This document shows positions 1-64,000 of a stretch of 64,000 nt of DNA, in pieces. Source of the DNA: Liolophura sinensis (Eukaryota > Mollusca > Polyplacophora > Chitonida > Chitonidae); contig NC_088304.1 in assembly GCF_032854445.1 (NCBI RefSeq), positions 2,048,001-2,112,000 of the forward strand, written 5' to 3'. Under the pieces are notes generated by a model. It was not told the origin of the DNA, did not search any database, and saw only the letters and a list, made by a program, of their open reading frames with translations. Position 1 is the first letter of the stretch; the number at the start of each line of letters is the position of its first letter. The translations under genes were made by a program, and so were the position numbers.

Positions 1-182
1 AGGTCTTCAGCCAAAAAATTGCTTGGGCAGTTTACATTTCCTTTAGAGTAGATGATTTTTGAATTGTATTTTCAGTTTTATACCCTCCAGTGACATTTGA
101 AATAGATGAGCTTGAAATTGATTGACCTAATGTAACAGAAAAGGGTTAGTTTGTAATATAAAAAAGGAAATATAAATTTCAG

Positions 183-368
183 TACGGCGTGGTCGTGACT
201 ACCGTATGGAGGAAGAGGAGGCACCAGAGTGGTTCACGGAAGGGCCTGTCAGTCAAACAGACACAATTGAGCTGCGAGGGTTTGACCGGGTGGAGGAAGA
301 GGATGATGCAGAAGTTGAGGAGAGTCCAGCCCCAAAACCAGCAAGGAAAGAGAGCAAGAAACAGTCAG
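183..368 (+). CDS. EIF4ENIF1: 4E-T exon 1 in window (IEL motif)
   Basis: Acceptor TTTCAG ends at 182; donor GTAGGT at 369. Encodes RRGRDYRMEEEEAPEWFTEG then SQTDTIELRGFD, the IEL element that docks on DDX6 in vertebrate 4E-T. The last ~46 bases (PKPARKESKKQS) are the first unit of the 53-bp array that fills the following intron. Ends with one base of a Gly codon. Confidence 0.93.
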
Positions 369-3300
369 GTAGGTCTGACGAGTCCCAAAACCAGTGAGGA
401 AAGAGAGCAAGAAAGTCAGGTAGGTTTGAAGAGTCCCAAAACCAGCGAGGAAAGCGAGCAAGAAACAGTCAGGTAGGTCTGACTAGTCCCAAATTCAGGG
501 AGGAAAGAGAGCAAGAAACAGTCAGGTAGGTCTGACGAGTCCCAAATTCAGCGAGGAAAGAGAGCAAGAAAGTCAGGTAGGTCTGACGAGTCCCAAAACC
601 AGTGAGGAAAGAGAGCAAGAAACAGTCAGGTAGGTCTGACGAGTCCCAAAACCAGCGAGGAAAGAGAGCAAGAAACAGTCAGGTAGGTCTGACGAGTCCC
701 AAAACCAGCGAGGAAAGAGAGCAAGAAACAGTCAGGTAGGTCTGACGAGTCCCAAAACCAGCGAGGAAAGAGAGCAAGAAACAGTCAGGTAGGTCTGACA
801 AATAGCGAAACCATCAGACAAAGAGAGAAAGAAGCAAACGGGTAGGTCTGACGAGTCCCAAAACCAGTGAGGAAAGAGAGCAAGAAACAGTCAGGTAGGT
901 CTGACGAGTCCCAAAACCAGCGAGGAAAGAGAGCAAGAAACAGTCAGGTAGGTCTGACAAATCCCGAAACCATCAGACAAGGAGAGAAAGAAGCAAATGG
1001 GTAGGTCTGACGAGCCCCAAAACCAGTGAGGAAAGAGAGCAAGAAACAGTCAGGTAGGTCTGACAAATCCCGAAACCATCAGACAAAGAGAGAAAGAAGC
1101 AAATGGGTAGGTCTGACGAGCCCCAAAACCAGCGAGGAAAGAGAGCAAGAAACAGTCAGGTAGGTCTGACAAATCCTGAAACCATCAATCAAAGAGAAAA
1201 GAAGCTAACGGGTAGGTCTGACGAGTCCCAAAACCAGCTAACAAAGAGAGCAACAGACAGTCAGGTAGATCTGACAAGTCATGAAGCCAGCAAAGAGAAC
1301 AAGCCTCGCTTTCAACATCGCTGTTGTAAAAAGTCTGACTCCAAAGTATATTAGAGATGTAATCTCAACAGAGGCAGTAGGCACATCACTATTTTAGAAT
1401 AGTCACGGTTTTATTCCACCAATTCTGAAGGAACGTTAGCCACTTGTGGTACAAAAAAAGTGAATATTTCGAGATCATTTGAGGGATGTCATATGTGATG
1501 ATGAAAATGTTTAAAAAAGAAATGGAGCACACATTTGTTGATTGTGCTGTGCACTTGCCCTTTTTGTGAGGAATTTTCTTTTTGGTTGATATTTTCTGAA
1601 CTAGCCTGTGGAAGGAAAATTAATTAAGCCACTGTGTTGCACTATTGATCCAAATGGCTCCTGATCTATATGCTTAGAAACCTGGTTTTAAATGGTGCAT
1701 GTATTGGATGGTGTGAACAAGTACATATTTTGTGTCCTCAGGTATCTGTGTGACTGACCGTAATGGGAGCCTGGAGACAAATGAGTCCAGTTCTCCTGAG
1801 ACAGAACCACAACCAGTGCCCACTTCCTCCCATGCGGCCATCCATCATCAAAACCGACGTTCACCTGCACACCAGTCCTCCCTATTTGATTTCAATGAGT
1901 TCTTCAACATAGAAAACATTCCAGGCCTTGGTGTAAGTTAGAACATTCATCAGATGCTTTGTTAAGGTTCAAAATCTCTCAAAAGATTTTGAAAAATAAA
2001 AAATGTGGATATGAGTGCAAAATCGCATAATCTGTAAATTTTACCTCCACACTGCCCACCACCTCAAAGTCGTTGTCACAGTAGGGTTGCTGTAGTACCA
2101 AAGTGTTGGTCAGCCATAATCATACATTCACACATTCCCATCCGTGTAGTTTTTCATGTCGTGAACTCGGGAACCGTTAGTGAAAAAAAATGGTAGTGGT
2201 CTATAGCATCGTCCCACCATAATGCTGTTCACCATCGTAGAAGTTAAATATTCTTGGGGGCCACCGTGGCTCAGTCGGTTAGCGCGCTAGCGCAGCGTAA
2301 TGACCCAGGAGCATCTCACCAATGCAGTCGCTGTGAGTTCAAGTCCAGCTGGCTGGCTTCCTCTCCGGCCGTAAGTGGGAAGGTCTGCCAGCAACCTGCG
2401 GATGGTCGTGGGTTTCCCCCGGGCTGTGCCCGGTTTCCAACCACCATAATGCTGACCGCCGTCGTGTAAGTGATATATTCTTGAGTATGGCGTAAAACAC
2501 CAATCAAATAAACAAATAAATAAATAAATATTCTTGAGTACGCCGTAAGAACAACAATCAAATAAATAAAATATAACACGCTGATGTTGAAAGATAGGAT
2601 ATCAATAAAAATTTACCAACTGAAAGACTGATAAAGCAGGTTAGTCACAGCTATGAAGGCGTCTGTCTCAAATAGGTTGAGGACCCAAGTAAGAAAAAGA
2701 TCATGAATAAATCATTTGCTATGGCTGGGGTTTTCTTCAGGACGGTCCAAGCCCCGAATCAGAAATCCGGCACGTGGGAAGCAGATTCTGTCAGTGGTTC
2801 CAGGCAGGTGGTAGTCAAGGAAACAGCCGACACAACAGCAGACGTTCCTCCATCAATGAAGAGTTCCCATACCTTAACGGTGAGTCAAAGCTTCCTAAAA
2901 AGTAAATTACGAAGCATTTCTGTGGCTCTCCTTTTTTGTGGAGATTCCAAAGTTAAAGCTAGTCATTTAAGACTATATTGTTTAAAAGTTCTTTATGGTT
3001 TTGTGGAAAAAACTTTCCAAACTGTTGAGGAGCCTTTACATTTGATTTGATGCCTGGTCCTTGTTATAGACACTGTGAGGTCTCTAAAACGTATACACAT
3101 GGCTGATTGAACATTTTCTATGGTAACAGTGGTATCTCATCAGCAATTCTGAGACATGCAAGGTAACCTTCTGTCATTACCCTGTAAGATATATAATGTA
3201 CCCGTCAGTCAACCCCGTTCAGAAGCTCTGTCATTCACATCCCTATATGCATGTAACAGTTCATTAGCTGAGCCTGCAGAAAGTCATGGGTTCCCACGAG

Positions 3301-4508
3301 CCCACTTTCCTCTCCCCATGATGCTGACTGTTGTCGGATATGTGAAATATATAGGATGGTGTAAAGTGTATAGAACGGTGTAAAACACCAATTAAAACTA
3401 GAATGGATCTGCGAATAGCAGATCCTAGGCCGGGATCCCGGATCGGATGGATGACGTTTTCCCCTTCATGTTCTGTGTTTGAAGGACACATGTTCCACAA
3501 GCACGGCTTTCAAAGATTCCATGCGACCTTACACCGTTTGTCATTGAGGCAGTCGGACGGTCATTTGCATTCCCTCGAATAGATCGGCGACCTTGATGAT
3601 GCTACGCTATGCCCAGTGAAAAAACAGTCGTCCCTTGGCAGGCTTAGCCCGCTGTTAGTAAGAAATAATGCAAAAACACGACCAGTGTAACAGCAAGTTT
3701 CTACATTCACATCTCAATCCACGACCTGCCATGCACAGACTCACTGCTCCACTGATAGCTCGGCCATCGTTAGAAAGTCAGCACTTGGAGCAGGGCACAT
3801 GTCCATATCTGTCAATCACCCTGGCCTGTTTAACGTATAGTAAAGAGGACGAGGTCTGCGCAAAACAAAGCTAACTTTTACAGGTCCACGTCGTTTGCTG
3901 TTGTAGTTAGATGTCTACGCCATCTAATAGAGTACTGGAGTTAGATGGTAACTGGAATCAATGTCATCCTACAACCGTTTCGGGAGATCACGGACAGTGT
4001 AGCCGAAAGCATCAGGTCAAATACTACAAACCCAGTCCAGTCCCCATCTAACTCCATGTTAAAGCAATAGGATTCCCACCTTTTTCTAAACAAAAAACGG
4101 TGTTGTGATTTAAACGCTTGTAGCGAAAAAACTATTGATCGGAGCTCAAATCCGTTGACGAATGTTCGAAAGAGCATGTCTTGGGCTACAATTTCGTGCA
4201 GGTTGCACATTTCTAGCTGTCACAGTTCTCAAATTACAGGTCTTTGAAGTTACGTCACTTTTTTGAGTTTTTGACTTATATCTCAAAAAGTTACACAGAT
4301 ATACAAAAAATACAACCAGATTCGGAATCAGCAGCTCAAGATACATCAGAATACGTTCAGAACATTTGAACTTTGAGAACTTTTTGTGACGTCACAAATT
4401 CGACCAATGCCGAGCTTCCAGAGTTTTGACCGGAAGTAAACTATTTTCGCAAACTTTAAAGAACTCGTGACCTACTAGTTGCATGTCAAGTTTGAAAAAG
4501 ATCGGTTC

Positions 4509-4539
<31 letters not shown>

Positions 4540-5799
4540 TTTACACAAAATCCAATATGTCGGCCGAACCACGTGACATGAAAAAAAAATGGAGAATTTA
4601 TCCCTGGAAAATCACCGCCAGAATTTGTGTGCAAAATTTGAGACCTCTATGTTGAACGGTAAAAAAGTTTCCTTGCTAACAATGTCGGTGAAAAAAAAAT
4701 AATAATAACTAGAATGGATCTGCGAATCGGGATCCCGGATCGGATCGATGACGTTTTCCCCTTCATGATCTGTGATCGAAGGACAGATGTTCCACATACA
4801 CCGCTTTCAAAGTTTCCATGCGACCTTACACCGTTTGTCACTGAGGCAGTCGGCCGGTTTTGCATTTGCATTCCCTCGAATAGATCGGCGGCCTTAATCA
4901 TTCTACGCTATGCCCAGTGAAAAACGGTCATTCCTTGGCAGACTTAGCCCGCTATTTGTAAGAAATAATGCAAAAACACGACCAGTGTAACAGCAAGTTT
5001 GTTCATTTACATCACAATCCACGACCTGCCATGCACAGACTCACTGCTCACTGATAGCTCGGCCATCGTTTGAGAGTCAGCACTTGGAGAAGGGCACATG
5101 TCTGTCAATCACCCTGGCCTCTTTAACGTATAGTAAAGAGGACGAGGTCTGCGCAAAACAAAGCTAACTTTTACAGGTCCACGTCGTTTGCTGTTGTAGT
5201 TAGATCTCTACGCCATCTAACAGATTACTGGAGATAGATGGGAACTGGAATCAATGTCATCCTACAACCGTTTCGGGAGATCACGGACAGTGTGGCCGAA
5301 AGCATCAGGTCAAATACTACAAACCCTGTCCAGTCCCCTTCTAACTCCATGTTAAAGCAATAGGATTAACACCTTTTTCTAAAAAAAAAACGGTGTTGTC
5401 ATTTAAACGCTTCTAGCGAAAAAACTATTGATCGGAGCTCAAATCCGATGACGAATGTTCGAAAGAGCATGTCTTGGGCTATAATTTCGTGCAGGTTGCA
5501 CATTTCTAGCTGCCATAGTTCTCGACTTACAGGTCATTAAACTTGCGTAAGTTTTTTGAGTATTTTGCTAATATCTCAAAACGTTACACAGATATGCAAA
5601 AAATACAACCAGATTCGAAATCAACAGCTCAAGATACATCAGAATACGTTCAGAACAATTGAACTTTGAGAACTTTTTGTGACGTCACAATTTTGACCAA
5701 TGGCGAGCTTCCAGAGTTTTGACCGAAGTGAACCATTTTCGCAAACTTTAAAGAACTCGTGACTTACTAGCTGCATGTCAAATTTGAAAAACGATCGGT

Positions 5800-5830
<31 letters not shown>

Positions 5831-8800
5831 GTTTTACACAAAATCCAATATGGCGGCCGAACCACGTGACATAAGAAAAAAATAAAAAATAACCCCTGGA
5901 AAATCTCTGCCAGATTGTGTGTACAAAATTTGAGACCTCTATGTTGAACGGTGTTTGAGTTCTGCTGCTAACAAGGTCGGTGAAAAAAAAATAATAATAA
6001 TAAGAAAAAACAGAACAATAACAATAGGTATCCCGTTCGGGAGAACGGGATCCCTAATAATAATAATAAGAAAAAACCGAACAATTACAAAAGGGACCCC
6101 GTTCGGGAAGAACGGGATCCCTAAAAATAGATGTATTAGCTGTTATCAGTGAACCTGCGTTTGTTTTCAGAGCTGATCAGTGGCAATCGTAGCCCGATGG
6201 TACCCTCCCCTCACTCCATGGTAGACAAAAACCTCAGCTTTAGCCCCATCCCAGGGCATGAGGAGAGAGGCCCCCCAGGAGATGAGCCACCACCACCACA
6301 AATCAGCAGTGCACCCAATGATAAGTGCTCTCATTGCCAACAACAATGTCCCCAACGCGGAGAAGTCAAACCACAGTGAGTCAAAGTGTCTCCCCTCGTT
6401 TCTGCCTGATGTGAAGCTTTAAAATGTGATGTTCTGTTGGAGTTTAATTCAGCCTTGCAGTATATGTGATGCAGGCATGGAGCAGTTGCATTACTGCAGA
6501 ATTCGAAAAAAGTATGTTTTACTTAAAAGGTCTAAACAATATATTGTCTCCCCCTAACCAGACATAGCCTTTAACCAGGATGACAACAATCAAATTCAGC
6601 TGAGACTGGATTGGCTGTGGATTTTGCACCTTTTGAAGGTCGCAGGTTTCCTTCAGGCACTCTGGTTTCCTCCAAACACTCTGGATTCCTCCACTCATGA
6701 ACCCTTCTGCCAATATAGATGCCAAAAACTTTGCAGTGTAAAGAACCAGACAAGTGTTGTATAACGAAGTGTCTGATATAAGTACCTCTCATCCCAACCA
6801 AATTACTGGAACTGTTTAAAAGTCTAAGGGTCGAAATTAGAATTCATTCATTAGAATTGGTGCAGGTAGCAAAATGTTGTTGAAACATATCACAAGTAAC
6901 ACGACAGCTTGGTTTCTTCATGGCCCATTCTGTCTCCCTTAGGCACGACCAGCAGCCCCCTGTCGGCCAGTGACGCAGAGGCACAGCTCAAAGCTCTTAT
7001 CTTTGGCAAGCTTGCTCCACCTCTTCCAGTGAACGCTCCACACCTGGCATGTCCCCACTCAGTAAGTTATGCTGTCTGTAAAGTGCTTTGTGTTAATGTA
7101 GCTTAAAATAAAACTGAAAATGCAGCTTTTCATTATGTCTGATCTTGATGCTTTCATGATTTTTGTGTTTTTGAAAGTTTACTAATCACATAAATATGTC
7201 AACAGGAAAAAATTTGTGTTACAGTCCACATTTTCAACAAATTAAGACTGTTTTAACATGTATACTGCCCTCCATCAAAAAAAAAAATTTTATTCTGTTC
7301 TATTTAGTGTGGACTTAATGACAGCTTGCACTATTTAGTACACCCCACAGATTCAATTTCACCTTGTACACGAGTAATGTGACTGTTGACTGTAGATCTT
7401 TCTTATCTGTACTTATCTATACTGTATAATTGTCCATGCTGTTGGCACCACTGTCCTGTTTTCACTGGTTTGCCTCTCCCATTGACAGCTGTTCCAATGA
7501 AGGCCAAGACAGTGGCTGAGCTCGAGGCAGACATGCGACCTCTGACTCTAAACCCCACAGAACCAGCCTCTGCCTCGGGCCCTGCCGCCTAGTCACAGGT
7601 CACACCCACCACACCCGCCTCTTGACAACACCCAAAGAATGGGACCAAGGAGAGACGGGTGATGATTTGGCAGCCTTCAACAAGCTGCTGACCCTGATGA
7701 GGGCAGGCGTGGCGGCTGCTGAAAGTCCTCCCCCCAAACTCCAGACAGTAAGTCCTAGAATCAGCAAGGTGTCCTACTGGGCTAAGGTAGTTAAAGGGTT
7801 GGCTCACTGGAACTGCCAGACCTTTGACCTCTTTGTTTGGTTGTGGCTTTACCGTAAATCTTCAGCATTTTCACATGTTTGCAAGATATTTTTTCAAGCA
7901 TATTCTGATGGCATTATCAGTGTAGACTTAAAATTATTATTTTTTGTGAAGCCCTAAAGTTTGTCTCCAAAATCTGATTGAGAAGGTGTACAGAGTTGAT
8001 CATAGGCGAAAAGGTTGAGAAATTAGGGTGTCACAAGGTCTGTCCAGTACCAGGTGCAGGTCAGTGATTCACTTCATGCCGTTTGGTTTCAAAAAAAACA
8101 AATAAATTAATAGGATCAGGTTGAAGAAATGTTAGTGTCATTCGTGAACTTATTCACATGACGCATGTTGTATACTAATTTTTAGGGGTATGGTTTTGAT
8201 TGATTTGCTGTGTATTTAAATCCCTTTAGCTGACCCACCCAGTCAGTTTCATCTGCACAGTCCAATTAAAAATGTCTCAGTGTTGCTTTTATTTTGTGCG
8301 CTATATAACCATCATTTACCCAAATTGTATTATGCCAAACATGGCTACACTGTTTAGCGAGAATGGTTTTAAGTAGCAATCAGTGGACTAAGTAATTAAC
8401 ACTGTATGGTAGATCTCACAGTTGATAGATGTAAATGCAAGTATTGAAGCAGATGCACATCCCAGTTAAAGGGGTAGAAAATTTAAATGTCAAACAAATA
8501 CCATTGATAAGAGGATGCATTTCCTCGCAGGTGAATGCCATGAAAAAAATTCTAATACATACCTCAAGTTGATAAATTATAAATGAAGTCAGCGCCAAAA
8601 TCCGCTGTGGGTGACTCCATTTTGCCTAAGAACTAGTCCTGAAGTCTTCTGTGTTTCAAGGAGAATTGCCGCCGGGAACCACCGAAGTGCACTTTGTACA
8701 TTTCCGGTAGAACTCTTCTTCCCAGAAGGTAGCGAACAGTACAGTCCGTTTTCCACTTGACGATCGGGAAACTGAAGTGTTGGACGTAGGTTCCGAGTTT

Positions 8801-11800
8801 ACACGAACAAGCCGGCAGTTTTAACGACTCTCATTGGCTGAGAGACAACACACCCCCTGCATAAATTACAGGGTGTTAAAGATGGTGGACGTAACGGACT
8901 CAACGATTTATGCCAGCTTTGCCGTTTTCAGACTTTACGTGTATGGCGAGGAAAAATCGCAGAATTATGCAGCAGACACCACCAGATAGAAAAAAAATGT
9001 GCTCTTTTCAGCCTATAGTGTCAATGGTTTAAGTTTTGTTCTCCTTTAAGAAGAAGTTTGTGTTTTTTTTTTTTAAACTTGTGCAGCCGATGCCAATGCG
9101 GGCAGACAACAGGCCAGTGTCCCCTCTGCATATGGCTCAGCCCCCCAAACAGATGATCTCGACAGCTGCTAAGGATGAATTCTTACAGGTGAGGTGTTGC
9201 TAGAAGTGCTTAACCATGCTAGGTTACATTTCCATTAACCACCGTCAAGAAAAGGCATCAGCTGAAAGAAGTTGCCAAATTTGCTGATGTATTAACATTA
9301 TGATTATTATTTTGTGGACCTTTGTAGGATTGTAGGACTTTGTGTGCACATATTGACATATTTGCATTATCTTCTTACTCTCAAGCTCCCCCCCCCCCCC
9401 CACGTTGTGCTCTAAAAATGACCAGAAGCCGATCGCAAGACCCAAAATTCATGTGTATGAGATTTTTACATCATGTTGATATGTTAGTTATGTTTTGTTC
9501 AGTTATACAGAGTTTTTTTCTGTTATCCCCAACTGTTTGAGGGGTCAGAATGGACCCTGACCTGCATACATCATTGCCTTGTCATCTTGCAACACCCCAC
9601 ACCCTGCACAACCTATTATGGTTGTCTGAAATAAATATTTTTACTGTATTCTGTTGTTTTTTTAATTTTTAGGACAGATATTAATAGTGCTGAAAGCAAA
9701 GAGTTACAGTTCTCTCCTAGTTTTGGGGAAAAGTGAAGATATAAATATGTTTATTAGATGGACTAATCATGTGGAACGACAAAAAATATATTAAGTCTAT
9801 ATTAGTTAAAAAGAGCAGAAAAGGTGTCCCAAAAATTAGAGTAAACGAACGTGTATTTTCTCAGGGTGAATGTTGTGAACAAGATTTTCATTTTCTATTG
9901 TTTCGGCAGCCTAAATTATTCACGTGCAAATATTGAGATGTCATTGCATCTTTTTTTCTTCAGGCTATTCTGCGGAACAAAGAAAAACAGAGACTGTTAC
10001 AGCAACAGGCCCAGATTCGCTATCAGCAGCACCAGCAGCCGCAGCCCCCCACCCCCATGATGTCCGCACCCCCTCCCCAGACGGCTGTGTCGCACCCACC
10101 TCCTCAGATCCCACAGCCCATGCTCCCACCCCAGGCCAAACCCCACCCCATGAGTGCTCCCCACCCTCCTTCACAAGCCCCAGATCCTATCATGAGCTTC
10201 ATCAAACAGAACCCAACCATCATTACCAAGCCCGCGTCCCCGAGTCCCACTCCCCCACCCCTCCCTAACCTGCTGGCACAACCCTCCACGCCTCGCTCAC
10301 CCTCCCCGCAGGTTATCCAACAACAGCTGCTCTCATCACAGCAGTCCACGCCACGGATACAGTCACCTATCAGTAAGTAGTTATGGCATTCACTAAAATA
10401 TCATGTTAAATATCATTATGAAGTGAATAACACCAGTGGATTTTGCTGTGGTACATCTAATGATTATAAGAATCTCTATTTTATTGAAGGTAATTCAGTC
10501 AATTTACTCTGGTCCTGTTTTGCTTCTTCAGTTTATGGCTACATACACAAAACAATATATAGAAAACATGCAAAATAGCATTGTGCAGTTGGAAAGTGCT
10601 CTGTGTAGGGTACTCTGCAGTAAATGTCAAGGTAATGATAATTTATTGAATAAAATTCTACGTGTTAATTTCAGTGTTCAGCCAGCAGCCTCCAAGGCAT
10701 CTGAGTGCCCCCTCTCCGGTGCACCCTGCCCAGCTGAGTGCTCCCTCTCCCGTACATGGGGTACAGCTGAGCGCTCCTTCCCCTGTACACCCTCTAGCGC
10801 TAGGACAGAACACGCTGTCTGCTAACACACTCACAGTAAGTAGATAATCTGCCTCTGGCTGAGAGGTTAAGATGCAGGTCTACCAGTGAAGACATGCAGG
10901 GTACTGGATCAAACCCAGCCATGGGTTGTAGATTCTCTTGGTGACAATAAGCGGTCAGTCAGATAAATAAAGTTAATTTAGTTTTCACTTGTGTTTAATT
11001 TGTAATGTATCTAGGCTTTACAGCTGACAGGTATTAATGTTTTTAATCCTGGGCCGTGGATTCACATGTGCCATAAAACTTATTAATGAAGACTTAACAG
11101 GGTTTATAAGAAAAAGACCTTAGCTAGAACCCTGATCATCACCAAAATGAGCTTGTATCATGGAGATATTCATAATTTCAGACAAATGTGCATGTGTATT
11201 TTACCCACTGCTGTGTTACTGTGTGTATAATTAGAGTCTGAGCTCAGTTTTTGATGAGATATCACTCTGAAGAGCCAGAAATACCCATGCTTAGTATCGA
11301 CGTTCATTTGGTGCTTTTTTTATCCTCTGTTGCAGACCAGTAACAGCATCCGCCCACCTGTGGTTCCACGAGTGCCCAGTCCCCAGGAGCTCATTGCCCA
11401 CACACAGGCCATCATGCAGAATGCCCTGATCAAAAAACAGCTGGAAGACCAGAAAGAGCGCTTTATGAGAAAGCAGCATGATGGGTAAGCGCTGAGTACT
11501 TGTATGACACTGGATGTTTGACGAGGCTTTTAGTATTGGTTATTTACGCCATGATGGAGATGGTAATAATTCCTTGGAAACTTTGTATAAAAACAGTCCC
11601 CATTTTACAGTAGGCCACACATCTGCAAAGTAAAGGTGTAATTTAATTGTATTTTAAGGGAAGCTGTGTTGTTTTGAGATATTGTCAGTGTTTGCACCAA
11701 AATTCACCTGAAGAACTGGAAATTTTGTCATAAATTATTATATTTTGTGGTTAAACTCCAAATGTTTCAGTTGGATATCATCCTACCTTCAAAACAAACC

Positions 11801-14800
11801 TTTAAACACCTTTCTACGATGAATAATTCTTTCAGAATCCGGCCAGTTCGGTAACTTAGTCATGTTGAAAGATTAGGTCTTGATAACATCTTAATAATGA
11901 TTGATCTGTCCATGGGCAGAGATTCATAGATTCCAGCACCCTAAGGACGTGTTGGGTCTTTAGAAGATAAAATGTGGGGACAATAAAAGATTGATGATGC
12001 TCATGCGACTTTTTATGCAGTCTTGTGTTCAATGACTTCCGCTAGTGTGGCGTGCATATCTGTATGTAACAAAGGTTGAATAAACTTGGCAATCCTGTTT
12101 CCTTCACCTGTCGTACTGCCATTGTGTGAGTGGAAAAAACTTGAGTACAGGTAGGAAGGTATGCAACAATGGAATGATGGCTGTATTTGGTATGTTCACA
12201 GGTCTAAATCTCCTAATCCCATGATGATGGTACCTAGTCAGAAACTGCCTACGGGGATGTCTCTCTCCCCCAACCCGATCTCATTACAGTCACCCACAGC
12301 TAGCAAGGTAAGACTCACTTGTGACTTTCAGAAACTGAAAATTCCCTCTTACCTAGGACACTTTCACGTTCAAAGGCTGCTCACATTAGCACATCATTTG
12401 CGCATCATTTTCCTTCATGCAATTCCTCTGTCCATTCGTATCATGCTTTTTTTTTTCTTATTTAATATCTGCCAGCATAGTGCTCATGTCTGCGTCACAT
12501 GTGGTTAAGTTTGTCAGTGTCTCTGTGATCGTCAGTCGTAACATTATTCACTCCAGTTACCTTGACCCATAAAACTGACTCCCATGGTGCTCATGTCTGC
12601 GTCACATGTGGTTAAGTTTGTCAGTATATCTGTGATCGTCAGTCGTAACATCATGCACTCCAGTTACCTTCACCCATAAAACTGACTCCCGTGGTGCTCA
12701 TGTCTGCGTCACATGTGGTTAAGTTTGTCAGTATATCTGTGATCGTCAGTCGTAACATCATGCACTCCAGTTACCTTCACCCATAAAACTGACTCCCGTG
12801 GTGCTCATGTCTGCGTCACATGTGGTTAAGTTTGTCAGTATATCTGTGATCGTCAGTCGTAACATCATGCACGCCAGTTACCTTCACCCATAAAACTGAC
12901 TCCCATGGTGTTCATGTCTGCGTCACATGTGGTTAAGTTTGTCAGTGTCTCTGTGGTCGTCAGTCGTAACATTATTCACTCCAGTTACCTTCACCCATAA
13001 AACTGACTCCCATGGTGCTCATGTCTGCGTCACATGTGGTTAAGTTTGTCACTATATCTGTGATCGTCAGTCATAACATCATGCACTCCACTTACCTTCA
13101 CCCATAAAACTGACTCCCATGGTGCTCATGTCTGCGTCACATGTGGTTAAGTTTGTCACTATATCTGTGATCGTCAGTCATAACATCATGCACTCCACTT
13201 ACCTTCACCCATAAAACTGACTCCCATGGTGCTCATGTCTGCGTCACATGTGGTTAAGTTTGTCAGTATATCTGTGATCGTCAGTCATAACATCATGCAC
13301 TCCAGTTACCTTCACCCATAAAACTGACTCCCATGGTGCTGATGTCTGCGTCACATGTGGTTAAGTTTGTCAGTATATCTGTGATCGTCAGTCATAACAT
13401 CATGCACTCCAGTTACCTTCACCCATAAAACTGACTCCCATGGTGTTCATGTCTGCGTCACATGTGGTTAAGTTTGTCAGTATATCTGTGATCGTCAGTC
13501 ATAACATCATGCACTCCAGTTACCTTCACCCATAAAACTGACTCCCATGGTGCTCATGTCTGCGTCACATGTGGTTAAGTTTGTCAGTGTCTCTGTGATC
13601 GTCAGTCATAACATCATGCACTCCACTTACCTTCACCCATAAAACTGACTCCCATGGTGCTCATGTCTGCGTCACATGTGGTTAAGTTTGTCAGTATATC
13701 TGTGATCGTCAGTCGTAACATCATGCACTCCACTTACCTTCACTCCCGTGGTGTTCATGTCTGCGTCACATGTGGTTAAGTTTGTCAGTTTCTCTGTGAT
13801 CGTCAGTCATAACATCATGCACTCCAGTTACCTTGACCCATAAAACTGACTCCCGTGGTGTTCATGTCTGCGTCACATGTGGTTAAGTTTGTCAGTATAT
13901 CTGTGATCGTCAGTGGTAACATCATTCACTCCAGTTACCTTCACCCATAAAACTGACTCCCATGGTGCTCATGTCTGCGTCACATGTGGTTAAGTTTGTC
14001 AGTGTCTCTGTGATCGTCAGTCGTAACATCATGCACTCCACTTACCTTCACTCCCATGGTGTTCATGTCTGCGTCACATGTGGTTAAGTTTGTCAGTGTC
14101 TCTGTGATCTTCAGTCGTAACATCATGCACTCCACTTACCTTCACTCCCATGGTGTTCATGTCTGCGTCACATGTGGTTAAGTTTGTCAGTGTCTCTGTG
14201 ATCGTCAGTCATAACATCATGCACTCCACTTACCTTCACCCATAAAACTGACTCCCATGGTGCTCATGTCTGCGTCACATGTGGTTAAGTTTGTCAGTAT
14301 ATCTGTGATCGTCAGTCATAACATGCACTCCAGTTACCTTGACCCATAAAACTGACTCCCATGGTGTTCATGTCTGCGTCACATGTGGTTAAGTTTGTCA
14401 GTATATCTGTGATTGTCAGTGGTAACATCATTCACTCCAGTTACCTTGACCCATAAAACTGACTCCCATGGTGTTCATGTCTGCGTCACATGTGGTTAAG
14501 TTTGTCAGTATATCTGTGATCGTCAGTGGTAACATCATGCACTCCACTTACCTTCACCCATAAAACTGACTCCCATGGTGCTCATGTCTGCGTCACATGT
14601 GGTTAAGTTTGTCAGTGTCTCTGTGATCGTCAGTCGTAACATCATGCACTCCACTTACCTTCACTCCCATGGTGTTCATGTCTGCGTCACATGTGGTTAA
14701 GTTTGTCAGTGTCTCTGTGATCGTCAGTCATAACATCATGCACTCCACTTACCTTCACCCATAAAACTGACTCCCATGGTGCTCATGTCTGCGTCACACG

Positions 14801-17800
14801 TGGTTGAGTTTGTCAGTGTCTCTGTGATCGTCAGTCGTAACATTATTCACTCCACTTTCACCTATAAAACTGCCCCCCGCCCCTTCTGTTCAGGAAAATA
14901 TGCTGGAATGTGGTAAGCTACAATTAAATGAAAGTATACCCTATTTCTTCAACCTTTTCAACCACCACTGCAACTAGTATTTTGAAATATTCTGAGAGAA
15001 GTATAGGGTGTAGAGAAATCTATTATTACATATCATTTTTGGTGTCATTTTTATAATAATTGTATGCCAAAATTTCACTGAAAAAGCTTCGGAGGTCGAG
15101 AAGTTTTTACAGTAAGTAAATGAATATCTTAACGGCAAGGATCGAATAGGCCTCTTGGACTTAAATCCACCCAGGGCCTTCATGTATGTATTATATATTG
15201 TATGTGTTACACCTTGTGCTGTACTTTATAATCGTGGTGAATAAGTTCAAACTTGATCCCACGTATCTTGACTGTTTCAGCCCACTGTGACAATGGCTTT
15301 TACCCCAACCTCCGTGATGAGGAAGATGCACTCTGACAAAGTGGAAGAGAAAGAGAAGCAGGCCCGAGGGGATACGCCTACTGGCAGTAACCAAGGTAAC
15401 CACTGCAGTCTGAGTCACTGATAAAATCAGCTGACACACAGCTTGGAGATGCTTGACTTTACAAGGGCCGTGTGATCGTGCCTGGTGTAATCTTATGAGC
15501 AAGATATAAGAGCTAATCCAAAAGCTAATCAAAACTAGACTGTTTAGATTCGGTGTGCTTTCTCTTACCACTATAAATTATTGAATAACATTATTTTTTT
15601 CTTTTTACCAGCTTTAACAGATTTTGGACTTTTCTTTGGTTTATCATTTATTAATATTCCCCATAACAGCAAAGATTGTGGGGAAGCATGTGTGTTTTGT
15701 GAACATCTAATGTAGCAGGTAGATTTGAAAATTGCAATTAAAGGTATCGGCAGCACCCATCTATGTAGCCATTTTGATTTTTGAAATTATGTGGTGTCCG
15801 TAACCTATTAAATGTCCTCGGACCCCTATTAGTTTTCCGTATGAGACATGGTTAACGATTAGTCCTGTAACTCACCCCCAAACATGCAGTGGCCAATAAG
15901 CATTGGTGCCTGCCTTGACCAGCGCGGGAGAGTCTTGACATGGGTTAACCATCAAAATCTGGACCTTCATGTATGCCAGCAGCTGGGAGGGGTACCTAGC
16001 AACTCTGAGGGAACCTCACTGGCAGCCTCATCACCACCTGACACCTTGTGTCTCATCTCAAATAATTTCAAACTGTTTCAATCTGTAAAACTCATACCTC
16101 CCCAAAGCTTAGACAATTTCCATTAATTCATTAATTTTTATGCATGCACCTGCACACCAAAAATGGCTGGCCGGCAGCGAAAGGACTTCACACCCAAATG
16201 TACACAAAATTACGTTCATAATTCCTCACAAATGGAAATGTTCATAAGGGCCTTGTTCCAAATAACTGCCATCTCACAGGTCTTGAGCATTTTAAACAGG
16301 AAAGCAAGTAACATTGTGTGGGACAGGTACATATACACCTACATGTATATCAATGCATGTGGTTGTTTGGTTCACAGGTTCCCCGTCTCACCAGCCTCAC
16401 CGGCACCTAGAGGACGATGCCCGGAGGTTAGAGAATGGTCTGGAATCCAGCTTAGGCCCAGGTGGTCCCTTCCAGAATATCCCTATGAGCATGGGCAATG
16501 GGTCCATGAAGGACCCTGAACTGACCAACACCTCCAACCTTCGCCATATGCCAGCTGTGAGCGGCATCTCTAGTGCTAGTCAACAGGTCAGTGGCTTTCT
16601 TCCTAGTTTGTGTAGGTTCTGGTAGGTTAGGGGCCACGTTCACAAAACTTACTCCTATTTCTTGTAACTTTTTTTCAATGTTGTCTTTGTTATAACGCTG
16701 CTAAGACCTCAGGATTTAAGACAAAAAATTTTGAAAAATTGATTTAAGACTATTTGTGAAAATGGACCCCCACACGATTGCATATAGAGATTCTTAGGTT
16801 TCAATCCCAAATTTCATATTTGCCATTTTTGGGTGGGCGTGTGAATGATCTAATGATTTTTTCACCACGCCCAAACTGTACCATGCCAATAAATACAAAC
16901 TTTCCTCTTGTCTCAGTACCTCCCAAACTATGCCACACCAAAAAATGCAAACCTTCCTCATGTTTCAGTACCCCCAAACTGTACCATGCCAATAAATGCA
17001 AACCTTCCTCATGTTTCAGTACCTCCCAAACTGTACCATGTCAATAAATACAAACCTCCCTCATGTTTCAGTATCTCCCAAACTGTACTATGTCAATAAA
17101 TACAAACCTTCCCCATGTTTCTGTACCTCCCAAACTGTACCATGCCAAAAAATACAAACCTTCCTCATGTTTCAGTATACCCAAAATGTACCATGCCAAT
17201 AAATACAATCCTCCCTCATGTTTCTGTACCTCCCAAACTGTACCATGCCAAAAAATACAAACCTTCCTCATGTTTCAGTATACCCAAAATGTACCATGCC
17301 AATAAATACAAACCTCCCTCATGTTTCTGTACCTCCCAAACTGTACCATGCCAATAAATGCAAACCTTCCTCATGTTTCAGTATCTCCCAAACTAAACCA
17401 TGCCAATAAATACAAACCTCCCTCATGTTTCTGTACCTCCCAAACTGTACCATGCCAATAAATACAAACCTTCCTCATGTTTCAGTATCTCCCAAACTGT
17501 ACCATGCCAATAAATACAAACCTCCCTCATGTTTCTGTACCTCCCAAACTGTACCATGCCAAAAAATACAAACCTTCCTCATGTTTCTGTATCTCCCAAA
17601 CTGTACCATAGCAGTAAATACAATCCTCCCTCATGTTTCAGTACCTCCCAAGCTGTACCATGCCGCCTGTAGGAAGTTTGGCTCACCAGCAACAGGTGGC
17701 CGCTGCGGCAGCCTTCAAGGCAACGCAGGAGAAACTGGCCAAGCAGGCACGTGCTGTGATTGGTCAGGGATCCATGCAGGCTCCGGTCTCCTTGTCCACT

Positions 17801-20800
17801 CTACCACTCAACTCTCAGAACCATGGCAGACCAATTGTCAAGGGTCAGTACCATAATAGATCATAAACCTGTAGGAATTTCTACAACTTTCATGTTAAGG
17901 GTTCAGTACCTAAAACTGTCGTCACACGGGGCAATTTATAAGTTGGTTAAAAATAGGATTATGTTTGGGCATCTTTCAACCAGAATTGATAAATGGCAAG
18001 TGAAACGATTGTTGGATTTGGAAACAATTTCTTTCCTTTTGTACTATAAATACCAGGAGCAAGCTGCGGATGGTTGTGGGTATCCCCAAGGCTTTGCCTG
18101 GTTTCCTCCCACCATAATGCTGGCCGCCATCGTGAAATACTCTTGACTACGGTGTAAAACGTCAATGAATTAAATAAATATGAATGCTAGGATGTGATAT
18201 CTGTTTCACTGTTCTCAGCTTAGCTTCTAGAAATACGCCGTTTCCATTGACTAGAAACTTGGTCTTTTAGAGTTTGCTGTCTTTAATATGTTAAAGGTGT
18301 ATGCTACAAAAATATGTTTCCTTAAATCCTGAAGTTACTCTAACTTTATTACTTAGTTATTCGTGTAGAATTATGACCATAATATCACAATAACACACCC
18401 GGTATGTCAACAGCAAGCCAGACTTCACTAATCACCATTTACGATTTGACTCCGTCGCACTCATCATCGTGTGAAAAAAAAACTCCTAGAAGTTTTAAGA
18501 GTGAACCATTTTTGTTTCAAGAATAAAGAGAAGGAACTGTAAGTAACTATAGTGAATGAAAGATTTTAATTTTTGGGAATCACATGATTTGAAAATGGCA
18601 GTATGTGAAGTTTAGTTGCTGTCTGGGTAGGCACATTGGCTATTGTGTGTTGAATGGGAAGTCATGGTCTTCAGTATTCACACATAATGCATGATTAGAT
18701 GTGCAAGCTGAACTAAGAACATTCCCGACCGTTCTCAGAGCTATATAAATACCTATACAATTGCTACATGGTGTAACCAAATATTGTTTGCAAAAGTTGT
18801 CTGTGTGGCTGTGCTGTGTGGCTTTGGACTCTCAACTTGTCTGTCTACTTGTCACTGAGTTCTAGTCCAGTTCATGTGAGCTTCCTCTCTTGGGAAGGTC
18901 TGGTATTTCTCGATTACCCCCCCCCCCCCCCTTCCACTTCTCCCCCCAAAGCAAGATACTGGTTGCTTTTGTATAAATGTAATATTCTTCAGTTGGAAAA
19001 AAACTGTGATCAAATGAATAAATAAATGTTTGTCTATAGGTCAGCCCGTGGCATCTACGATAACCACTCCAGCTTCCATGGGTATGCGTGGGGTGACGGT
19101 TGCAGGTAGCAAACCCGAGTCAAGCAGCCAACCCCAGCTCCCAGCCACCTCTCAGGTCAACCTGGACATGGCCAAACTGCTGGAACAACAACAACGACTT
19201 CAACAACAACAGCGCCAGCTTACACCGGGCACGTTGCCACGTAACATGGGCCCAGGATCAAACCCGTATAGTGTATCCCCACTCCCAGGGCGCATGCCCA
19301 TCCAGTCAGGCATGATGCCCCCACCGGTCAACGTGCCCCCTAACCCTCTCCTTGTGCAGCAGCTGATGCAGGGTGGGGTGAACCCAGCAGCTAGAGGCAA
19401 TAGTAAGTAGGAGCAAATAGTGTGGATTGTTTTGTATGCATTCTACCTACGGAATAAGATCTTGAGCAGAATTTTTTTGAGATATTCGTACAGGGAATAT
19501 AACTTTGATACCTATTTTATGCTAATGGTAGAACTCATTTTTTGAAGTTGTCCAACATGCTGGGTATGCTTTCGGTTTGAATGTGTTGGTATTGTAAACA
19601 CAGGCTTCAGAAACATTGTTGACCTTTCTCTTGTTATGGGCCAATCAGGAATTAAACTCCTTACAGTTGACTTAGATGGTTCTTGTTGCTGATATAAAAA
19701 TCCTGTTGTGTGAAGAGCGTGTGGGTCTGGTGGAATATCCAGGAATCCAAAATTGCATACTACGTTTTCAACTTATTACTTCACAAAAAGGCCTGCTTTT
19801 TACATTCTTGTAGCTGGGTTTAATTTTTTCGCTTGAAGTTGGCCAAAGTCAATACATTCCTGTTCAGAGAAACTAATCTTTTGCTTTTAATATTGATGTG
19901 AGAAAATGAGACACTGCACATTGTATGCAAACCGAAGCTCGAAACGCAGGAGGTCAATCACACATTTTGAACTGGCCTATGAGGCCTCACTGCTCGTGCT
20001 CTTGTGTATGATCTGCAAATAATGTGGCATGGGGCTGTTATCAAGAGTCTTTAACTTTATGATGGCCCGAGATATTTACAATAGACTAAAGTATTTACCT
20101 TACGCTGGATTCTCAAAGCATGTCCTGACCATACGTGAGAAGGTCTATTAGCAAGCTGCAGTGGTCATGGGTTTCCCTTTCTCCTTTCACCATTGTGCTG
20201 CCCTATGTTATATAAATGAAATACGTCTTGAATATGGTGTAAAACACAAATCAATCAGATAAATAATAAATAATAAATCAAAGCTTGTCAGAAGTCTCAA
20301 GCTACATAGATCCACGATAAAGCGGCTACACTACAACAGTCTTTATTATCTGTAACCCTATAATTGTCCCGGGATTGGAAATAATCCAGGGCACGTACAT
20401 TGTACTCTCTAATCGACTTATGTTCACTTCGTTTTGTTCCAGGCAGTACCATGAACCAGATTAACCAGTTAAACCAACTTAACCAGTTAAACCAACTCAA
20501 CCAGTTAAACCAGCTCAACCAATTTGCAGTGCTTACGGCCCAGCAGCGATCAGTGGACCCGAGACTCCAGGTCAGGGGAGGCTACCCAGGCAACATCCTG
20601 ACACCTCGGAGCCCCGTGCCCCCATCAGCTGTCAACCCTGCTCTAGGTCGAGCTCTATCCCCTAACATCCAGGCACAGACATTAGGTGAGGAAAAATGGC
20701 CTGAACTAAATGGCTTCCATAAAGACACCTGTCCATGGTTACAACTGTAAACATAATGATGTATCATACCTAATAGTCAGAGGGAGAGTCCTCATGGGCT

Positions 20801-21832
20801 CAGATTGTTGAGATGCTTGCTCACTGCATCTGTAGGGCGCATGACTCACAAGCTCTTGTTGTTTTGGCTGTAACTTCATGTCAGGAAGCTGCTCTGGTAT
20901 CAGAAGGTCGGTGCTGTTACTCCAGGCCACCCAGTTACTTCTACCCATACGTTGGACTCCTGTCCAGGGGTAGAAATGTTTGAAAAAAATTTCCTCCTGG
21001 TGGGAGGTGATAGTAAAATCTGTTTTCTGCAGGTGTCACCAATTTTAGTCTAAACTACTTTTGTATGAATGAGAATCATGCTCAGTGTTGTGAAAATACA
21101 TTAGAGACCTTTATGTTGAAGATCCGTAAAAGCAGAAACATCTTGCAAAAAAAGCATCAAACTATATTTATCAATAATAGTGTTATTTAATACCAATATT
21201 CCTCTGCATATCTTTTTCTTTCACCCAGGCTTTCAAGGGATATTAATTTAGATCTGCATGTTCTCCAGTTTCCTTGATTCCGGTGTCTCTAGCAGTACGT
21301 GAGAAGGTCTGTCAGCTACCTGCGGCTGGTCGGTTTCCTCCCACCGTAATGGTGCCCATGTTGCATAAGTGAAATATTCTTGAGTATGGTGTAAAACACC
21401 AATCAGATAAATCAAATTCAGGTTGATCATTGCTTTACAAGCAGTAACTTTTGAAATATGTTCAGATTTTGATCAAATTTTATGCGCCTCATAAATCAAG
21501 TGCTAATATCAGCTTGCTCCATGCCTGGGGTTTGCATATATAAGGTGGGATATTAATTCTCAGAATGTGCTTGTTTTGCTCCAGGTTTGAATGGGCCAAT
21601 GTCCCCTGGGGCGTTCCCACCCAACCTACAGTTTCCAGGGGCTGGGATTCCTCACGCCAGCCTGAATGGGAACAACAATCCCCTTGGTAAAGTCGAGGAC
21701 GTGGCCTCACACAACCTGGCCAAGTGGTTCGGGATGGAGGTGTTCAGAAACCAGCTTCCCGGCATGCCTCCCATACCTCATCAGGGCAAGAAAGTGCTGA
21801 CGGTGGACGAGATTGAGCGCAGCCAGCATTGA
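183..21832 (+). CDS. EIF4ENIF1: EIF4ENIF1 / 4E-T, eIF4E transporter (3' 17 exons; 5' end outside window)
   Basis: Exons: 183-368, 1742-1932, 2741-2879, 6171-6375, 6943-7061, 7489-7747, 9087-9188, 9964-10372, 10675-10835, 11336-11484, 12202-12307, 15281-15395, 16378-16586, 17642-17843, 19040-19402, 20443-20685, 21585-21832. 4E-T is a disordered P-body scaffold that binds eIF4E and promotes translational repression and mRNA decay. Seen here: the DDX6-binding IEL segment (SQTDTIELRGFD), the FDF segment (LFDFNEFFNIE), GSRFCQWF (vertebrate SRFSRWF), LAAFNKLLTLM, FTPTSVMRKM, and the C-terminal LSM14-binding block NLAKWFGMEV...VDEIE. Splice phases match throughout, except that exons 4-6 need three one-base frame changes. 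About 1,135 codons are present, longer than the matching human part because of P/Q-rich exons 8-16. The N-terminal eIF4E-binding motif must lie upstream. Identification by remembered family sequence, not by search. Confidence 0.93.
322..1290 (+). repeat. 53-bp minisatellite carrying the 4E-T exon end and 5' splice site (18 junction copies)
   Basis: Unit = last ~46 exonic bases plus GTAGGT. Donor starts at 369, 420, 473, 526, 577, 630, 683, 736, 789, 842, 895, 948, 1001, 1054, 1107, 1160, 1212 and 1265; 53-bp spacing except two 51-bp steps and one of 52. Most read CAG|GTAGGT; a second unit type reads (A)CGG or TGG|GTAGGT. The first unit is coding. Confidence 0.95.
1291..1741. other. Rest of 4E-T intron 1
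   Basis: Unique, A+T-rich; nothing recognised beyond the acceptor at 1741. Confidence 0.6.
1742..1932 (+). CDS. EIF4ENIF1: 4E-T exon 2 (FDF motif)
   Basis: Acceptor CCTCAG ends at 1741, donor GTAAGT at 1933. Encodes GICVTDRNGSLETNESS through SSLFDFNEFFNIENIPGLG; the FDFNEFF block matches the FDF element of the Cup-homology region that contacts DDX6. Phase 1 to 0, consistent with both neighbours. Confidence 0.93.
2211..2570 (+). mobile_element. tRNA-headed SINE (family A) nested in an older family-A tail
   Basis: Inner copy 2257-2536: tRNA-like head GTGGCTCAGTCGGTTAGCGC with B-box-like GAGTTCAAGTCC, body TTTCCCCCGGGCTGTGCCC, tail GCGTAAAACACCAATCAAAT. Flanked by TAAATATTCTTG at 2245-2256 and 2525-2536, a 12-bp target-site duplication that splits an older tail (2211-2256, 2537-2570). 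Confidence 0.9.
2741..2879 (+). CDS. EIF4ENIF1: 4E-T exon 3 (SRFxxWF block)
   Basis: Acceptor CTTCAG, donor GTGAGT. Encodes DGPSPESEIRHVGSRFCQWF and a Ser/Arg-rich tail ending EEFPYLN. SRFCQWF corresponds to vertebrate SRFSRWF. 46 codons plus one base. Confidence 0.92.
3272..3398 (+). mobile_element. Degenerate family-A SINE tail
   Basis: GGGTTCCCACGAG...CCCCATGATGCTGACTG...GTGTAAAACACCAATTAAA; lacks the head. Confidence 0.7.
3398..5999. mobile_element. Two tandem ~1.3-kb copies of an unclassified repeat element
   Basis: Copy 1 begins CTAGAATGGATCTGCGAAT at 3398, copy 2 at 4709. They are closely similar through GTCGGTGAAAAAAAAATAATAA at each end. No coding potential; no terminal inverted repeats seen. 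Copy spacing is 1,311 bp. Non-autonomous element or segmental duplication within 4E-T intron 3. Confidence 0.85.
5990..6125. repeat. Two 67-bp tail units with a GATCCCGTTC hairpin
   Basis: Each unit: AATAATAATAAG, A-rich spacer, then ATCCCGTTC-GGGA-GAACGGGAT (9-bp stem, 4-nt loop) or a near-identical 12-bp stem in the second. GAACGGGA begins at 6043 and 6110. Attached to the end of the 1.3-kb element. Confidence 0.85.
6171..6375 (+). CDS. EIF4ENIF1: 4E-T exon 4, contains an apparent frameshift
   Basis: Acceptor TTTTCAG, donor GTGAGT. The first half reads ELISGNRSPMVPSPHS...FSPIPGHEERG, matching the vertebrate FAPIP context. The second half matches the family only in the +1 frame (MISALIANNNVPNAEKSNHS, like LLSSLSANKEKLKESSHS). 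A run of six C at 6271-6276 lies where the frame must change. Only the shifted frame joins exon 5 through the best acceptor. Confidence 0.8.
6376..6942. other. 4E-T intron 4 (and intron 5, 7062-7488)
   Basis: Unique intronic sequence; I see no repeats or other genes in either. Confidence 0.6.
6943..7061 (+). CDS. EIF4ENIF1: 4E-T exon 5, contains an apparent frameshift
   Basis: Acceptor CCCTTAG, donor GTAAGT at 7062. Starts TTSSPLSASDAEAQLKALIF, matching vertebrate LSVEEVEAGLKGLK. The end matches the family (ERSTPGMSPLT) only after losing one base of register between about 7000 and 7033, and only that frame splices in phase to exon 6. Confidence 0.78.
7489..7747 (+). CDS. EIF4ENIF1: 4E-T exon 6, contains an in-frame stop plus frame change
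   Basis: Acceptor TTGACAG, donor GTAAGT at 7748. Reads VPMKAKTVAELEADMRPLTL...SGPAA then TAG at 7590-7592. After a one-base change the conserved TTPKEWDQGETGDDLAAFNK continues (vertebrate GDMTAFNKLVSTMKAS). Conserved protein on both sides of the stop argues for a sequence error or recent lesion rather than a true terminus. Confidence 0.8.
7851..8035. mobile_element. MITE-like family M copy
   Basis: Left TAAATCTTCAGCATTTTCAC, right GCGAAAAGGTTGAGAAATTA. Interior AAGCATATTCTGATGG...TTTGTCTCCAAAATC is shared with 48581-48800. Confidence 0.65.
8464..9051. mobile_element. Possible ~590-bp inverted-repeat element
   Basis: Left AGTTAAAGGGGTAGAAAATT and right complement CTTAAAGGAGAACAAAACTT match at most positions over about 20 bp. 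Non-coding interior. Ends just before the polypyrimidine tract of 4E-T exon 7. Confidence 0.4.
9087..9188 (+). CDS. EIF4ENIF1: 4E-T exon 7
   Basis: Acceptor TTGTGCAG, donor GTGAGG. 34 codons, phase 0 to 0: PMPMRADNRPVSPLHMAQPP then KQMISTAAKDEFLQ. Intact frame. Confidence 0.88.
9189..9963. other. 4E-T intron 7
   Basis: Unique apart from a C tract at about 9390-9401. No genes seen. Confidence 0.6.
9964..10372 (+). CDS. EIF4ENIF1: 4E-T exon 8 (P/Q-rich)
   Basis: Acceptor after a T-rich tract (TTTTTTTCTTCAG), donor GTAAGT. Begins AILRNKEKQRLLQQQAQIRY, a short charged/Gln helix, then about 100 residues rich in Pro, Gln, Ser and Met, ending TPRIQSPI. Low-complexity prion-like composition fits a P-body scaffold. 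The sequence is open on both strands because of its composition; splice phase fixes the plus strand. Confidence 0.88.
10675..10835 (+). CDS. EIF4ENIF1: 4E-T exon 9 (LSAPSPVH repeats)
   Basis: Acceptor ATTTCAG, donor GTAAGT. MFSQQPPRH then three copies of LSAPSPVH separated by PAQ and GVQ: a short in-frame coding repeat of 33 bases. Phase 1 to 0. Confidence 0.87.
10836..12201. other. 4E-T introns 9 and 10 (flanking exon 10)
   Basis: Intron 9 has a possible old SINE-like piece at 10850-10980 (GGCTGAGAGGTTAAGATGCA ... ATAAATAAAG). Intron 10 appears unique. Confidence 0.45.
11336..11484 (+). CDS. EIF4ENIF1: 4E-T exon 10
   Basis: Acceptor TGTTGCAG, donor GTAAGC. TSNSIRPPVVPRVPSPQEL then IAHTQAIMQNALIKKQLEDQ and KERFMRKQHDG; the second half is a predicted charged helix. 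Phase 0 to 2. Confidence 0.88.
12202..12307 (+). CDS. EIF4ENIF1: 4E-T exon 11
   Basis: Acceptor TTCACAG, donor GTAAGA. 35 codons, Met/Pro/Ser rich: SKSPNPMMMVPSQKLPTGMS then LSPNPISLQSPTASK. Phase 2 to 0. The 107-bp array starts about 160 bp downstream. Confidence 0.87.
12470..14870. repeat. 107-bp minisatellite, about 22-23 copies, 4E-T intron
   Basis: Core GTCTGCGTCACATGTGGTTA recurs every 107 bp (12492, 12599, 12706 ...). Some units lack about 14 bp (CCCATAAAACTGAC region). Copies are highly similar, suggesting recent expansion or homogenisation. Starts about 160 bp after exon 11 and does not include its splice site. Confidence 0.95.
14941..15120. mobile_element. MITE-like family M copy (diverged)
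   Basis: Left ATTTCTTCAACCTTTTCAAC; right GGAGGTCGAGAAGTTTTTAC. The interior is similar to the reverse complement of 60301-60518 (e.g. ATTTTGAAATATTCTGAGAG). Confidence 0.55.
15281..15395 (+). CDS. EIF4ENIF1: 4E-T exon 12 (FTPTSVxRKM motif)
   Basis: Acceptor TGTTTCAG, donor GTAACC. PTVTMAFTPTSVMRKMHSDK then a charged Lys/Glu stretch. FTPTSV-RKM is conserved in vertebrate 4E-T (FTPTSVIRKM), a region linked to PAT1-type partners. Confidence 0.92.
15396..16377. other. 4E-T intron 12
   Basis: Unique; no repeat or gene recognised. Confidence 0.6.
16378..16586 (+). CDS. EIF4ENIF1: 4E-T exon 13
   Basis: Acceptor TTCACAG, donor GTCAGT. 69 codons plus two bases, phase 1 to 0: GSPSHQPHRHLEDDARRLEN through HMPAVSGISSASQQ. 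No domain recognised; disordered composition. Confidence 0.86.
16866..17660 (+). repeat. 52-bp minisatellite carrying the exon-14 3' splice site (about 15 copies)
   Basis: Unit CATGTTTCAG|TACCTCCCAA... repeats every 51-52 bp from the acceptor-like AG at 16916 to the real acceptor at 17641 (16968, 17019, 17071 ...). About half the copies read CTG instead of CAG at the junction. The last unit encodes YLPSCTMP. Confidence 0.95.
17642..17843 (+). CDS. EIF4ENIF1: 4E-T exon 14 (starts inside a 52-bp repeat unit)
   Basis: Acceptor TGTTTCAG at 17641, donor GTCAGT. The first residues, YLPSCTMP, are encoded by the last copy of the upstream 52-bp array. They are followed by PVGSLAHQQQVAAAAAFKAT and QEKLAKQARAVIGQGSMQ, an Ala/Gln/Lys helix. 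Phase 0 in, phase 1 out, matching neighbours. Confidence 0.87.
17844..19039. other. 4E-T intron 14
   Basis: Contains the SINE at 18055-18180 and a C tract at about 18920-18932; otherwise unique. Confidence 0.6.
18055..18180 (+). mobile_element. Truncated family-A SINE
   Basis: GCTGCGGATGGTTGTGGGT..., CACCATAATGCTGGCCGCCA, GTGTAAAACGTCAATGAATT. Body and tail only. Confidence 0.85.
19040..19402 (+). CDS. EIF4ENIF1: 4E-T exon 15 (Q-rich)
   Basis: Acceptor TCTATAG, donor GTAAGT. GQPVASTITTPASMGMRGVT..., then VNLDMAKLLEQQQRLQQQQR (Gln-rich helix) and a Pro/Met/Gly-rich end LLVQQLMQGGVNPAARGN. The last block resembles the VQRMLAQGVHP segment of vertebrate 4E-T. Confidence 0.9.
19403..20442. other. 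4E-T intron 15 (and intron 16, 20686-21584)
   Basis: SINE tails at 20120-20275 and 21285-21420; a possible unclassified repeat at 20790-20965. No other genes. Confidence 0.55.
20120..20275 (+). mobile_element. Truncated family-A SINE
   Basis: GTGAGAAGGTCTATTAGCAA..., CATGGGTTTCCC, GGTGTAAAACACAAATCAAT, then ATAA repeats. Confidence 0.8.
20443..20685 (+). CDS. EIF4ENIF1: 4E-T exon 16 (NQL tripeptide repeat)
   Basis: Acceptor TTGTTCCAG, donor GTGAGG. Opens with eight tandem Asn-Gln-(Leu/Ile/Phe) tripeptides (9-bp units), then AVLTAQQRSVDPRLQVRGG and LTPRSPVPPSAVNPALGR. Phase 1 to 1. Confidence 0.9.
21285..21420 (+). mobile_element. Truncated family-A SINE
   Basis: TACGTGAGAAGGTCTGTCAG..., TCCCACCGTAATGGTG, GGTGTAAAACACCAATCAGA. 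Confidence 0.85.
21585..21832 (+). CDS. EIF4ENIF1: 4E-T last coding exon (LSM14-binding C-terminus), stop TGA
   Basis: Acceptor GCTCCAG at 21584. Encodes GLNGPMSPGAFPPNLQFPG... then HNLAKWFGMEVFRNQLPGMP and VLTVDEIERSQH, stop at 21830-21832. The block matches vertebrate GLAKWFGSDVLQQPLPSMP...VISVDELE, the peptide bound by the LSM14 LSm domain. Confidence 0.94.
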
Positions 21833-22067
21833 CTGACATCCCCGGGAGTGCAGGTGCTTGTCCACTAGCTGTGCTTTGAATCTGCGACTCATTCGCTAGG
21901 CACCGAAAACATTGATCTTGATCCTCACGGCTTCTGCAGTTTTGGTGTTGCCAGGAAGTTTGGATGGTTTTAGCTTTTTTCTAGAAACTGTAAGAGCAGC
22001 TGCGATGTTGCCAGATTTTGGGCAAAATGTTGCGTGGAAGGACTCAGTCCACGGTTGAATATTGCTT

Positions 22068-22073
22068 AATAAA
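22068..22073 (+). terminator. Candidate proximal poly(A) signal AATAAA (4E-T)
   Basis: First AATAAA after the 4E-T stop, about 236 bp downstream. Not proven to be used. Confidence 0.35.
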
Positions 22074-25000
22074 AATTTCCGGTATTAGGTAGCCATCAGG
22101 GCATTGATCATTCATGGATACCTCATTCTGTTGACAGCATTGAATTCTTCATACGCGGACAGAAACAAAAGCAGAGAATATATTTTCTGCCTTCGCTTTG
22201 CATTGACAGAAAGCGTCAATCTGCAGCATTTTACTAGCATCAGGAGTTCTGAGACAACTTGACCATCCACTTCTATTGAAGAGGAATAAGGATCGCAGAG
22301 TGGCAACTCCTGTGATAGTTGCCATCGTGAGGGGAGCAAAGGTACTTCTGCATTCGCCAGCTCTTCTCAGCAGCTATCGGTTGTTGCTTTGGCCTGCCAT
22401 CAGCCATGTGTTTTGGGTAATTTCAGTGTTTGTTGTTGCCTAGCTGATGAAACCAGTGTGATTTGCTTGCACAACTGTGGAATGAAATGCTGGCTGCCTT
22501 CACCCTGTGAAAAGCCATTCATTTGGACCTACTGCTAACCATTCTGTTTTGTGCTAGACTGAGAGATAAGACTATAAACCTGAATTGCGTCTGTGTGTGT
22601 TGTGTGTGTGTGAATGTACTTATGTTTTTTTGAATGCAAGGTTTCACACTGGTTGATCACCAGTAGTGAGTGAATAATTTTGAGTTTGTAAAATTGTTAC
22701 ACCTGTGAACATATTTGATTTATTGTACATAAAATATGTGTTATCATGTATATAGCTTTGCAACGATGGAATAATGAAATGATGTGTATTTGTTTGTCGA
22801 GTGCTTGAGATTTGTCGGTGGTTTTGAGAGGGATTGCTGTTATTGTAGAAAATCTCATGCTTCTTGTACAGCTGCCCTCTTTCATTCAAGTTGCATGTCT
22901 AGTGATCCCTATGATGATTGTGTTGTTGTAAGTTGATCCTTGTACAGTTACTTGCCGTTGTGTGTTATAATTAGTCAGATGTATATTTTTGCTGTTGTGA
23001 GTGGGCTGGGTTTAACAAGGGTGTGTGGGAGTGGCAGAAAATAGAACCAGGAACTTCTTTCGTGCACTGTAAAGTATAAATCGATGCTACAAATTGAGTT
23101 TCAAAACTACAACATTGCATCAAGAGCAACAAGTCTTGAAATTAAATATTTCATATGTACAGATCGTTCACTGCAAGGCGTTTCATTCATCTTATGTTTA
23201 CACGTAATACTAGCACAAGGCAAGGAAGACAGTTGTATGTCGGGGCAAGGCCAGTCTTACAATTTGAACAAGTCGTTGGGTTTTACAGGAGTTACTGCCT
23301 ATGTAGGAAGATTGGTTTGGTCATTGAGCCATTACCTGTCAGAAAAGTCGCATGCAGGTGGTTGACTATATTCTGGATAACAGTACTGTCCATACAAAGG
23401 CTTTTAGTCTTGGAAGGTTCCAAGACTACATTTATCATTGACAATAGACTAGCTGAAAACGAGAACAGCTCATTTTAATATGAAACAAATCTCTTGAGTT
23501 TGCCAAAATAGCTAACATTTGAATGTGCAAAAGGTCTAACGTGCGCCAAAAGAAGTAAACATGTACATGTATGTCAAATTACAAATCTTCTTTTTACAAG
23601 GTTCCACTGAAACACTCAATATGTTTTTTAGTGGCAATGTGCTGTGGAAAAGGTTCCCCGACTATATAGATTAAACAGTGAAAGAATGCTACTGAAGTGA
23701 AGATATATGTATATATATATATTACCTGTATGATCTTGTACAGTTGTTAGTTGTTTCTATTGTTGAATGTCCTTGTAAATAATTCCTCTATATTCCATCT
23801 GGACTTAAATGACATTTGTTTCTCCTTTTTTTTTTCTTCTTATTTTCTTTCATTTCTTTTTAATCTGTGTTGTCTGCGTTGTGGTGAATGTTCATATTCT
23901 TTCCATGGTTACAGGAATTTCTCCCACAATAGACTATTACTCTCACGATCACACGCATCATTGGAATGTCCTACTCACAACATTTTAAGTCTTTTTGCCT
24001 TCAATACTAGTGTGTCATCATGGGTCAGATGTACTTGTACTGTTTATAGGTTATACAAAGATGTGTCTTGTCTGTGACATAGGTGTACATGTAGCCTGTT
24101 GTTGATTTGCTAGGTGGGCAGTATTACAGGCTCTTGTGATGTATATGAGTCTAGATTGTTCATTTAACATTTTTGAGCCATCTTGAAGATAACTGCAAAA
24201 CTTCAGAACATAACATTTGTCTATAGGCTCTATCCATTGCCTACATATGAACACACCTCAGATGTTACTCAAAGGCATATCTTTGTTTAATAATGCCCTG
24301 TTTTTAATAAGTGTTTGTTTTATCCTTTAGAAAAATGTGTGAAGTGTGACTTTTTCTGTCTTGTGCCCAGTTGTACTTGTTTTTTTGGAACTGGCCAGAA
24401 AGTTAAATGTGCATGTTGTTGTGGAATTGGTGACATGCATGTAGCAGTACATAAGTGCAGTTTTGGTTCTGGGGCTGTAGTAGAATGGCATTGAGTAAGG
24501 TGACTTTGTGGCAGACTTTCATGATTGAGGAAAATGAAAGCCTTCCTAGGGAATGTCCATATGAAAAATAGAATTTATTTTTGTAAGAAGGCTTTTTAAC
24601 TCCTAATAAGTATTGCTGCATGTCTCAGCCTGCCAGAAGGATAATGACAAAACAGGCCTCAGTTGCAAACTGTAAAAACCAACCCCTTTGCATGTGTTCC
24701 CACCATGGCCATTTAAAACTTCTAAAATGACCAGCGTACGAACTTTAGGTGTCTGATGCCACATGTGATCATTGTGCCAGTTGCTCAGTGCTATGAGATT
24801 TCTTTGTCGCCCAGCTATGAATTACAACTCGGATTGTGACACAAGGTAGTGCTTATAGTTGCATATATTTTAATGTATCTCCTCCATAAGTCTTGTTTCT
24901 CAAGACTAAAATTAACTCAATTGTTTAATGCAGGATGTTGACATTTCTCTGCCATTTTGATTTGGGAAGGTGCATTACGCAGCTCACCAAATCTGATGGG

Positions 25001-26218
25001 TGGGTTAACCCCCAACGACACGATAAACCTTTCTGAAATTATCAACAAACTTGGAAGTACTATAAAAGATATTTTAACTGATTTGACCAGATAGGAAATA
25101 TAATGTTTAAAAAGGTCAGTAGTTGGGCATATAATTAAGAAAGATCACATTGCCAGCCACGAAGTTTTTACAAAATGTTTGTTTATTGTTTATTTTGACC
25201 TGAATCTGGTATGTTCCAATACTGATGAACAGTATGCACAAGTATATTAAACACACTTTAAAAGTTTCATCACACTTGTCACATTTTAATTGTTGAAGTG
25301 AGTTTTATGAACATTGTGTTTTTAATAACAGAGCCAAGCAAAGTTTGTGTGAAAAACTTCTGGCGATTTTTCTTTTCACCCCGAGAAATGTTGCCTTTCA
25401 TATTTAAATCGGACAAGAATCATTTTTCTGAATGGCAAAAGATAGCTTTTATGTCATCCATCTATGACTCAGTGAGTTCTGTTGAAAATAGTGATTTGCT
25501 GAGTTTGTGTACCAGTATTTTGAGTTGAGCCACGTTTTGTATGGATGTAGTATATGGAGAGTTATGTGATGTACAGAGTGTATAGAGTTACATTGTACAG
25601 AAAGAACCTAAGTTCGGTTCTGTTGATTTTTGTTTTTCCTTCTGTTTTTGTTTTGTGTGAATGTATATAACTACTGGTCACAGTTTTATTTTTGTGACAA
25701 GTGTTCAGAAAAAAATACAGACTGAGTTTCATTTTTGATACTGTAGAAGTTGCTGTTAGATCACCTTTGTGAATGATAAGTAATTTTGCCAGGTCATTGG
25801 AAAAAGGCAAAACTACTTGATTTCAGTGTCGTCTTTTCATTGACAAATGTGTGCAACAACAACCTATGTTAAAAATCTATTGTTTCGCGCATGTAACTTG
25901 CCTCAAGCTTTAAAGAAATAATTTCAAGCTACATGTGAGAGTGGTCTAGACAGTTGTACAGAGAAAAGAAGCTGTTAAGTACCTGAGCACTTAATCGTAG
26001 TGATGCGCTGGCAGAGTATATGTACAAGCCTGCAGAATTTAGAGTGTTACGTTTGGCACATCTCTTCACACATGGAGCCGTTCAAGCTTTTATATATGTA
26101 TAAATAGATGCTATCTGTGGATGCCTGCAAATATTGTCGAGCTTTTGCTCTGGTAAATTTTTCGTTTGTTTTGATTTTTTTTCTGTTTTCTTTTGGAAAA
26201 AAAATTGCCCTTCATATA

Positions 26219-26224
26219 AATAAA
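26219..26224 (+). terminator. Candidate distal poly(A) signal AATAAA (4E-T)
   Basis: AATAAA at the end of the repeat-free T-rich stretch; SINE-rich intergenic DNA begins about 150 bp later. Confidence 0.3.
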
Positions 26225-26363
26225 TGATATGTTACGAAACAAGGAAAAGATTGCTCTTTTTTTCTAGAAATGATAGTGAAAGTTTGGGAGAGAACCTGTT
26301 GAAATGCTGAATAGTTGACCTTACACTTGAGTTTCCTGAACAGGTGTTACCCTTAAACAGGTT

Positions 26364-26665
26364 CCCTGACCGGCCCTGAGAGCACAGTTGTTAGAGCGTC
26401 TGCATTGGGAGCGGTAGATCCAGGGTTAATCCTGGGGAAGTGGTAACTTCCTCGCTTGATGTTCAGGACTGGTAGACCCGTCACAGTATAATGGCTTGGG
26501 CGGGGCAGCTTACCTTTGGTAAGTCGTCTCATGGAAGCAGCACTAGATAAGAGCGGTGAAAATCCATCCTGCAACAAGGATGTACATTACATGCACATTC
26601 GTCGTCATGTGACTGAAAAATTAAGTACGATGTTTAACCCCAAGCACTCACTCACTCACAGGTTT
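26364..26665 (+). mobile_element. tRNA-headed SINE, family B
   Basis: Head CAGTTGTTAGAGCGTCTGCA...GCGGTAGATCCAGGGTTAAT, tail GATGTTTAACCCCAAGCACT then CACTCACTCAC. About 300 bp. Confidence 0.85.
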
Positions 26666-26703
26666 CCTAAAGAGTTATCCTTTCACAGATTTCCCAAAGA
26701 GTT

Positions 26704-26806
26704 TCACCCAGGCTTATGGTTTATCCCACCTTAATGCTGGTTGCTGTCATATCGGTGAAGTATTCTTTAGTACGGCGTAAAACATCAAAATAAATAAATA
26801 AATCCT
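26704..26806 (+). mobile_element. Truncated family-A SINE tail
   Basis: CCCACCTTAATGCTGGTTGC and TACGGCGTAAAACATCAAAA then ATAA repeats, just after the first family-B copy. Confidence 0.8.
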
Positions 26807-26904
26807 AAAGAGTTATATTCCTTTCACATAGGTTTCCCAATTAGTTCCCCTGTTACATACTGGGCTGTCATTTCAAGGGTTGTCATTTCACTTGCTTCCT
26901 AAAA

Positions 26905-27245
26905 AATGGTACCGGCCCAGATAGGATAGTTGGTAGAGCGTCCGCTTCGGGAGCGGTAGATCCAGGGTCAATCTTGGGTCAAGTCATACCTAACACATAA
27001 GCTTGGCATTCAGCATGAAGGGGTTAGTGCTATGAAAGGTTGACAAGTATCAGTATAATAGCTTCGGCGATGGGCCTTACTTGCCTTCGGCAAGTCGTCT
27101 CAGTGAAGCAGTGCCAGATAAAACAGCGGTGGAAATCCGTCCTGCAACAACGAGGCACATTACATACACTTTATCGATTCCTTTGTCGTCATATGAGCGA
27201 AAACTTTTTAAGTACGACGTTAAACCCTAAGTACTCACTCACTCC
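26905..27245 (+). mobile_element. tRNA-headed SINE, family B (second copy)
   Basis: Head TAGTTGGTAGAGCGTCCGCT..GGAGCGGTAGATCCAGGGTC, tail CGACGTTAAACCCTAAGTAC then TCACTCACTC. Same orientation as the copy at 26364. Confidence 0.87.
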
Positions 27246-28620
27246 TGAAAAAATGGCCCTTTGACATACAGTGTGTAACAGGTTGATATACAGAAATTAT
27301 CATAACAGTGTGTGATCCACGCACTTTTGGATAATCTATGTATCATATACCTTTATTTTTGCGTAATAAGTGATCAAAACGCACAGTTTTTCATCAATCA
27401 GTAGACCTAATTGCTACTAGAGACCCTGCACCGACAAAATGTAATTCCTCTATAAATGACCACAATTTCTTCAGCTCGAATATGATTATCTTCTTTAAAT
27501 TTCTATTTCATTTGTTTCGACTGCAAAATATTCCAAATAAATCAATATAGCGAACATTCAAAAGCTTAGATTATTACAAGGTCGCCGCTTAACGAAACGC
27601 GGTCAAATCCTTACGCTAAGGGAATCCCATCACACTCTGTCCTCATGTGAGAGACGTGCGTTATACTAGCAAACTTTCAACGTGCGATATGGTTTAAAAT
27701 CACAACTTGTTTGAAAGGAACGTGTACAGTACATGATGATGACTGGACGGAAAGTTTCGCTGTACAACGGTGATATAATGTCTGCATTTATTGAAAATAT
27801 CATCACCATGCGGCCGGGTAGCCACTGATAGTGTGTGGCTGTCGCTCCGGTGACTCAACTGTACATTTTCACAACGAGCAGTGAACATTGGTCATGGCGA
27901 ACCGGTAGAAATTAATGATGAAACTATTGATGACTGTCGTTAGAGTGTTAACACCGAATATATTTGCTAGTTTTACTGTTTACATTCAGGATAGAGGAAA
28001 ACGAAAGACGCCCGATTCATAAAAACGTTAGGCCAGAATTTCGGATTCATGTGACAGATTTATTCGACCCTGAGTGGAACGAGATCAGACCTCCGATTGT
28101 ATGAGATTGATCAACACGTGAATGTTTATCTGGGCGACCACGTGTTTAGGTTGCTTAGGGGACAAAGTTAAGGATGTTCACCAAGAAGGTCAGTCATATT
28201 TTTAGTGAGCTACAATAAATTCCTCGACGTCGAGGTGTTAAACATGCTTGATATGTGGAACAGTTTACTTTGGGAGCCGCGATTAAAGTTTGAACAGTTT
28301 TAGACTAGAAAGTTACATGATCTCCCCCTAGACTGTAGGGAACATGCTTGTCGTTTCTTTGTGTGCTAAAGCTAAGACCATTAAATGCATTTCCTTTACA
28401 ATTTTATGTTGTTGCTGTTACGTCACTTTAAATTCCGATGTTAGTTCAGGGCTTTCCCCGATAGAGGGCGCTTTGAATGTAAACATTGAAAATAGTTCCT
28501 GTTTTCAGAGGATGCATTTACGAACCATCCTATACGGAAAAATATAGGATTCCTCTGTGTCAGCATGGCACACGACCATAGTTATATGATCAATAAGCAC
28601 GTCTTAATCTGGGCTGGAGG
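27246..28620. other. Intergenic unique sequence
   Basis: No convincing ORF, RNA gene or repeat. Includes short ORFs up to 67 codons without family resemblance. Confidence 0.5.
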
Positions 28621-28621
28621 G

Positions 28622-28700
28622 AAATGCTCCTTAGTGTAGTGGTAGAAGAGCAGACTGGAAACCCAGAGGTCGCTGGTTAAAACCCTCAGCTGATAAAGAG
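28622..28700 (+). other. tRNA-like sequence (pseudo-tRNA or SINE head)
   Basis: TCCTTAGTGTAGTGGTAGAA resembles an A-box and D-arm, and GGTCGCTGGTTAAAACCC a degraded B-box. I cannot pair the acceptor stem or a clean T-arm, so a functional tRNA is unlikely. Confidence 0.35.
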
Positions 28701-29995
28701 TGTGTCCTGTCATAAAGGTTACCTCAAAAATTGTGCTTTTATAAAGGTTTCCTTAGTAGTTGTTGTCCCACATTAGATTTGCTCAGTAATTGTCCTTTCA
28801 CAGATGTTTCCTCAGTAGTTGTCCTTTCGCATAGGTTTCTTCAGTAGTCGTCCTCCCACATTAGATTTGCTCAGTAATTGTCCTTTCACAGAGGTTTCCT
28901 CAGTAGTTGTCCTTTCACTGTGGTTTCCCCACTAGTTGTTCTTTCTTGAAGGTTTCCTTAGTAGTTGTTCTTTCACAAAGATTTCCTCAGTAGTTGTCCT
29001 TCCATGAGGTTTCCTCAGCAGTTGTCCTTTTGCTTTTCTTAAGGTGTTGTCCTTTTACCGAGATTTCCTCAGTAGATGTCCATCCACATGAGGTTTCCTC
29101 AGTAGTTGTCCTTTTACAGAGGTTTCCTCAGTACTTGTACTTTCACAGAGGTTTCCTCAGTAGTTGTCCTTTCACTGCAGTTTACTTAGTAATTGTCCTT
29201 TCACTGTGGTTTCCCCACTAGTTGTCCTTTCATGAAGGTTTCTTTAGTAGTTGTTCTTTCACAAAGATTTCCTCAGTAGTTGTCCTTTCATGGGGTTTCC
29301 TCAGCAGTTGTCCTTTTGCTTTTCTTAAGGTGTTGTCCTTTCACAGAGATTTCCTCAGTAGATGTCCATCCATATGAGGTTTCCTCAGTAGTTGTACTTT
29401 CACAGAGGTTTCCTCAGTAGTTGTCCTTTCACAGATGTTTCCTCAGTAGTTGTCCTTTTGCTTTTCTTTAGGTGTTGTCCTTTCACAGAGGTTTCCTCAG
29501 TAGATGTCCATCCACATTAGGTTTCCTAAGCAGTTGTCCTTTTACAGACAGTAGTTCCTCAGTAGTTGTACTTTCACAAGGGTTTTCTCAGTAGTTGTCC
29601 TTTCACGTGTTTCCTCAGTAGTTCTCCTTGCACATAGTTTTCCTCAATAGTTGTCCTTTCACAGAGGTTTCTTCAATAGTTGTCATTTCACAGAAGTTTC
29701 CTCACTAGTTGTCCTTTTGCTTTTCTTTAGGTTTTGTCCTTTCGCAGAGGTTTCCTCAGTAGATGTCCATCCACATTAGGTTTCCTTAGTAGTTGTCCTT
29801 TAACATGGGTTTCCTCAGCAGTTGCCCTTCCAGATATGTTTCCTCAGTAATTGTCCTTCCACATAGGTTTCCTCAGTATTTGCCCTGTTACAAATGATTC
29901 CTCGGTAGTTGTCCTTCCACAAGGGTTCCCTCCGTAGTTATCCTTTACATGGGTTGCTCAGTAATTGCTGTCCAATCTTGGTTAGTTGCTGTGCA
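28700..29995. repeat. 29-bp intergenic minisatellite with higher-order structure
   Basis: Units of GTTTCCTCAGTAGTTGTCCT plus variable TTTCACAGAG, about 40 copies. A longer block marked by TTTGCTTTTCTTAAGGTGTT recurs at about 29027, 29311, 29454 and 29712. Intergenic; no coding potential recognised. Confidence 0.9.
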
Positions 29996-30364
29996 TGTAG
30001 GTTTCCTCAGGGAAATGGAGGGGGGTGGTGGTAAAATATCATCGCTTGATGTTTTTATGAACCACAAAAATATATACACAAAGAACTTAATTTAGCACAC
30101 CCCGCGCCGATTTTGCGATTAATTTTCTACTGTATCAACAGAGTGTAAAATATGATTGGTTGTGAACCGTGTTTACCTTTGGCTAATGAAAAACAGCAAA
30201 ATGATTGGAATCCATTGGATAAGACACATGCATTTGTGTCATCACTCGTTTTGATGTGAAACAATGGCTTTACAAGTATGGTTCTGGAGTGAGCAGTGTA
30301 GAGGCAGAGGTTGAAATTACTTAATGAAATTGTCAGTTGGTATCTCTTTAAGGCATTTTACATC
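29996..30364. other. Intergenic unique sequence
   Basis: Nothing recognised between the 29-bp array and the transposase relic. Confidence 0.5.
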
Positions 30365-30508
30365 ATATCTAGAGTATCCACCGTGTGCGTGGATGACAGC
30401 CTGAACACTTCTTGTCATACTACCTGTCAGCCTCCTGATATTCTGATGGGGAAGTTGCTGCCATTCCAACTGCAAAGCAGCTCCCAACTGGGCCAGATGT
30501 TCTTGTAT
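30365..30508 (-). pseudogene. Fragment of a Tc1/mariner-type transposase C-terminus
   Basis: On the minus strand the frame reads LAQLGAALQLEWQQLPHQN, NIRRLTGSMTRSVQ and VQAVIHAHGGYSRY. This is the typical ending of Tc1-like transposases (EWN-LPQ-I--LI-SM-RR). About 48 residues, no upstream catalytic region seen; a relic. Confidence 0.6.
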
Positions 30509-30542
30509 GCAAGCAAGGGATCCACCGGTACATGATCATCAA

Positions 30543-30770
30543 TTTGACTGGTGTTTTAGGCTGTACTCAAGCATTATGGTGAGAGGAAACCTGGCAGAGC
30601 ACAGGGGAAATCCAAGACCATCTACAGGTTGCTGGCAGAACTTCGCACGTATAGCCCGATCGGAAGCCAGCTGGTGCTGGACTTGAACTCACAGCTACCA
30701 CATTGGTGAGAGGCTCCTGGGCCATTGCGCTGTGCTGGCGCGCTGACCCACTCAACCATTGAGGCCCCTT
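30543..30770 (-). mobile_element. Family-A SINE, near full length
   Basis: Plus strand starts TTGACTGGTGTTTTAGGCTG and ends in the tRNA-like head complement ending GAGGCCCCT. Inverted with respect to the copy at 30880. Confidence 0.88.
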
Positions 30771-30879
30771 GATGTGCAGTTTCACAGAGCTATTAAACGT
30801 CAATACTTCTGTGTAAAACACTCAGTTTATGACCTCATAATTACAGAACCCACTGTGCTAACATTACAACAAACCTGGA

Positions 30880-31050
30880 CTCATGCTGGCTTCCTCCCCG
30901 GCTGTAAGTGTGAAGGTCTGGCAGCAACCTGCGGATGGTCATGGGTTTCCCCTGGGCTTTGCCAGGTTTTCTCCAACCATAATGCTGGCCGCGGTCGTAT
31001 AAGGGAAATATTCTTGACTACGGCATAAAACACCAATCAAATAAATAAAA
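30880..31050 (+). mobile_element. Family-A SINE, 5' truncated
   Basis: CATGCTGGCTTCCTCCCCGG..., TTTCCCCTGGGCTTTGCC, GGCATAAAACACCAATCAAA then ATAA repeats. Confidence 0.88.
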
Positions 31051-31054
31051 GAAA

Positions 31055-31152
31055 ACTGTAAATATGAAGTCCAAGGCCTGGATCGAACCTGGACCTTATT
31101 GTGTCTGCTAGTAAGAAATCGACCCGACTCACTGAGCCATATCCCGCTGCTC
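31055..31152 (-). other. tRNA-like SINE head remnant
   Basis: Minus strand: GGATATGGCTCAGTGAGTCG (A-box-like) and GGTCCAGGTTCGATCCAGGC (B-box-like). No body matching family A or B. Confidence 0.4.
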
Positions 31153-31221
31153 AGAGGTCAAATAGGTCTATTAATGGTACTGGACGTTCAGATATTGCAA
31201 CACTGGTTTTCATAATTTAAC

Positions 31222-31507
31222 CTTAAAGATGCTATACCAGAGATTTTTGACAAAAATATATTTGCTAACCAAATAGACTCCTACCTGTACCAAAAAAGTT
31301 TGAAAAGGTTATAATGGGACAGGTTTTATAAATTTTTGGATCTTTATTCATTATTACCAATTACAGACGTGTGTAATACTTTGTGAAATGTAAGTATTTG
31401 GGCTATTCTAAATAATAGCCAACATTTCAATTTGATTTGCACTGGTTGTTTAATCTTGTGTTCTTTTTTTTTTTTTGCTAAAAGTCTCTGGTATAGCATC
31501 CTTTTTG
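31222..31507. mobile_element. MITE-like element with ~20-bp terminal inverted repeats
   Basis: Left AAAGATGCTATACCAGAGA (about 31226) and right TCTCTGGTATAGCATCCTTT (about 31482-31504) are inverted complements. About 285 bp, A+T rich, non-coding. Confidence 0.75.
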
Positions 31508-31573
31508 AAATGAAGCCTTTCAGTCAGGTTTCCTGGATTTGCTCACTGATGTCTGACAAACTCAAGTGCTTAT

Positions 31574-31611
31574 ATATTTATATATAGATATATATATATA
31601 TATATATATAC
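31574..31611. repeat. (TA)n microsatellite
   Basis: TATATAGATATATATATATA run, intergenic. Confidence 0.9.
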
Positions 31612-31955
31612 CTTTATTTGATATGGGGAATTTAAAAAACAATTAACTTCACAAGTGAAAAAAAAAATCCAAACTGTACAAACAAGACATGGAAACATTT
31701 AAGACAAAGATATACAAACACACTTAACTTATTATACAATCACTTGATAACTTTCTACACAAAGTCAGTTTGCAGTTGTAATGTTCTTACACAGGTTTAA
31801 GCCACAGACTATTATCTCCCCTTATCTCAAGCCAATTCACACAACTCCTGCACGTGGACATCTCAACATTTAGTCAGTGCATCTAGCTTTAGCCATAATT
31901 TTGCAATTTTGTTTATGCACTTCTGAAACTGTATGTTGACCAACTTCAGAAAATT

Positions 31956-32168
31956 ACAGTAAATCTTCAACCTTTACAACCTCTGAAGCAGTTTAAATCA
32001 GCGGAATTTTTGCAGACAGTTATTATGAACGTGACGCTACAAGGAGTCATTTGTGTCACTCTAGACGCAAGCTTCACAAAAATGTGCAAATTATTTCTGT
32101 AGTTCTCTCAAAATGTTTTAAATATTCGTTGCAGAGGTGTTCGAAAAGGTGGAAGAATTAGAGTAATA
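31956..32168. mobile_element. MITE-like family M copy
   Basis: Left AATCTTCAACCTTTACAACC, right inverted TTCGAAAAGGTGGAAGAATT. Resembles copies at 7851, 14941, 48581 and 60301. Confidence 0.65.
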
Positions 32169-32218
32169 AAAGTGGAATTTGACCAGTATCAAGCAAATTA
32201 TTGGCCTGCCTTCACACT

Positions 32219-32700
32219 CGCCATGTGACTGAAAGCGAACCATAGGCCTACCTTCACACTCATCATGTGACTGAGAGCAAACCATAGGCCTATCTTCACA
32301 CTCATCATGTTACTGAGAGCGAACTATAGGCCTACCTTCCCACTCATCATGTGACTGAGAGCGAACCATAGGCCTGCCTTCACACTCATCATGTGACTGA
32401 AAGCGAACCATAGGCCTACCTTCGCACTCATCATGTGACTGAGAGTGAACTATAGGCCTACCTTCACACTCACCATGTGACTGAGAGTGAACTATAGGCC
32501 TACCTTCACACTCATCATGTGACTGAGAGCGAACCATAGGCCTACCTTCACACTCATCATGTGACTGAGAGCGAACTATAGGCCTACCTTCCCACTCATC
32601 ATGTGACTGAGAGCGAACCATAGGCCTACCTTCACACTCATCATGTGACTGAGAGCGAACTATAGGCCTACCTTCCCACTCATCATGTGACTGTGGGCCA
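32219..32700. repeat. 42-bp minisatellite, about 11 copies
   Basis: Unit CATAGGCCTACCTTCACACT plus CATCATGTGACTGAGAGCGAAC. Because 42 is divisible by three, one frame stays open on the minus strand, giving a 14-residue periodic ORF that I do not regard as a gene. Confidence 0.9.
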
Positions 32701-32749
32701 ACCTCAGGCCAATTCAATATCAAATCACCACCGGTTTCTGTATTTTAAG

Positions 32750-33240
32750 GATGTATGAGAAAACAATGGTAGATGAGAAAATATGATGACAGACTAAAAT
32801 AGAATGAATGGTGGAGTGTGATGATAAAAACGATGGCAGATGAGAAAATATGATGGCAAATTCAAGGGAACGTGGATAAGATGAGCAAATATGATGTAAG
32901 ATTGTAAAGACGAGGAAATAATGGAGTGTGATGACAGATTTAAGGGAATAAGATGACAGATGAGCAAATATGATGACATTGTAAAGATGACAGAATGTGA
33001 CGAAAGATAAGCAAATATGATGACAGACTGTAAAGATAATAGAATGTGATAACAAATTTATGGGAATAAGATGACAGATGAGAAAATATGATGACAGACG
33101 TGAAAATGATAGAATGTGATAACAGATTTAAGGGAATGAGATGACAGATGAGAAAATGACAGGAAATTGTAAGTAAGACAAGAAACTGACAGAATATTAA
33201 GACTGCGAGACAGAAGAGAGATTGAGAGATTTCAAAGAAC
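32750..33240. repeat. Degenerate tandem repeats (GATGACAGATGAGAAAAT type)
   Basis: Irregular repeats of ATGACAGATGAGAAAATATG and AATGTGATAACAGATTTAAG with variable spacing. Old, diverged array. Confidence 0.6.
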
Positions 33241-34739
33241 ATGAGGAAGGATTACATTTGACGACACTTAGCACTTTTTCAAACCTTTCTATGAATACAA
33301 CTGACAAGAATCCCATTTACAGATGACAAGAGAAGTAGAGACAATTCAGCTGACCAACTGATGACTCTACACTTTGACAGGAGTCCACAAAAGCTGGGGA
33401 TATGTGGAGGGGAGAAGCTCACCAGTAAATATAAAAAATAGTATGTAAATCAAAATATCCTACAGCACAAAAGAAAACGACAAATAAAAATTATCTTCAT
33501 AATATTAATATGCAAGAAAAAAACCCACAAAACACACCTAAAACCGCACTTAAGTTACAATAGGCAAGTTGTTTAACAAAACCTGAATAAAGCGAAAATA
33601 AGACCAGATATACAAACATATAAGACATAATCACATGTAGATCACTTTCATGTAAATTTGGAAGATCAGTAATGTGTAAAACTGAATCCAGATCTGGGTT
33701 TTTGTTTAAGCAGACTATTATTTCGCTCTTATGAAGGTGCCATTGGTTAAATGAGCCATGGCCAGCATACATCGAGTGCGATAATTTAATGTTATTTCTG
33801 ATTGATTGGTTGCTGTATATTTCACTTTCAACAAAAGCAGTCGTAGCTTCCACGGAGAGAGGAAAGCGGGAGCTACTGCTCGGGGAAAACCACTGGCATT
33901 TGACATCTTACTGACAAACCTTCCTACCTTCCCTGTGACACACAGATATGCACATCAGGTTGGTGAGGATAAGTGATTGTCAACAAACGTCATCAACCAC
34001 TTACTGTCATCAAGGCCCAACATGTACTAAGAGCAGGCGAATCTGCAAATTCCTTGCCCAAGATTGGATTTGAACCCTCATCCTGTGTGTAAGGGTAACA
34101 CAAGCTGTCAGGGTCTGGATCTATGTGATGATATGACTGTCTGATAGTAGATAATCCGTGGTTTTGGAAATGTTAAAGAGCTACTCAATACCTGTATATC
34201 CCAAAGACAAGATTAAAAGATGAGGATCAAGATAGTCAGAAATACTTTCTTAAAGAGTAAGAAATAAATTCATTCTATTAAAGATGCTGTTGTTAGTTTA
34301 GGAGCATTATATGGAAACAAGTTTTCCATTGTTTTTCAATTTTGCCTGCAAGAACACTTGAAGTTGTTTCTTAATCTTATTAACACACTTTACAAAGAAA
34401 AGAAAATAACAGGCGACTGAAAAGCAAGAATACAAAACTTAAATGTTACAGTGTTGAGAAACAACTCCAAATAATACTGGTCACAGCATATCACAAAGAC
34501 AACAGGGAGCACACCACAAACAATTTTCTTTTAAAGTTGATTTAAAGTTGAAAAGTTGAAGCACACATATAGAAGGAATACAACAGTCAAAATCTGCCCT
34601 GACCAAAAAGGTGTTAAAATGTGAAAAACACGGCGACCTGGGGTTGTCCCTCAAAGAGTTACACAATGGGATGAGTGATCAGTTCTGATGCATTTTCCAG
34701 CTGTGTGTGCAATTTTGACTGCAGATGATATTTTACTTA
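33241..34739. other. Intergenic or ANKRD13 3'UTR sequence
   Basis: A+T rich. 33895-34100 (ACTGACAAACCTTCCTACCT...) resembles pieces at 42500-42610 and 51490-51650, an undefined dispersed repeat. No gene seen. Confidence 0.4.
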
Positions 34740-34940
34740 TTTATTTACTCAAATATTTGTTAGGTGTTTTATGCCATACTCAAGAATATTTCACTTATAT
34801 GATGGCAGTCAGCATTATGGTGGAAAGAAACCAGGCAGAGGCTGGGGGAAAGGCGAAACCATCTGCAGGTTGACCTTCTCACATACAGCCTGAGATGAAG
34901 CCAACATGAGCTGGAATTGAACTCACACCAACTGCATTTG
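34740..34940 (-). mobile_element. Family-A SINE, degenerate
   Basis: Plus strand: TAGGTGTTTTATGCCATACT, CAGCATTATGGTGGAAAGAA, ATGAGCTGGAATTGAACTC. Its tail gives an AATAAA on the minus strand near 34740 that might serve the ANKRD13 mRNA end; unproven. Confidence 0.8.
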
Positions 34941-35381
34941 GGACAGTTTACATTAGACCTTATCAATATTGAAGCCTCATACCTTATCTGGTAACTTGAA
35001 TTACAATGTCTACCTTACAAAGTGCAAAGAAAGAAAAAAAGTCACAAAGCTTTTCAAAACAAAATTTCCTAACATTATAACATTAATCTTCTCTGAGAAA
35101 TCAGAAAGAAATTCAACATACAGAAACTGATTAAATAATATTTGTATATCTTTTTTCTCCCTATTTTCTGACAATATGTTTAAAGAAGCTGATATCAGTG
35201 GCCAAGTTAAAAAAGATTGTCCTGACAAGTTTTCTGGAAACTTTGTGTATTGTTAACATGGTCCATCAAGACACGAGTCCATCGCAATACACTGTCAAAC
35301 ATGACCAACGAGAGGGTAGTAAAGATATGTCACATTTTGATTCTTCAGTACGATACAAACTTTACTTCCAAAGCTGAATAA

Positions 35382-35410
35382 ATATGTATATATATATATA
35401 TATATATACA
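35382..35410. repeat. (TA)n microsatellite in the ANKRD13 3'UTR
   Basis: ATGTATATATATATATATAT run, 35 bp past the stop codon. Confidence 0.9.
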
Positions 35411-35441
35411 CAGATGTGGTATGGAGCATATTTATGTAGCA

Positions 35442-35676
35442 TTATTTATCTGTTAGCGACAGTTGTATAATTCTATTAAGCTCCTCCTCTTCTTCTCTCC
35501 GGCGCTTCTCCGTGTCCTCGAGTTCACGCTGCGACATTTCTAAGGCTAGACGCAAGTCATCGTCCAATGATGTGTCCCGAGGTAACGGCTGTGTTGTTGT
35601 TGTTGAAGGTCCAGTTTCTGGGTTTTCCTCTGAACCTGGACTAATCACACCTGACTGTAGACTCTCAGCTATTGCC
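35442..35676 (-). CDS. ANKRD13: ANKRD13 last coding exon (UIMs 2-4), stop TAA
   Basis: Acceptor TTACACAG. Begins [14 protein letters not shown] (completing UIM 2 with EDQLLQR), then [17 protein letters not shown] (UIM 3), a Lys/Arg/Glu run, and [17 protein letters not shown] (UIM 4), stop at 35442-35444. The acceptor and first bases are the exon-proximal unit of a 71-bp array. Confidence 0.95.
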
Positions 35677-38600
35677 CTGTGTAAGCAACCAAACAACAAT
35701 AAACAACAAAAGTACAAAACTTCTAAACTGTAGATTCTCAGCTGATGCCTTGTGTGAGCAGCTATATGACAATGAACAATGCTTGTACAAAATTTCTAAA
35801 CTGTAGACTCTGAGCTATTGCCCTGTGTGAGCAACCATACGGCAATGAACAAAGTGTACAAAACTTCTAAACTGTAGACTCTCAGCTATTGCCCTGTGTG
35901 AGTATCCATATGACAATGAACAATGCTTGTACAAAATTTATAAACTGTAGACTCTGAGCTATTGCATTGTGTGAGCAACAATAAGGCAATGAACAAGGTG
36001 TACAAAACTTGTAAACTGTAGACTCGGAGCTACTCAGCCATTGCCCTGTGTGAGTAACCATATGACAATGAACACCTGTACAAAACTTCTAAACTGTAGA
36101 CTCTGAGCTATTGCCCTGTGTGAGCAACCATACGGCAATGAACAAAGTGTACAAAACTTGTAAACTGTAGACCCTGAGCTATTGTCCTGTGTGAGCAACC
36201 ATACGGCAATGAACAAAGTGTACAAAACTTGTAAACTGTAGTCTCTGAGCTATTGCCCTGTGTGAGCAACCATACGGCAATGAACAAAGTGTACAAAACT
36301 TGTAAACTGTAGACTCTGAGCTATTGCCCTGTGTGAGCAACCATACAGCAATGAACAAAGTGTACAAAACTTCTAAATTGTAGACTCTCAGCTATTGTCC
36401 TGTGTGAGCAACCATACGGCAATGAACAAAGTGTACAAAACTTCTAAACTGTAGACTCTGAGCTATTGTCCTGTGTGAGCAACCATACGGCAATGAACAA
36501 AGTGTACAAAACTTCTAAACTGTAGACTCTGAGCTATTGCCCTGTGTGAGCAACCATACGGCAATGAACAAAGTGTACAAAACTTCTAAACTGTAGACCC
36601 TGAGCTATTGCCCTGTGTGAGCAACCATACGGCAATGAACAAAGTGTACAAAACTTCTAAACTGTAGACTCTGAGCTATTGCCCTGTGTGAGCAACCATA
36701 CGGCAATGAACAAAGTGTACAAAACTTCTAAACTGTAGACCCTGAGCTATTGTCCTGTGTGAGCAACCATACGGCAATGAACAAAGTGTACAAAACTTCT
36801 AAACTGTAGACTCTCAGTTATTGCCCTGTGTGAGCAACCATACGGCAATGAACAAAGTGTACAAAACTTCTTAACTGTAGACTCTGAGCTATTGCCCTCT
36901 GGGAGCAACCATACGGCAATGAACAAAGTGTACAAAACTTCTAAACTGTAGACTCTCAGTTATTGCCCTGTGTGAGCAACCATACGGCAATGAACAAAGT
37001 GTACAAAACTTGTAAACTGTAGACTCTCAGCCATTGCCCTGTGTGAGCAACCATGTGACAATGAACAACACGGGAAGAAAACTTCAACACTGTAGACTCC
37101 TAAGCTGTTGCCCTGATTGACACTGACTCATCAATTGGTGTTCACCATCGTGCTCAAGCATTATGATGACGGCCAAGTTTAAGGATGAAGGAAGAAAAAA
37201 AGGTATCTGTGGAAAGCGCCAACTTTTGCGAGGTACCTGACAACCCTTCAGACTTAAAGGTTCAGCTGAAACAGCGACAGCTAGATTCAAACATGTGAGT
37301 TCATTAGTCAAGGCCCTGATAGATGTAGCATATTTACAGTACAGTGGTATACGGTGCTGAAGACATTAGAAGGTAGAGTCTCGCTCAATCACAGTGTTCT
37401 GACACAGAACTGACCAATCCTTGGCCTACAATCCCTCTGACTCAGATGCTTACATAGCAAGGCTGTCACTGGTTCGTCTTGAACATTACCGTAGTTGGAG
37501 TCAAACCTGAGTCTCTCATGTACAAAGGTTAGGACTAAAAATGATTTAATCCGTTCCCAGTCGCACAAAGAGATCCTTGCTACAATCTATTGTATGCCCT
37601 ACAATTTAGTTTACAATTGACTGTACAACATAATGACTCAGCAGCTAACAACATGTGAAAGAATTCTCATAACTTCTTCTTGAGTGAATTAAAATGCACA
37701 TATTTGCAAAACCAAGTCAAAACATTCTACCTAGCATGCTATCTAAGGCAAGTATTTGTAGTATGACATTAATTTGGGGGAGATTGAAATATTTACAGAA
37801 GGGTCGACCCTATTGTAATTTCTGCTTGTAAGTTAGGCCTACAACTACTGTAGCTTACAGTCCCTTTGTGCAAGAGGGTGTCGCTGGTAAGCTAAGGCTA
37901 TGATCCAGATCTTGATTTACAATCAACTTAGGCTTACAAACCCTTCTGCGCGAGCAGTTCGATTGGTATGTAAAACAGCGTTCATGAATTGTTCACTGAT
38001 ATGATGCTGGTCAGGTTTATTGTTGAAGGAAACAAGAGGGTCCAGAGTAAACCACTGACCTTCTACCAACAAAGAGAGCTGGGTTTGAACAGGTAATCTC
38101 CTAGATCACAGGCTTGATAGGTGCAGTGAGACAGCACTTTAACCATGTCTACAAGCCTTGTGCTCTAACTGTTCAGTCACTGGGATGAGGTACGGTAAAT
38201 GACCTAAAGTTTCACACCTGAGATACTGTCGTTTACTTTCGCACCGATCTGAGTTGGCGGCAAGATAACAGAAGAGAGTGAATAGCTCCCCCCCCCCACC
38301 CGTTTCAATCGAAGACAGTATTAAGACAGGTGAAGTCTATTACAAACGTTTAAATTCCAAACGCTGTCTCAAATCATGACCATGCCAAACAAGGAATGTA
38401 CACGCAAAATGTACACTGCAGACAAACTGAATATTTGGATTAGGCCTATGTGGAAGTCACCTCACACCGTTATCTGGTGAAGGGTTGTCTGCTGAGAGCA
38501 ATCATTATGCAACTAAGAAGTTTACAAATGTATTTTAGGTAAAATCGAATTTCACTAAGAAATATCTGTCATCAGCTTCAGGTGTCCATGTAATTCCAAA

Positions 38601-40572
38601 TTAGTATATCATTCTACACACACATCTGTTTCTTTACAGTCGGAAATGTCCTCCTATTGCAGAAGAGTGCCTTTTTCCATGTTTTTATATCAAAAACCTC
38701 TATTAAACACAGAAAACATACTCCATGCAAGGTTTCCAAAAACTACGATTTACTATTACCCCTTTTTGGTAGCACTGTGTGAGAGTCCAGCACATCGGGA
38801 GACAGGATTTGAGGAGACAGGAGTTGAGGAGATTGCAGCGCACCGTCACTGGTTTTATAAACAAACTGTTTTATGATTTCCCGTATACAGTTTTGCTCTC
38901 ACGTGATTTACGAGTCGCCAGGGATGGACAAGATTATTATTTTGCCTTTCGTCAACAAAAGTCTCGTGATCGATTGGCAGGCACGTGGAAATTTCGAGTC
39001 CTATGATTGCAAGTGGCCTCCAAATTACGCCAGAATGAACAAAACATGTTTAGCTGCAGCTTAATGAGCAGTGCAAACGCACATGTGTAGGTGTCGCATT
39101 GATTACAGTTTGACATCTTCATCTTGTTTGCTGGTAGGCCTGGTTTGTAAGTATGGATTTGTGGTGTGCTAAATTCTGCTACAGCTTTGTACATGGAGAG
39201 CCCTGCAGTTTAAAAACGGATGTTTGACATGACACTCCACATGCGTAAAGGTACTGGGTCGTGGCGCTTAATGTTCACAGAGTTTTCTCCCAAATTCCCA
39301 TTTATCACAAAATAATGATAATAAAACAATCAACCTGTTGCAAAGGGCATGTACTAAAATTGCATGTACTAAGACCAAAACTGAGAAAAACATGAACTGT
39401 TGGTGGCAGGAGCATAGACTAACGGCTCAGTGAAGCAGGAACTGTTGGTGGTAGGAGCATAGACTAACAGCTCAGTGAAGCGTTAACTGTTGGTGGTAGG
39501 AGCATAGACTAACTGCTCAGTGAAGCGTGACTTTGTTTATTTCATTCTTGAACTGAACTTAATAAAACAATCAACCTGTTGCAAAGGGCATGTACTAAAA
39601 TTGCATGTACTAAGACCAAAACTGAGAAAAACATGAACTGTTGGTGGCAGGAGCATAGACTAACAGCTCAGTGAAGCGGGAACTGTTGGTGGTAGGAGCA
39701 TAGACTAACTGCTCAGTGAAGCGTGACCTTGTTTATTTCATTCTTGAACTGTGAGTATAATCCTCTGACCACCCCCTGATGCTCTCCCGCATTGCTCAGC
39801 CAGTAACAACCACAACCAATGCAATAAATCCTGAGATACACTTTCCCCCCGAGTCCCAGGGCGACATATTAGGCCATTAACTGTATATACGTATGCTTGG
39901 GGGTTAACATCGTACTTAGCAATTTTTCAGTCACATGACGAGGAGGAGTAATTAGGTGTCTATAAACCAGTCCTGTTTCCTTGCTCTAACCTCTCCATGC
40001 TGAGCTTCAAGCGAGACAGCAACATGTACTGGTCTTTGGTATGACCTGAAACAGGTTTGATCCCGAGTCTCCCAACTTCGAGGCAGACGCTCTAACCATT
40101 AGGCCGTGGAAGCAGTCAAGGCTGATCTGAACCTGCTATGTGTGTGTTTGACAGGCTATACTGGATGCATGCTTACCTTTGTAACAACTGATCCTCGTGG
40201 GAGTGGAGATTATTGCTGGTGGGTTTGCTGCGGTTAAGAGCTTCCCAGAAAGTCACCTGCTCAAGAATGGATGAAAATCAGAGTATACCAAATTAGTGAT
40301 TCTTAATTTATCTGATTAGACTTTTACACCGCACTCAAAAATATTTCACTTCTTTGAGGGCAACCCTTATTTGACAAGGCACGCACATGACCATCCCCAG
40401 GTTGCTGGCAGACCTTCCCATGTATGGACAGAGAGGAAGTCGCATTGTGACCGTATTGGTGAGAGGTTCCTGGGTCACTGTGCTGCACTAGCACGCTAAC
40501 AAGAAGGCCAAGGAGGCCCCCATAACGCTTTCGGAAAATAAACCTTGCAAGAACATGTTAGCATCATAAAGT

Positions 40573-40643
<71 letters not shown>

Positions 40644-43600
40644 TACATGAAATATGGAAACATTCAGGACCTATGCAAGAAAACAGAAAGTCTGGGGATA
40701 CTAAGGCAAGTGGCAATACTGGAATACAGAAAGCCTGGGGATACTGAGGCAAGTGGCAATACTGGAATACAGAGGCAAGTGGCAACACTGCAACACAGAA
40801 AACCTGGGGATACTGAGGCAAGTGGCAATACTGCAACACAGAAAACCTGGGGATACTGAGGCAAGTGGCAATGCTGAAACACAGAAAACCTGGAGATACT
40901 GAGGAAAGTGGCAATACTGGAATACAGAAAACCTGGGGATACTGAGGCAAGTGGCAATATTGCAACACAGAAAGACTGGGGATACTGAGGCAAGTGGCAA
41001 TACTGGAATACAGAAAACCTGGGGATACTGAGGCACCTGGCAATACTGGAATACAGAAAACCTGGGAATACTGACGCAAGTGGCAATACTGAAATACAGA
41101 AAACCTGGGGATACTGAGGCAAGTGGCAATACTGGAATACAGAGAACCTGGGGATACTGAGGCAAGTGGCAATACTGGAATACAGAAAACCTGGGGATAC
41201 TGAGGCAATACTGGAATAAAAAGACATGACTGTCAAATATTGCTACAATGCTGAAAAGATAATTTCAAGGCTTTTTGTAGTAACAAACAGGATTATGACA
41301 CCTTTTGTCCAAGAATGACTGAACGGTTAAATATTAAAATTACTTGCTATTCAAAAAACGCAGATTAGCAATAATGCTGTAAAGGAATGTACAACAGAAA
41401 TCACGTGTATATAATATCATATAGGCTATGTGATACAGCATATTCTTTTTGGTCCAAACTAATAAGGGGGGATAACTTCTGTCTTACCTGGTCATTTTCT
41501 GTGCCAGCCTCCAGGAGGCTTTGTTGTATTGCAAACTGGAGCAGTTCATCATCCTCATCTCTTAGCCTAGACTGGTGAGCTTCACCTGAGAACACACAAA
41601 AAACAGTCTGAGCAACAGCTTCACCTGAGAACACACAAAACAACTATCTGAAAAACAGCTTCACCTGACAACACACAATACAACACTGTCTCAATATAGG
41701 CTTCACCTGACAACACATAAAACAGGCCCAATAACAGCTTCACCCTATAACACACAAACAACATTATTTAAATAACAACATCACCTGAGAACACACAAAA
41801 CAACATTGTTGGAATAACAGTTTCACCTGAGAACACAACACTGTCTGAATAATAACTTCATCTGAGAACAAAGACCTGTCTCAATAACCACTTCATCTAA
41901 GAATGCACAAAACAACACTATCTAAATAATAGAACAACCAGCCTTGACAGAGTTGTATGACACAAAAATCTGCTTTCAATAAGAAACAACACTGATTTGT
42001 GGCTGAAGGACCAATGCACAGGATGTTGTCCAAGTGACAACTCAGTGATACAGGAGTGTAGCCTCTCTTGGTCTTTGACCTTTTCTCATTTTAGAACATA
42101 CAAAAAAAATGTCTCACCAATATTTGCATAACTAGGCGGAGGAAAGAAACTGGACTCATCCACAGAGCAGGTCATCTCGTCATTTTCACGCACGCATTCC
42201 ACTCCCGGAATGGGCTCTTCTGAGGCGAAGATGTTCCCAAATGTGATTCGTGCATTCAGGATGTGGAATAATGGAATTTCTGTAAGAAATAAGATGTTCA
42301 ACCATGTACATTATGACTGACAAAAGGAGATATCCGAGCTAATAAGCATCGACATATGAAATAATAATATAATAATAATGTATATCACACTTAAATTTGA
42401 GCTTTTATTAAACTTATAATGTATTTATTTGTTAGACTGTTGTTTCACACATTTCTCAAGATAATTTCAATGATGTGCTGGTTCACCACTGTGAACTACT
42501 GATCTTTGGCAAGTTACTGACAAACTTTCCTACGTGTGATGTACAGATGGACATACCATAATGATAAATGGCAAGTGGCCTTTTACAAACATATCAACTG
42601 TGCAAATGCGAACACCAGAAGACCAGCATTACCAAAATCTTACATGTATGCCCCACCATCGTGGTCTGCAAGAACCCGCACCTTTTGAGTCCGAGGATTT
42701 TAACTTTCAGTGCATTCACAGCTTAGTGATCTCTTTCAGGCTATGCCAGGTTTCACTGACCCCAAAACCCTGCCTGCCATCATATGAATGATCTATTCTT
42801 AAGCACCACAAACCAAACAAATAAATCACTTAATCCAACGGACCTATTTTCACAGGAAATCCAGCTGGGAGCTGTAAGGTGATAAAATCGCGGAGTTTCC
42901 TGAAGTGAGCGTTGTTTGCAGCCATGAGATCAATGATAGGGATCACCTGATCCTGAAGGGTTAGAGGGTAGGATTCGCACAACCACAAGTTTGCCTTGAA
43001 TTTCTGCGTCTTTGTTGTCTGGTCCATGGGCCGACCAATGTCCCTGTCTCCGAGGTCAATGTGCACGTTGAAGTACTCCTCCGGCGTGATGTTTGAGGGA
43101 TTGTACATGACTGACATCAAGTCCTGATCACAACAACAACAAGAAACATTCACACATACACACACACATATCCTGAATCACCACACAAAATTTCCTCCAC
43201 TGTAACCAATTTTGTTTTTTTAAATAAGTGTTTTCCAAAAGTGCAAGAAGAAACAAGGTATACTTTTTATATTCCATCGAGAGATTATCCGCCAAACACA
43301 TTTTGATTTTGAAACACATAATTTTGGAGGAACACCCAAATGTTTGAACAAATAGTATAAGGAGTTCAATAAAAGACACCACTTGATTGGTTGACCAGAT
43401 GAAAATTATCCCTTAAAATCGTAAAGAGAACAGATCAGTTATTTACTTCTTGATGCCTGATTGGTGTTTATGCCAAAAATCTCACCCCATTGGAGGCTCC
43501 GGCTTCCCTCTTGCTGTGTTCCTCTGCAACCCCCAGGAAAGACTCCAGGGGCGTTCTGTTCACCTTTTTACACCTTTTCTTATCCTGCTCTGTCAAATGC

Positions 43601-46600
43601 TCTGTTCTGGTTTTTGTGATTAGCTCTACATTAGACGCACCAAAAACCTGAAACATTAAAACATCTCCGTCAGCTGCAGTTGTACTGTGTAGGACGCAAT
43701 TCGTCCTAAAGCAATTTGAAAGTTAGAAACTAAAAACTGGAAAAAAGAAACTACAAGACACATATCTGTTGACCTATCTATATATCTCATCCGCCATAGT
43801 TGCACTTCATACAGTTTTGGATTACTCCACTATCTAGTGCTTGCTGATTTGTCGGAGATATCACATGACAAATGCTTTTCTTTGAATAATAATGGTCAAA
43901 TTAAAAAAAGAAAATCCAATGGACACCATTTTTTCCTGTATGGTAAGGATTTAAAATTTAAATTTCTGACATTATTTCAATGTTAACAAGTTGTACATGT
44001 ATATCCTTATGGCAGTGCCGTCTCTATGATGCCTTGTTTGAAGTGCTGCCTCATTGTATCACCATGCTACGGACACCAGACATGACAGCATGTTCAATGG
44101 ACCAATGCTGCAAAGGTGGTTAACAGGACTCACCTTACATTCATAGCCATTCACAGTCTCAGACTTATCACTTCTCCAGCCCCAAATACCAGACTTGTTT
44201 CTGGGGAAAAGAGTTCAATTTAAAAAATTCGAAAGAAGAGACAACACCAGACCAATTGTATAAATACATCAACAAAGTATCCCACATGAAGTTTTAAAAG
44301 CACGCCGTTTTATTTTCATGATGTTGCATAGCTGAGATATCACAATTCAAAGAAATGAAAATCGCAGACATTAAGAAAAACAAAAGTGCCGCCCTGTTAT
44401 CAATTTAAACCAATCAGATACTTGTAAGTCACTCGAAGCCTGTCTTGTCTTTTTTTCACACATGATTGGGTTATGAGTGACACAATATCATATTTCCGGT
44501 TATTCTAACATGGCGTAACCCTTAGTCAAGTAAGAATTCCAGATTAAAAATTGATATATGCAGTTAACGTGTTAGAAAAAATTGTCTGTGACCCTTCAGG
44601 TCTGTTTCCAACCCTCTTCCTAAATACCCCTGGCTATATTATTTACGGTCATTTCTTTTAACTTTTTTCCAAATGTTTATTTTTTGCAAAGACTTCAATG
44701 CATCCGAGGAGTCCATTAAAAAACTTAATATAGAATTCATATACACACGTAACTGACACAGGGCATTGCAGATGTTGACAATGATAGGAAAAATGTGTGC
44801 CAGTTACATATGCTAATTTTGTTAATTCATTTTCAATACTAAAACTACAGGAATGTGGCTTGAATTTTTTAGGGAAAAAAACATACATGAAATGTCCGTG
44901 TCTCACCTCTCAAACGATATTTTATCTGTGTCAATATACGTGGTGACAATGGGCGACATAAGTCGAGCTGCAACTGCCTCTTCTGAAGGCAGGCCTATAT
45001 CAGAGGGCGACACTGTCAACTCCATGGTCTCTGCATAAACTTCACCTCTGTCATGATCAACCTCCATTACTGTGGCAGAATTCCCTGAAACACAAACAGC
45101 CTGTGATAAACTTTCCCTCTGCATTAATCGACATCCATTGCTGTGGCAGAATTCCCTGAAACCCAAACAGCCTGTGATAAACTTCCCCTCTGCATTAATA
45201 GACATCCATTGCTGTGGTAGAATTCCTTGAAACACAAACAGCCTGTGATAAACTTCCCCTCTGCATTAATAGACATCCATTGCTGTGGTAGAATTCCTTG
45301 AAAAGCGAGCATTCTGCCAATGACTTGTTCTCGCTCAGCATTTGCATTACATGTATTGGTAGCCATTAACTAGACTTATATGCCGGGAAAATGCTTAGAA
45401 CCTTTCTAAACCAGGATACATACATTTTAGTTCACACAACAAGCCATTTGCAACATCATTTACAAAATATCACAATTTTGATACTTCAATGGCATCAGAA
45501 CTGGCCTCTTCTATACAAAAGGTACACATACTATTTCTATTTTCCCAAACAGGTGTACACCAGGAGGCAGTTGGTCAAGAATATATTAAAGTTAAACCAG
45601 ACTTAAATCTTATATATTTATTTGATTGGTGTTTTACCTTGTACTGAAGAATATTTCACTTATATGACGGCGGCCAGCAATATGGTGGGAGGAAACGGGG
45701 CATAGCTCGCGGAAGAAACCCACAACCATTCCCATGGTTGCTGAAAGACACTCCCACTTATGGCTGGGGAGGAAGCCAGCATGAGCTGGACATGAACTCA
45801 CAGAAACCACATTGGTCAGAGGCTCCTTGGTCACTGTGCCACACTGGCGTGCTAACCTCCTCAGCCATGGAGGCCCCTGGCTTAAATCTTAATACCAGTG
45901 TCAACATAATACAAAGTAAATGGTACTTTAGTCTATACTAAAGTTAATACCAGGCTTAAAATCTAATACCCATTTGAAAAACTTGGCCATGACATTTAAA
46001 TCAAGTTTAAGTTTACAGAGACCATAATTTTTTAGATGTATCCTGCAGGGGTTCACAGAAGTCATCTTTCACTTTCTGGGCAAAATTAATTTTTTTTTTT
46101 TCAACTGAAATTGAGTTTTGACAAACCATTTTTTGTGATACTAACATTGAATATTTTTGTATGTTACTATACTTCACTGATTGATGTAATTACCACTGCC
46201 TAAATATAAATCCAAGCTGGCCTCATTGGCTAGTTGATACTGGAAAATGATTATCAGTACACATTGTAGTTTAATATTGTTACATGTATTTCAGGATACC
46301 AGTGCAGTGAAGTGTGAAGACCTGCCTAGAAACCTAGAGCATCAGTCTAGATTGACTAAAACGGACAACAACAGAAATTGGTCTTGACATCATTTTTAAA
46401 AAATATTCAACTGTCATGAATTAAGACAAAATGGTCATGCTTTAATGGCTTACGGAATATGTGGTGGTCAGTTGTCACTCTCAGTCTGTAAAAGGAATTG
46501 TCAAAAATGATCTAAAGCAAAAAAAAAGGAAAAAAAAAAAAGAAGAGAAAATCAAAAATCATTCAACACCTTACATGTATATAGAGGGGTAACATATTTA

Positions 46601-49600
46601 GAGAGATAAAATACACTGCCACATTATGAATCAATGAATGATCACTTTCTCCGACGAATATGGCTGGATCTCAACAGCCTGAAGTCCTGTCTGGGACACA
46701 TCAGACATCTCCATGTTCAGTCTTTGAACAAAAAGCACACTTTTATAGCCAAACGATGTCGCTGGTAAATGATTATGTCTGGCATAGAAGGTTTTATTTC
46801 CACTACTATAAAAAGCCATTTTTCAAACTCCAGACTCCTGAAAACGAAACCTGGTGCCAAACTGTGTTCTTGCCTGTAAAGGAGCTGAAGATATTAGCGC
46901 CACCTGACGTCAGGGGGAGGAAACTAGCCAGGTTGTGTACACTCACATGCGCTCACTCATGCAAGGCTGTCAAAAACAGACCGATCGGAGGACAAAGTAG
47001 GTCAAATTATTTGTGAGGATTGACGAAAGCAGCTTACCATGTCTCACGCTGGATTTCATACGCCTGTTTCTAAAAAATGCTGCCTTCAATCTAATCACAC
47101 AGAGGGTCATGAAGATTTCCATAAAGGGAGATAACTCGTAATGCAAACAGGTTGCTTTGCGGAGGTTTGGATATGTTCAAACTGAGTTTATGTAAAATTT
47201 TGATTATTTCTTTCAAAAAACAACCTGAAAATAACCAGTCACTGAGATTTTCACTCAATCCACGGACCGAATACTGGCTCGTCCAAACGACTTCCATGAA
47301 CCCCTGTCCTGCTCATTTTCAGAGACATGCCTACGTTCCACAAGAAATACAGATTCTACAAGTAACACCCCATCCACAAACTTTGTCGCACCTCTCAAAA
47401 TCACTCTTACCTGATCCTTGGAATATGTAACTTCTTTTTCCGCGCTGCCACTTCATGTTATCAAAACCCAGTAGAGTGGTGTCAATCCTAACTGCTGAGC
47501 CTACAACAACAACATAAGCACTCACAGACAGTCAGTCAGTCAGCCAGCCAGCCATGTTCCTGTAGACTGCGATGATGTCACCCACAATTACTGAGTGTGC
47601 ATAATAAACACTTTTTTCCCTTACATTTGTCTCATTATTCATGTAGACCTATAAGATAAAACCTGGGCCGTTAAGTATGACATTAAACCCCAAGCATACA
47701 TACATACAATATTCATGTTAGTACATTAACAGCTAAAGTTTTCATTGTCTTGCTACAACACGACAAAAACATTACTGCCTAATCAGCAAAAACATTACTG
47801 CCTTAACAGAAAAAACATTACTGCCTTAACAGCAAAAACATTACTGCCTCAACAGAAAAAACATTACTACCTTAACAGAAAAAAAACATTATTGCCCTAA
47901 CAGAAAAAACATTACTGCCAAAACAGCATAAAACCATAACTATTCATTTATTTTTCTTGCTATTCTCAGTTCTTATCATCTTTTTCAGTAATGTGATATT
48001 ACGTTTTTGACCTCACAGTTTGTTTATCATTATTAATTCACGGTCTTTATATAAAGATTATCATTAATATTAAATGTCTATATTTTCAGGATTCAGGTTA
48101 ACTTCAGGGCTTCATGCTGTGGTCCACTGGGTCAGAGTGGAGGTTGTAAATGACCACCACTGAATCTCTAATTATTATCATAGCCATTACGACTCTGTAC
48201 AGAGTACAGAGACAATATTTGACAGGCTAAGAGTCAACTCACCACTTTTCCAGACTCTGTACGTATCACTGGGGCACATTCTGGACACCACTGGCACTGA
48301 AAAGATTACATCACAACAGCATGATTAATGGCCATGTTTATATATTTATTATTTATTTATTAGTTGACATTCCAGCTCATGCTGGTTTCCTCTCTGACCG
48401 TACATGGGCAACCTGCAAATGGTTGTGGTTTCCCCCCCTGGCTCTGCTCAGTTTCCTCCCATCAAAATGCTGTCTGTCTGTGTACAAATGAAATATTCTT
48501 GAGTTGTTCAAAACACCAATAAAGTAATAAATAAATTAGTTGGTGCTGACACTGAACTCTGGGCTATTTCACTTACATACTGTAATTCTTCAATCTATTC
48601 GCATGTTAGCAAGGTGTTTTTTCCAAGCATATTCTGAAGGTATAAGTTTGTGTAGACTGATAAAATTATACTTTTTTCGATGCCCAGAAATTGGTCAATC
48701 CAACCAGTGTAGTTTTGTCTCCAAAATCAAATTAAAAATGTGCATAAATCGCTCTAAGAGTTGTTCTTTCATTTGCAAAAAGGTTGAGGAATTAGGGTAG
48801 TGCCAGTTAGGTTTATGGAGGAAGGAAACCAAGCCCGGTACCTGACAAAATTGTGAATTTCTAAAAAAGTCATTTAGAATGGTTTTGTAATTTTTAAACT
48901 TAATTTTCTGTTATGCAACCTATTGTAAAGCAGAGAAATTGTAGCAAACACTTCCTGATGTAGCCTACAGCCATGCAAAATCAGCTGGTGTTACAGTTGG
49001 TGGTATTTTTTTTTCTTAGGGGATGCTGGTAAAGATCGTAATGAGTGATCTTATTTTACTCAGCATGTAGCGCCTAAATAAGAACAAATTTTCCAGCACT
49101 GAAAACAAGTTGTAGGAAAACACAGGCACACAAAGGAAAAAAAAAAGTAAGAAATGTTAGAAATAAGGCTCACCCCAACTTGTAAATTCCCACTTCATCT
49201 CAACGTAAAAGTCTGGTGACTGAAACAGGAGACAGGCACCAGACTGAATTACAGAGGCCATGCAGCAGTGCTCTTATGGTTTATAACCAGGATATAAAGC
49301 CTGGTAAAACCAGGTTGTGTTCCAAAGGTTACTGAATATTTCCAAAGTGACACAGAAATTTACAAACACCCAAAGCTCAGAATGAATAGTTAATTTCATT
49401 TACAATCTACTCTGGAATTTACAAGATTGCTGCAAAGGCTTAACATCTTCCGCTTTGTTCAAAAGTCAACCTGTTTACTGATGGGCACGCTTTGTCAATC
49501 AGGATAATTTAGACAGAGAACTGCTCATTTTAACAGGCCTTCCCCTCCACTTGTAGTACATGTATGTGGTAAGGTCTGGCAGCAACTTAAAGGCGGTTGT

Positions 49601-49841
49601 GGGTCTCCTGGTTTTCTTCCACCAAAACGCTGGTTGCCATCGTATATTAAGTGAAACAATGGTTGTTCATTATGCTTGATAATGGTATTATTATCTATGC
49701 TGAAATGTTGCTTCCAAATAAACAGACATTGTTATCCATATATCTTGTTATGTTATCCAACTCAACTTCTAAATGCCTCTCAAAGATATCAAGTGAAACA
49801 TTTTGAGTATGGTATAAAAACTTCAATCAAATAAATAAATG

Positions 49842-49873
<32 letters not shown>

Positions 49874-52800
49874 ATATCTGAAGTTACAAATGATCTATCT
49901 GTACCCACACCGACTGTGATATATAAGCTAGACTTGAACCTCAAAAGTGTATATAGTTGGTGGAACAAAAAAAAAACAACATTATTTAATGTTAAAAAAT
50001 TAGATTAATCAAGTCTCCCTGATGTCAAAAATTATTTTCCTGATCATGGAACTGACCTCTTTAAGTTTCTCGAGGAGTTCTGGAATGCTGACATTGCGCT
50101 TGCTCTGGCGCTGACGATCCTGGTAACTGAGAACGAGCTGGACTAGCTCTGGATCACCAGTGCTGACGGCTTCCTGCAGAGCTGATGGGAAAAACAACAC
50201 GTGTTCATGACAAATCATCCAGGCATGAAATAAAACTAACATGTTAGTCATAATTGTGAGTATACGGATTGGGTGCATACCTTAGAGGGGTAGCTATGGC
50301 CCCACAACAAGTCATCATCCAGGCAACTAGCTTAATTCATGGCCCCACAACAAGTCATCACCCACATAGCTAGCTTGATTCATGGCCCCACAACAAGTCA
50401 TCACCCACACAACTAGCTTGATTTATGGCCCCACAACAATTCATCATCCAGAGAACTAGCTTGATTCATGGCCCCACAACAATTCATCATCCAGAGAACT
50501 AGCTTGATTCATGGCCCCACAACAATTCATCATTCCGATAACTAGCTTGATTCATGGCCCCGCAACAATTCATCACCCACACAACTAGTTTGATTCATGG
50601 TCCCACAACAATTCATCACCCACACAACTAGCTTGATTCATGGCCCTGCAACAATTCATCACCCACACAACTAGCTTGATTCATGGCCCCACAACAATTC
50701 ATCACCCACACAACTAGCTTGATTCATGGCCCCACAACAATTCATCACCCACACAACTAGCTTGATTCATGGCCCCGCAACAATTCATCACCGACACAAC
50801 TAGCTTAATTCATGGACCCACTAACTTGATTCACAGCCCTGGAACCATTCATCACCCAAACAACTAGCTTGATTCATGGCCCCACAACAATTCATCACCC
50901 ACACAGCTAGCTTGATTCATGGCCCCGCAACAATTCATCACCGACACAACTAGCTTAATTCATGGACCCACTAACTTGATTCACAGCCCTGGAACCATTC
51001 ATCACCCAAACAACTAGCTTGATTCATGGCCCCACAACAATTCATCACCCACACAACTAGCTTGATCCATGATCCCACAAACATTCATCACCCTTACAAC
51101 TAACTTGATTCATGGCCCCACAACAATTCATCACCCATAGAACTGGCTTCATTCATTGCCCCACAACCATTCATCACCCTTACAATTAGCTTGATTCATG
51201 GCTTCTATAGAATTCATCACCCTTACAACTAGCTTGATTCATGGCCCCACAACAATTCATCCCCCACAGAACTAGCTTGATTTATGGCCTCGCAAGCAAT
51301 TCATCCCCCAGAGCCATACAAGACTTTAACTGCTTACCTGCTTCCTAAACCCATAGTTTAAGATGACTATAAATGTATGCAGATCTTAAACCCATGGAGC
51401 AGTACTTATTTATGTGACTGATGTTTATTGCTTCCTCCAGGGCTTATTAAATATTAATTTGATTAATGATTACAGCCATATATAAGAATTTTTCAATTTA
51501 TTTATCCGACACTGAACACATGGGAGAGCCTGGGTAAACCACTGAATTTTGGCAAGTTACTGACAGACTTTTCCTTATGATGTAGCAGATATGGACACCA
51601 TATTAGTGAAGGTAAATGATCCTCAATGAGAGACAAAGCTCCTAGATTTTTCAAACGTTCTTGCTCTTCAACCTGCCTGCCCAGAATAGCAGTGCATGTA
51701 TGGAGAAAACCTGCGCATCATTCTTAATTTTATTTCAGAATTACTGATGCATTGCCTGGGTTGTTACAGCCAGCATGAGCTTGACTTAAACTCACAGCAA
51801 CTGCATTAGTGAGAGGTTCATTGCGACACGCTTGAAAGCTAACCACCTTGGCCAGAGGCCCGAGACCCTTATCAGTTGGTCACTTCAACATTGTGTAAAC
51901 TATGCCTCACTGAAAACCATGTCAACACAGCCTCACTAAACACAGTGCAAAAATGGATTACATCTACAAAGGGGCACAATTCATCTAAATTATATCATTC
52001 ACCAAGATTCTGTTCAGATTTGTACATCTTGGAAACAGAAGATATCTACCTGTCCAGTAACCTGCATTTTCAGTGTTTGCATTAGCGCCATGCCGTAAGA
52101 GAACCCTGGTACTCTCAAAGTGTCCTAATGTGACAGCCAAGTGTAAAGGGGTTCTTCCCCGTGGATCCAATCCCTCCTTATCCTGCTGTTAGAGCAGAAA
52201 CAAAAACTTCAACATGAAGTACACATGTACAAACCACTTTAAAAATCATATCAAATGTCTCTTGTATTACTTTAATTTCTTTTTCAGAATTCTTCCTATC
52301 ACATAATCTTTGCGGCAAGTCATTTTGGTACACTGACATAGAAAATTAGAGTACAATTAAATACTTCTTTATTTATTTATTTATTTGACTGGTGTTTTAC
52401 GCCGTACTCAAGAATATCTCACTTATACGAAGGCGGCCAGCATTATGGTGGGTGGAAACCGGGCAGAGCCCAGGGGAAACCCACGACCATCTGCAGGTTG
52501 CTGGAAGACCTGCCCACGTACGGCCCGAGAGGAAGCCAGCATGAGCTAGACTTGAACTCACAGCGACCACATTGGTGAGAGGCTCCTGGGTCCTTACGCT
52601 GCGCTAGTGCGCTACCCAACTGAGCCACTGTGGCCCCTACAATTCAATCAAAAAGAATCAATATTCCATAAAAGGAATTGAACATCTATGCTGTGAGTTC
52701 AAGTCCAGCTCATGCTGGCTTCCTCTCCCGCTGTACGTGGGAAGGTCTGTCAGCAACCTGCGGATTGTCGTGGGTTTCCCCCGGGCTCTGCCCAGTTTCC

Positions 52801-54663
52801 ACCCACTATAACGCTGGCCGCTGTCGTACAAGTGAAATATTCTTGAGTACGGCGTAAAACAATAAATAAATAAATACATCAAAACAGCAAACCTTCAATG
52901 ATCAACTAGACATTCTGTTTTTGACATTCATTGGCTGTCCTGTATAACTTTGGGTCTAAGCCATTTTACCAAATCACCTTTAATTGCATAAAACTTGCTC
53001 AATAACTTTGTAGTCATGATACAAGATAAACCTGATCAACATGGACTCTTCATATTGGCAGTTGCCATGGTAACCAAAGCTATCCTGAACTTTCCTGCAC
53101 TTTGTTTTTTAACAAATGCACGCAATGGAGATGGTACAAAATAGAGAAATGTATCTATAAGGAAGAGAACTTCAATGAGTACTTTGTCTGATATGTTGAC
53201 AGAAAATTTAATCCTATTTGCATATCATAAAATGTAATTATTTGAGAACTTTTGGAAATTTTTTGAAATAGTAGTCTTCAAATTTATGTATTTATAAACT
53301 CTTTGATTATTCGCAATACTGAGTAATCATTTCATAATGTTTAAGCATTACCTTAAATGTATGCAAAAGCTGAAAGTATTATTATTTCCTGCATATGTGT
53401 AGCCCAAACATACAGTCATAACCTTTGGTTGCTGTTGTTTAAACAACCGTAATGAAATCATGATGAAAGAGTGACGTTTGCTCATATATTAATACTGGCA
53501 CGGCTGTGGCAAACTGACAGCAGCTTTCGCTAATAAGGAAGTGCGATAATTACAGAATTAAGTCTTCCTAGCGGTTTAACAAGGTAAACCTTTATTTTTT
53601 TGATTTCTTGATTGCCAGAAGCTATAGACACAGGTGATACCTTCCTTGAGCCGCTGAAACATCATGTGCGTATATAAATGACTCTTTATGAAAATCTGCA
53701 GTTGAATTCACCAAATCTATCCTTGGGTCTGCGATTTTGATCCGACTGACAATTCTTTTGCCATTTGTGTTTGGGAGGGCCATTTGAAGTCTGAATTACT
53801 ATACCTAGATGGACTCTGTGTGCTGCTTTAAAATTGTGACACTCATCGAGTCCATCCCCATTACTCAAAAACATAGCCACACATTTCTGAACTCCAGCTC
53901 GATAAAACCAATCAGTGCTGACAGCACCAAAACTTGTATGCACTAATAAAGTTGTTTTTTTTTTAATCTCTTCCCAGTTGAATCAAGAAGATTGCAGTTG
54001 TGCTTACACATGGCAATGGGAATATAATAGCTCAAAATTCAATTACATTTCAGACTCACAAGCAGGAAACGTGACACGTCAAAATGGCCAATGACAAAGG
54101 CACTAGGTACTGCCCAAGTCAATGTGACCACAAAGACAGAAAGTTAATTAGTTTTATCGATGAGGATAGTCGCTTAAGTGAACATTACATGGAAATGAGG
54201 TAATTTAGATTGCCATGAGATGGGAGTTTGAAATCTGCACCATGATTTTTAAAAGGTGGCAATGGACTCAGTCTGAATGGGTATGACTTCAAATGAAATG
54301 AAGATAAAAGACATTTGCATCTAGTAGTTAACATAGTCCTTCACTTCAGTCTTCTGTGTTAATTTATCCTACTATTTTTATCCTCCATTTCAATTTGAAG
54401 CAAAATTATTACCTCAGTCGCCCTTTACAGATAACCTCATACTTTTGCCCGGTATTTTTCAAATATGGCTTAAAGCAATGATTGCTCTACCATGCCTGAC
54501 AAACTGAGATATGTTATTCAGCAATCAGTGTTGTTGTTGCTCCACTGCATGGAAGTTCAATTACCTCTCCATTCGTCTTCAACAACTGATCCAACTCGTC
54601 GTAACTGTTGTGCCAGACAAGCCAGTGAATTGGAAACTCTTGTTCCAAAGTCTTTGAAGACAT
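35442..54663 (-). CDS. ANKRD13: ANKRD13-family ubiquitin-binding ankyrin protein, complete, 14 coding exons
   Basis: complement(join) of 54565-54663, 52050-52182, 50057-50181, 49174-49219, 48243-48296, 47411-47500, 44907-45084, 44134-44200, 43486-43647, 42844-43123, 42118-42279, 41488-41585, 40177-40256, 35442-35676: 1,809 nt, 602 residues, every splice phase matching; human ANKRD13A is similar in length. Order: N-terminal [10 protein letters not shown], two ankyrin repeats (about 40-105), ANKRD13 core domain ([91 protein letters not shown]), then four UIMs at about 475-491, 519-532, 563-578 and 586-602. Family members bind Lys63-linked ubiquitin on internalising receptors such as EGFR at the plasma membrane and endosomes. 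Divergent from GIT. The invertebrate copy is probably ancestral to A/B/D; paralogue letter not assigned. Confidence 0.95.
35650..37065 (-). repeat. 71-bp minisatellite carrying the ANKRD13 last-exon 3' splice site (about 20 copies)
   Basis: On the coding strand each unit reads TGCTCACACAG|GGCAATAGCT CAGAGTCTACAG, i.e. the acceptor plus codons for AIAESL. Spacing 71 bp. The exon-proximal unit is the real acceptor (AG at 35677-35678) and differs by TTACACAG. Confidence 0.95.
37066..39319. other. ANKRD13 last intron, middle part
   Basis: Two possible degenerate SINE-like pieces (37130-37330, 37990-38180) and a C run at 38288. Short ORFs at 38646-39194 look random. Confidence 0.45.
39320..39760. 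repeat. 241-bp tandem duplication containing a 45-bp subrepeat
   Basis: AATAAAACAATCAACCTGTT begins at 39320 and again at 39561. Inside, GAACTGTTGGTGGTAGGAGC units recur about every 45 bp (three, then two). ANKRD13 last intron. Confidence 0.85.
39895..40112 (-). mobile_element. Family-B SINE, inverted orientation
   Basis: Minus strand: GGCCTAATGGTTAGAGCGTC, GGGATCAAACCTGTTTC; the other end carries GGGTTAACATCGTAC on the plus strand, equivalent to the family-B tail. Confidence 0.8.
40177..40256 (-). CDS. ANKRD13: ANKRD13 exon 13 (80 nt; start of UIM 2)
   Basis: Acceptor TGAGCAG, donor [26 protein letters not shown] then EDQLLQ. Needed to join exons 12 and 14 in frame: exon 12 ends phase 0, exon 14 needs two preceding bases, and this exon is 26 codons plus two bases. 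Confidence 0.92.
40318..40525 (-). mobile_element. Family-A SINE, degenerate
   Basis: Plus strand: TTTTACACCGCACTCAAAAA, CCAGGTTGCTGGCAGACCTT, TGCACTAGCACGCTAACAAG. Just upstream (gene sense) of ANKRD13 exon 13. Confidence 0.8.
40575..40635. repeat. (TA)n microsatellite, about 30 dinucleotides
   Basis: Uninterrupted TA run, followed by a T tract and then the 43-bp array. Confidence 0.95.
40683..41215. repeat. 43-bp minisatellite, about 12 copies
   Basis: Unit TACTGGAATACAGAAAACCT plus GGGGATACTGAGGCAAGTGGCAA. 43-bp spacing confirmed at 40694 and 40737. All three minus-strand frames stay open, giving overlapping ORFs of 154-214 residues. ANKRD13 intron 12; does not reach a splice site. Confidence 0.92.
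41488..41585 (-). CDS. ANKRD13: ANKRD13 exon 12 (UIM 1; acceptor reiterated upstream)
   Basis: Acceptor GTTCTCAG, donor GTAAGA. Encodes [20 protein letters not shown] then [12 protein letters not shown], a canonical UIM (acidic run, Ala-X3-Ser). The acceptor plus GTGAAGC start is repeated 9-10 times upstream. Confidence 0.94.
41575..41935 (-). repeat. About 40-bp degenerate array carrying the ANKRD13 exon-12 3' splice site
   Basis: Nine to ten units of (plus strand) CTTCACCTGAGAACACACAA plus AACAACA-TGTCTGAATAACAG. Read on the coding strand each has GTTCTCAG|GTGAAG, matching the real acceptor. Units vary from about 34 to 42 bp. Confidence 0.85.
42118..42279 (-). CDS. ANKRD13: ANKRD13 exon 11
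   Basis: Acceptor TCTTACAG, donor [26 protein letters not shown] then a linker ending [14 protein letters not shown]. Phases 1 and 1. Confidence 0.95.
42844..43123 (-). CDS. ANKRD13: ANKRD13 exon 10
   Basis: Acceptor TGATCAG, donor GTCCGT (weaker than average). Contains [60 protein letters not shown] and [11 protein letters not shown]. Most conserved exon of the gene. Confidence 0.95.
43486..43647 (-). CDS. ANKRD13: ANKRD13 exon 9
   Basis: Acceptor TGTTTCAG, donor [26 protein letters not shown] through [18 protein letters not shown]; 54 codons in phase 0. Confidence 0.95.
44134..44200 (-). CDS. ANKRD13: ANKRD13 exon 8
   Basis: Acceptor TCCCCAG, donor GTGAGT. Encodes [20 protein letters not shown] then [12 protein letters not shown] is nearly invariant in the family. 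Confidence 0.95.
44907..45084 (-). CDS. ANKRD13: ANKRD13 exon 7 (acceptor reiterated upstream)
   Basis: Acceptor GTTTCAG, donor [26 protein letters not shown] through [20 protein letters not shown]. The acceptor and first ~50 nt are repeated three more times in the preceding intron, with one intact acceptor copy at 45156-45157. Confidence 0.95.
45040..45312 (-). repeat. 71-bp array (4 units) carrying the ANKRD13 exon-7 3' splice site
   Basis: The TTCC core of GAATTCC recurs at 45081, 45152, 45223 and 45294, exactly 71 bp apart. The first unit is coding; the next two to three copies include GTTTCAG or TTTCAAG junctions and degraded exon sequence. Confidence 0.93.
45617..45882 (-). mobile_element. 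Family-A SINE, near full length
   Basis: Plus strand: TTGATTGGTGTTTTACCTTG, GGCGGCCAGCAATATGGTGG, CACATTGGTCAGAGGCTCCT, CATGGAGGCCCCT. Confidence 0.9.
45885..47410. other. ANKRD13 intron 6, remainder
   Basis: Unique A+T-rich DNA. The 118-codon ORF at 46660-47016 has no recognisable motif and runs antisense to the gene. Confidence 0.5.
47411..47500 (-). CDS. ANKRD13: ANKRD13 exon 6
   Basis: Acceptor GTTGTAG, donor [26 protein letters not shown] then [10 protein letters not shown], a hallmark of the ANKRD13 core domain. Confidence 0.95.
47648..47706 (+). mobile_element. Family-B SINE tail remnant
   Basis: TATGACATTAAACCCCAAGC then CATACATACATAC. Confidence 0.5.
47765..47930. repeat. Short tandem repeat AAAACATTACTGCCTTAACAG (about 7 copies)
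   Basis: Units of 21-25 bp in ANKRD13 intron 5. Confidence 0.85.
48243..48296 (-). CDS. ANKRD13: ANKRD13 exon 5 (54-nt mini-exon)
   Basis: Acceptor CTTTTCAG, donor GTGAGT. Encodes [18 protein letters not shown]; vertebrate VPLVSRICPNDVCRIWKS. Phases 1 and 1. Confidence 0.95.
48362..48540 (+). mobile_element. Family-A SINE, 5' truncated
   Basis: TCCAGCTCATGCTGGTTTCC, TTTCCTCCCATCAAAATGCT, TATTCTTGAGTTGTTCAAAA. Confidence 0.85.
48581..48800. mobile_element. MITE-like family M copy
   Basis: Left GTAATTCTTCAATCTATTCG, right GCAAAAAGGTTGAGGAATTA. Confidence 0.65.
49174..49219 (-). CDS. ANKRD13: ANKRD13 exon 4 (46-nt mini-exon)
   Basis: Acceptor TGTTTCAG, donor GTGAGC. Encodes [15 protein letters not shown], near-identical to vertebrate [13 protein letters not shown]. 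Too short to stand out by length alone. Confidence 0.95.
49555..49845 (+). mobile_element. Family-A SINE interrupted by a 132-bp insertion
   Basis: Body 49555-49658 and tail 49791-49845 are separated by 49659-49790. The insert is flanked by a perfect 10-bp direct repeat AAGTGAAACA (49649-49658, 49791-49800). Confidence 0.8.
49843..49873. repeat. Poly(A) tract, about 30 bases
   Basis: Follows the ATAAATAAATG tail of the interrupted SINE on the plus strand. Confidence 0.95.
50057..50181 (-). CDS. ANKRD13: ANKRD13 exon 3 (second ankyrin repeat)
   Basis: Acceptor CCATCAG, donor [26 protein letters not shown] then [20 protein letters not shown] and KE; close to human [19 protein letters not shown]. 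Phase 1 to 0. Confidence 0.95.
50287..51315. repeat. 43-bp minisatellite with higher-order duplication, about 24 copies
   Basis: Unit CTTGATTCATGGCCCCACAA plus CAATTCATCACCCACACAACTAG (43 bp; e.g. 50641 and 50684). A variant block at about 50771 is repeated at about 50921 (150-bp offset), showing segmental duplication inside the array. ANKRD13 intron 2, about 100 bp from exon 3. Confidence 0.93.
52050..52182 (-). CDS. ANKRD13: ANKRD13 exon 2 (ankyrin repeat)
   Basis: [20 protein letters not shown] then [19 protein letters not shown] and AGYWT. The acceptor is a tandem NAGNAG (AACAGCAG), so one extra Gln is possible (exon to 52185). I chose the donor GTAGAT over the upstream GTTACT because it keeps GYWT, matching human QGWT. 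Confidence 0.9.
52375..52642 (-). mobile_element. Family-A SINE, full length
   Basis: Plus strand from TTGACTGGTGTTTTACGCCG to GAGCCACTGTGGCCCCT. Forms an inverted pair with the copy at 52685. Confidence 0.92.
52685..52880 (+). mobile_element. Family-A SINE, 5' truncated
   Basis: GTGAGTTCAAGTCCAGCTCA, TTTCCCCCGGGCTCTGCCC, GAGTACGGCGTAAAACAATA then ATAA repeats. Confidence 0.92.
52881..54564. other. ANKRD13 intron 1, 5' part
   Basis: Unique sequence; first introns often hold enhancers but I see no defined site. Confidence 0.5.
54565..54663 (-). CDS. ANKRD13: ANKRD13 exon 1 (start codon)
   Basis: ATG is the complement of 54661-54663; donor GTAATT after GGAGAG. 33 codons: [20 protein letters not shown] then [22 protein letters not shown] is the family's N-terminal signature, which fixes this start. 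Confidence 0.93.
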
Positions 54664-54756
54664 TTTCTCCCAATTCTGGCCACATTCAATCCATCACAAC
54701 ACAAATTGCGCTGTTTCTCTCACAAAGTATTGAGGAAGTGCCGACAGCCAGAAATT

Positions 54757-54775
54757 CTTGACGCCTAACGTCAAG
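54757..54775. promoter_or_regulatory. Inverted repeat CTTGACG-N5-CGTCAAG (CRE half-sites)
   Basis: Perfect 7-bp arms 54757-54763 and 54769-54775 with a 5-bp spacer. Each arm holds TGACG/CGTCA, the half-site of CREB/ATF-type bZIP proteins. Placement between divergent genes suggests a role for both; binding is inferred. Confidence 0.4.
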
Positions 54776-54804
54776 CCACTTTTCGGCATCTATTTACAGA
54801 TTTA

Positions 54805-54816
54805 CGACAATTGTCG
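54805..54816. promoter_or_regulatory. Perfect palindrome CGACAATTGTCG
   Basis: 12-bp perfect palindrome in the shared promoter. Possible dimeric factor site; no factor assigned. Confidence 0.3.
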
Positions 54817-55147
54817 ACTGCTTTTTGACAGCCAGTAAAGCTAATGTCAAAAAGACATCCGCATATACGTATCTAACATTCTTCAATATTTTAAAAATGT
54901 ATGCAAGCTCATCGTTCAACTATAGATGTAAAATACATTTTTAATAATTCCTTTCTTATCTTTCACAAGACATCACAAGACAACAACTCTGACTGAAGCA
55001 TAGAAATACAGTCATAGCTTGTCCGCCAGTTCGAATTCCTAAAGGGCACTCCGACTGTAAAGCGAGGAGAAATGGTTCTTGTGTTTATTTCTTAGATTTG
55101 TTTTGATTGCGGGATATAGTCGTGTTTTCATGTCTAGGGTTAAGTCA

Positions 55148-55193
55148 ATGAGCCGGTCGCCAGCTGAAATATGCGCAGACTGCACGGCATTCG
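55148..55193 (+). CDS. GIT: GIT exon 1 (start codon, first zinc Cys pair)
   Basis: MSRSPAEICADCTAF plus one base; donor GTAAGT. Cys9 and Cys12 are the first two zinc ligands. Alternative upstream in-frame ATG at 55130-55132. Confidence 0.88.
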
Positions 55194-58100
55194 GTAAGTT
55201 ACAGTCGCTCATTTGCGAGCATGATTCACATGTCATTGTGACAGCAGGAGAGGAAGGAAACAAGCATTGAATCTGGTGGAACAAAATGCCATGTTATTGT
55301 TCGGGGGAGGCTGGCAGAGAGAATGACTCACGTGAAATTACCAAATTCCCTGCGCAGTCGAAATGAACTTGTTTACTCGACTGACTGACTTTTACCCACA
55401 TTTGAGGAGGGCGTATCAACAAATAGTTCAAGTTTTTGTCGCTAAATCCAATTTGACAATTCCTGCTTTGTTATGTACTTGGCATCTTGCGCATCAGTTA
55501 TTGAGTGATGCGTGCAACACCGTCAAGTGTAACACTTTATGACTAAATTGGATTGAAAATGTGATGAAAAGTATGTTTATTTTTAATCATGGAGGATAGT
55601 TATATTTTACCCATTTCAGTGTTGGTTTTGTATTTAAAAACAATCCATACCTGTTATGAAAAACAACAGTTTTAATGGAAATGAAGAAATGCTAAAAAAA
55701 AATATAACAATTTTAATTCTGAGTCATGTTTCATATCTCTTAATTACCCATCGATTTTATGCATGTTTGCATCATCGGTCGGAAATGATATCATCCATGT
55801 CATGAGACTAGCTTACTTCCTCAATTTTAGACTCTCCCTGAACAATTAAAATTTTATAATCATTGCTATCATAATTGACGCCGTGGCCTCTGGACTGACT
55901 GTAGGGGAAAACTGTAATTTAAAGCTGTTTTTACAACCAAGAAGCTTTTTTTGCACTTTTATATGCTTGCACACATCCTAAACTGCATCATTAAGATATG
56001 ATACCAAAACCTCTCGTGTATCCTGTAATAAAATGTGGTTTTGTTTGCAAAAATAGTTCTGTCACCTTTTCAATCTTTTGTGAAAGGATCTAAAGAGTAG
56101 GAAAGAGTAAGTAGTTTTTACTTACATAATCTGTATAATATTGTACTTTTCCTGTTTTTTTTTTATCACAATGATTTTTCAAATCTTGATGTTATCTTTA
56201 AAAAAAAAAAAAAAAAAAAAAGAAAAAGGAAGTAAAAAAAGAACACATATATATATATATTCAGAAACAAATGGCATTTTGACAAATTTTTGAAAATCGA
56301 AGTAAAGACTGAATGTGATGCTGTTATTAAGATTTAGCCAGGGTGAGGCTACCATAAACAGTAGCCTACATTACTTAATATCAGTAAGCATACTATTAAT
56401 AAATAAATAAATATTAATAAATATAGCAAATGCAAGATAAATATAAAAGTCTTGTGAAAATAGCCCCTGTGAAATAAAAGCATAAATGTTTTTTGTAAGA
56501 CGAATTGTTCCTTATTTAAATCCATTTTTATATAGGAATTCTTAGTTAAAGCTATCATCTTTCGAACATTAAAGCTATCATCTTTCGAACATTAAAGCTA
56601 TCATCTTTCAAACATTAAAGCTATCATCTTTCGAACATTATGGAAGGAAAGCCAGAGTTGATTGTATATGTATTTCAAATCTGTAGGAAAGGGTATATTT
56701 GGGCTATATGCTATATGATGGTGACTGATAGCCTTGTCTTGCTTTAAATTCTGTTTTTAATTTCATCATTGATCTCAAAATCTAATGTGATTTCACAAAG
56801 TGATGAATCCTGTTTCCGGTTGCGTCATGTATGTCACATCTGTGGCCTTATAGATCATTAGTTGATTTGTAGATTTACCAAGCCATGTCAGAAGAAAATG
56901 ACTGTGGCCCTATAGATCGCTTTTCGCTCCTTTTCTTCAATAACAAAGGTTATACTATTTGTTGTCTTTTCTTTTCAGAGTGCAGGTTTGTTTAACTGCT
57001 CTGCTTAAATGACAATGCCTATAGTGGACTGGAACAGACATTTCTTCACTCTGTTTCATTTCAGACCCTACATGGGCGTCTATAAATCGCGGGGTACTGA
57101 TATGCGACGAATGCTGCAGCGTTCATCGCAGTCTTGGTCGGCACATTTCTCAGGTGCGATCGTTGAAGAAAGGACATTGGAGTCCTACCCTGTACAGTGT
57201 AAGTACTACCGTACTCAGAGAGTTGGCATGGTTGGTGTCAGTGCTTAGTAAGAAACTACAATCTCTGATCCATTCTTATCTGAATACATGTCATTGAAGA
57301 TCATTTTGTGCCATGTTTAATTGAACTTTCTTTGTTTTCTTACCTGGTCCAAGAGGCTGTTTTACAATCCCATTGCCGAATTACGCCAAGTGCATTTACA
57401 TGTACAATGGTGACATATAACCTCACTCTATGTTGTTATGGAAGTCACAGTGGCGCAGCAGCATAATGACACAGAGGCCTCTCACCAACGCGGTTGTTGT
57501 GAGTTCAAGTCCAGATCATACTGGCTTCCTCTCCGGCCGTAAGTGGGAAGGTTTTCCAGCAACCTGTAGATGGTCAAGGGTTTCCCACAGGCTCTGCCCA
57601 GTTTCCTCCCACCATATTGCTGGCCGCCGTCGCATAAGTGAAATATTCTTGAGTATGGCATAAAATAACTAAACAAATAAATAAATAAACACAATGGCAC
57701 AAAAGAATGTAATGTGTATGCAAATTAGGTACAGAGTAAGTGATGTCAATAAAAAATTGGAATTTAACCTAACCTGACTTAAGTCGATGTTATGATAACA
57801 AAACCATTCTTATTTTTTTTTTTTCCTGCGATGTTTTCTTTTGCACAAAATGCACTCAGTGACCCCCCTCCCCCCTCCCCCCCAAGTCTTTCATAATGTC
57901 TTGTCACTTCAAACACCAGATTTCAAGTGATACCTCTTCTAATCCCTCAAAATCTCTAAATTCGATGTTTGTTCTACAGAATTTTTGCTTCATATATTTT
58001 GGGTTTTGAAGCCACGATTTGGATTGGTATTGAACTTTGACATCCCTATTTGAAGATAAATCATTGGCTGATATAGATACAGCCACGGTGCTGTTTCAGA

Positions 58101-61100
58101 TCTATTAAGTAAGAAATTAGTGAGCTGTATGACAGACAAGTCTATACATCCTGCGTGGCAAAGTTTGTGAGTAATTGCATCATGCGGGCAATTAAACCCC
58201 AGGCACTCCAGTTTCCTCCATCCATAAACTGATTGGAATTCTGGTGTATTAAACTATAGTTAGATAAATAAATAAATAAATTGGTCGACCAGACACAACA
58301 TCGGTTCGAAACATTGTCAACAAATGCTGAACAGCTTTAAGCAGCAGGAGTACCAGTTATCTTTGATGCTTTGATGTTTTGGTTCACAGGCTGTTCAGCA
58401 GTTGGCTAACAGTGGTGCTAACAACATCTGGGAACATGCCCTGCTAGACCCCACCCATGGCAGGCCTATTAAACGGAAACCCACTCCCAGAGACCCTGTA
58501 CAGTAAGTACACATGTACATGTAGCAGTCTTCTTAATGAGAACACACTGTTTTAGCAGCAGTTTTATGTTAGGAAGTTACCAGGGTTACATTGTCCAGGT
58601 GTGGTTGATTCCCTCACTCAAAAAACCTGGCTGCTGTCACAGAAGTGAAATATTCTTCTTGTGTAGGCCAAATGAGTTAGGAAGGAAATACATGACAAAC
58701 CCACATGCATACATGTACAACCTGTTTTGTTGTGAAAGTTAACGGTACATTTATATACCAGATAAATTTACCTTCCAAATTACCTTTAATGGTATCCCCC
58801 ATCAAATATTATGAAAATGATAAAATATTAGAAAATTTCAACTGCTGGTTAAATTAATCTGTATTTGATTTATTCATTTATTGTGGTTGTTTTTTTTCTT
58901 TTTCAGCCCCAATAAATCAGATTTTATTCGCAAGAAATACCATTTCTTAGCATTTGTGAACAAACATAACAAAGACCTGGAACATAACTCAGTAGAAGAC
59001 CTTAGTATGGTGAGTAAAATGACTTACTCGTGTGTAGAATGGCATGTTCGTGTATGGTCAGTAGACTGACATACTTGTGTGGTGAGTAGAATGGCTTACT
59101 CGTGTTGTGTGTAGAATGGCATGTACATGTATGGTGAGTAGACTGACATAATTGTGTGGTGAGCAGACTGACATACTTGTGTGGTGAGTAGAATGACACT
59201 CGTGTGGTGCATAGAATGACCTACTTGTGTAGTGAGTAGAATGACATACTTGTGTGGTGAGTGGAACAACATACTTGTGTGGTGAGTAGAACGACATACT
59301 TGTGTGGTGAGTAGAACGACATACTTGTGTGGTGAGTAGAATGACATACTTGTGTGGTGAGTAGAATGACATTCTTGTGTGGTGAGTAGGAAGATGTGTG
59401 TGGTGAGTAGAATGACATACTTGTGTGGTGAGTGGAATGACTTTCTTGTGTGGTGAGTAGAACGACATACTTGTGTGGTGAGTGGAAGGACTTTCTTGTG
59501 TGGTGAGTAGAACGACTTTCTTGTGTGGTGAGTAGAACGACATACTTGTGTGGTGAGTAGAATGACATACTTGTGTGGTGAGTGGAAGGACTTTCTTGTG
59601 TGGTGAGTGGAATGACATGTGTGTGGTGAGTAGAATGACATACTTGTGTGGTGAGTGGAAGGACTTACATGTGTGGTGAGTAGAACGACATACATGTGAT
59701 GTGAGTAGAATGACGTACTTGTGTGGTGAGTAGAATGACATACATGTGTGGTGAGTAGAATGACTTACATGTGTGGTGAGTAGAATGACATACATTTGTG
59801 GTGAGTAGAATGACGTACTTGTGTGGTGAGTAGAATGACATACATGTGTGGTGAGTAGAATGACTTACATGTGTGGTGAGTAGAATGACATACATGTGTG
59901 TTGAGTAGAATGATGTACTTGTGTGGTGAGTAGAATGACATACATGTGGGGTGAGTAGAATGACTTACATGTGTGGTGAGTAGAACGACGTACTTGTGTG
60001 GTGAGTAGAATGACATACATGTGTGGTGAGTAGAATGACTTACATGTGTGGTGAGTAGAATGACATACATGTGTGGTGAGTAGAATGACTTACATGTGTG
60101 GTGAGTAGAATGACATACATGTGTGGTGAGTAGAATGATGTACTTGTGTGGTGAGTAGAATGACATACATGTGTGGTGAGTAGAATGACGTACTTGTGTG
60201 GTGAGTAGAATGACATACATGTGTGGTGAGTAGAATGACATACATGTGTGGTGAGTAGAATGATGTACTTGTGTGGTGAGTAGAACGACATACTTGTATA
60301 TTGTAAATTTTCAGCCTTTTCAACCTCTGAAGCGCTTTTGCGAGTGGAATTTATGCATATAAATTATTATGAAAATGACTCCAAAAGGATTTGTTTGTGA
60401 CACAAAAAATAGAAGCTTCATAAAACAGTGCATTTTATTTCTTTACACCACATATTTTTCTCAGAATATTTCAAAATATTGGACACACAGGTGCTTGTAA
60501 AGGTTGAAGAGTTGGAGACAGCAGTATTAACGTATGGAAGGCTAACTGAAACAATGGTCAATCATCACTTCATTTCATGGGGTGTTAACTGTGGTGTGTA
60601 CATGTAGAATGTAGAAAAGTTAATGAAACCAGATTTAACTGGTCTTTGAATTATGTTCTTGGGTGGGTTTGGTTTCTCAATATTGTAAAAATAATTGTGT
60701 TGGTTGTTCGATCCAAACATGAATATTATCATGTTAAAAGACAAACAAGTAGCCCAACCATGCGATGAAGTTTCAACGTCATTTGGCACTGGGACGTCAC
60801 TCTTGTTGTAATGACATAACTCAAAAAATGCATATTGTGGTTACATGTATTTGTGTGCTGATTATAATTGATAACTTGGTGTGGTAAAAATATATGCAGG
60901 GTTGTATAAAGATGGATTATCTTTGCAGATATGCATGCATGTACATACATGTACACTGTCTTTTAGTGTTGTCTTTTCTTTAGAAAATTTGTGAACATTT
61001 TGGTTCTTCCTGTGAGCACTGTATTGGAAGAACTGCTTTACTTTAGTTTATTTACTAATTTGATGGGTTTTACACCGTACTCAAGAATATTTCACTTATA

Positions 61101-63893
61101 CGACAGCGGCCAGCATTATGGTGGGAGGAAACCATTCAGAGCCCGGGGAAAACCCACGCTTTACTTTAATATATTTAAGCGATGCTATAGACCAATGATT
61201 TTGATCATCAACACTAAAGCCTGATGGGATTGTGACGCATTCTCCTTGCTCCTTAGTGGTTTCGAAACTGTTATTTCATTATTTTTAATACACATTATTT
61301 TGGGAGTACATAATACGGCATGAATGTGTTTGTATGTGATTGGAGGGCTTCACAGAGACTTGTTGATTGTTGTTTTCTCAGACATAATTAAAATTTGTGC
61401 CTTCTGTTTTCAGCAATTGCACTCTAGTGTGAGGACAGGAAATCTAGAAACGTGTATGAGACTGCTGTCTAAAGGGGCGGACCCCAACTATTTCCACCCA
61501 GTAAGTACTTGCAGCAGGATAATAGTGCCTAGTCCTAAGACTAACAGACTAACAGTGCTACTGAATCATGTGACTTGTGAAAAGTGTTAGGCAAACTTTC
61601 TTGACATTAATTTACCGATCACCTGCCTCACCGTTTTCCAGAAATGCCGGAGGTATAAATGACACCTCTTTCCTTTAGAAACTTTTGCAGTTTAGAAACA
61701 TTCACCTCCTCAATTTTCTTCATCGTTTTTCTACTCTAAATTACCTTCCATGAAACGTTTTTCACATGCGCATGTTATAGTAAAAGTAATTGCCTAATAT
61801 TTTGGAATTGCCACAAGTTTACAGTCAGCGTTTTTTTTTTTTACTTTGGTTTTCCCAACTGTATTGTGGCTGCTGACATATAAGTGAAACATTCTTGAGC
61901 ATGGCGTAAAACACCAATTAAATAAATAAATAAATGTAATGAGGACAATTGACTAAAATGTCTAAAATCACTGGAACTTTTTGTCCCCTTCTCGTCATTC
62001 TCTGTTCAGCGGACATACACGTATGGTATTAGACCAGATACACACTAGGCAGATATTCTTGCTGGTAGTGAAGAATTTTTCCACAGACAAAGTGAAATTT
62101 CTATGGAAATTACTGATGCACTGTAATTCGCTGCTCAGAAAGCTATGTCATGTGACCTAGTAAACCATGTGAAACAAATATGTTAGTTTGATTGGTTGAC
62201 TTAAGTCGTTTCGATTCGCTGGAGAAGACTACATCAGTGTCAAGTCGAATAGCTGAGAAATATACTCTGAGCAAATTTTGGGAAATTTGCAAAACAATCC
62301 TGTACAAGGGAAAAATTACCAAGGGTTTCCTTAGCTTTGTGATAGAGCCTGTTTAATGTGTAAGAGGGTGGAGAACCAATCAAATAAGTGGATAAATAAC
62401 AAGTGCAAGAAGCATTCTCTCTGCTGTGGTACAATCCTCTCTTTCGTGGTTTACAGGAGAAGCGGAATTGTCCTATCCACGTGGCGGCGCAGGCTGGTCA
62501 AGCTCTCCAGGTTGAGCTGCTGGTCGTCTATGGAGCTGACCCAGGGGTTGTGGACAACTCTCATAAAACACCCGCCGATTATGCCCGGTGAGTTATCTCC
62601 CTTACCTATACCTGGCCCGAACTGGTTTAATTATGAAATTGTTTTATTTTGCTTGCCTGTCCTTGAATGATACATTTAGAATCTTAGGAATTTCTGGCAA
62701 ACATTTTAAACAAACTAGTGTTCCCACTTACAAGCATGACTTAAATATCCAGAGTAACTTTAGTTAGCCGTCAAATGTGGGAAAGTTTATCAGTAAATTG
62801 CCAGTGGTGAGTGGTTTTCTCCATATACTCCTGTTTGCACCACTCATGGTCAGAATCTTGAGTGAAACAATAAACGACAATCAACTAAATGAGGTAATAA
62901 ATTTAGTAGGCCATATTAATTTGGTTTCATCATGGAAAGACCACTACCAGTATGTTGTGTGTATCTGTAGGTCATGCAGTAACTTGCCAAATATTGATGG
63001 TTTATCCCAAGCATGCATGTTTTCTCTACCCATACATCACTTATCAGTCTGTCGTAGTATTAATGAAAAATTGTGGCATTAAACAACAGCCAGATGAATA
63101 AAATAAAAAGACGACTTCTGCATATTTCAGAGCTGAAGGTTATTTGGATTTGGCCCTGCGATTGATAGAGTGTCAATACGAACTCACAGACAGACTTGCA
63201 TACTTCTTATGTAATAAAACACCAGGTAAGCTGTAAATAATATCTCAAGGTCTTTGTATGAGGTTTCCCAATCTGTCTTTGCACATGTGTATCATTAAAA
63301 TTATTTTTTTGTACAAATTTCTTAAGAAAATTGAAACCAGGCGCAAGGACTTACAGAGATGTGTGAGTTGCCTGTGGGTTATAGATTCCTATAACTGGAC
63401 TAGTTTTGGGCTATGGTCATATTTGTCAACACTATTCATGTGATTATGCTCTCACCGTTTCCTTTGTTTTCAGATCATAGAGGTGGGCAACATTTCATAA
63501 TACCTGAAATGGCTGACAGGTAAGGACTATTTCCCTTTAACAAACCATTCTTTGAAAGTTGGGACTAAAATAGTCATTAAGTGATAAGATGCATTTACAT
63601 TTCTAAGCTTTCTTATACTTGTATGCCCTTATTATATATCATGTTATAGTATGTGGAAATACTTTCTGATGTCAGTTTTGAAGGATTTTTTCAAGCATGA
63701 GTGTAAGTTATCTATAGAATTTACTCCATTCCTCCTCACAGGTTAACCACAGTAATAATAATCGTTCGTTAATTTCTCGGATATTCACTGGGATAGTAAG
63801 AGATGATGGAGTGTATAAATGATTTTTGGTTTGTGTTTCAGTCATTTGGATTTGTCAGAATTAGCCAAACAAGCAAAGAAAAAACTGCAAGCG
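55148..63893 (+). CDS. GIT: GIT-family ArfGAP (first 9 exons; 3' part outside window)
   Basis: Exons 55148-55193, 57065-57198, 58390-58502, 58907-59009, 61414-61500, 62457-62587, 63131-63225, 63474-63519, 63842-63893: 807 nt, 269 codons, all phases matching. GIT proteins are GTPase-activating proteins for Arf6-type GTPases and scaffold PIX, paxillin and FAK at focal adhesions and synapses. ArfGAP zinc finger Cys9-X2-Cys12-X16-Cys29-X2-Cys32 followed by the catalytic Arg37 in CCSVHRSLGRHIS; ankyrin repeats about 135-228 (QLHSSVRTGNLETCMRLL, CPIHVAAQAGQALQVELLVV, YADYAR-type ends); start of the Spa2-homology domain (LDLSELAKQAKKKLQA). Single invertebrate orthologue of GIT1/GIT2. An in-frame ATG at 55130 would add MSRVKS; the 55148 start gives the usual distance from Met-Ser-Arg to Cys. 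Confidence 0.95.
56198..56222. repeat. Poly(A) tract
   Basis: Run of about 23 A in GIT intron 1, followed by AT microsatellite at 56248-56260. Confidence 0.9.
56545..56642. repeat. Four copies of TTAAAGCTATCATCTTTC-GAACA
   Basis: About 24-bp tandem repeat in GIT intron 1. Confidence 0.9.
57065..57198 (+). CDS. GIT: GIT exon 2 (ArfGAP core)
   Basis: Acceptor TTTCAG, donor GTAAGT. DPTWASINRGVLICDECCSV then HRSLGRHISQVRSLKKGHWS and PTLYS. Contains the second Cys pair and catalytic Arg. The frame differs from the longest ORF here and is fixed by homology and phase. Confidence 0.95.
57438..57692 (+). mobile_element. Family-A SINE, near full length
   Basis: GTGGCGCAGCAGCATAATGA, GAGTTCAAGTCCAGATCAT, CACCATATTGCTGGCCGCCG, GCATAAAATAACTAAACAAA. 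Confidence 0.9.
58188..58285 (+). mobile_element. Degenerate SINE tail
   Basis: CAGTTTCCTCCATCCATAAA...ATAAATAAATAAA; weak match to family A. Confidence 0.45.
58390..58502 (+). CDS. GIT: GIT exon 3
   Basis: Acceptor TTCACAG, donor GTAAGT. AVQQLANSGANNIWEHALLD then PTHGRPIKRKPTPRDPV; vertebrate LASNGANSIWEHSLLDP. Confidence 0.95.
58907..59009 (+). CDS. GIT: GIT exon 4 (donor begins a 25-bp array)
   Basis: Acceptor TTTTTCAG, donor GTGAGT. PNKSDFIRKKYHFLAFVNKH then NKDLEHNSVEDLSM. The donor is the first unit of the following minisatellite. Confidence 0.95.
59010..60300 (+). repeat. 25-bp minisatellite carrying the GIT exon-4 5' splice site (about 50 copies)
   Basis: Unit GTGAGTAGAATGACATACAT plus GTGTG; 25-bp spacing (60001, 60026). 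The first unit begins at the real donor (59010), and nearly every unit has TGTG|GTGAGT. Minus-strand frames stay open, producing long Ser/His/Thr-rich ORFs. Confidence 0.95.
60301..60518. mobile_element. MITE-like family M copy
   Basis: Left TTTTCAGCCTTTTCAACCTC, right CTTGTAAAGGTTGAAGAGTT. Abuts the end of the GIT 25-bp array. Confidence 0.65.
60519..61413. other. GIT intron 4 distal part (and intron 5, 61501-62456)
   Basis: Unique except the truncated SINEs at 61050 and 61845. No gene. Confidence 0.55.
61050..61160 (-). mobile_element. Truncated family-A SINE
   Basis: Plus strand: GATGGGTTTTACACCGTACT, CGGCCAGCATTATGGTGGGA, CCCGGGGAAAACCCACG. Confidence 0.88.
61414..61500 (+). CDS. GIT: GIT exon 5 (ankyrin repeat 1)
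   Basis: Acceptor TTTTCAG, donor GTAAGT. QLHSSVRTGNLETCMRLLSK then GADPNYFHP; 29 codons, phase 0. Confidence 0.95.
61845..61938 (+). mobile_element. Truncated family-A SINE tail
   Basis: TGTGGCTGCTGACATATAAG, GGCGTAAAACACCAATTAAA then ATAA repeats. Confidence 0.85.
62457..62587 (+). CDS. GIT: GIT exon 6 (ankyrin repeat 2)
   Basis: Acceptor TTTACAG, donor GTGAGT. EKRNCPIHVAAQAGQALQVE then LLVVYGADPGVVDNSHKTPA and DYA. Confidence 0.95.
63131..63225 (+). CDS. GIT: GIT exon 7 (ankyrin repeat 3)
   Basis: Acceptor TTTCAG, donor GTAAGC. AEGYLDLALRLIECQYELTD then RLAYFLCNKTP; vertebrate LVECQYELTDRLAFYLC. Confidence 0.95.
63474..63519 (+). CDS. GIT: GIT exon 8 (46 nt)
   Basis: Acceptor TTTTCAG, donor GTAAGG. 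DHRGGQHFIIPEMAD; vertebrate PDHKNGHYIIPQMAD. Confidence 0.94.
63842..63893 (+). CDS. GIT: GIT exon 9 (start of Spa2-homology domain)
   Basis: Acceptor GTTTCAG, donor GTAAGT. SHLDLSELAKQAKKKLQA; vertebrate SLDLSELAKAAKKKLQA. The gene continues past the window. Confidence 0.94.
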
Positions 63894-64000
63894 GTAAGTT
63901 ACTACTGTTCATAACACTCAGCAATTTGAACTGTGCTTTCTTTATTTCTTAGTGCTTCTGTTGTGGTAAAATCACTTCTAGTTACTTCAGGAATGGTTTA

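Follow-up and report, generated by a model that had tools for sequence, protein, structure and literature searches.

The window, a stretch of 64,000 nucleotides from the chiton Liolophura sinensis (a marine mollusc), carries the genes 4E-T, ANKRD13 and GIT, in which short tandem arrays have grown from exact coding exon/intron boundaries. A sequence-only reading of this DNA had reported six mutually unrelated minisatellites, each including the end of a coding exon and its splice site (two in 4E-T, three in ANKRD13, one in GIT), and all six were present by TRF, in the sequence and in the gene models. The spliced models of the three genes gave an open reading frame through the array junctions. 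Three exons that were numbered 14, 12 and 14 in the earlier reading are 13, 11 and 13 in our count, a difference which hinges on unresolved 5′ or small exons.

Arrays in 4E-T, ANKRD13 and GIT

The first 408 residues of 4E-T matched PF10477 (Pfam), and the gene has an array at a 5′ and at a 3′ splice junction.

182..368, +, 4E-T coding exon; the array takes in the final 38 bp of the exon together with the 5′ splice site at 369 (PF10477 match, sequence, model)
331..1280, +, 53-bp minisatellite, 18 copies, 5′ splice junction duplicated; 38 exonic bp repeated, GT in 17/17 unused copies (TRF)
16870..17664, +, 52-bp minisatellite, 15 copies, 3′ splice junction of the following exon duplicated; 23 exonic bp, AG in 8/14 unused copies (TRF, sequence)
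17642..17843, +, 4E-T coding exon after the second array (gene model only; the junction at 17642 lies beyond the stretch given to Pfam)

The gene predictor put an extra 78-bp exon with a weak acceptor (499-576) inside the first of these arrays. It was omitted from the 4E-T model, and since 78 is a multiple of three the frame is unchanged with or without it; splicing at an inner copy is conceivable there. In ANKRD13, residues 125-430 of the protein matched PF11904 (ANKRD13_C; E=8.6e-99), and all three arrays duplicate a 3′ splice junction.

44907..45084, −, ANKRD13 exon within the ANKRD13_C domain (PF11904 match, model)
45035..45303, −, 71-bp array, 3.8 copies, 3′ splice junction duplicated; 50 coding bp repeated, AG at the aligned place in 1/3 unused copies
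41488..41585, −, ANKRD13 exon, coding for a ubiquitin-interacting-like motif (matches to RAP80_UIM and UIM under their cut-offs; model)
41578..41903, −, array of about 40-bp units, 3′ splice junction duplicated; 8 exonic bp, AG in 7/8 unused copies (TRF)
35442..35676, −, ANKRD13 terminal exon (model; UIM_2 match at the exon's end)
35654..37115, −, 71-bp array, 20 copies, 3′ splice junction duplicated; 23 exonic bp, AG in 17/19 unused copies (TRF)

The GIT protein matched ArfGap and Ank domains (Pfam). Its array runs from the exon end with about 10 exonic bp repeated, as judged by eye; owing to decay of the first copies, TRF placed the start at 59051.

58907..59009, +, GIT exon 4, ending DLSM/QLHSSVRTGN; no gap at the exon-4 junction in the GIT2 (6jmt) alignment
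58999..60297, +, 25-bp array, about 50 copies, 5′ splice junction duplicated; left end approximate, GT in 50/51 unused copies

In these genes the exon-proximal copy is presumably the only one used.

Recurrence in kinesin and myosin genes

The 35 modelled introns of the window contain 12 arrays, and 6 of these span a junction where 1.0 was expected (P=1e-4, post hoc). The test that the sequence-only reading had proposed was made on 33 kinesin and 6 myosin regions picked irrespective of repeats, with a null model in which every array was collapsed to one evenly placed seed with a length of 1, 2 or 3 units. With one-unit seeds, 10 of 39 arrays in 169 kinesin introns spanned a junction (3.3 expected, P=0.0009), and so did 6 of 12 arrays in 41 myosin introns (1.5 expected, P=0.001). 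Combined, 16 of the 51 independent arrays in resolved introns spanned a junction against 4.7 expected (P=5e-6), about threefold over even one-unit seeding. The combined excess shrinks with longer seeds, to P=0.02 for two units and P=0.25 for three. Arrays of the same kind were found in 11/33 kinesin and 5/6 myosin regions, so the three genes of the window, which had been taken for an unusual cluster, look typical of the Liolophura sinensis genome.

The enrichment test was based on curated TRF arrays and replaced a probe test planned first, which flagged 11 junctions, including a doubtful one (L009), and missed L025, L026 and the L030 acceptor, all visible by TRF and reading. Excluded were L009 for its weak similarity, the L003 acceptor at 6847, where the array ends 26 bp short, and the outer junctions at L017, L019, the L033 donor at 4390 and the second donor of L038. 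Hand curation merged four kinesin array rows (43 to 39), dropped one myosin row (13 to 12), moved the L030 acceptor from 3919 to 3888 and omitted implausible predicted myosin exons. The exon models are computational, either stricter or homology-anchored, with 9/178 intron candidates of the kinesin set unresolved. Four of the six spanning myosin arrays adjoin exons with a Pfam match of their own; the exons at L038 and L039 are predicted only, and when linked with the adjacent exons they yield a single unbroken Myosin_head match. A per-base count with uncollapsed arrays pointed in the opposite direction (11/377 junctions in arrays vs 955/5144 random intron positions) and was set aside, since each copy in an array enters such a count separately; the collapsed-seed null was used instead. 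Exon interiors were almost free of arrays (3/4000 probes).

Origin of the arrays and fate of their copies

Alignment scores between units of different arrays were no better than those of shuffled sequence (19 of 26 arrays compared), in agreement with the earlier view that a process was repeated on unrelated sequences. The direction of growth can be read where the repeated exonic part codes for conserved residues. The L038 unit repeats 53 bp of a myosin exon that aligns to myosin-Ic gap-free across the junction, and the peptides EAMSINKSL (L010) and LMFGQR (L019) encoded in units resemble hand-entered kinesin references in our own translation. Because the units of these three arrays and of the ANKRD13 array with 50 exonic bp contain conserved codons, the exon was the source of the array there. 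Many other exonic parts, at 7-15 bp, are too short to inform on direction.

All 10 kinesin introns with a junction array lie at positions common to another kinesin, compared with 71% of the 159 other introns, and they are longer, with a median of 1192 bp against 550 bp (P=0.03). They thus look like old introns that have been enlarged. Among the kinesins, the family that this comparison covered, none of these introns sits at a new position. In the sequence-only reading, the independence of the events, tolerance of the copies as intron, the lengthening of introns and a reservoir of splice sites that are still intact are supported; neither an unusual cluster nor intron gain was borne out.

Altogether, 26 junction arrays were collected from 42 gene regions, 15 at 5′ and 11 at 3′ splice sites. 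The reservoir consists of 406 unused copies out of 495 that keep an intact GT or AG, with GT intact in 264/291 unused 5′ copies vs AG in 142/204 unused 3′ copies. The greater loss of AG might be a trace of selection against upstream AGs. Within the arrays, conservation of the core dinucleotides did not differ significantly from that of the flanks in the direction of either purge or preservation (z=1.7 and -1.5), and the behaviour of the arrays looks neutral.

Probable seeding across splice junctions and its relation to mirages

We consider it probable that the arrays are mirage-type minisatellites seeded across splice junctions, the outer copies of which are neutrally tolerated as intron. By chance, a tandem duplication some 22-121 bp long would straddle an exon/intron boundary, and the exon-adjacent copy would stay in use by the spliceosome, since it yields an exon of normal size and frame. 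Further copies would land in the intron, where the array could expand by ordinary minisatellite mutation at no cost, and recurrence across the genome would lengthen old introns and fill them with intact, apparently unused splice sites. We infer that splicing takes place at the exon-adjacent copy and that the others are tolerated neutrally. That the mutational process itself prefers splice junctions, for example through transcription, RNA:DNA hybrids or co-transcriptional splicing, with seeding about three times that in the rest of the intron, is a tentative suggestion; if it is true, the growth of introns is driven from the edges of exons.

Only a little less credit is due to the opposite view, that seeds fall without junction preference and that some must straddle junctions when arrays are abundant and introns several hundred bp long, although we regard it as rather unlikely. 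Arrays make up 20.8%, 31.8% and 22.5% of resolved intron DNA in the kinesin, myosin and window introns respectively, and founding duplications of three units would give 13.5 of the 51. A search for splice-like motifs in the units of 32 non-spanning kinesin arrays gave no significant result, and non-spanning arrays were not strikingly close to junctions (twice the nearest distance, divided by the free length, averaged about 0.44, with 0.5 expected; 29 kinesin rows, by hand). Arrays also favour GC-rich sequence; with this preference allowed for, 3.9 spanning arrays instead of 3.1 are expected in the kinesins, which accounts for a small part of the junction excess. Chance seeding has to be set against the combined excess, significant with one- or two-unit seeds, and against its presence in both gene families with one-unit seeds. 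Exonisation, in which an intronic array came first, the splice site moved into it and exon ends are captured array sequence, would suit the short, direction-blind exonic parts of L012 (7 bp), L024 (9 bp), L026 (10 bp), L025 (15 bp) and the window array at 41578-41585 (8 bp), but it is disfavoured by the conserved codons in the four arrays above and by the gap-free GIT-GIT2 alignment at the junction, and we think it improbable.

It is similarly improbable that the arrays are functional, with spare sites retained for regulated alternative splicing or splicing robustness. This would fit the 165/495 unused copies that score at least as high as the used site, and in C. elegans the minisatellite CeRep25B is described as over-represented near multiple alternative splicing regions (PMC4039745). 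But in-phase copies are 133 of the 406 intact ones, one third as expected by chance, the core dinucleotides are conserved neither significantly better nor worse than their flanks, and the units are unrelated from gene to gene. An introner-like or other mobile element inserting at splice sites would explain the recurrent location at junctions, and is the least credible of these explanations, since each unit is composed of local exon and intron and unit-to-unit scores equal those of shuffled sequence. Introners are related sequences inserted at many loci; here the units were unrelated (19 arrays), and searches of one assembly, in which common words were skipped, found no full second copy and no second allele of the six window arrays. 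Three of the six match only themselves genome-wide, the GIT array adds some partial matches at 66-72%, and for the two arrays searched in one 4.1-kb query the other matches listed belong to a dispersed repeat distinct from the arrays, with 40 of 1033 candidates scored.

The arrays offer many natural experiments on splice-site choice, with up to about 50 near-identical rival 5′ or 3′ sites in series and apparently one, the exon-proximal, used. They also make testable the growth of introns from their edges and the role of junctions as mutational hotspots.

Tandem repeats are also reported to change gene structure in human paralogues in segmental duplications (PMC2812944). Intron gain by tandem duplication, modelled by Rogers 1989 (cited in PMC3087553), likewise starts from a duplication across an intron/exon boundary whose splice signals are used again, but there a new intron arises, whereas in the chiton kinesins introns at shared, probably old, positions were enlarged. 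In kind, the phenomenon is already known and has the same structure as the mirages of amphioxus, described as minisatellite-like tandem duplications of exon/intron boundaries in Adh3, BflGb6, BflGb9, TnC and PGBD5 (PMC3087553, PMC3902484). Those reports describe mirages as leaving regular splicing of the mRNA undisturbed, and as polymorphic in copy number and somatically unstable, as seen in Adh3. In both systems the unit spans a 5′ or 3′ boundary, unit sizes overlap (10-160 bp in mirages) and AG/GT signals survive in many of the inner copies; mRNA shows use of the authentic boundary in amphioxus, and such use is assumed in the chiton (PMC3087553, PMC3902484). The chiton arrays have boundary-spanning units (26 arrays), affect both 5′ and 3′ sites and comprise several unrelated units. 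In the BflGb6 mirage the boundary copy is exempt from homogenisation within the array, reported as a typical feature and not as a definition (PMC3087553, PMC3902484); in the chiton, identity was 0.863 between used and unused copies vs 0.854 among unused copies (P=0.19; 24-bp window, 23/26 arrays, the 3 with <5 copies omitted), giving no sign of such exemption. The chiton differs from amphioxus in belonging to another phylum, Mollusca, and in showing many more loci at once (26 arrays, 42 gene regions), tested against a null model. Mirage-type arrays, known so far from a handful of genes in amphioxus, thereby reach a distant phylum, where they are common across the sampled gene regions.

Splice-junction arrays of 4E-T, ANKRD13 and GIT

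The three genes of the window were modelled with a small gene finder and afterwards with anchored exons. The exon models, those of the sampled regions included, are computational and in part hand-curated. Pfam comparison showed that residues 1-408 of 4E-T match PF10477, that the ANKRD13 model matches PF11904 and ankyrin repeats, and that the GIT model matches ArfGap and ankyrin repeats. The alignment of GIT with the solved GIT2 chain 6jmt was gapless at the exon-4 junction, and the second 4E-T junction is a prediction of the gene model. TRF, together with base-by-base examination of the six junctions, confirmed the sequence-only reading that each of the six arrays takes in an exon end, its splice site and some adjoining intron; two involve a 5' splice site and the other four a 3' splice site. 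Six of the 12 arrays in 35 introns span a junction, with 1.0 expected, in a window that was chosen because of these arrays.

The units had also been described as unrelated, and this held: 19 window and kinesin arrays were no more alike than shuffled units. In a genome search that skips common words, and by which rarity is unproven, three window arrays matched their own locus only; the GIT array also gave a few partial matches of 66-72% identity under the same skipping. For two ANKRD13 arrays, every other listed match belonged to a dispersed repeat that lies between the two (40 of 1033 candidates scored).

Other repeats observed in the window were:

32203-32693: 42-bp array (14 codons) outside the three gene models, minus strand mostly open with SHDEWEGRP-type repeats; the unit contains a 5' splice-site-like motif
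40679-41208: array of 43-bp units within an intron of ANKRD13, unit with a 3' splice-site-like motif; no attached exon was found, and the array is perhaps what remains of an exon since lost
44224-44666: dispersed repeat; the listed genome matches include dozens of copies at 66-80% identity

The ANKRD13 unit repeats 50 bp of exon within the ANKRD13_C domain, and the unit of myosin region L038 repeats 53 bp of an exon whose alignment with myosin-Ic is gapless at the junction. Translated units of kinesin regions L010 (EAMSINKSL) and L019 (LMFGQR) both resemble kinesin references. The conserved codons in these four units show that the coding exon was the source of the array; this conclusion is limited to the four, and arrays with 7-15 exonic bp fit either direction.

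Junction excess in kinesin and myosin genes

A sample of 33 kinesin motor regions was taken from a Pfam search and picked for compact exon clusters before the repeats were viewed, and six myosin regions, likewise from Pfam matches, were added later. The kinesin exon chains resolved 169 introns, with 9 candidates skipped. The 241,333 bp of kinesin sequence yielded 67 TRF arrays. Resolved introns hold 43 of them (39 once rows of one array were merged), and 10 of these 39 cross a junction, extending 6 bp or more to either side of it. The null spread one-unit seeds, that is, founding duplications of one present unit, evenly over collapsed intron and junction-straddling positions, and it gave 3.27 expected spanning arrays (P=0.0009). 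The 41 myosin introns hold 12 arrays, and 6 of these span a junction, with 1.47 expected (P=0.001). The counts exclude four further arrays at outer junctions, three of them in kinesins and one in a myosin.

The strength of this excess depends on the assumed seed length. For both families together, 16 of 51 arrays span against 4.74 expected with one-unit seeds (P=5e-6), and seeds of 1.5, 2 and 3 units raised the expectation to 7.3, 9.6 and 13.5 (P=0.001, 0.02 and 0.25); with kinesins alone, two-unit seeds gave P=0.12. Composition explains a part of the excess: GC content in the kinesin regions was 0.425 in intron arrays, 0.364 in other intron, 0.465 in exons and 0.41 in junction windows, and GC-weighted seeds moved the kinesin expectation from 3.1 to 3.9. 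Away from junctions, 32 kinesin arrays had units no more splice-like than random intron windows. The remainder of the excess may reflect longer founding duplications. Counted per base, the sequence at 11 of 377 kinesin junctions comes back in the neighbouring intron, compared with 955 of 5144 positions drawn at random from introns and 3 of 4000 from exon interiors, which means that per-base frequency in arrays is not higher for junctions than for intron bases. This count departs from the seed test because a forty-copy array enters it forty times; where arrays begin is a question for the collapsed count.

At least one junction array was present in 11 of the 33 kinesin and 5 of the 6 myosin regions. 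The three adjacent window genes, which had been taken for an unusual cluster, therefore look typical of this genome.

Further observations in the sampled regions and on other contigs were as follows:

L030 (kinesin region), 3425-4458 in gene-strand coordinates: exon 3888-4059 flanked on both sides by junction arrays with different units
L035 (myosin region), 695-800, 1191-1284 and 1794-1887: one myosin exon (EDQI.QANPVLEAYGNAKT) in three similar consecutive versions, perhaps mutually exclusive exons
G000:C99 (contig of the same genome), 8348-102844: seven matches to mitochondrial COX1 about 15.5 kb apart, one partial, with another on the 15,209-bp contig C632; the mitochondrial COX1 frame stays open when TGA is translated (genetic codes 4, 5 and 9 tried), an observation that on its own does not distinguish phyla, and the C99 series represents tandem mitochondrial genome copies, either nuclear or an assembly concatemer

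Intron growth and the fate of unused splice sites

All 10 kinesin introns with junction arrays in the seed test lie at a position and phase common to at least one other kinesin (same phase, profile position within 2.5 residues), one of them positioned with the L030 acceptor before its correction; 71% of the 159 other kinesin introns are also at common positions. Their median length was 1192 bp, against 550 bp for the other kinesin introns (P=0.03). Intron gain, which had been raised for such duplications, was thus not borne out in the kinesins, where the arrays lengthen introns that look old and no new intron created by an array was seen.

Under exon definition, the exon-adjacent copy would be chosen because exon size and frame then stay the same. 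The 26 junction arrays, 15 at 5' sites and 11 at 3' sites, contain 495 unused copies, and GT or AG is intact in 406 of them; 165 of the 495 match or exceed the score of the used site. For 133 of the 406 intact copies, the distance to the used site is a multiple of three. The intact share was 264/291 at 5' sites and 142/204 at 3' sites, a difference for which the homogenised array of region L018 (1/25 intact) accounts in large part. Conservation of the core dinucleotide was not significantly different from that of its flanks within arrays (z=-1.5 for 13 donors, z=1.7 for 10 acceptors). The fate of the unused sites is as neutral decay predicts.

Precedent in other animals

No literature joining minisatellites and chitons was found in a search that left subscription journals mostly outside its scope. 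Such splice-junction arrays in molluscs were absent from the top-listed literature by title and start of abstract, which is weak evidence of absence, and the main text of a chiton genome comparison (PMC12005716) does not contain tandem repeat or minisatellite as words. The named precedent is the mirages of amphioxus, minisatellite-like tandem duplications of exon/intron boundaries (PMC3087553, PMC3902484, the only two papers that a search on them brought up), for which PMC3087553 cites the original Adh report.
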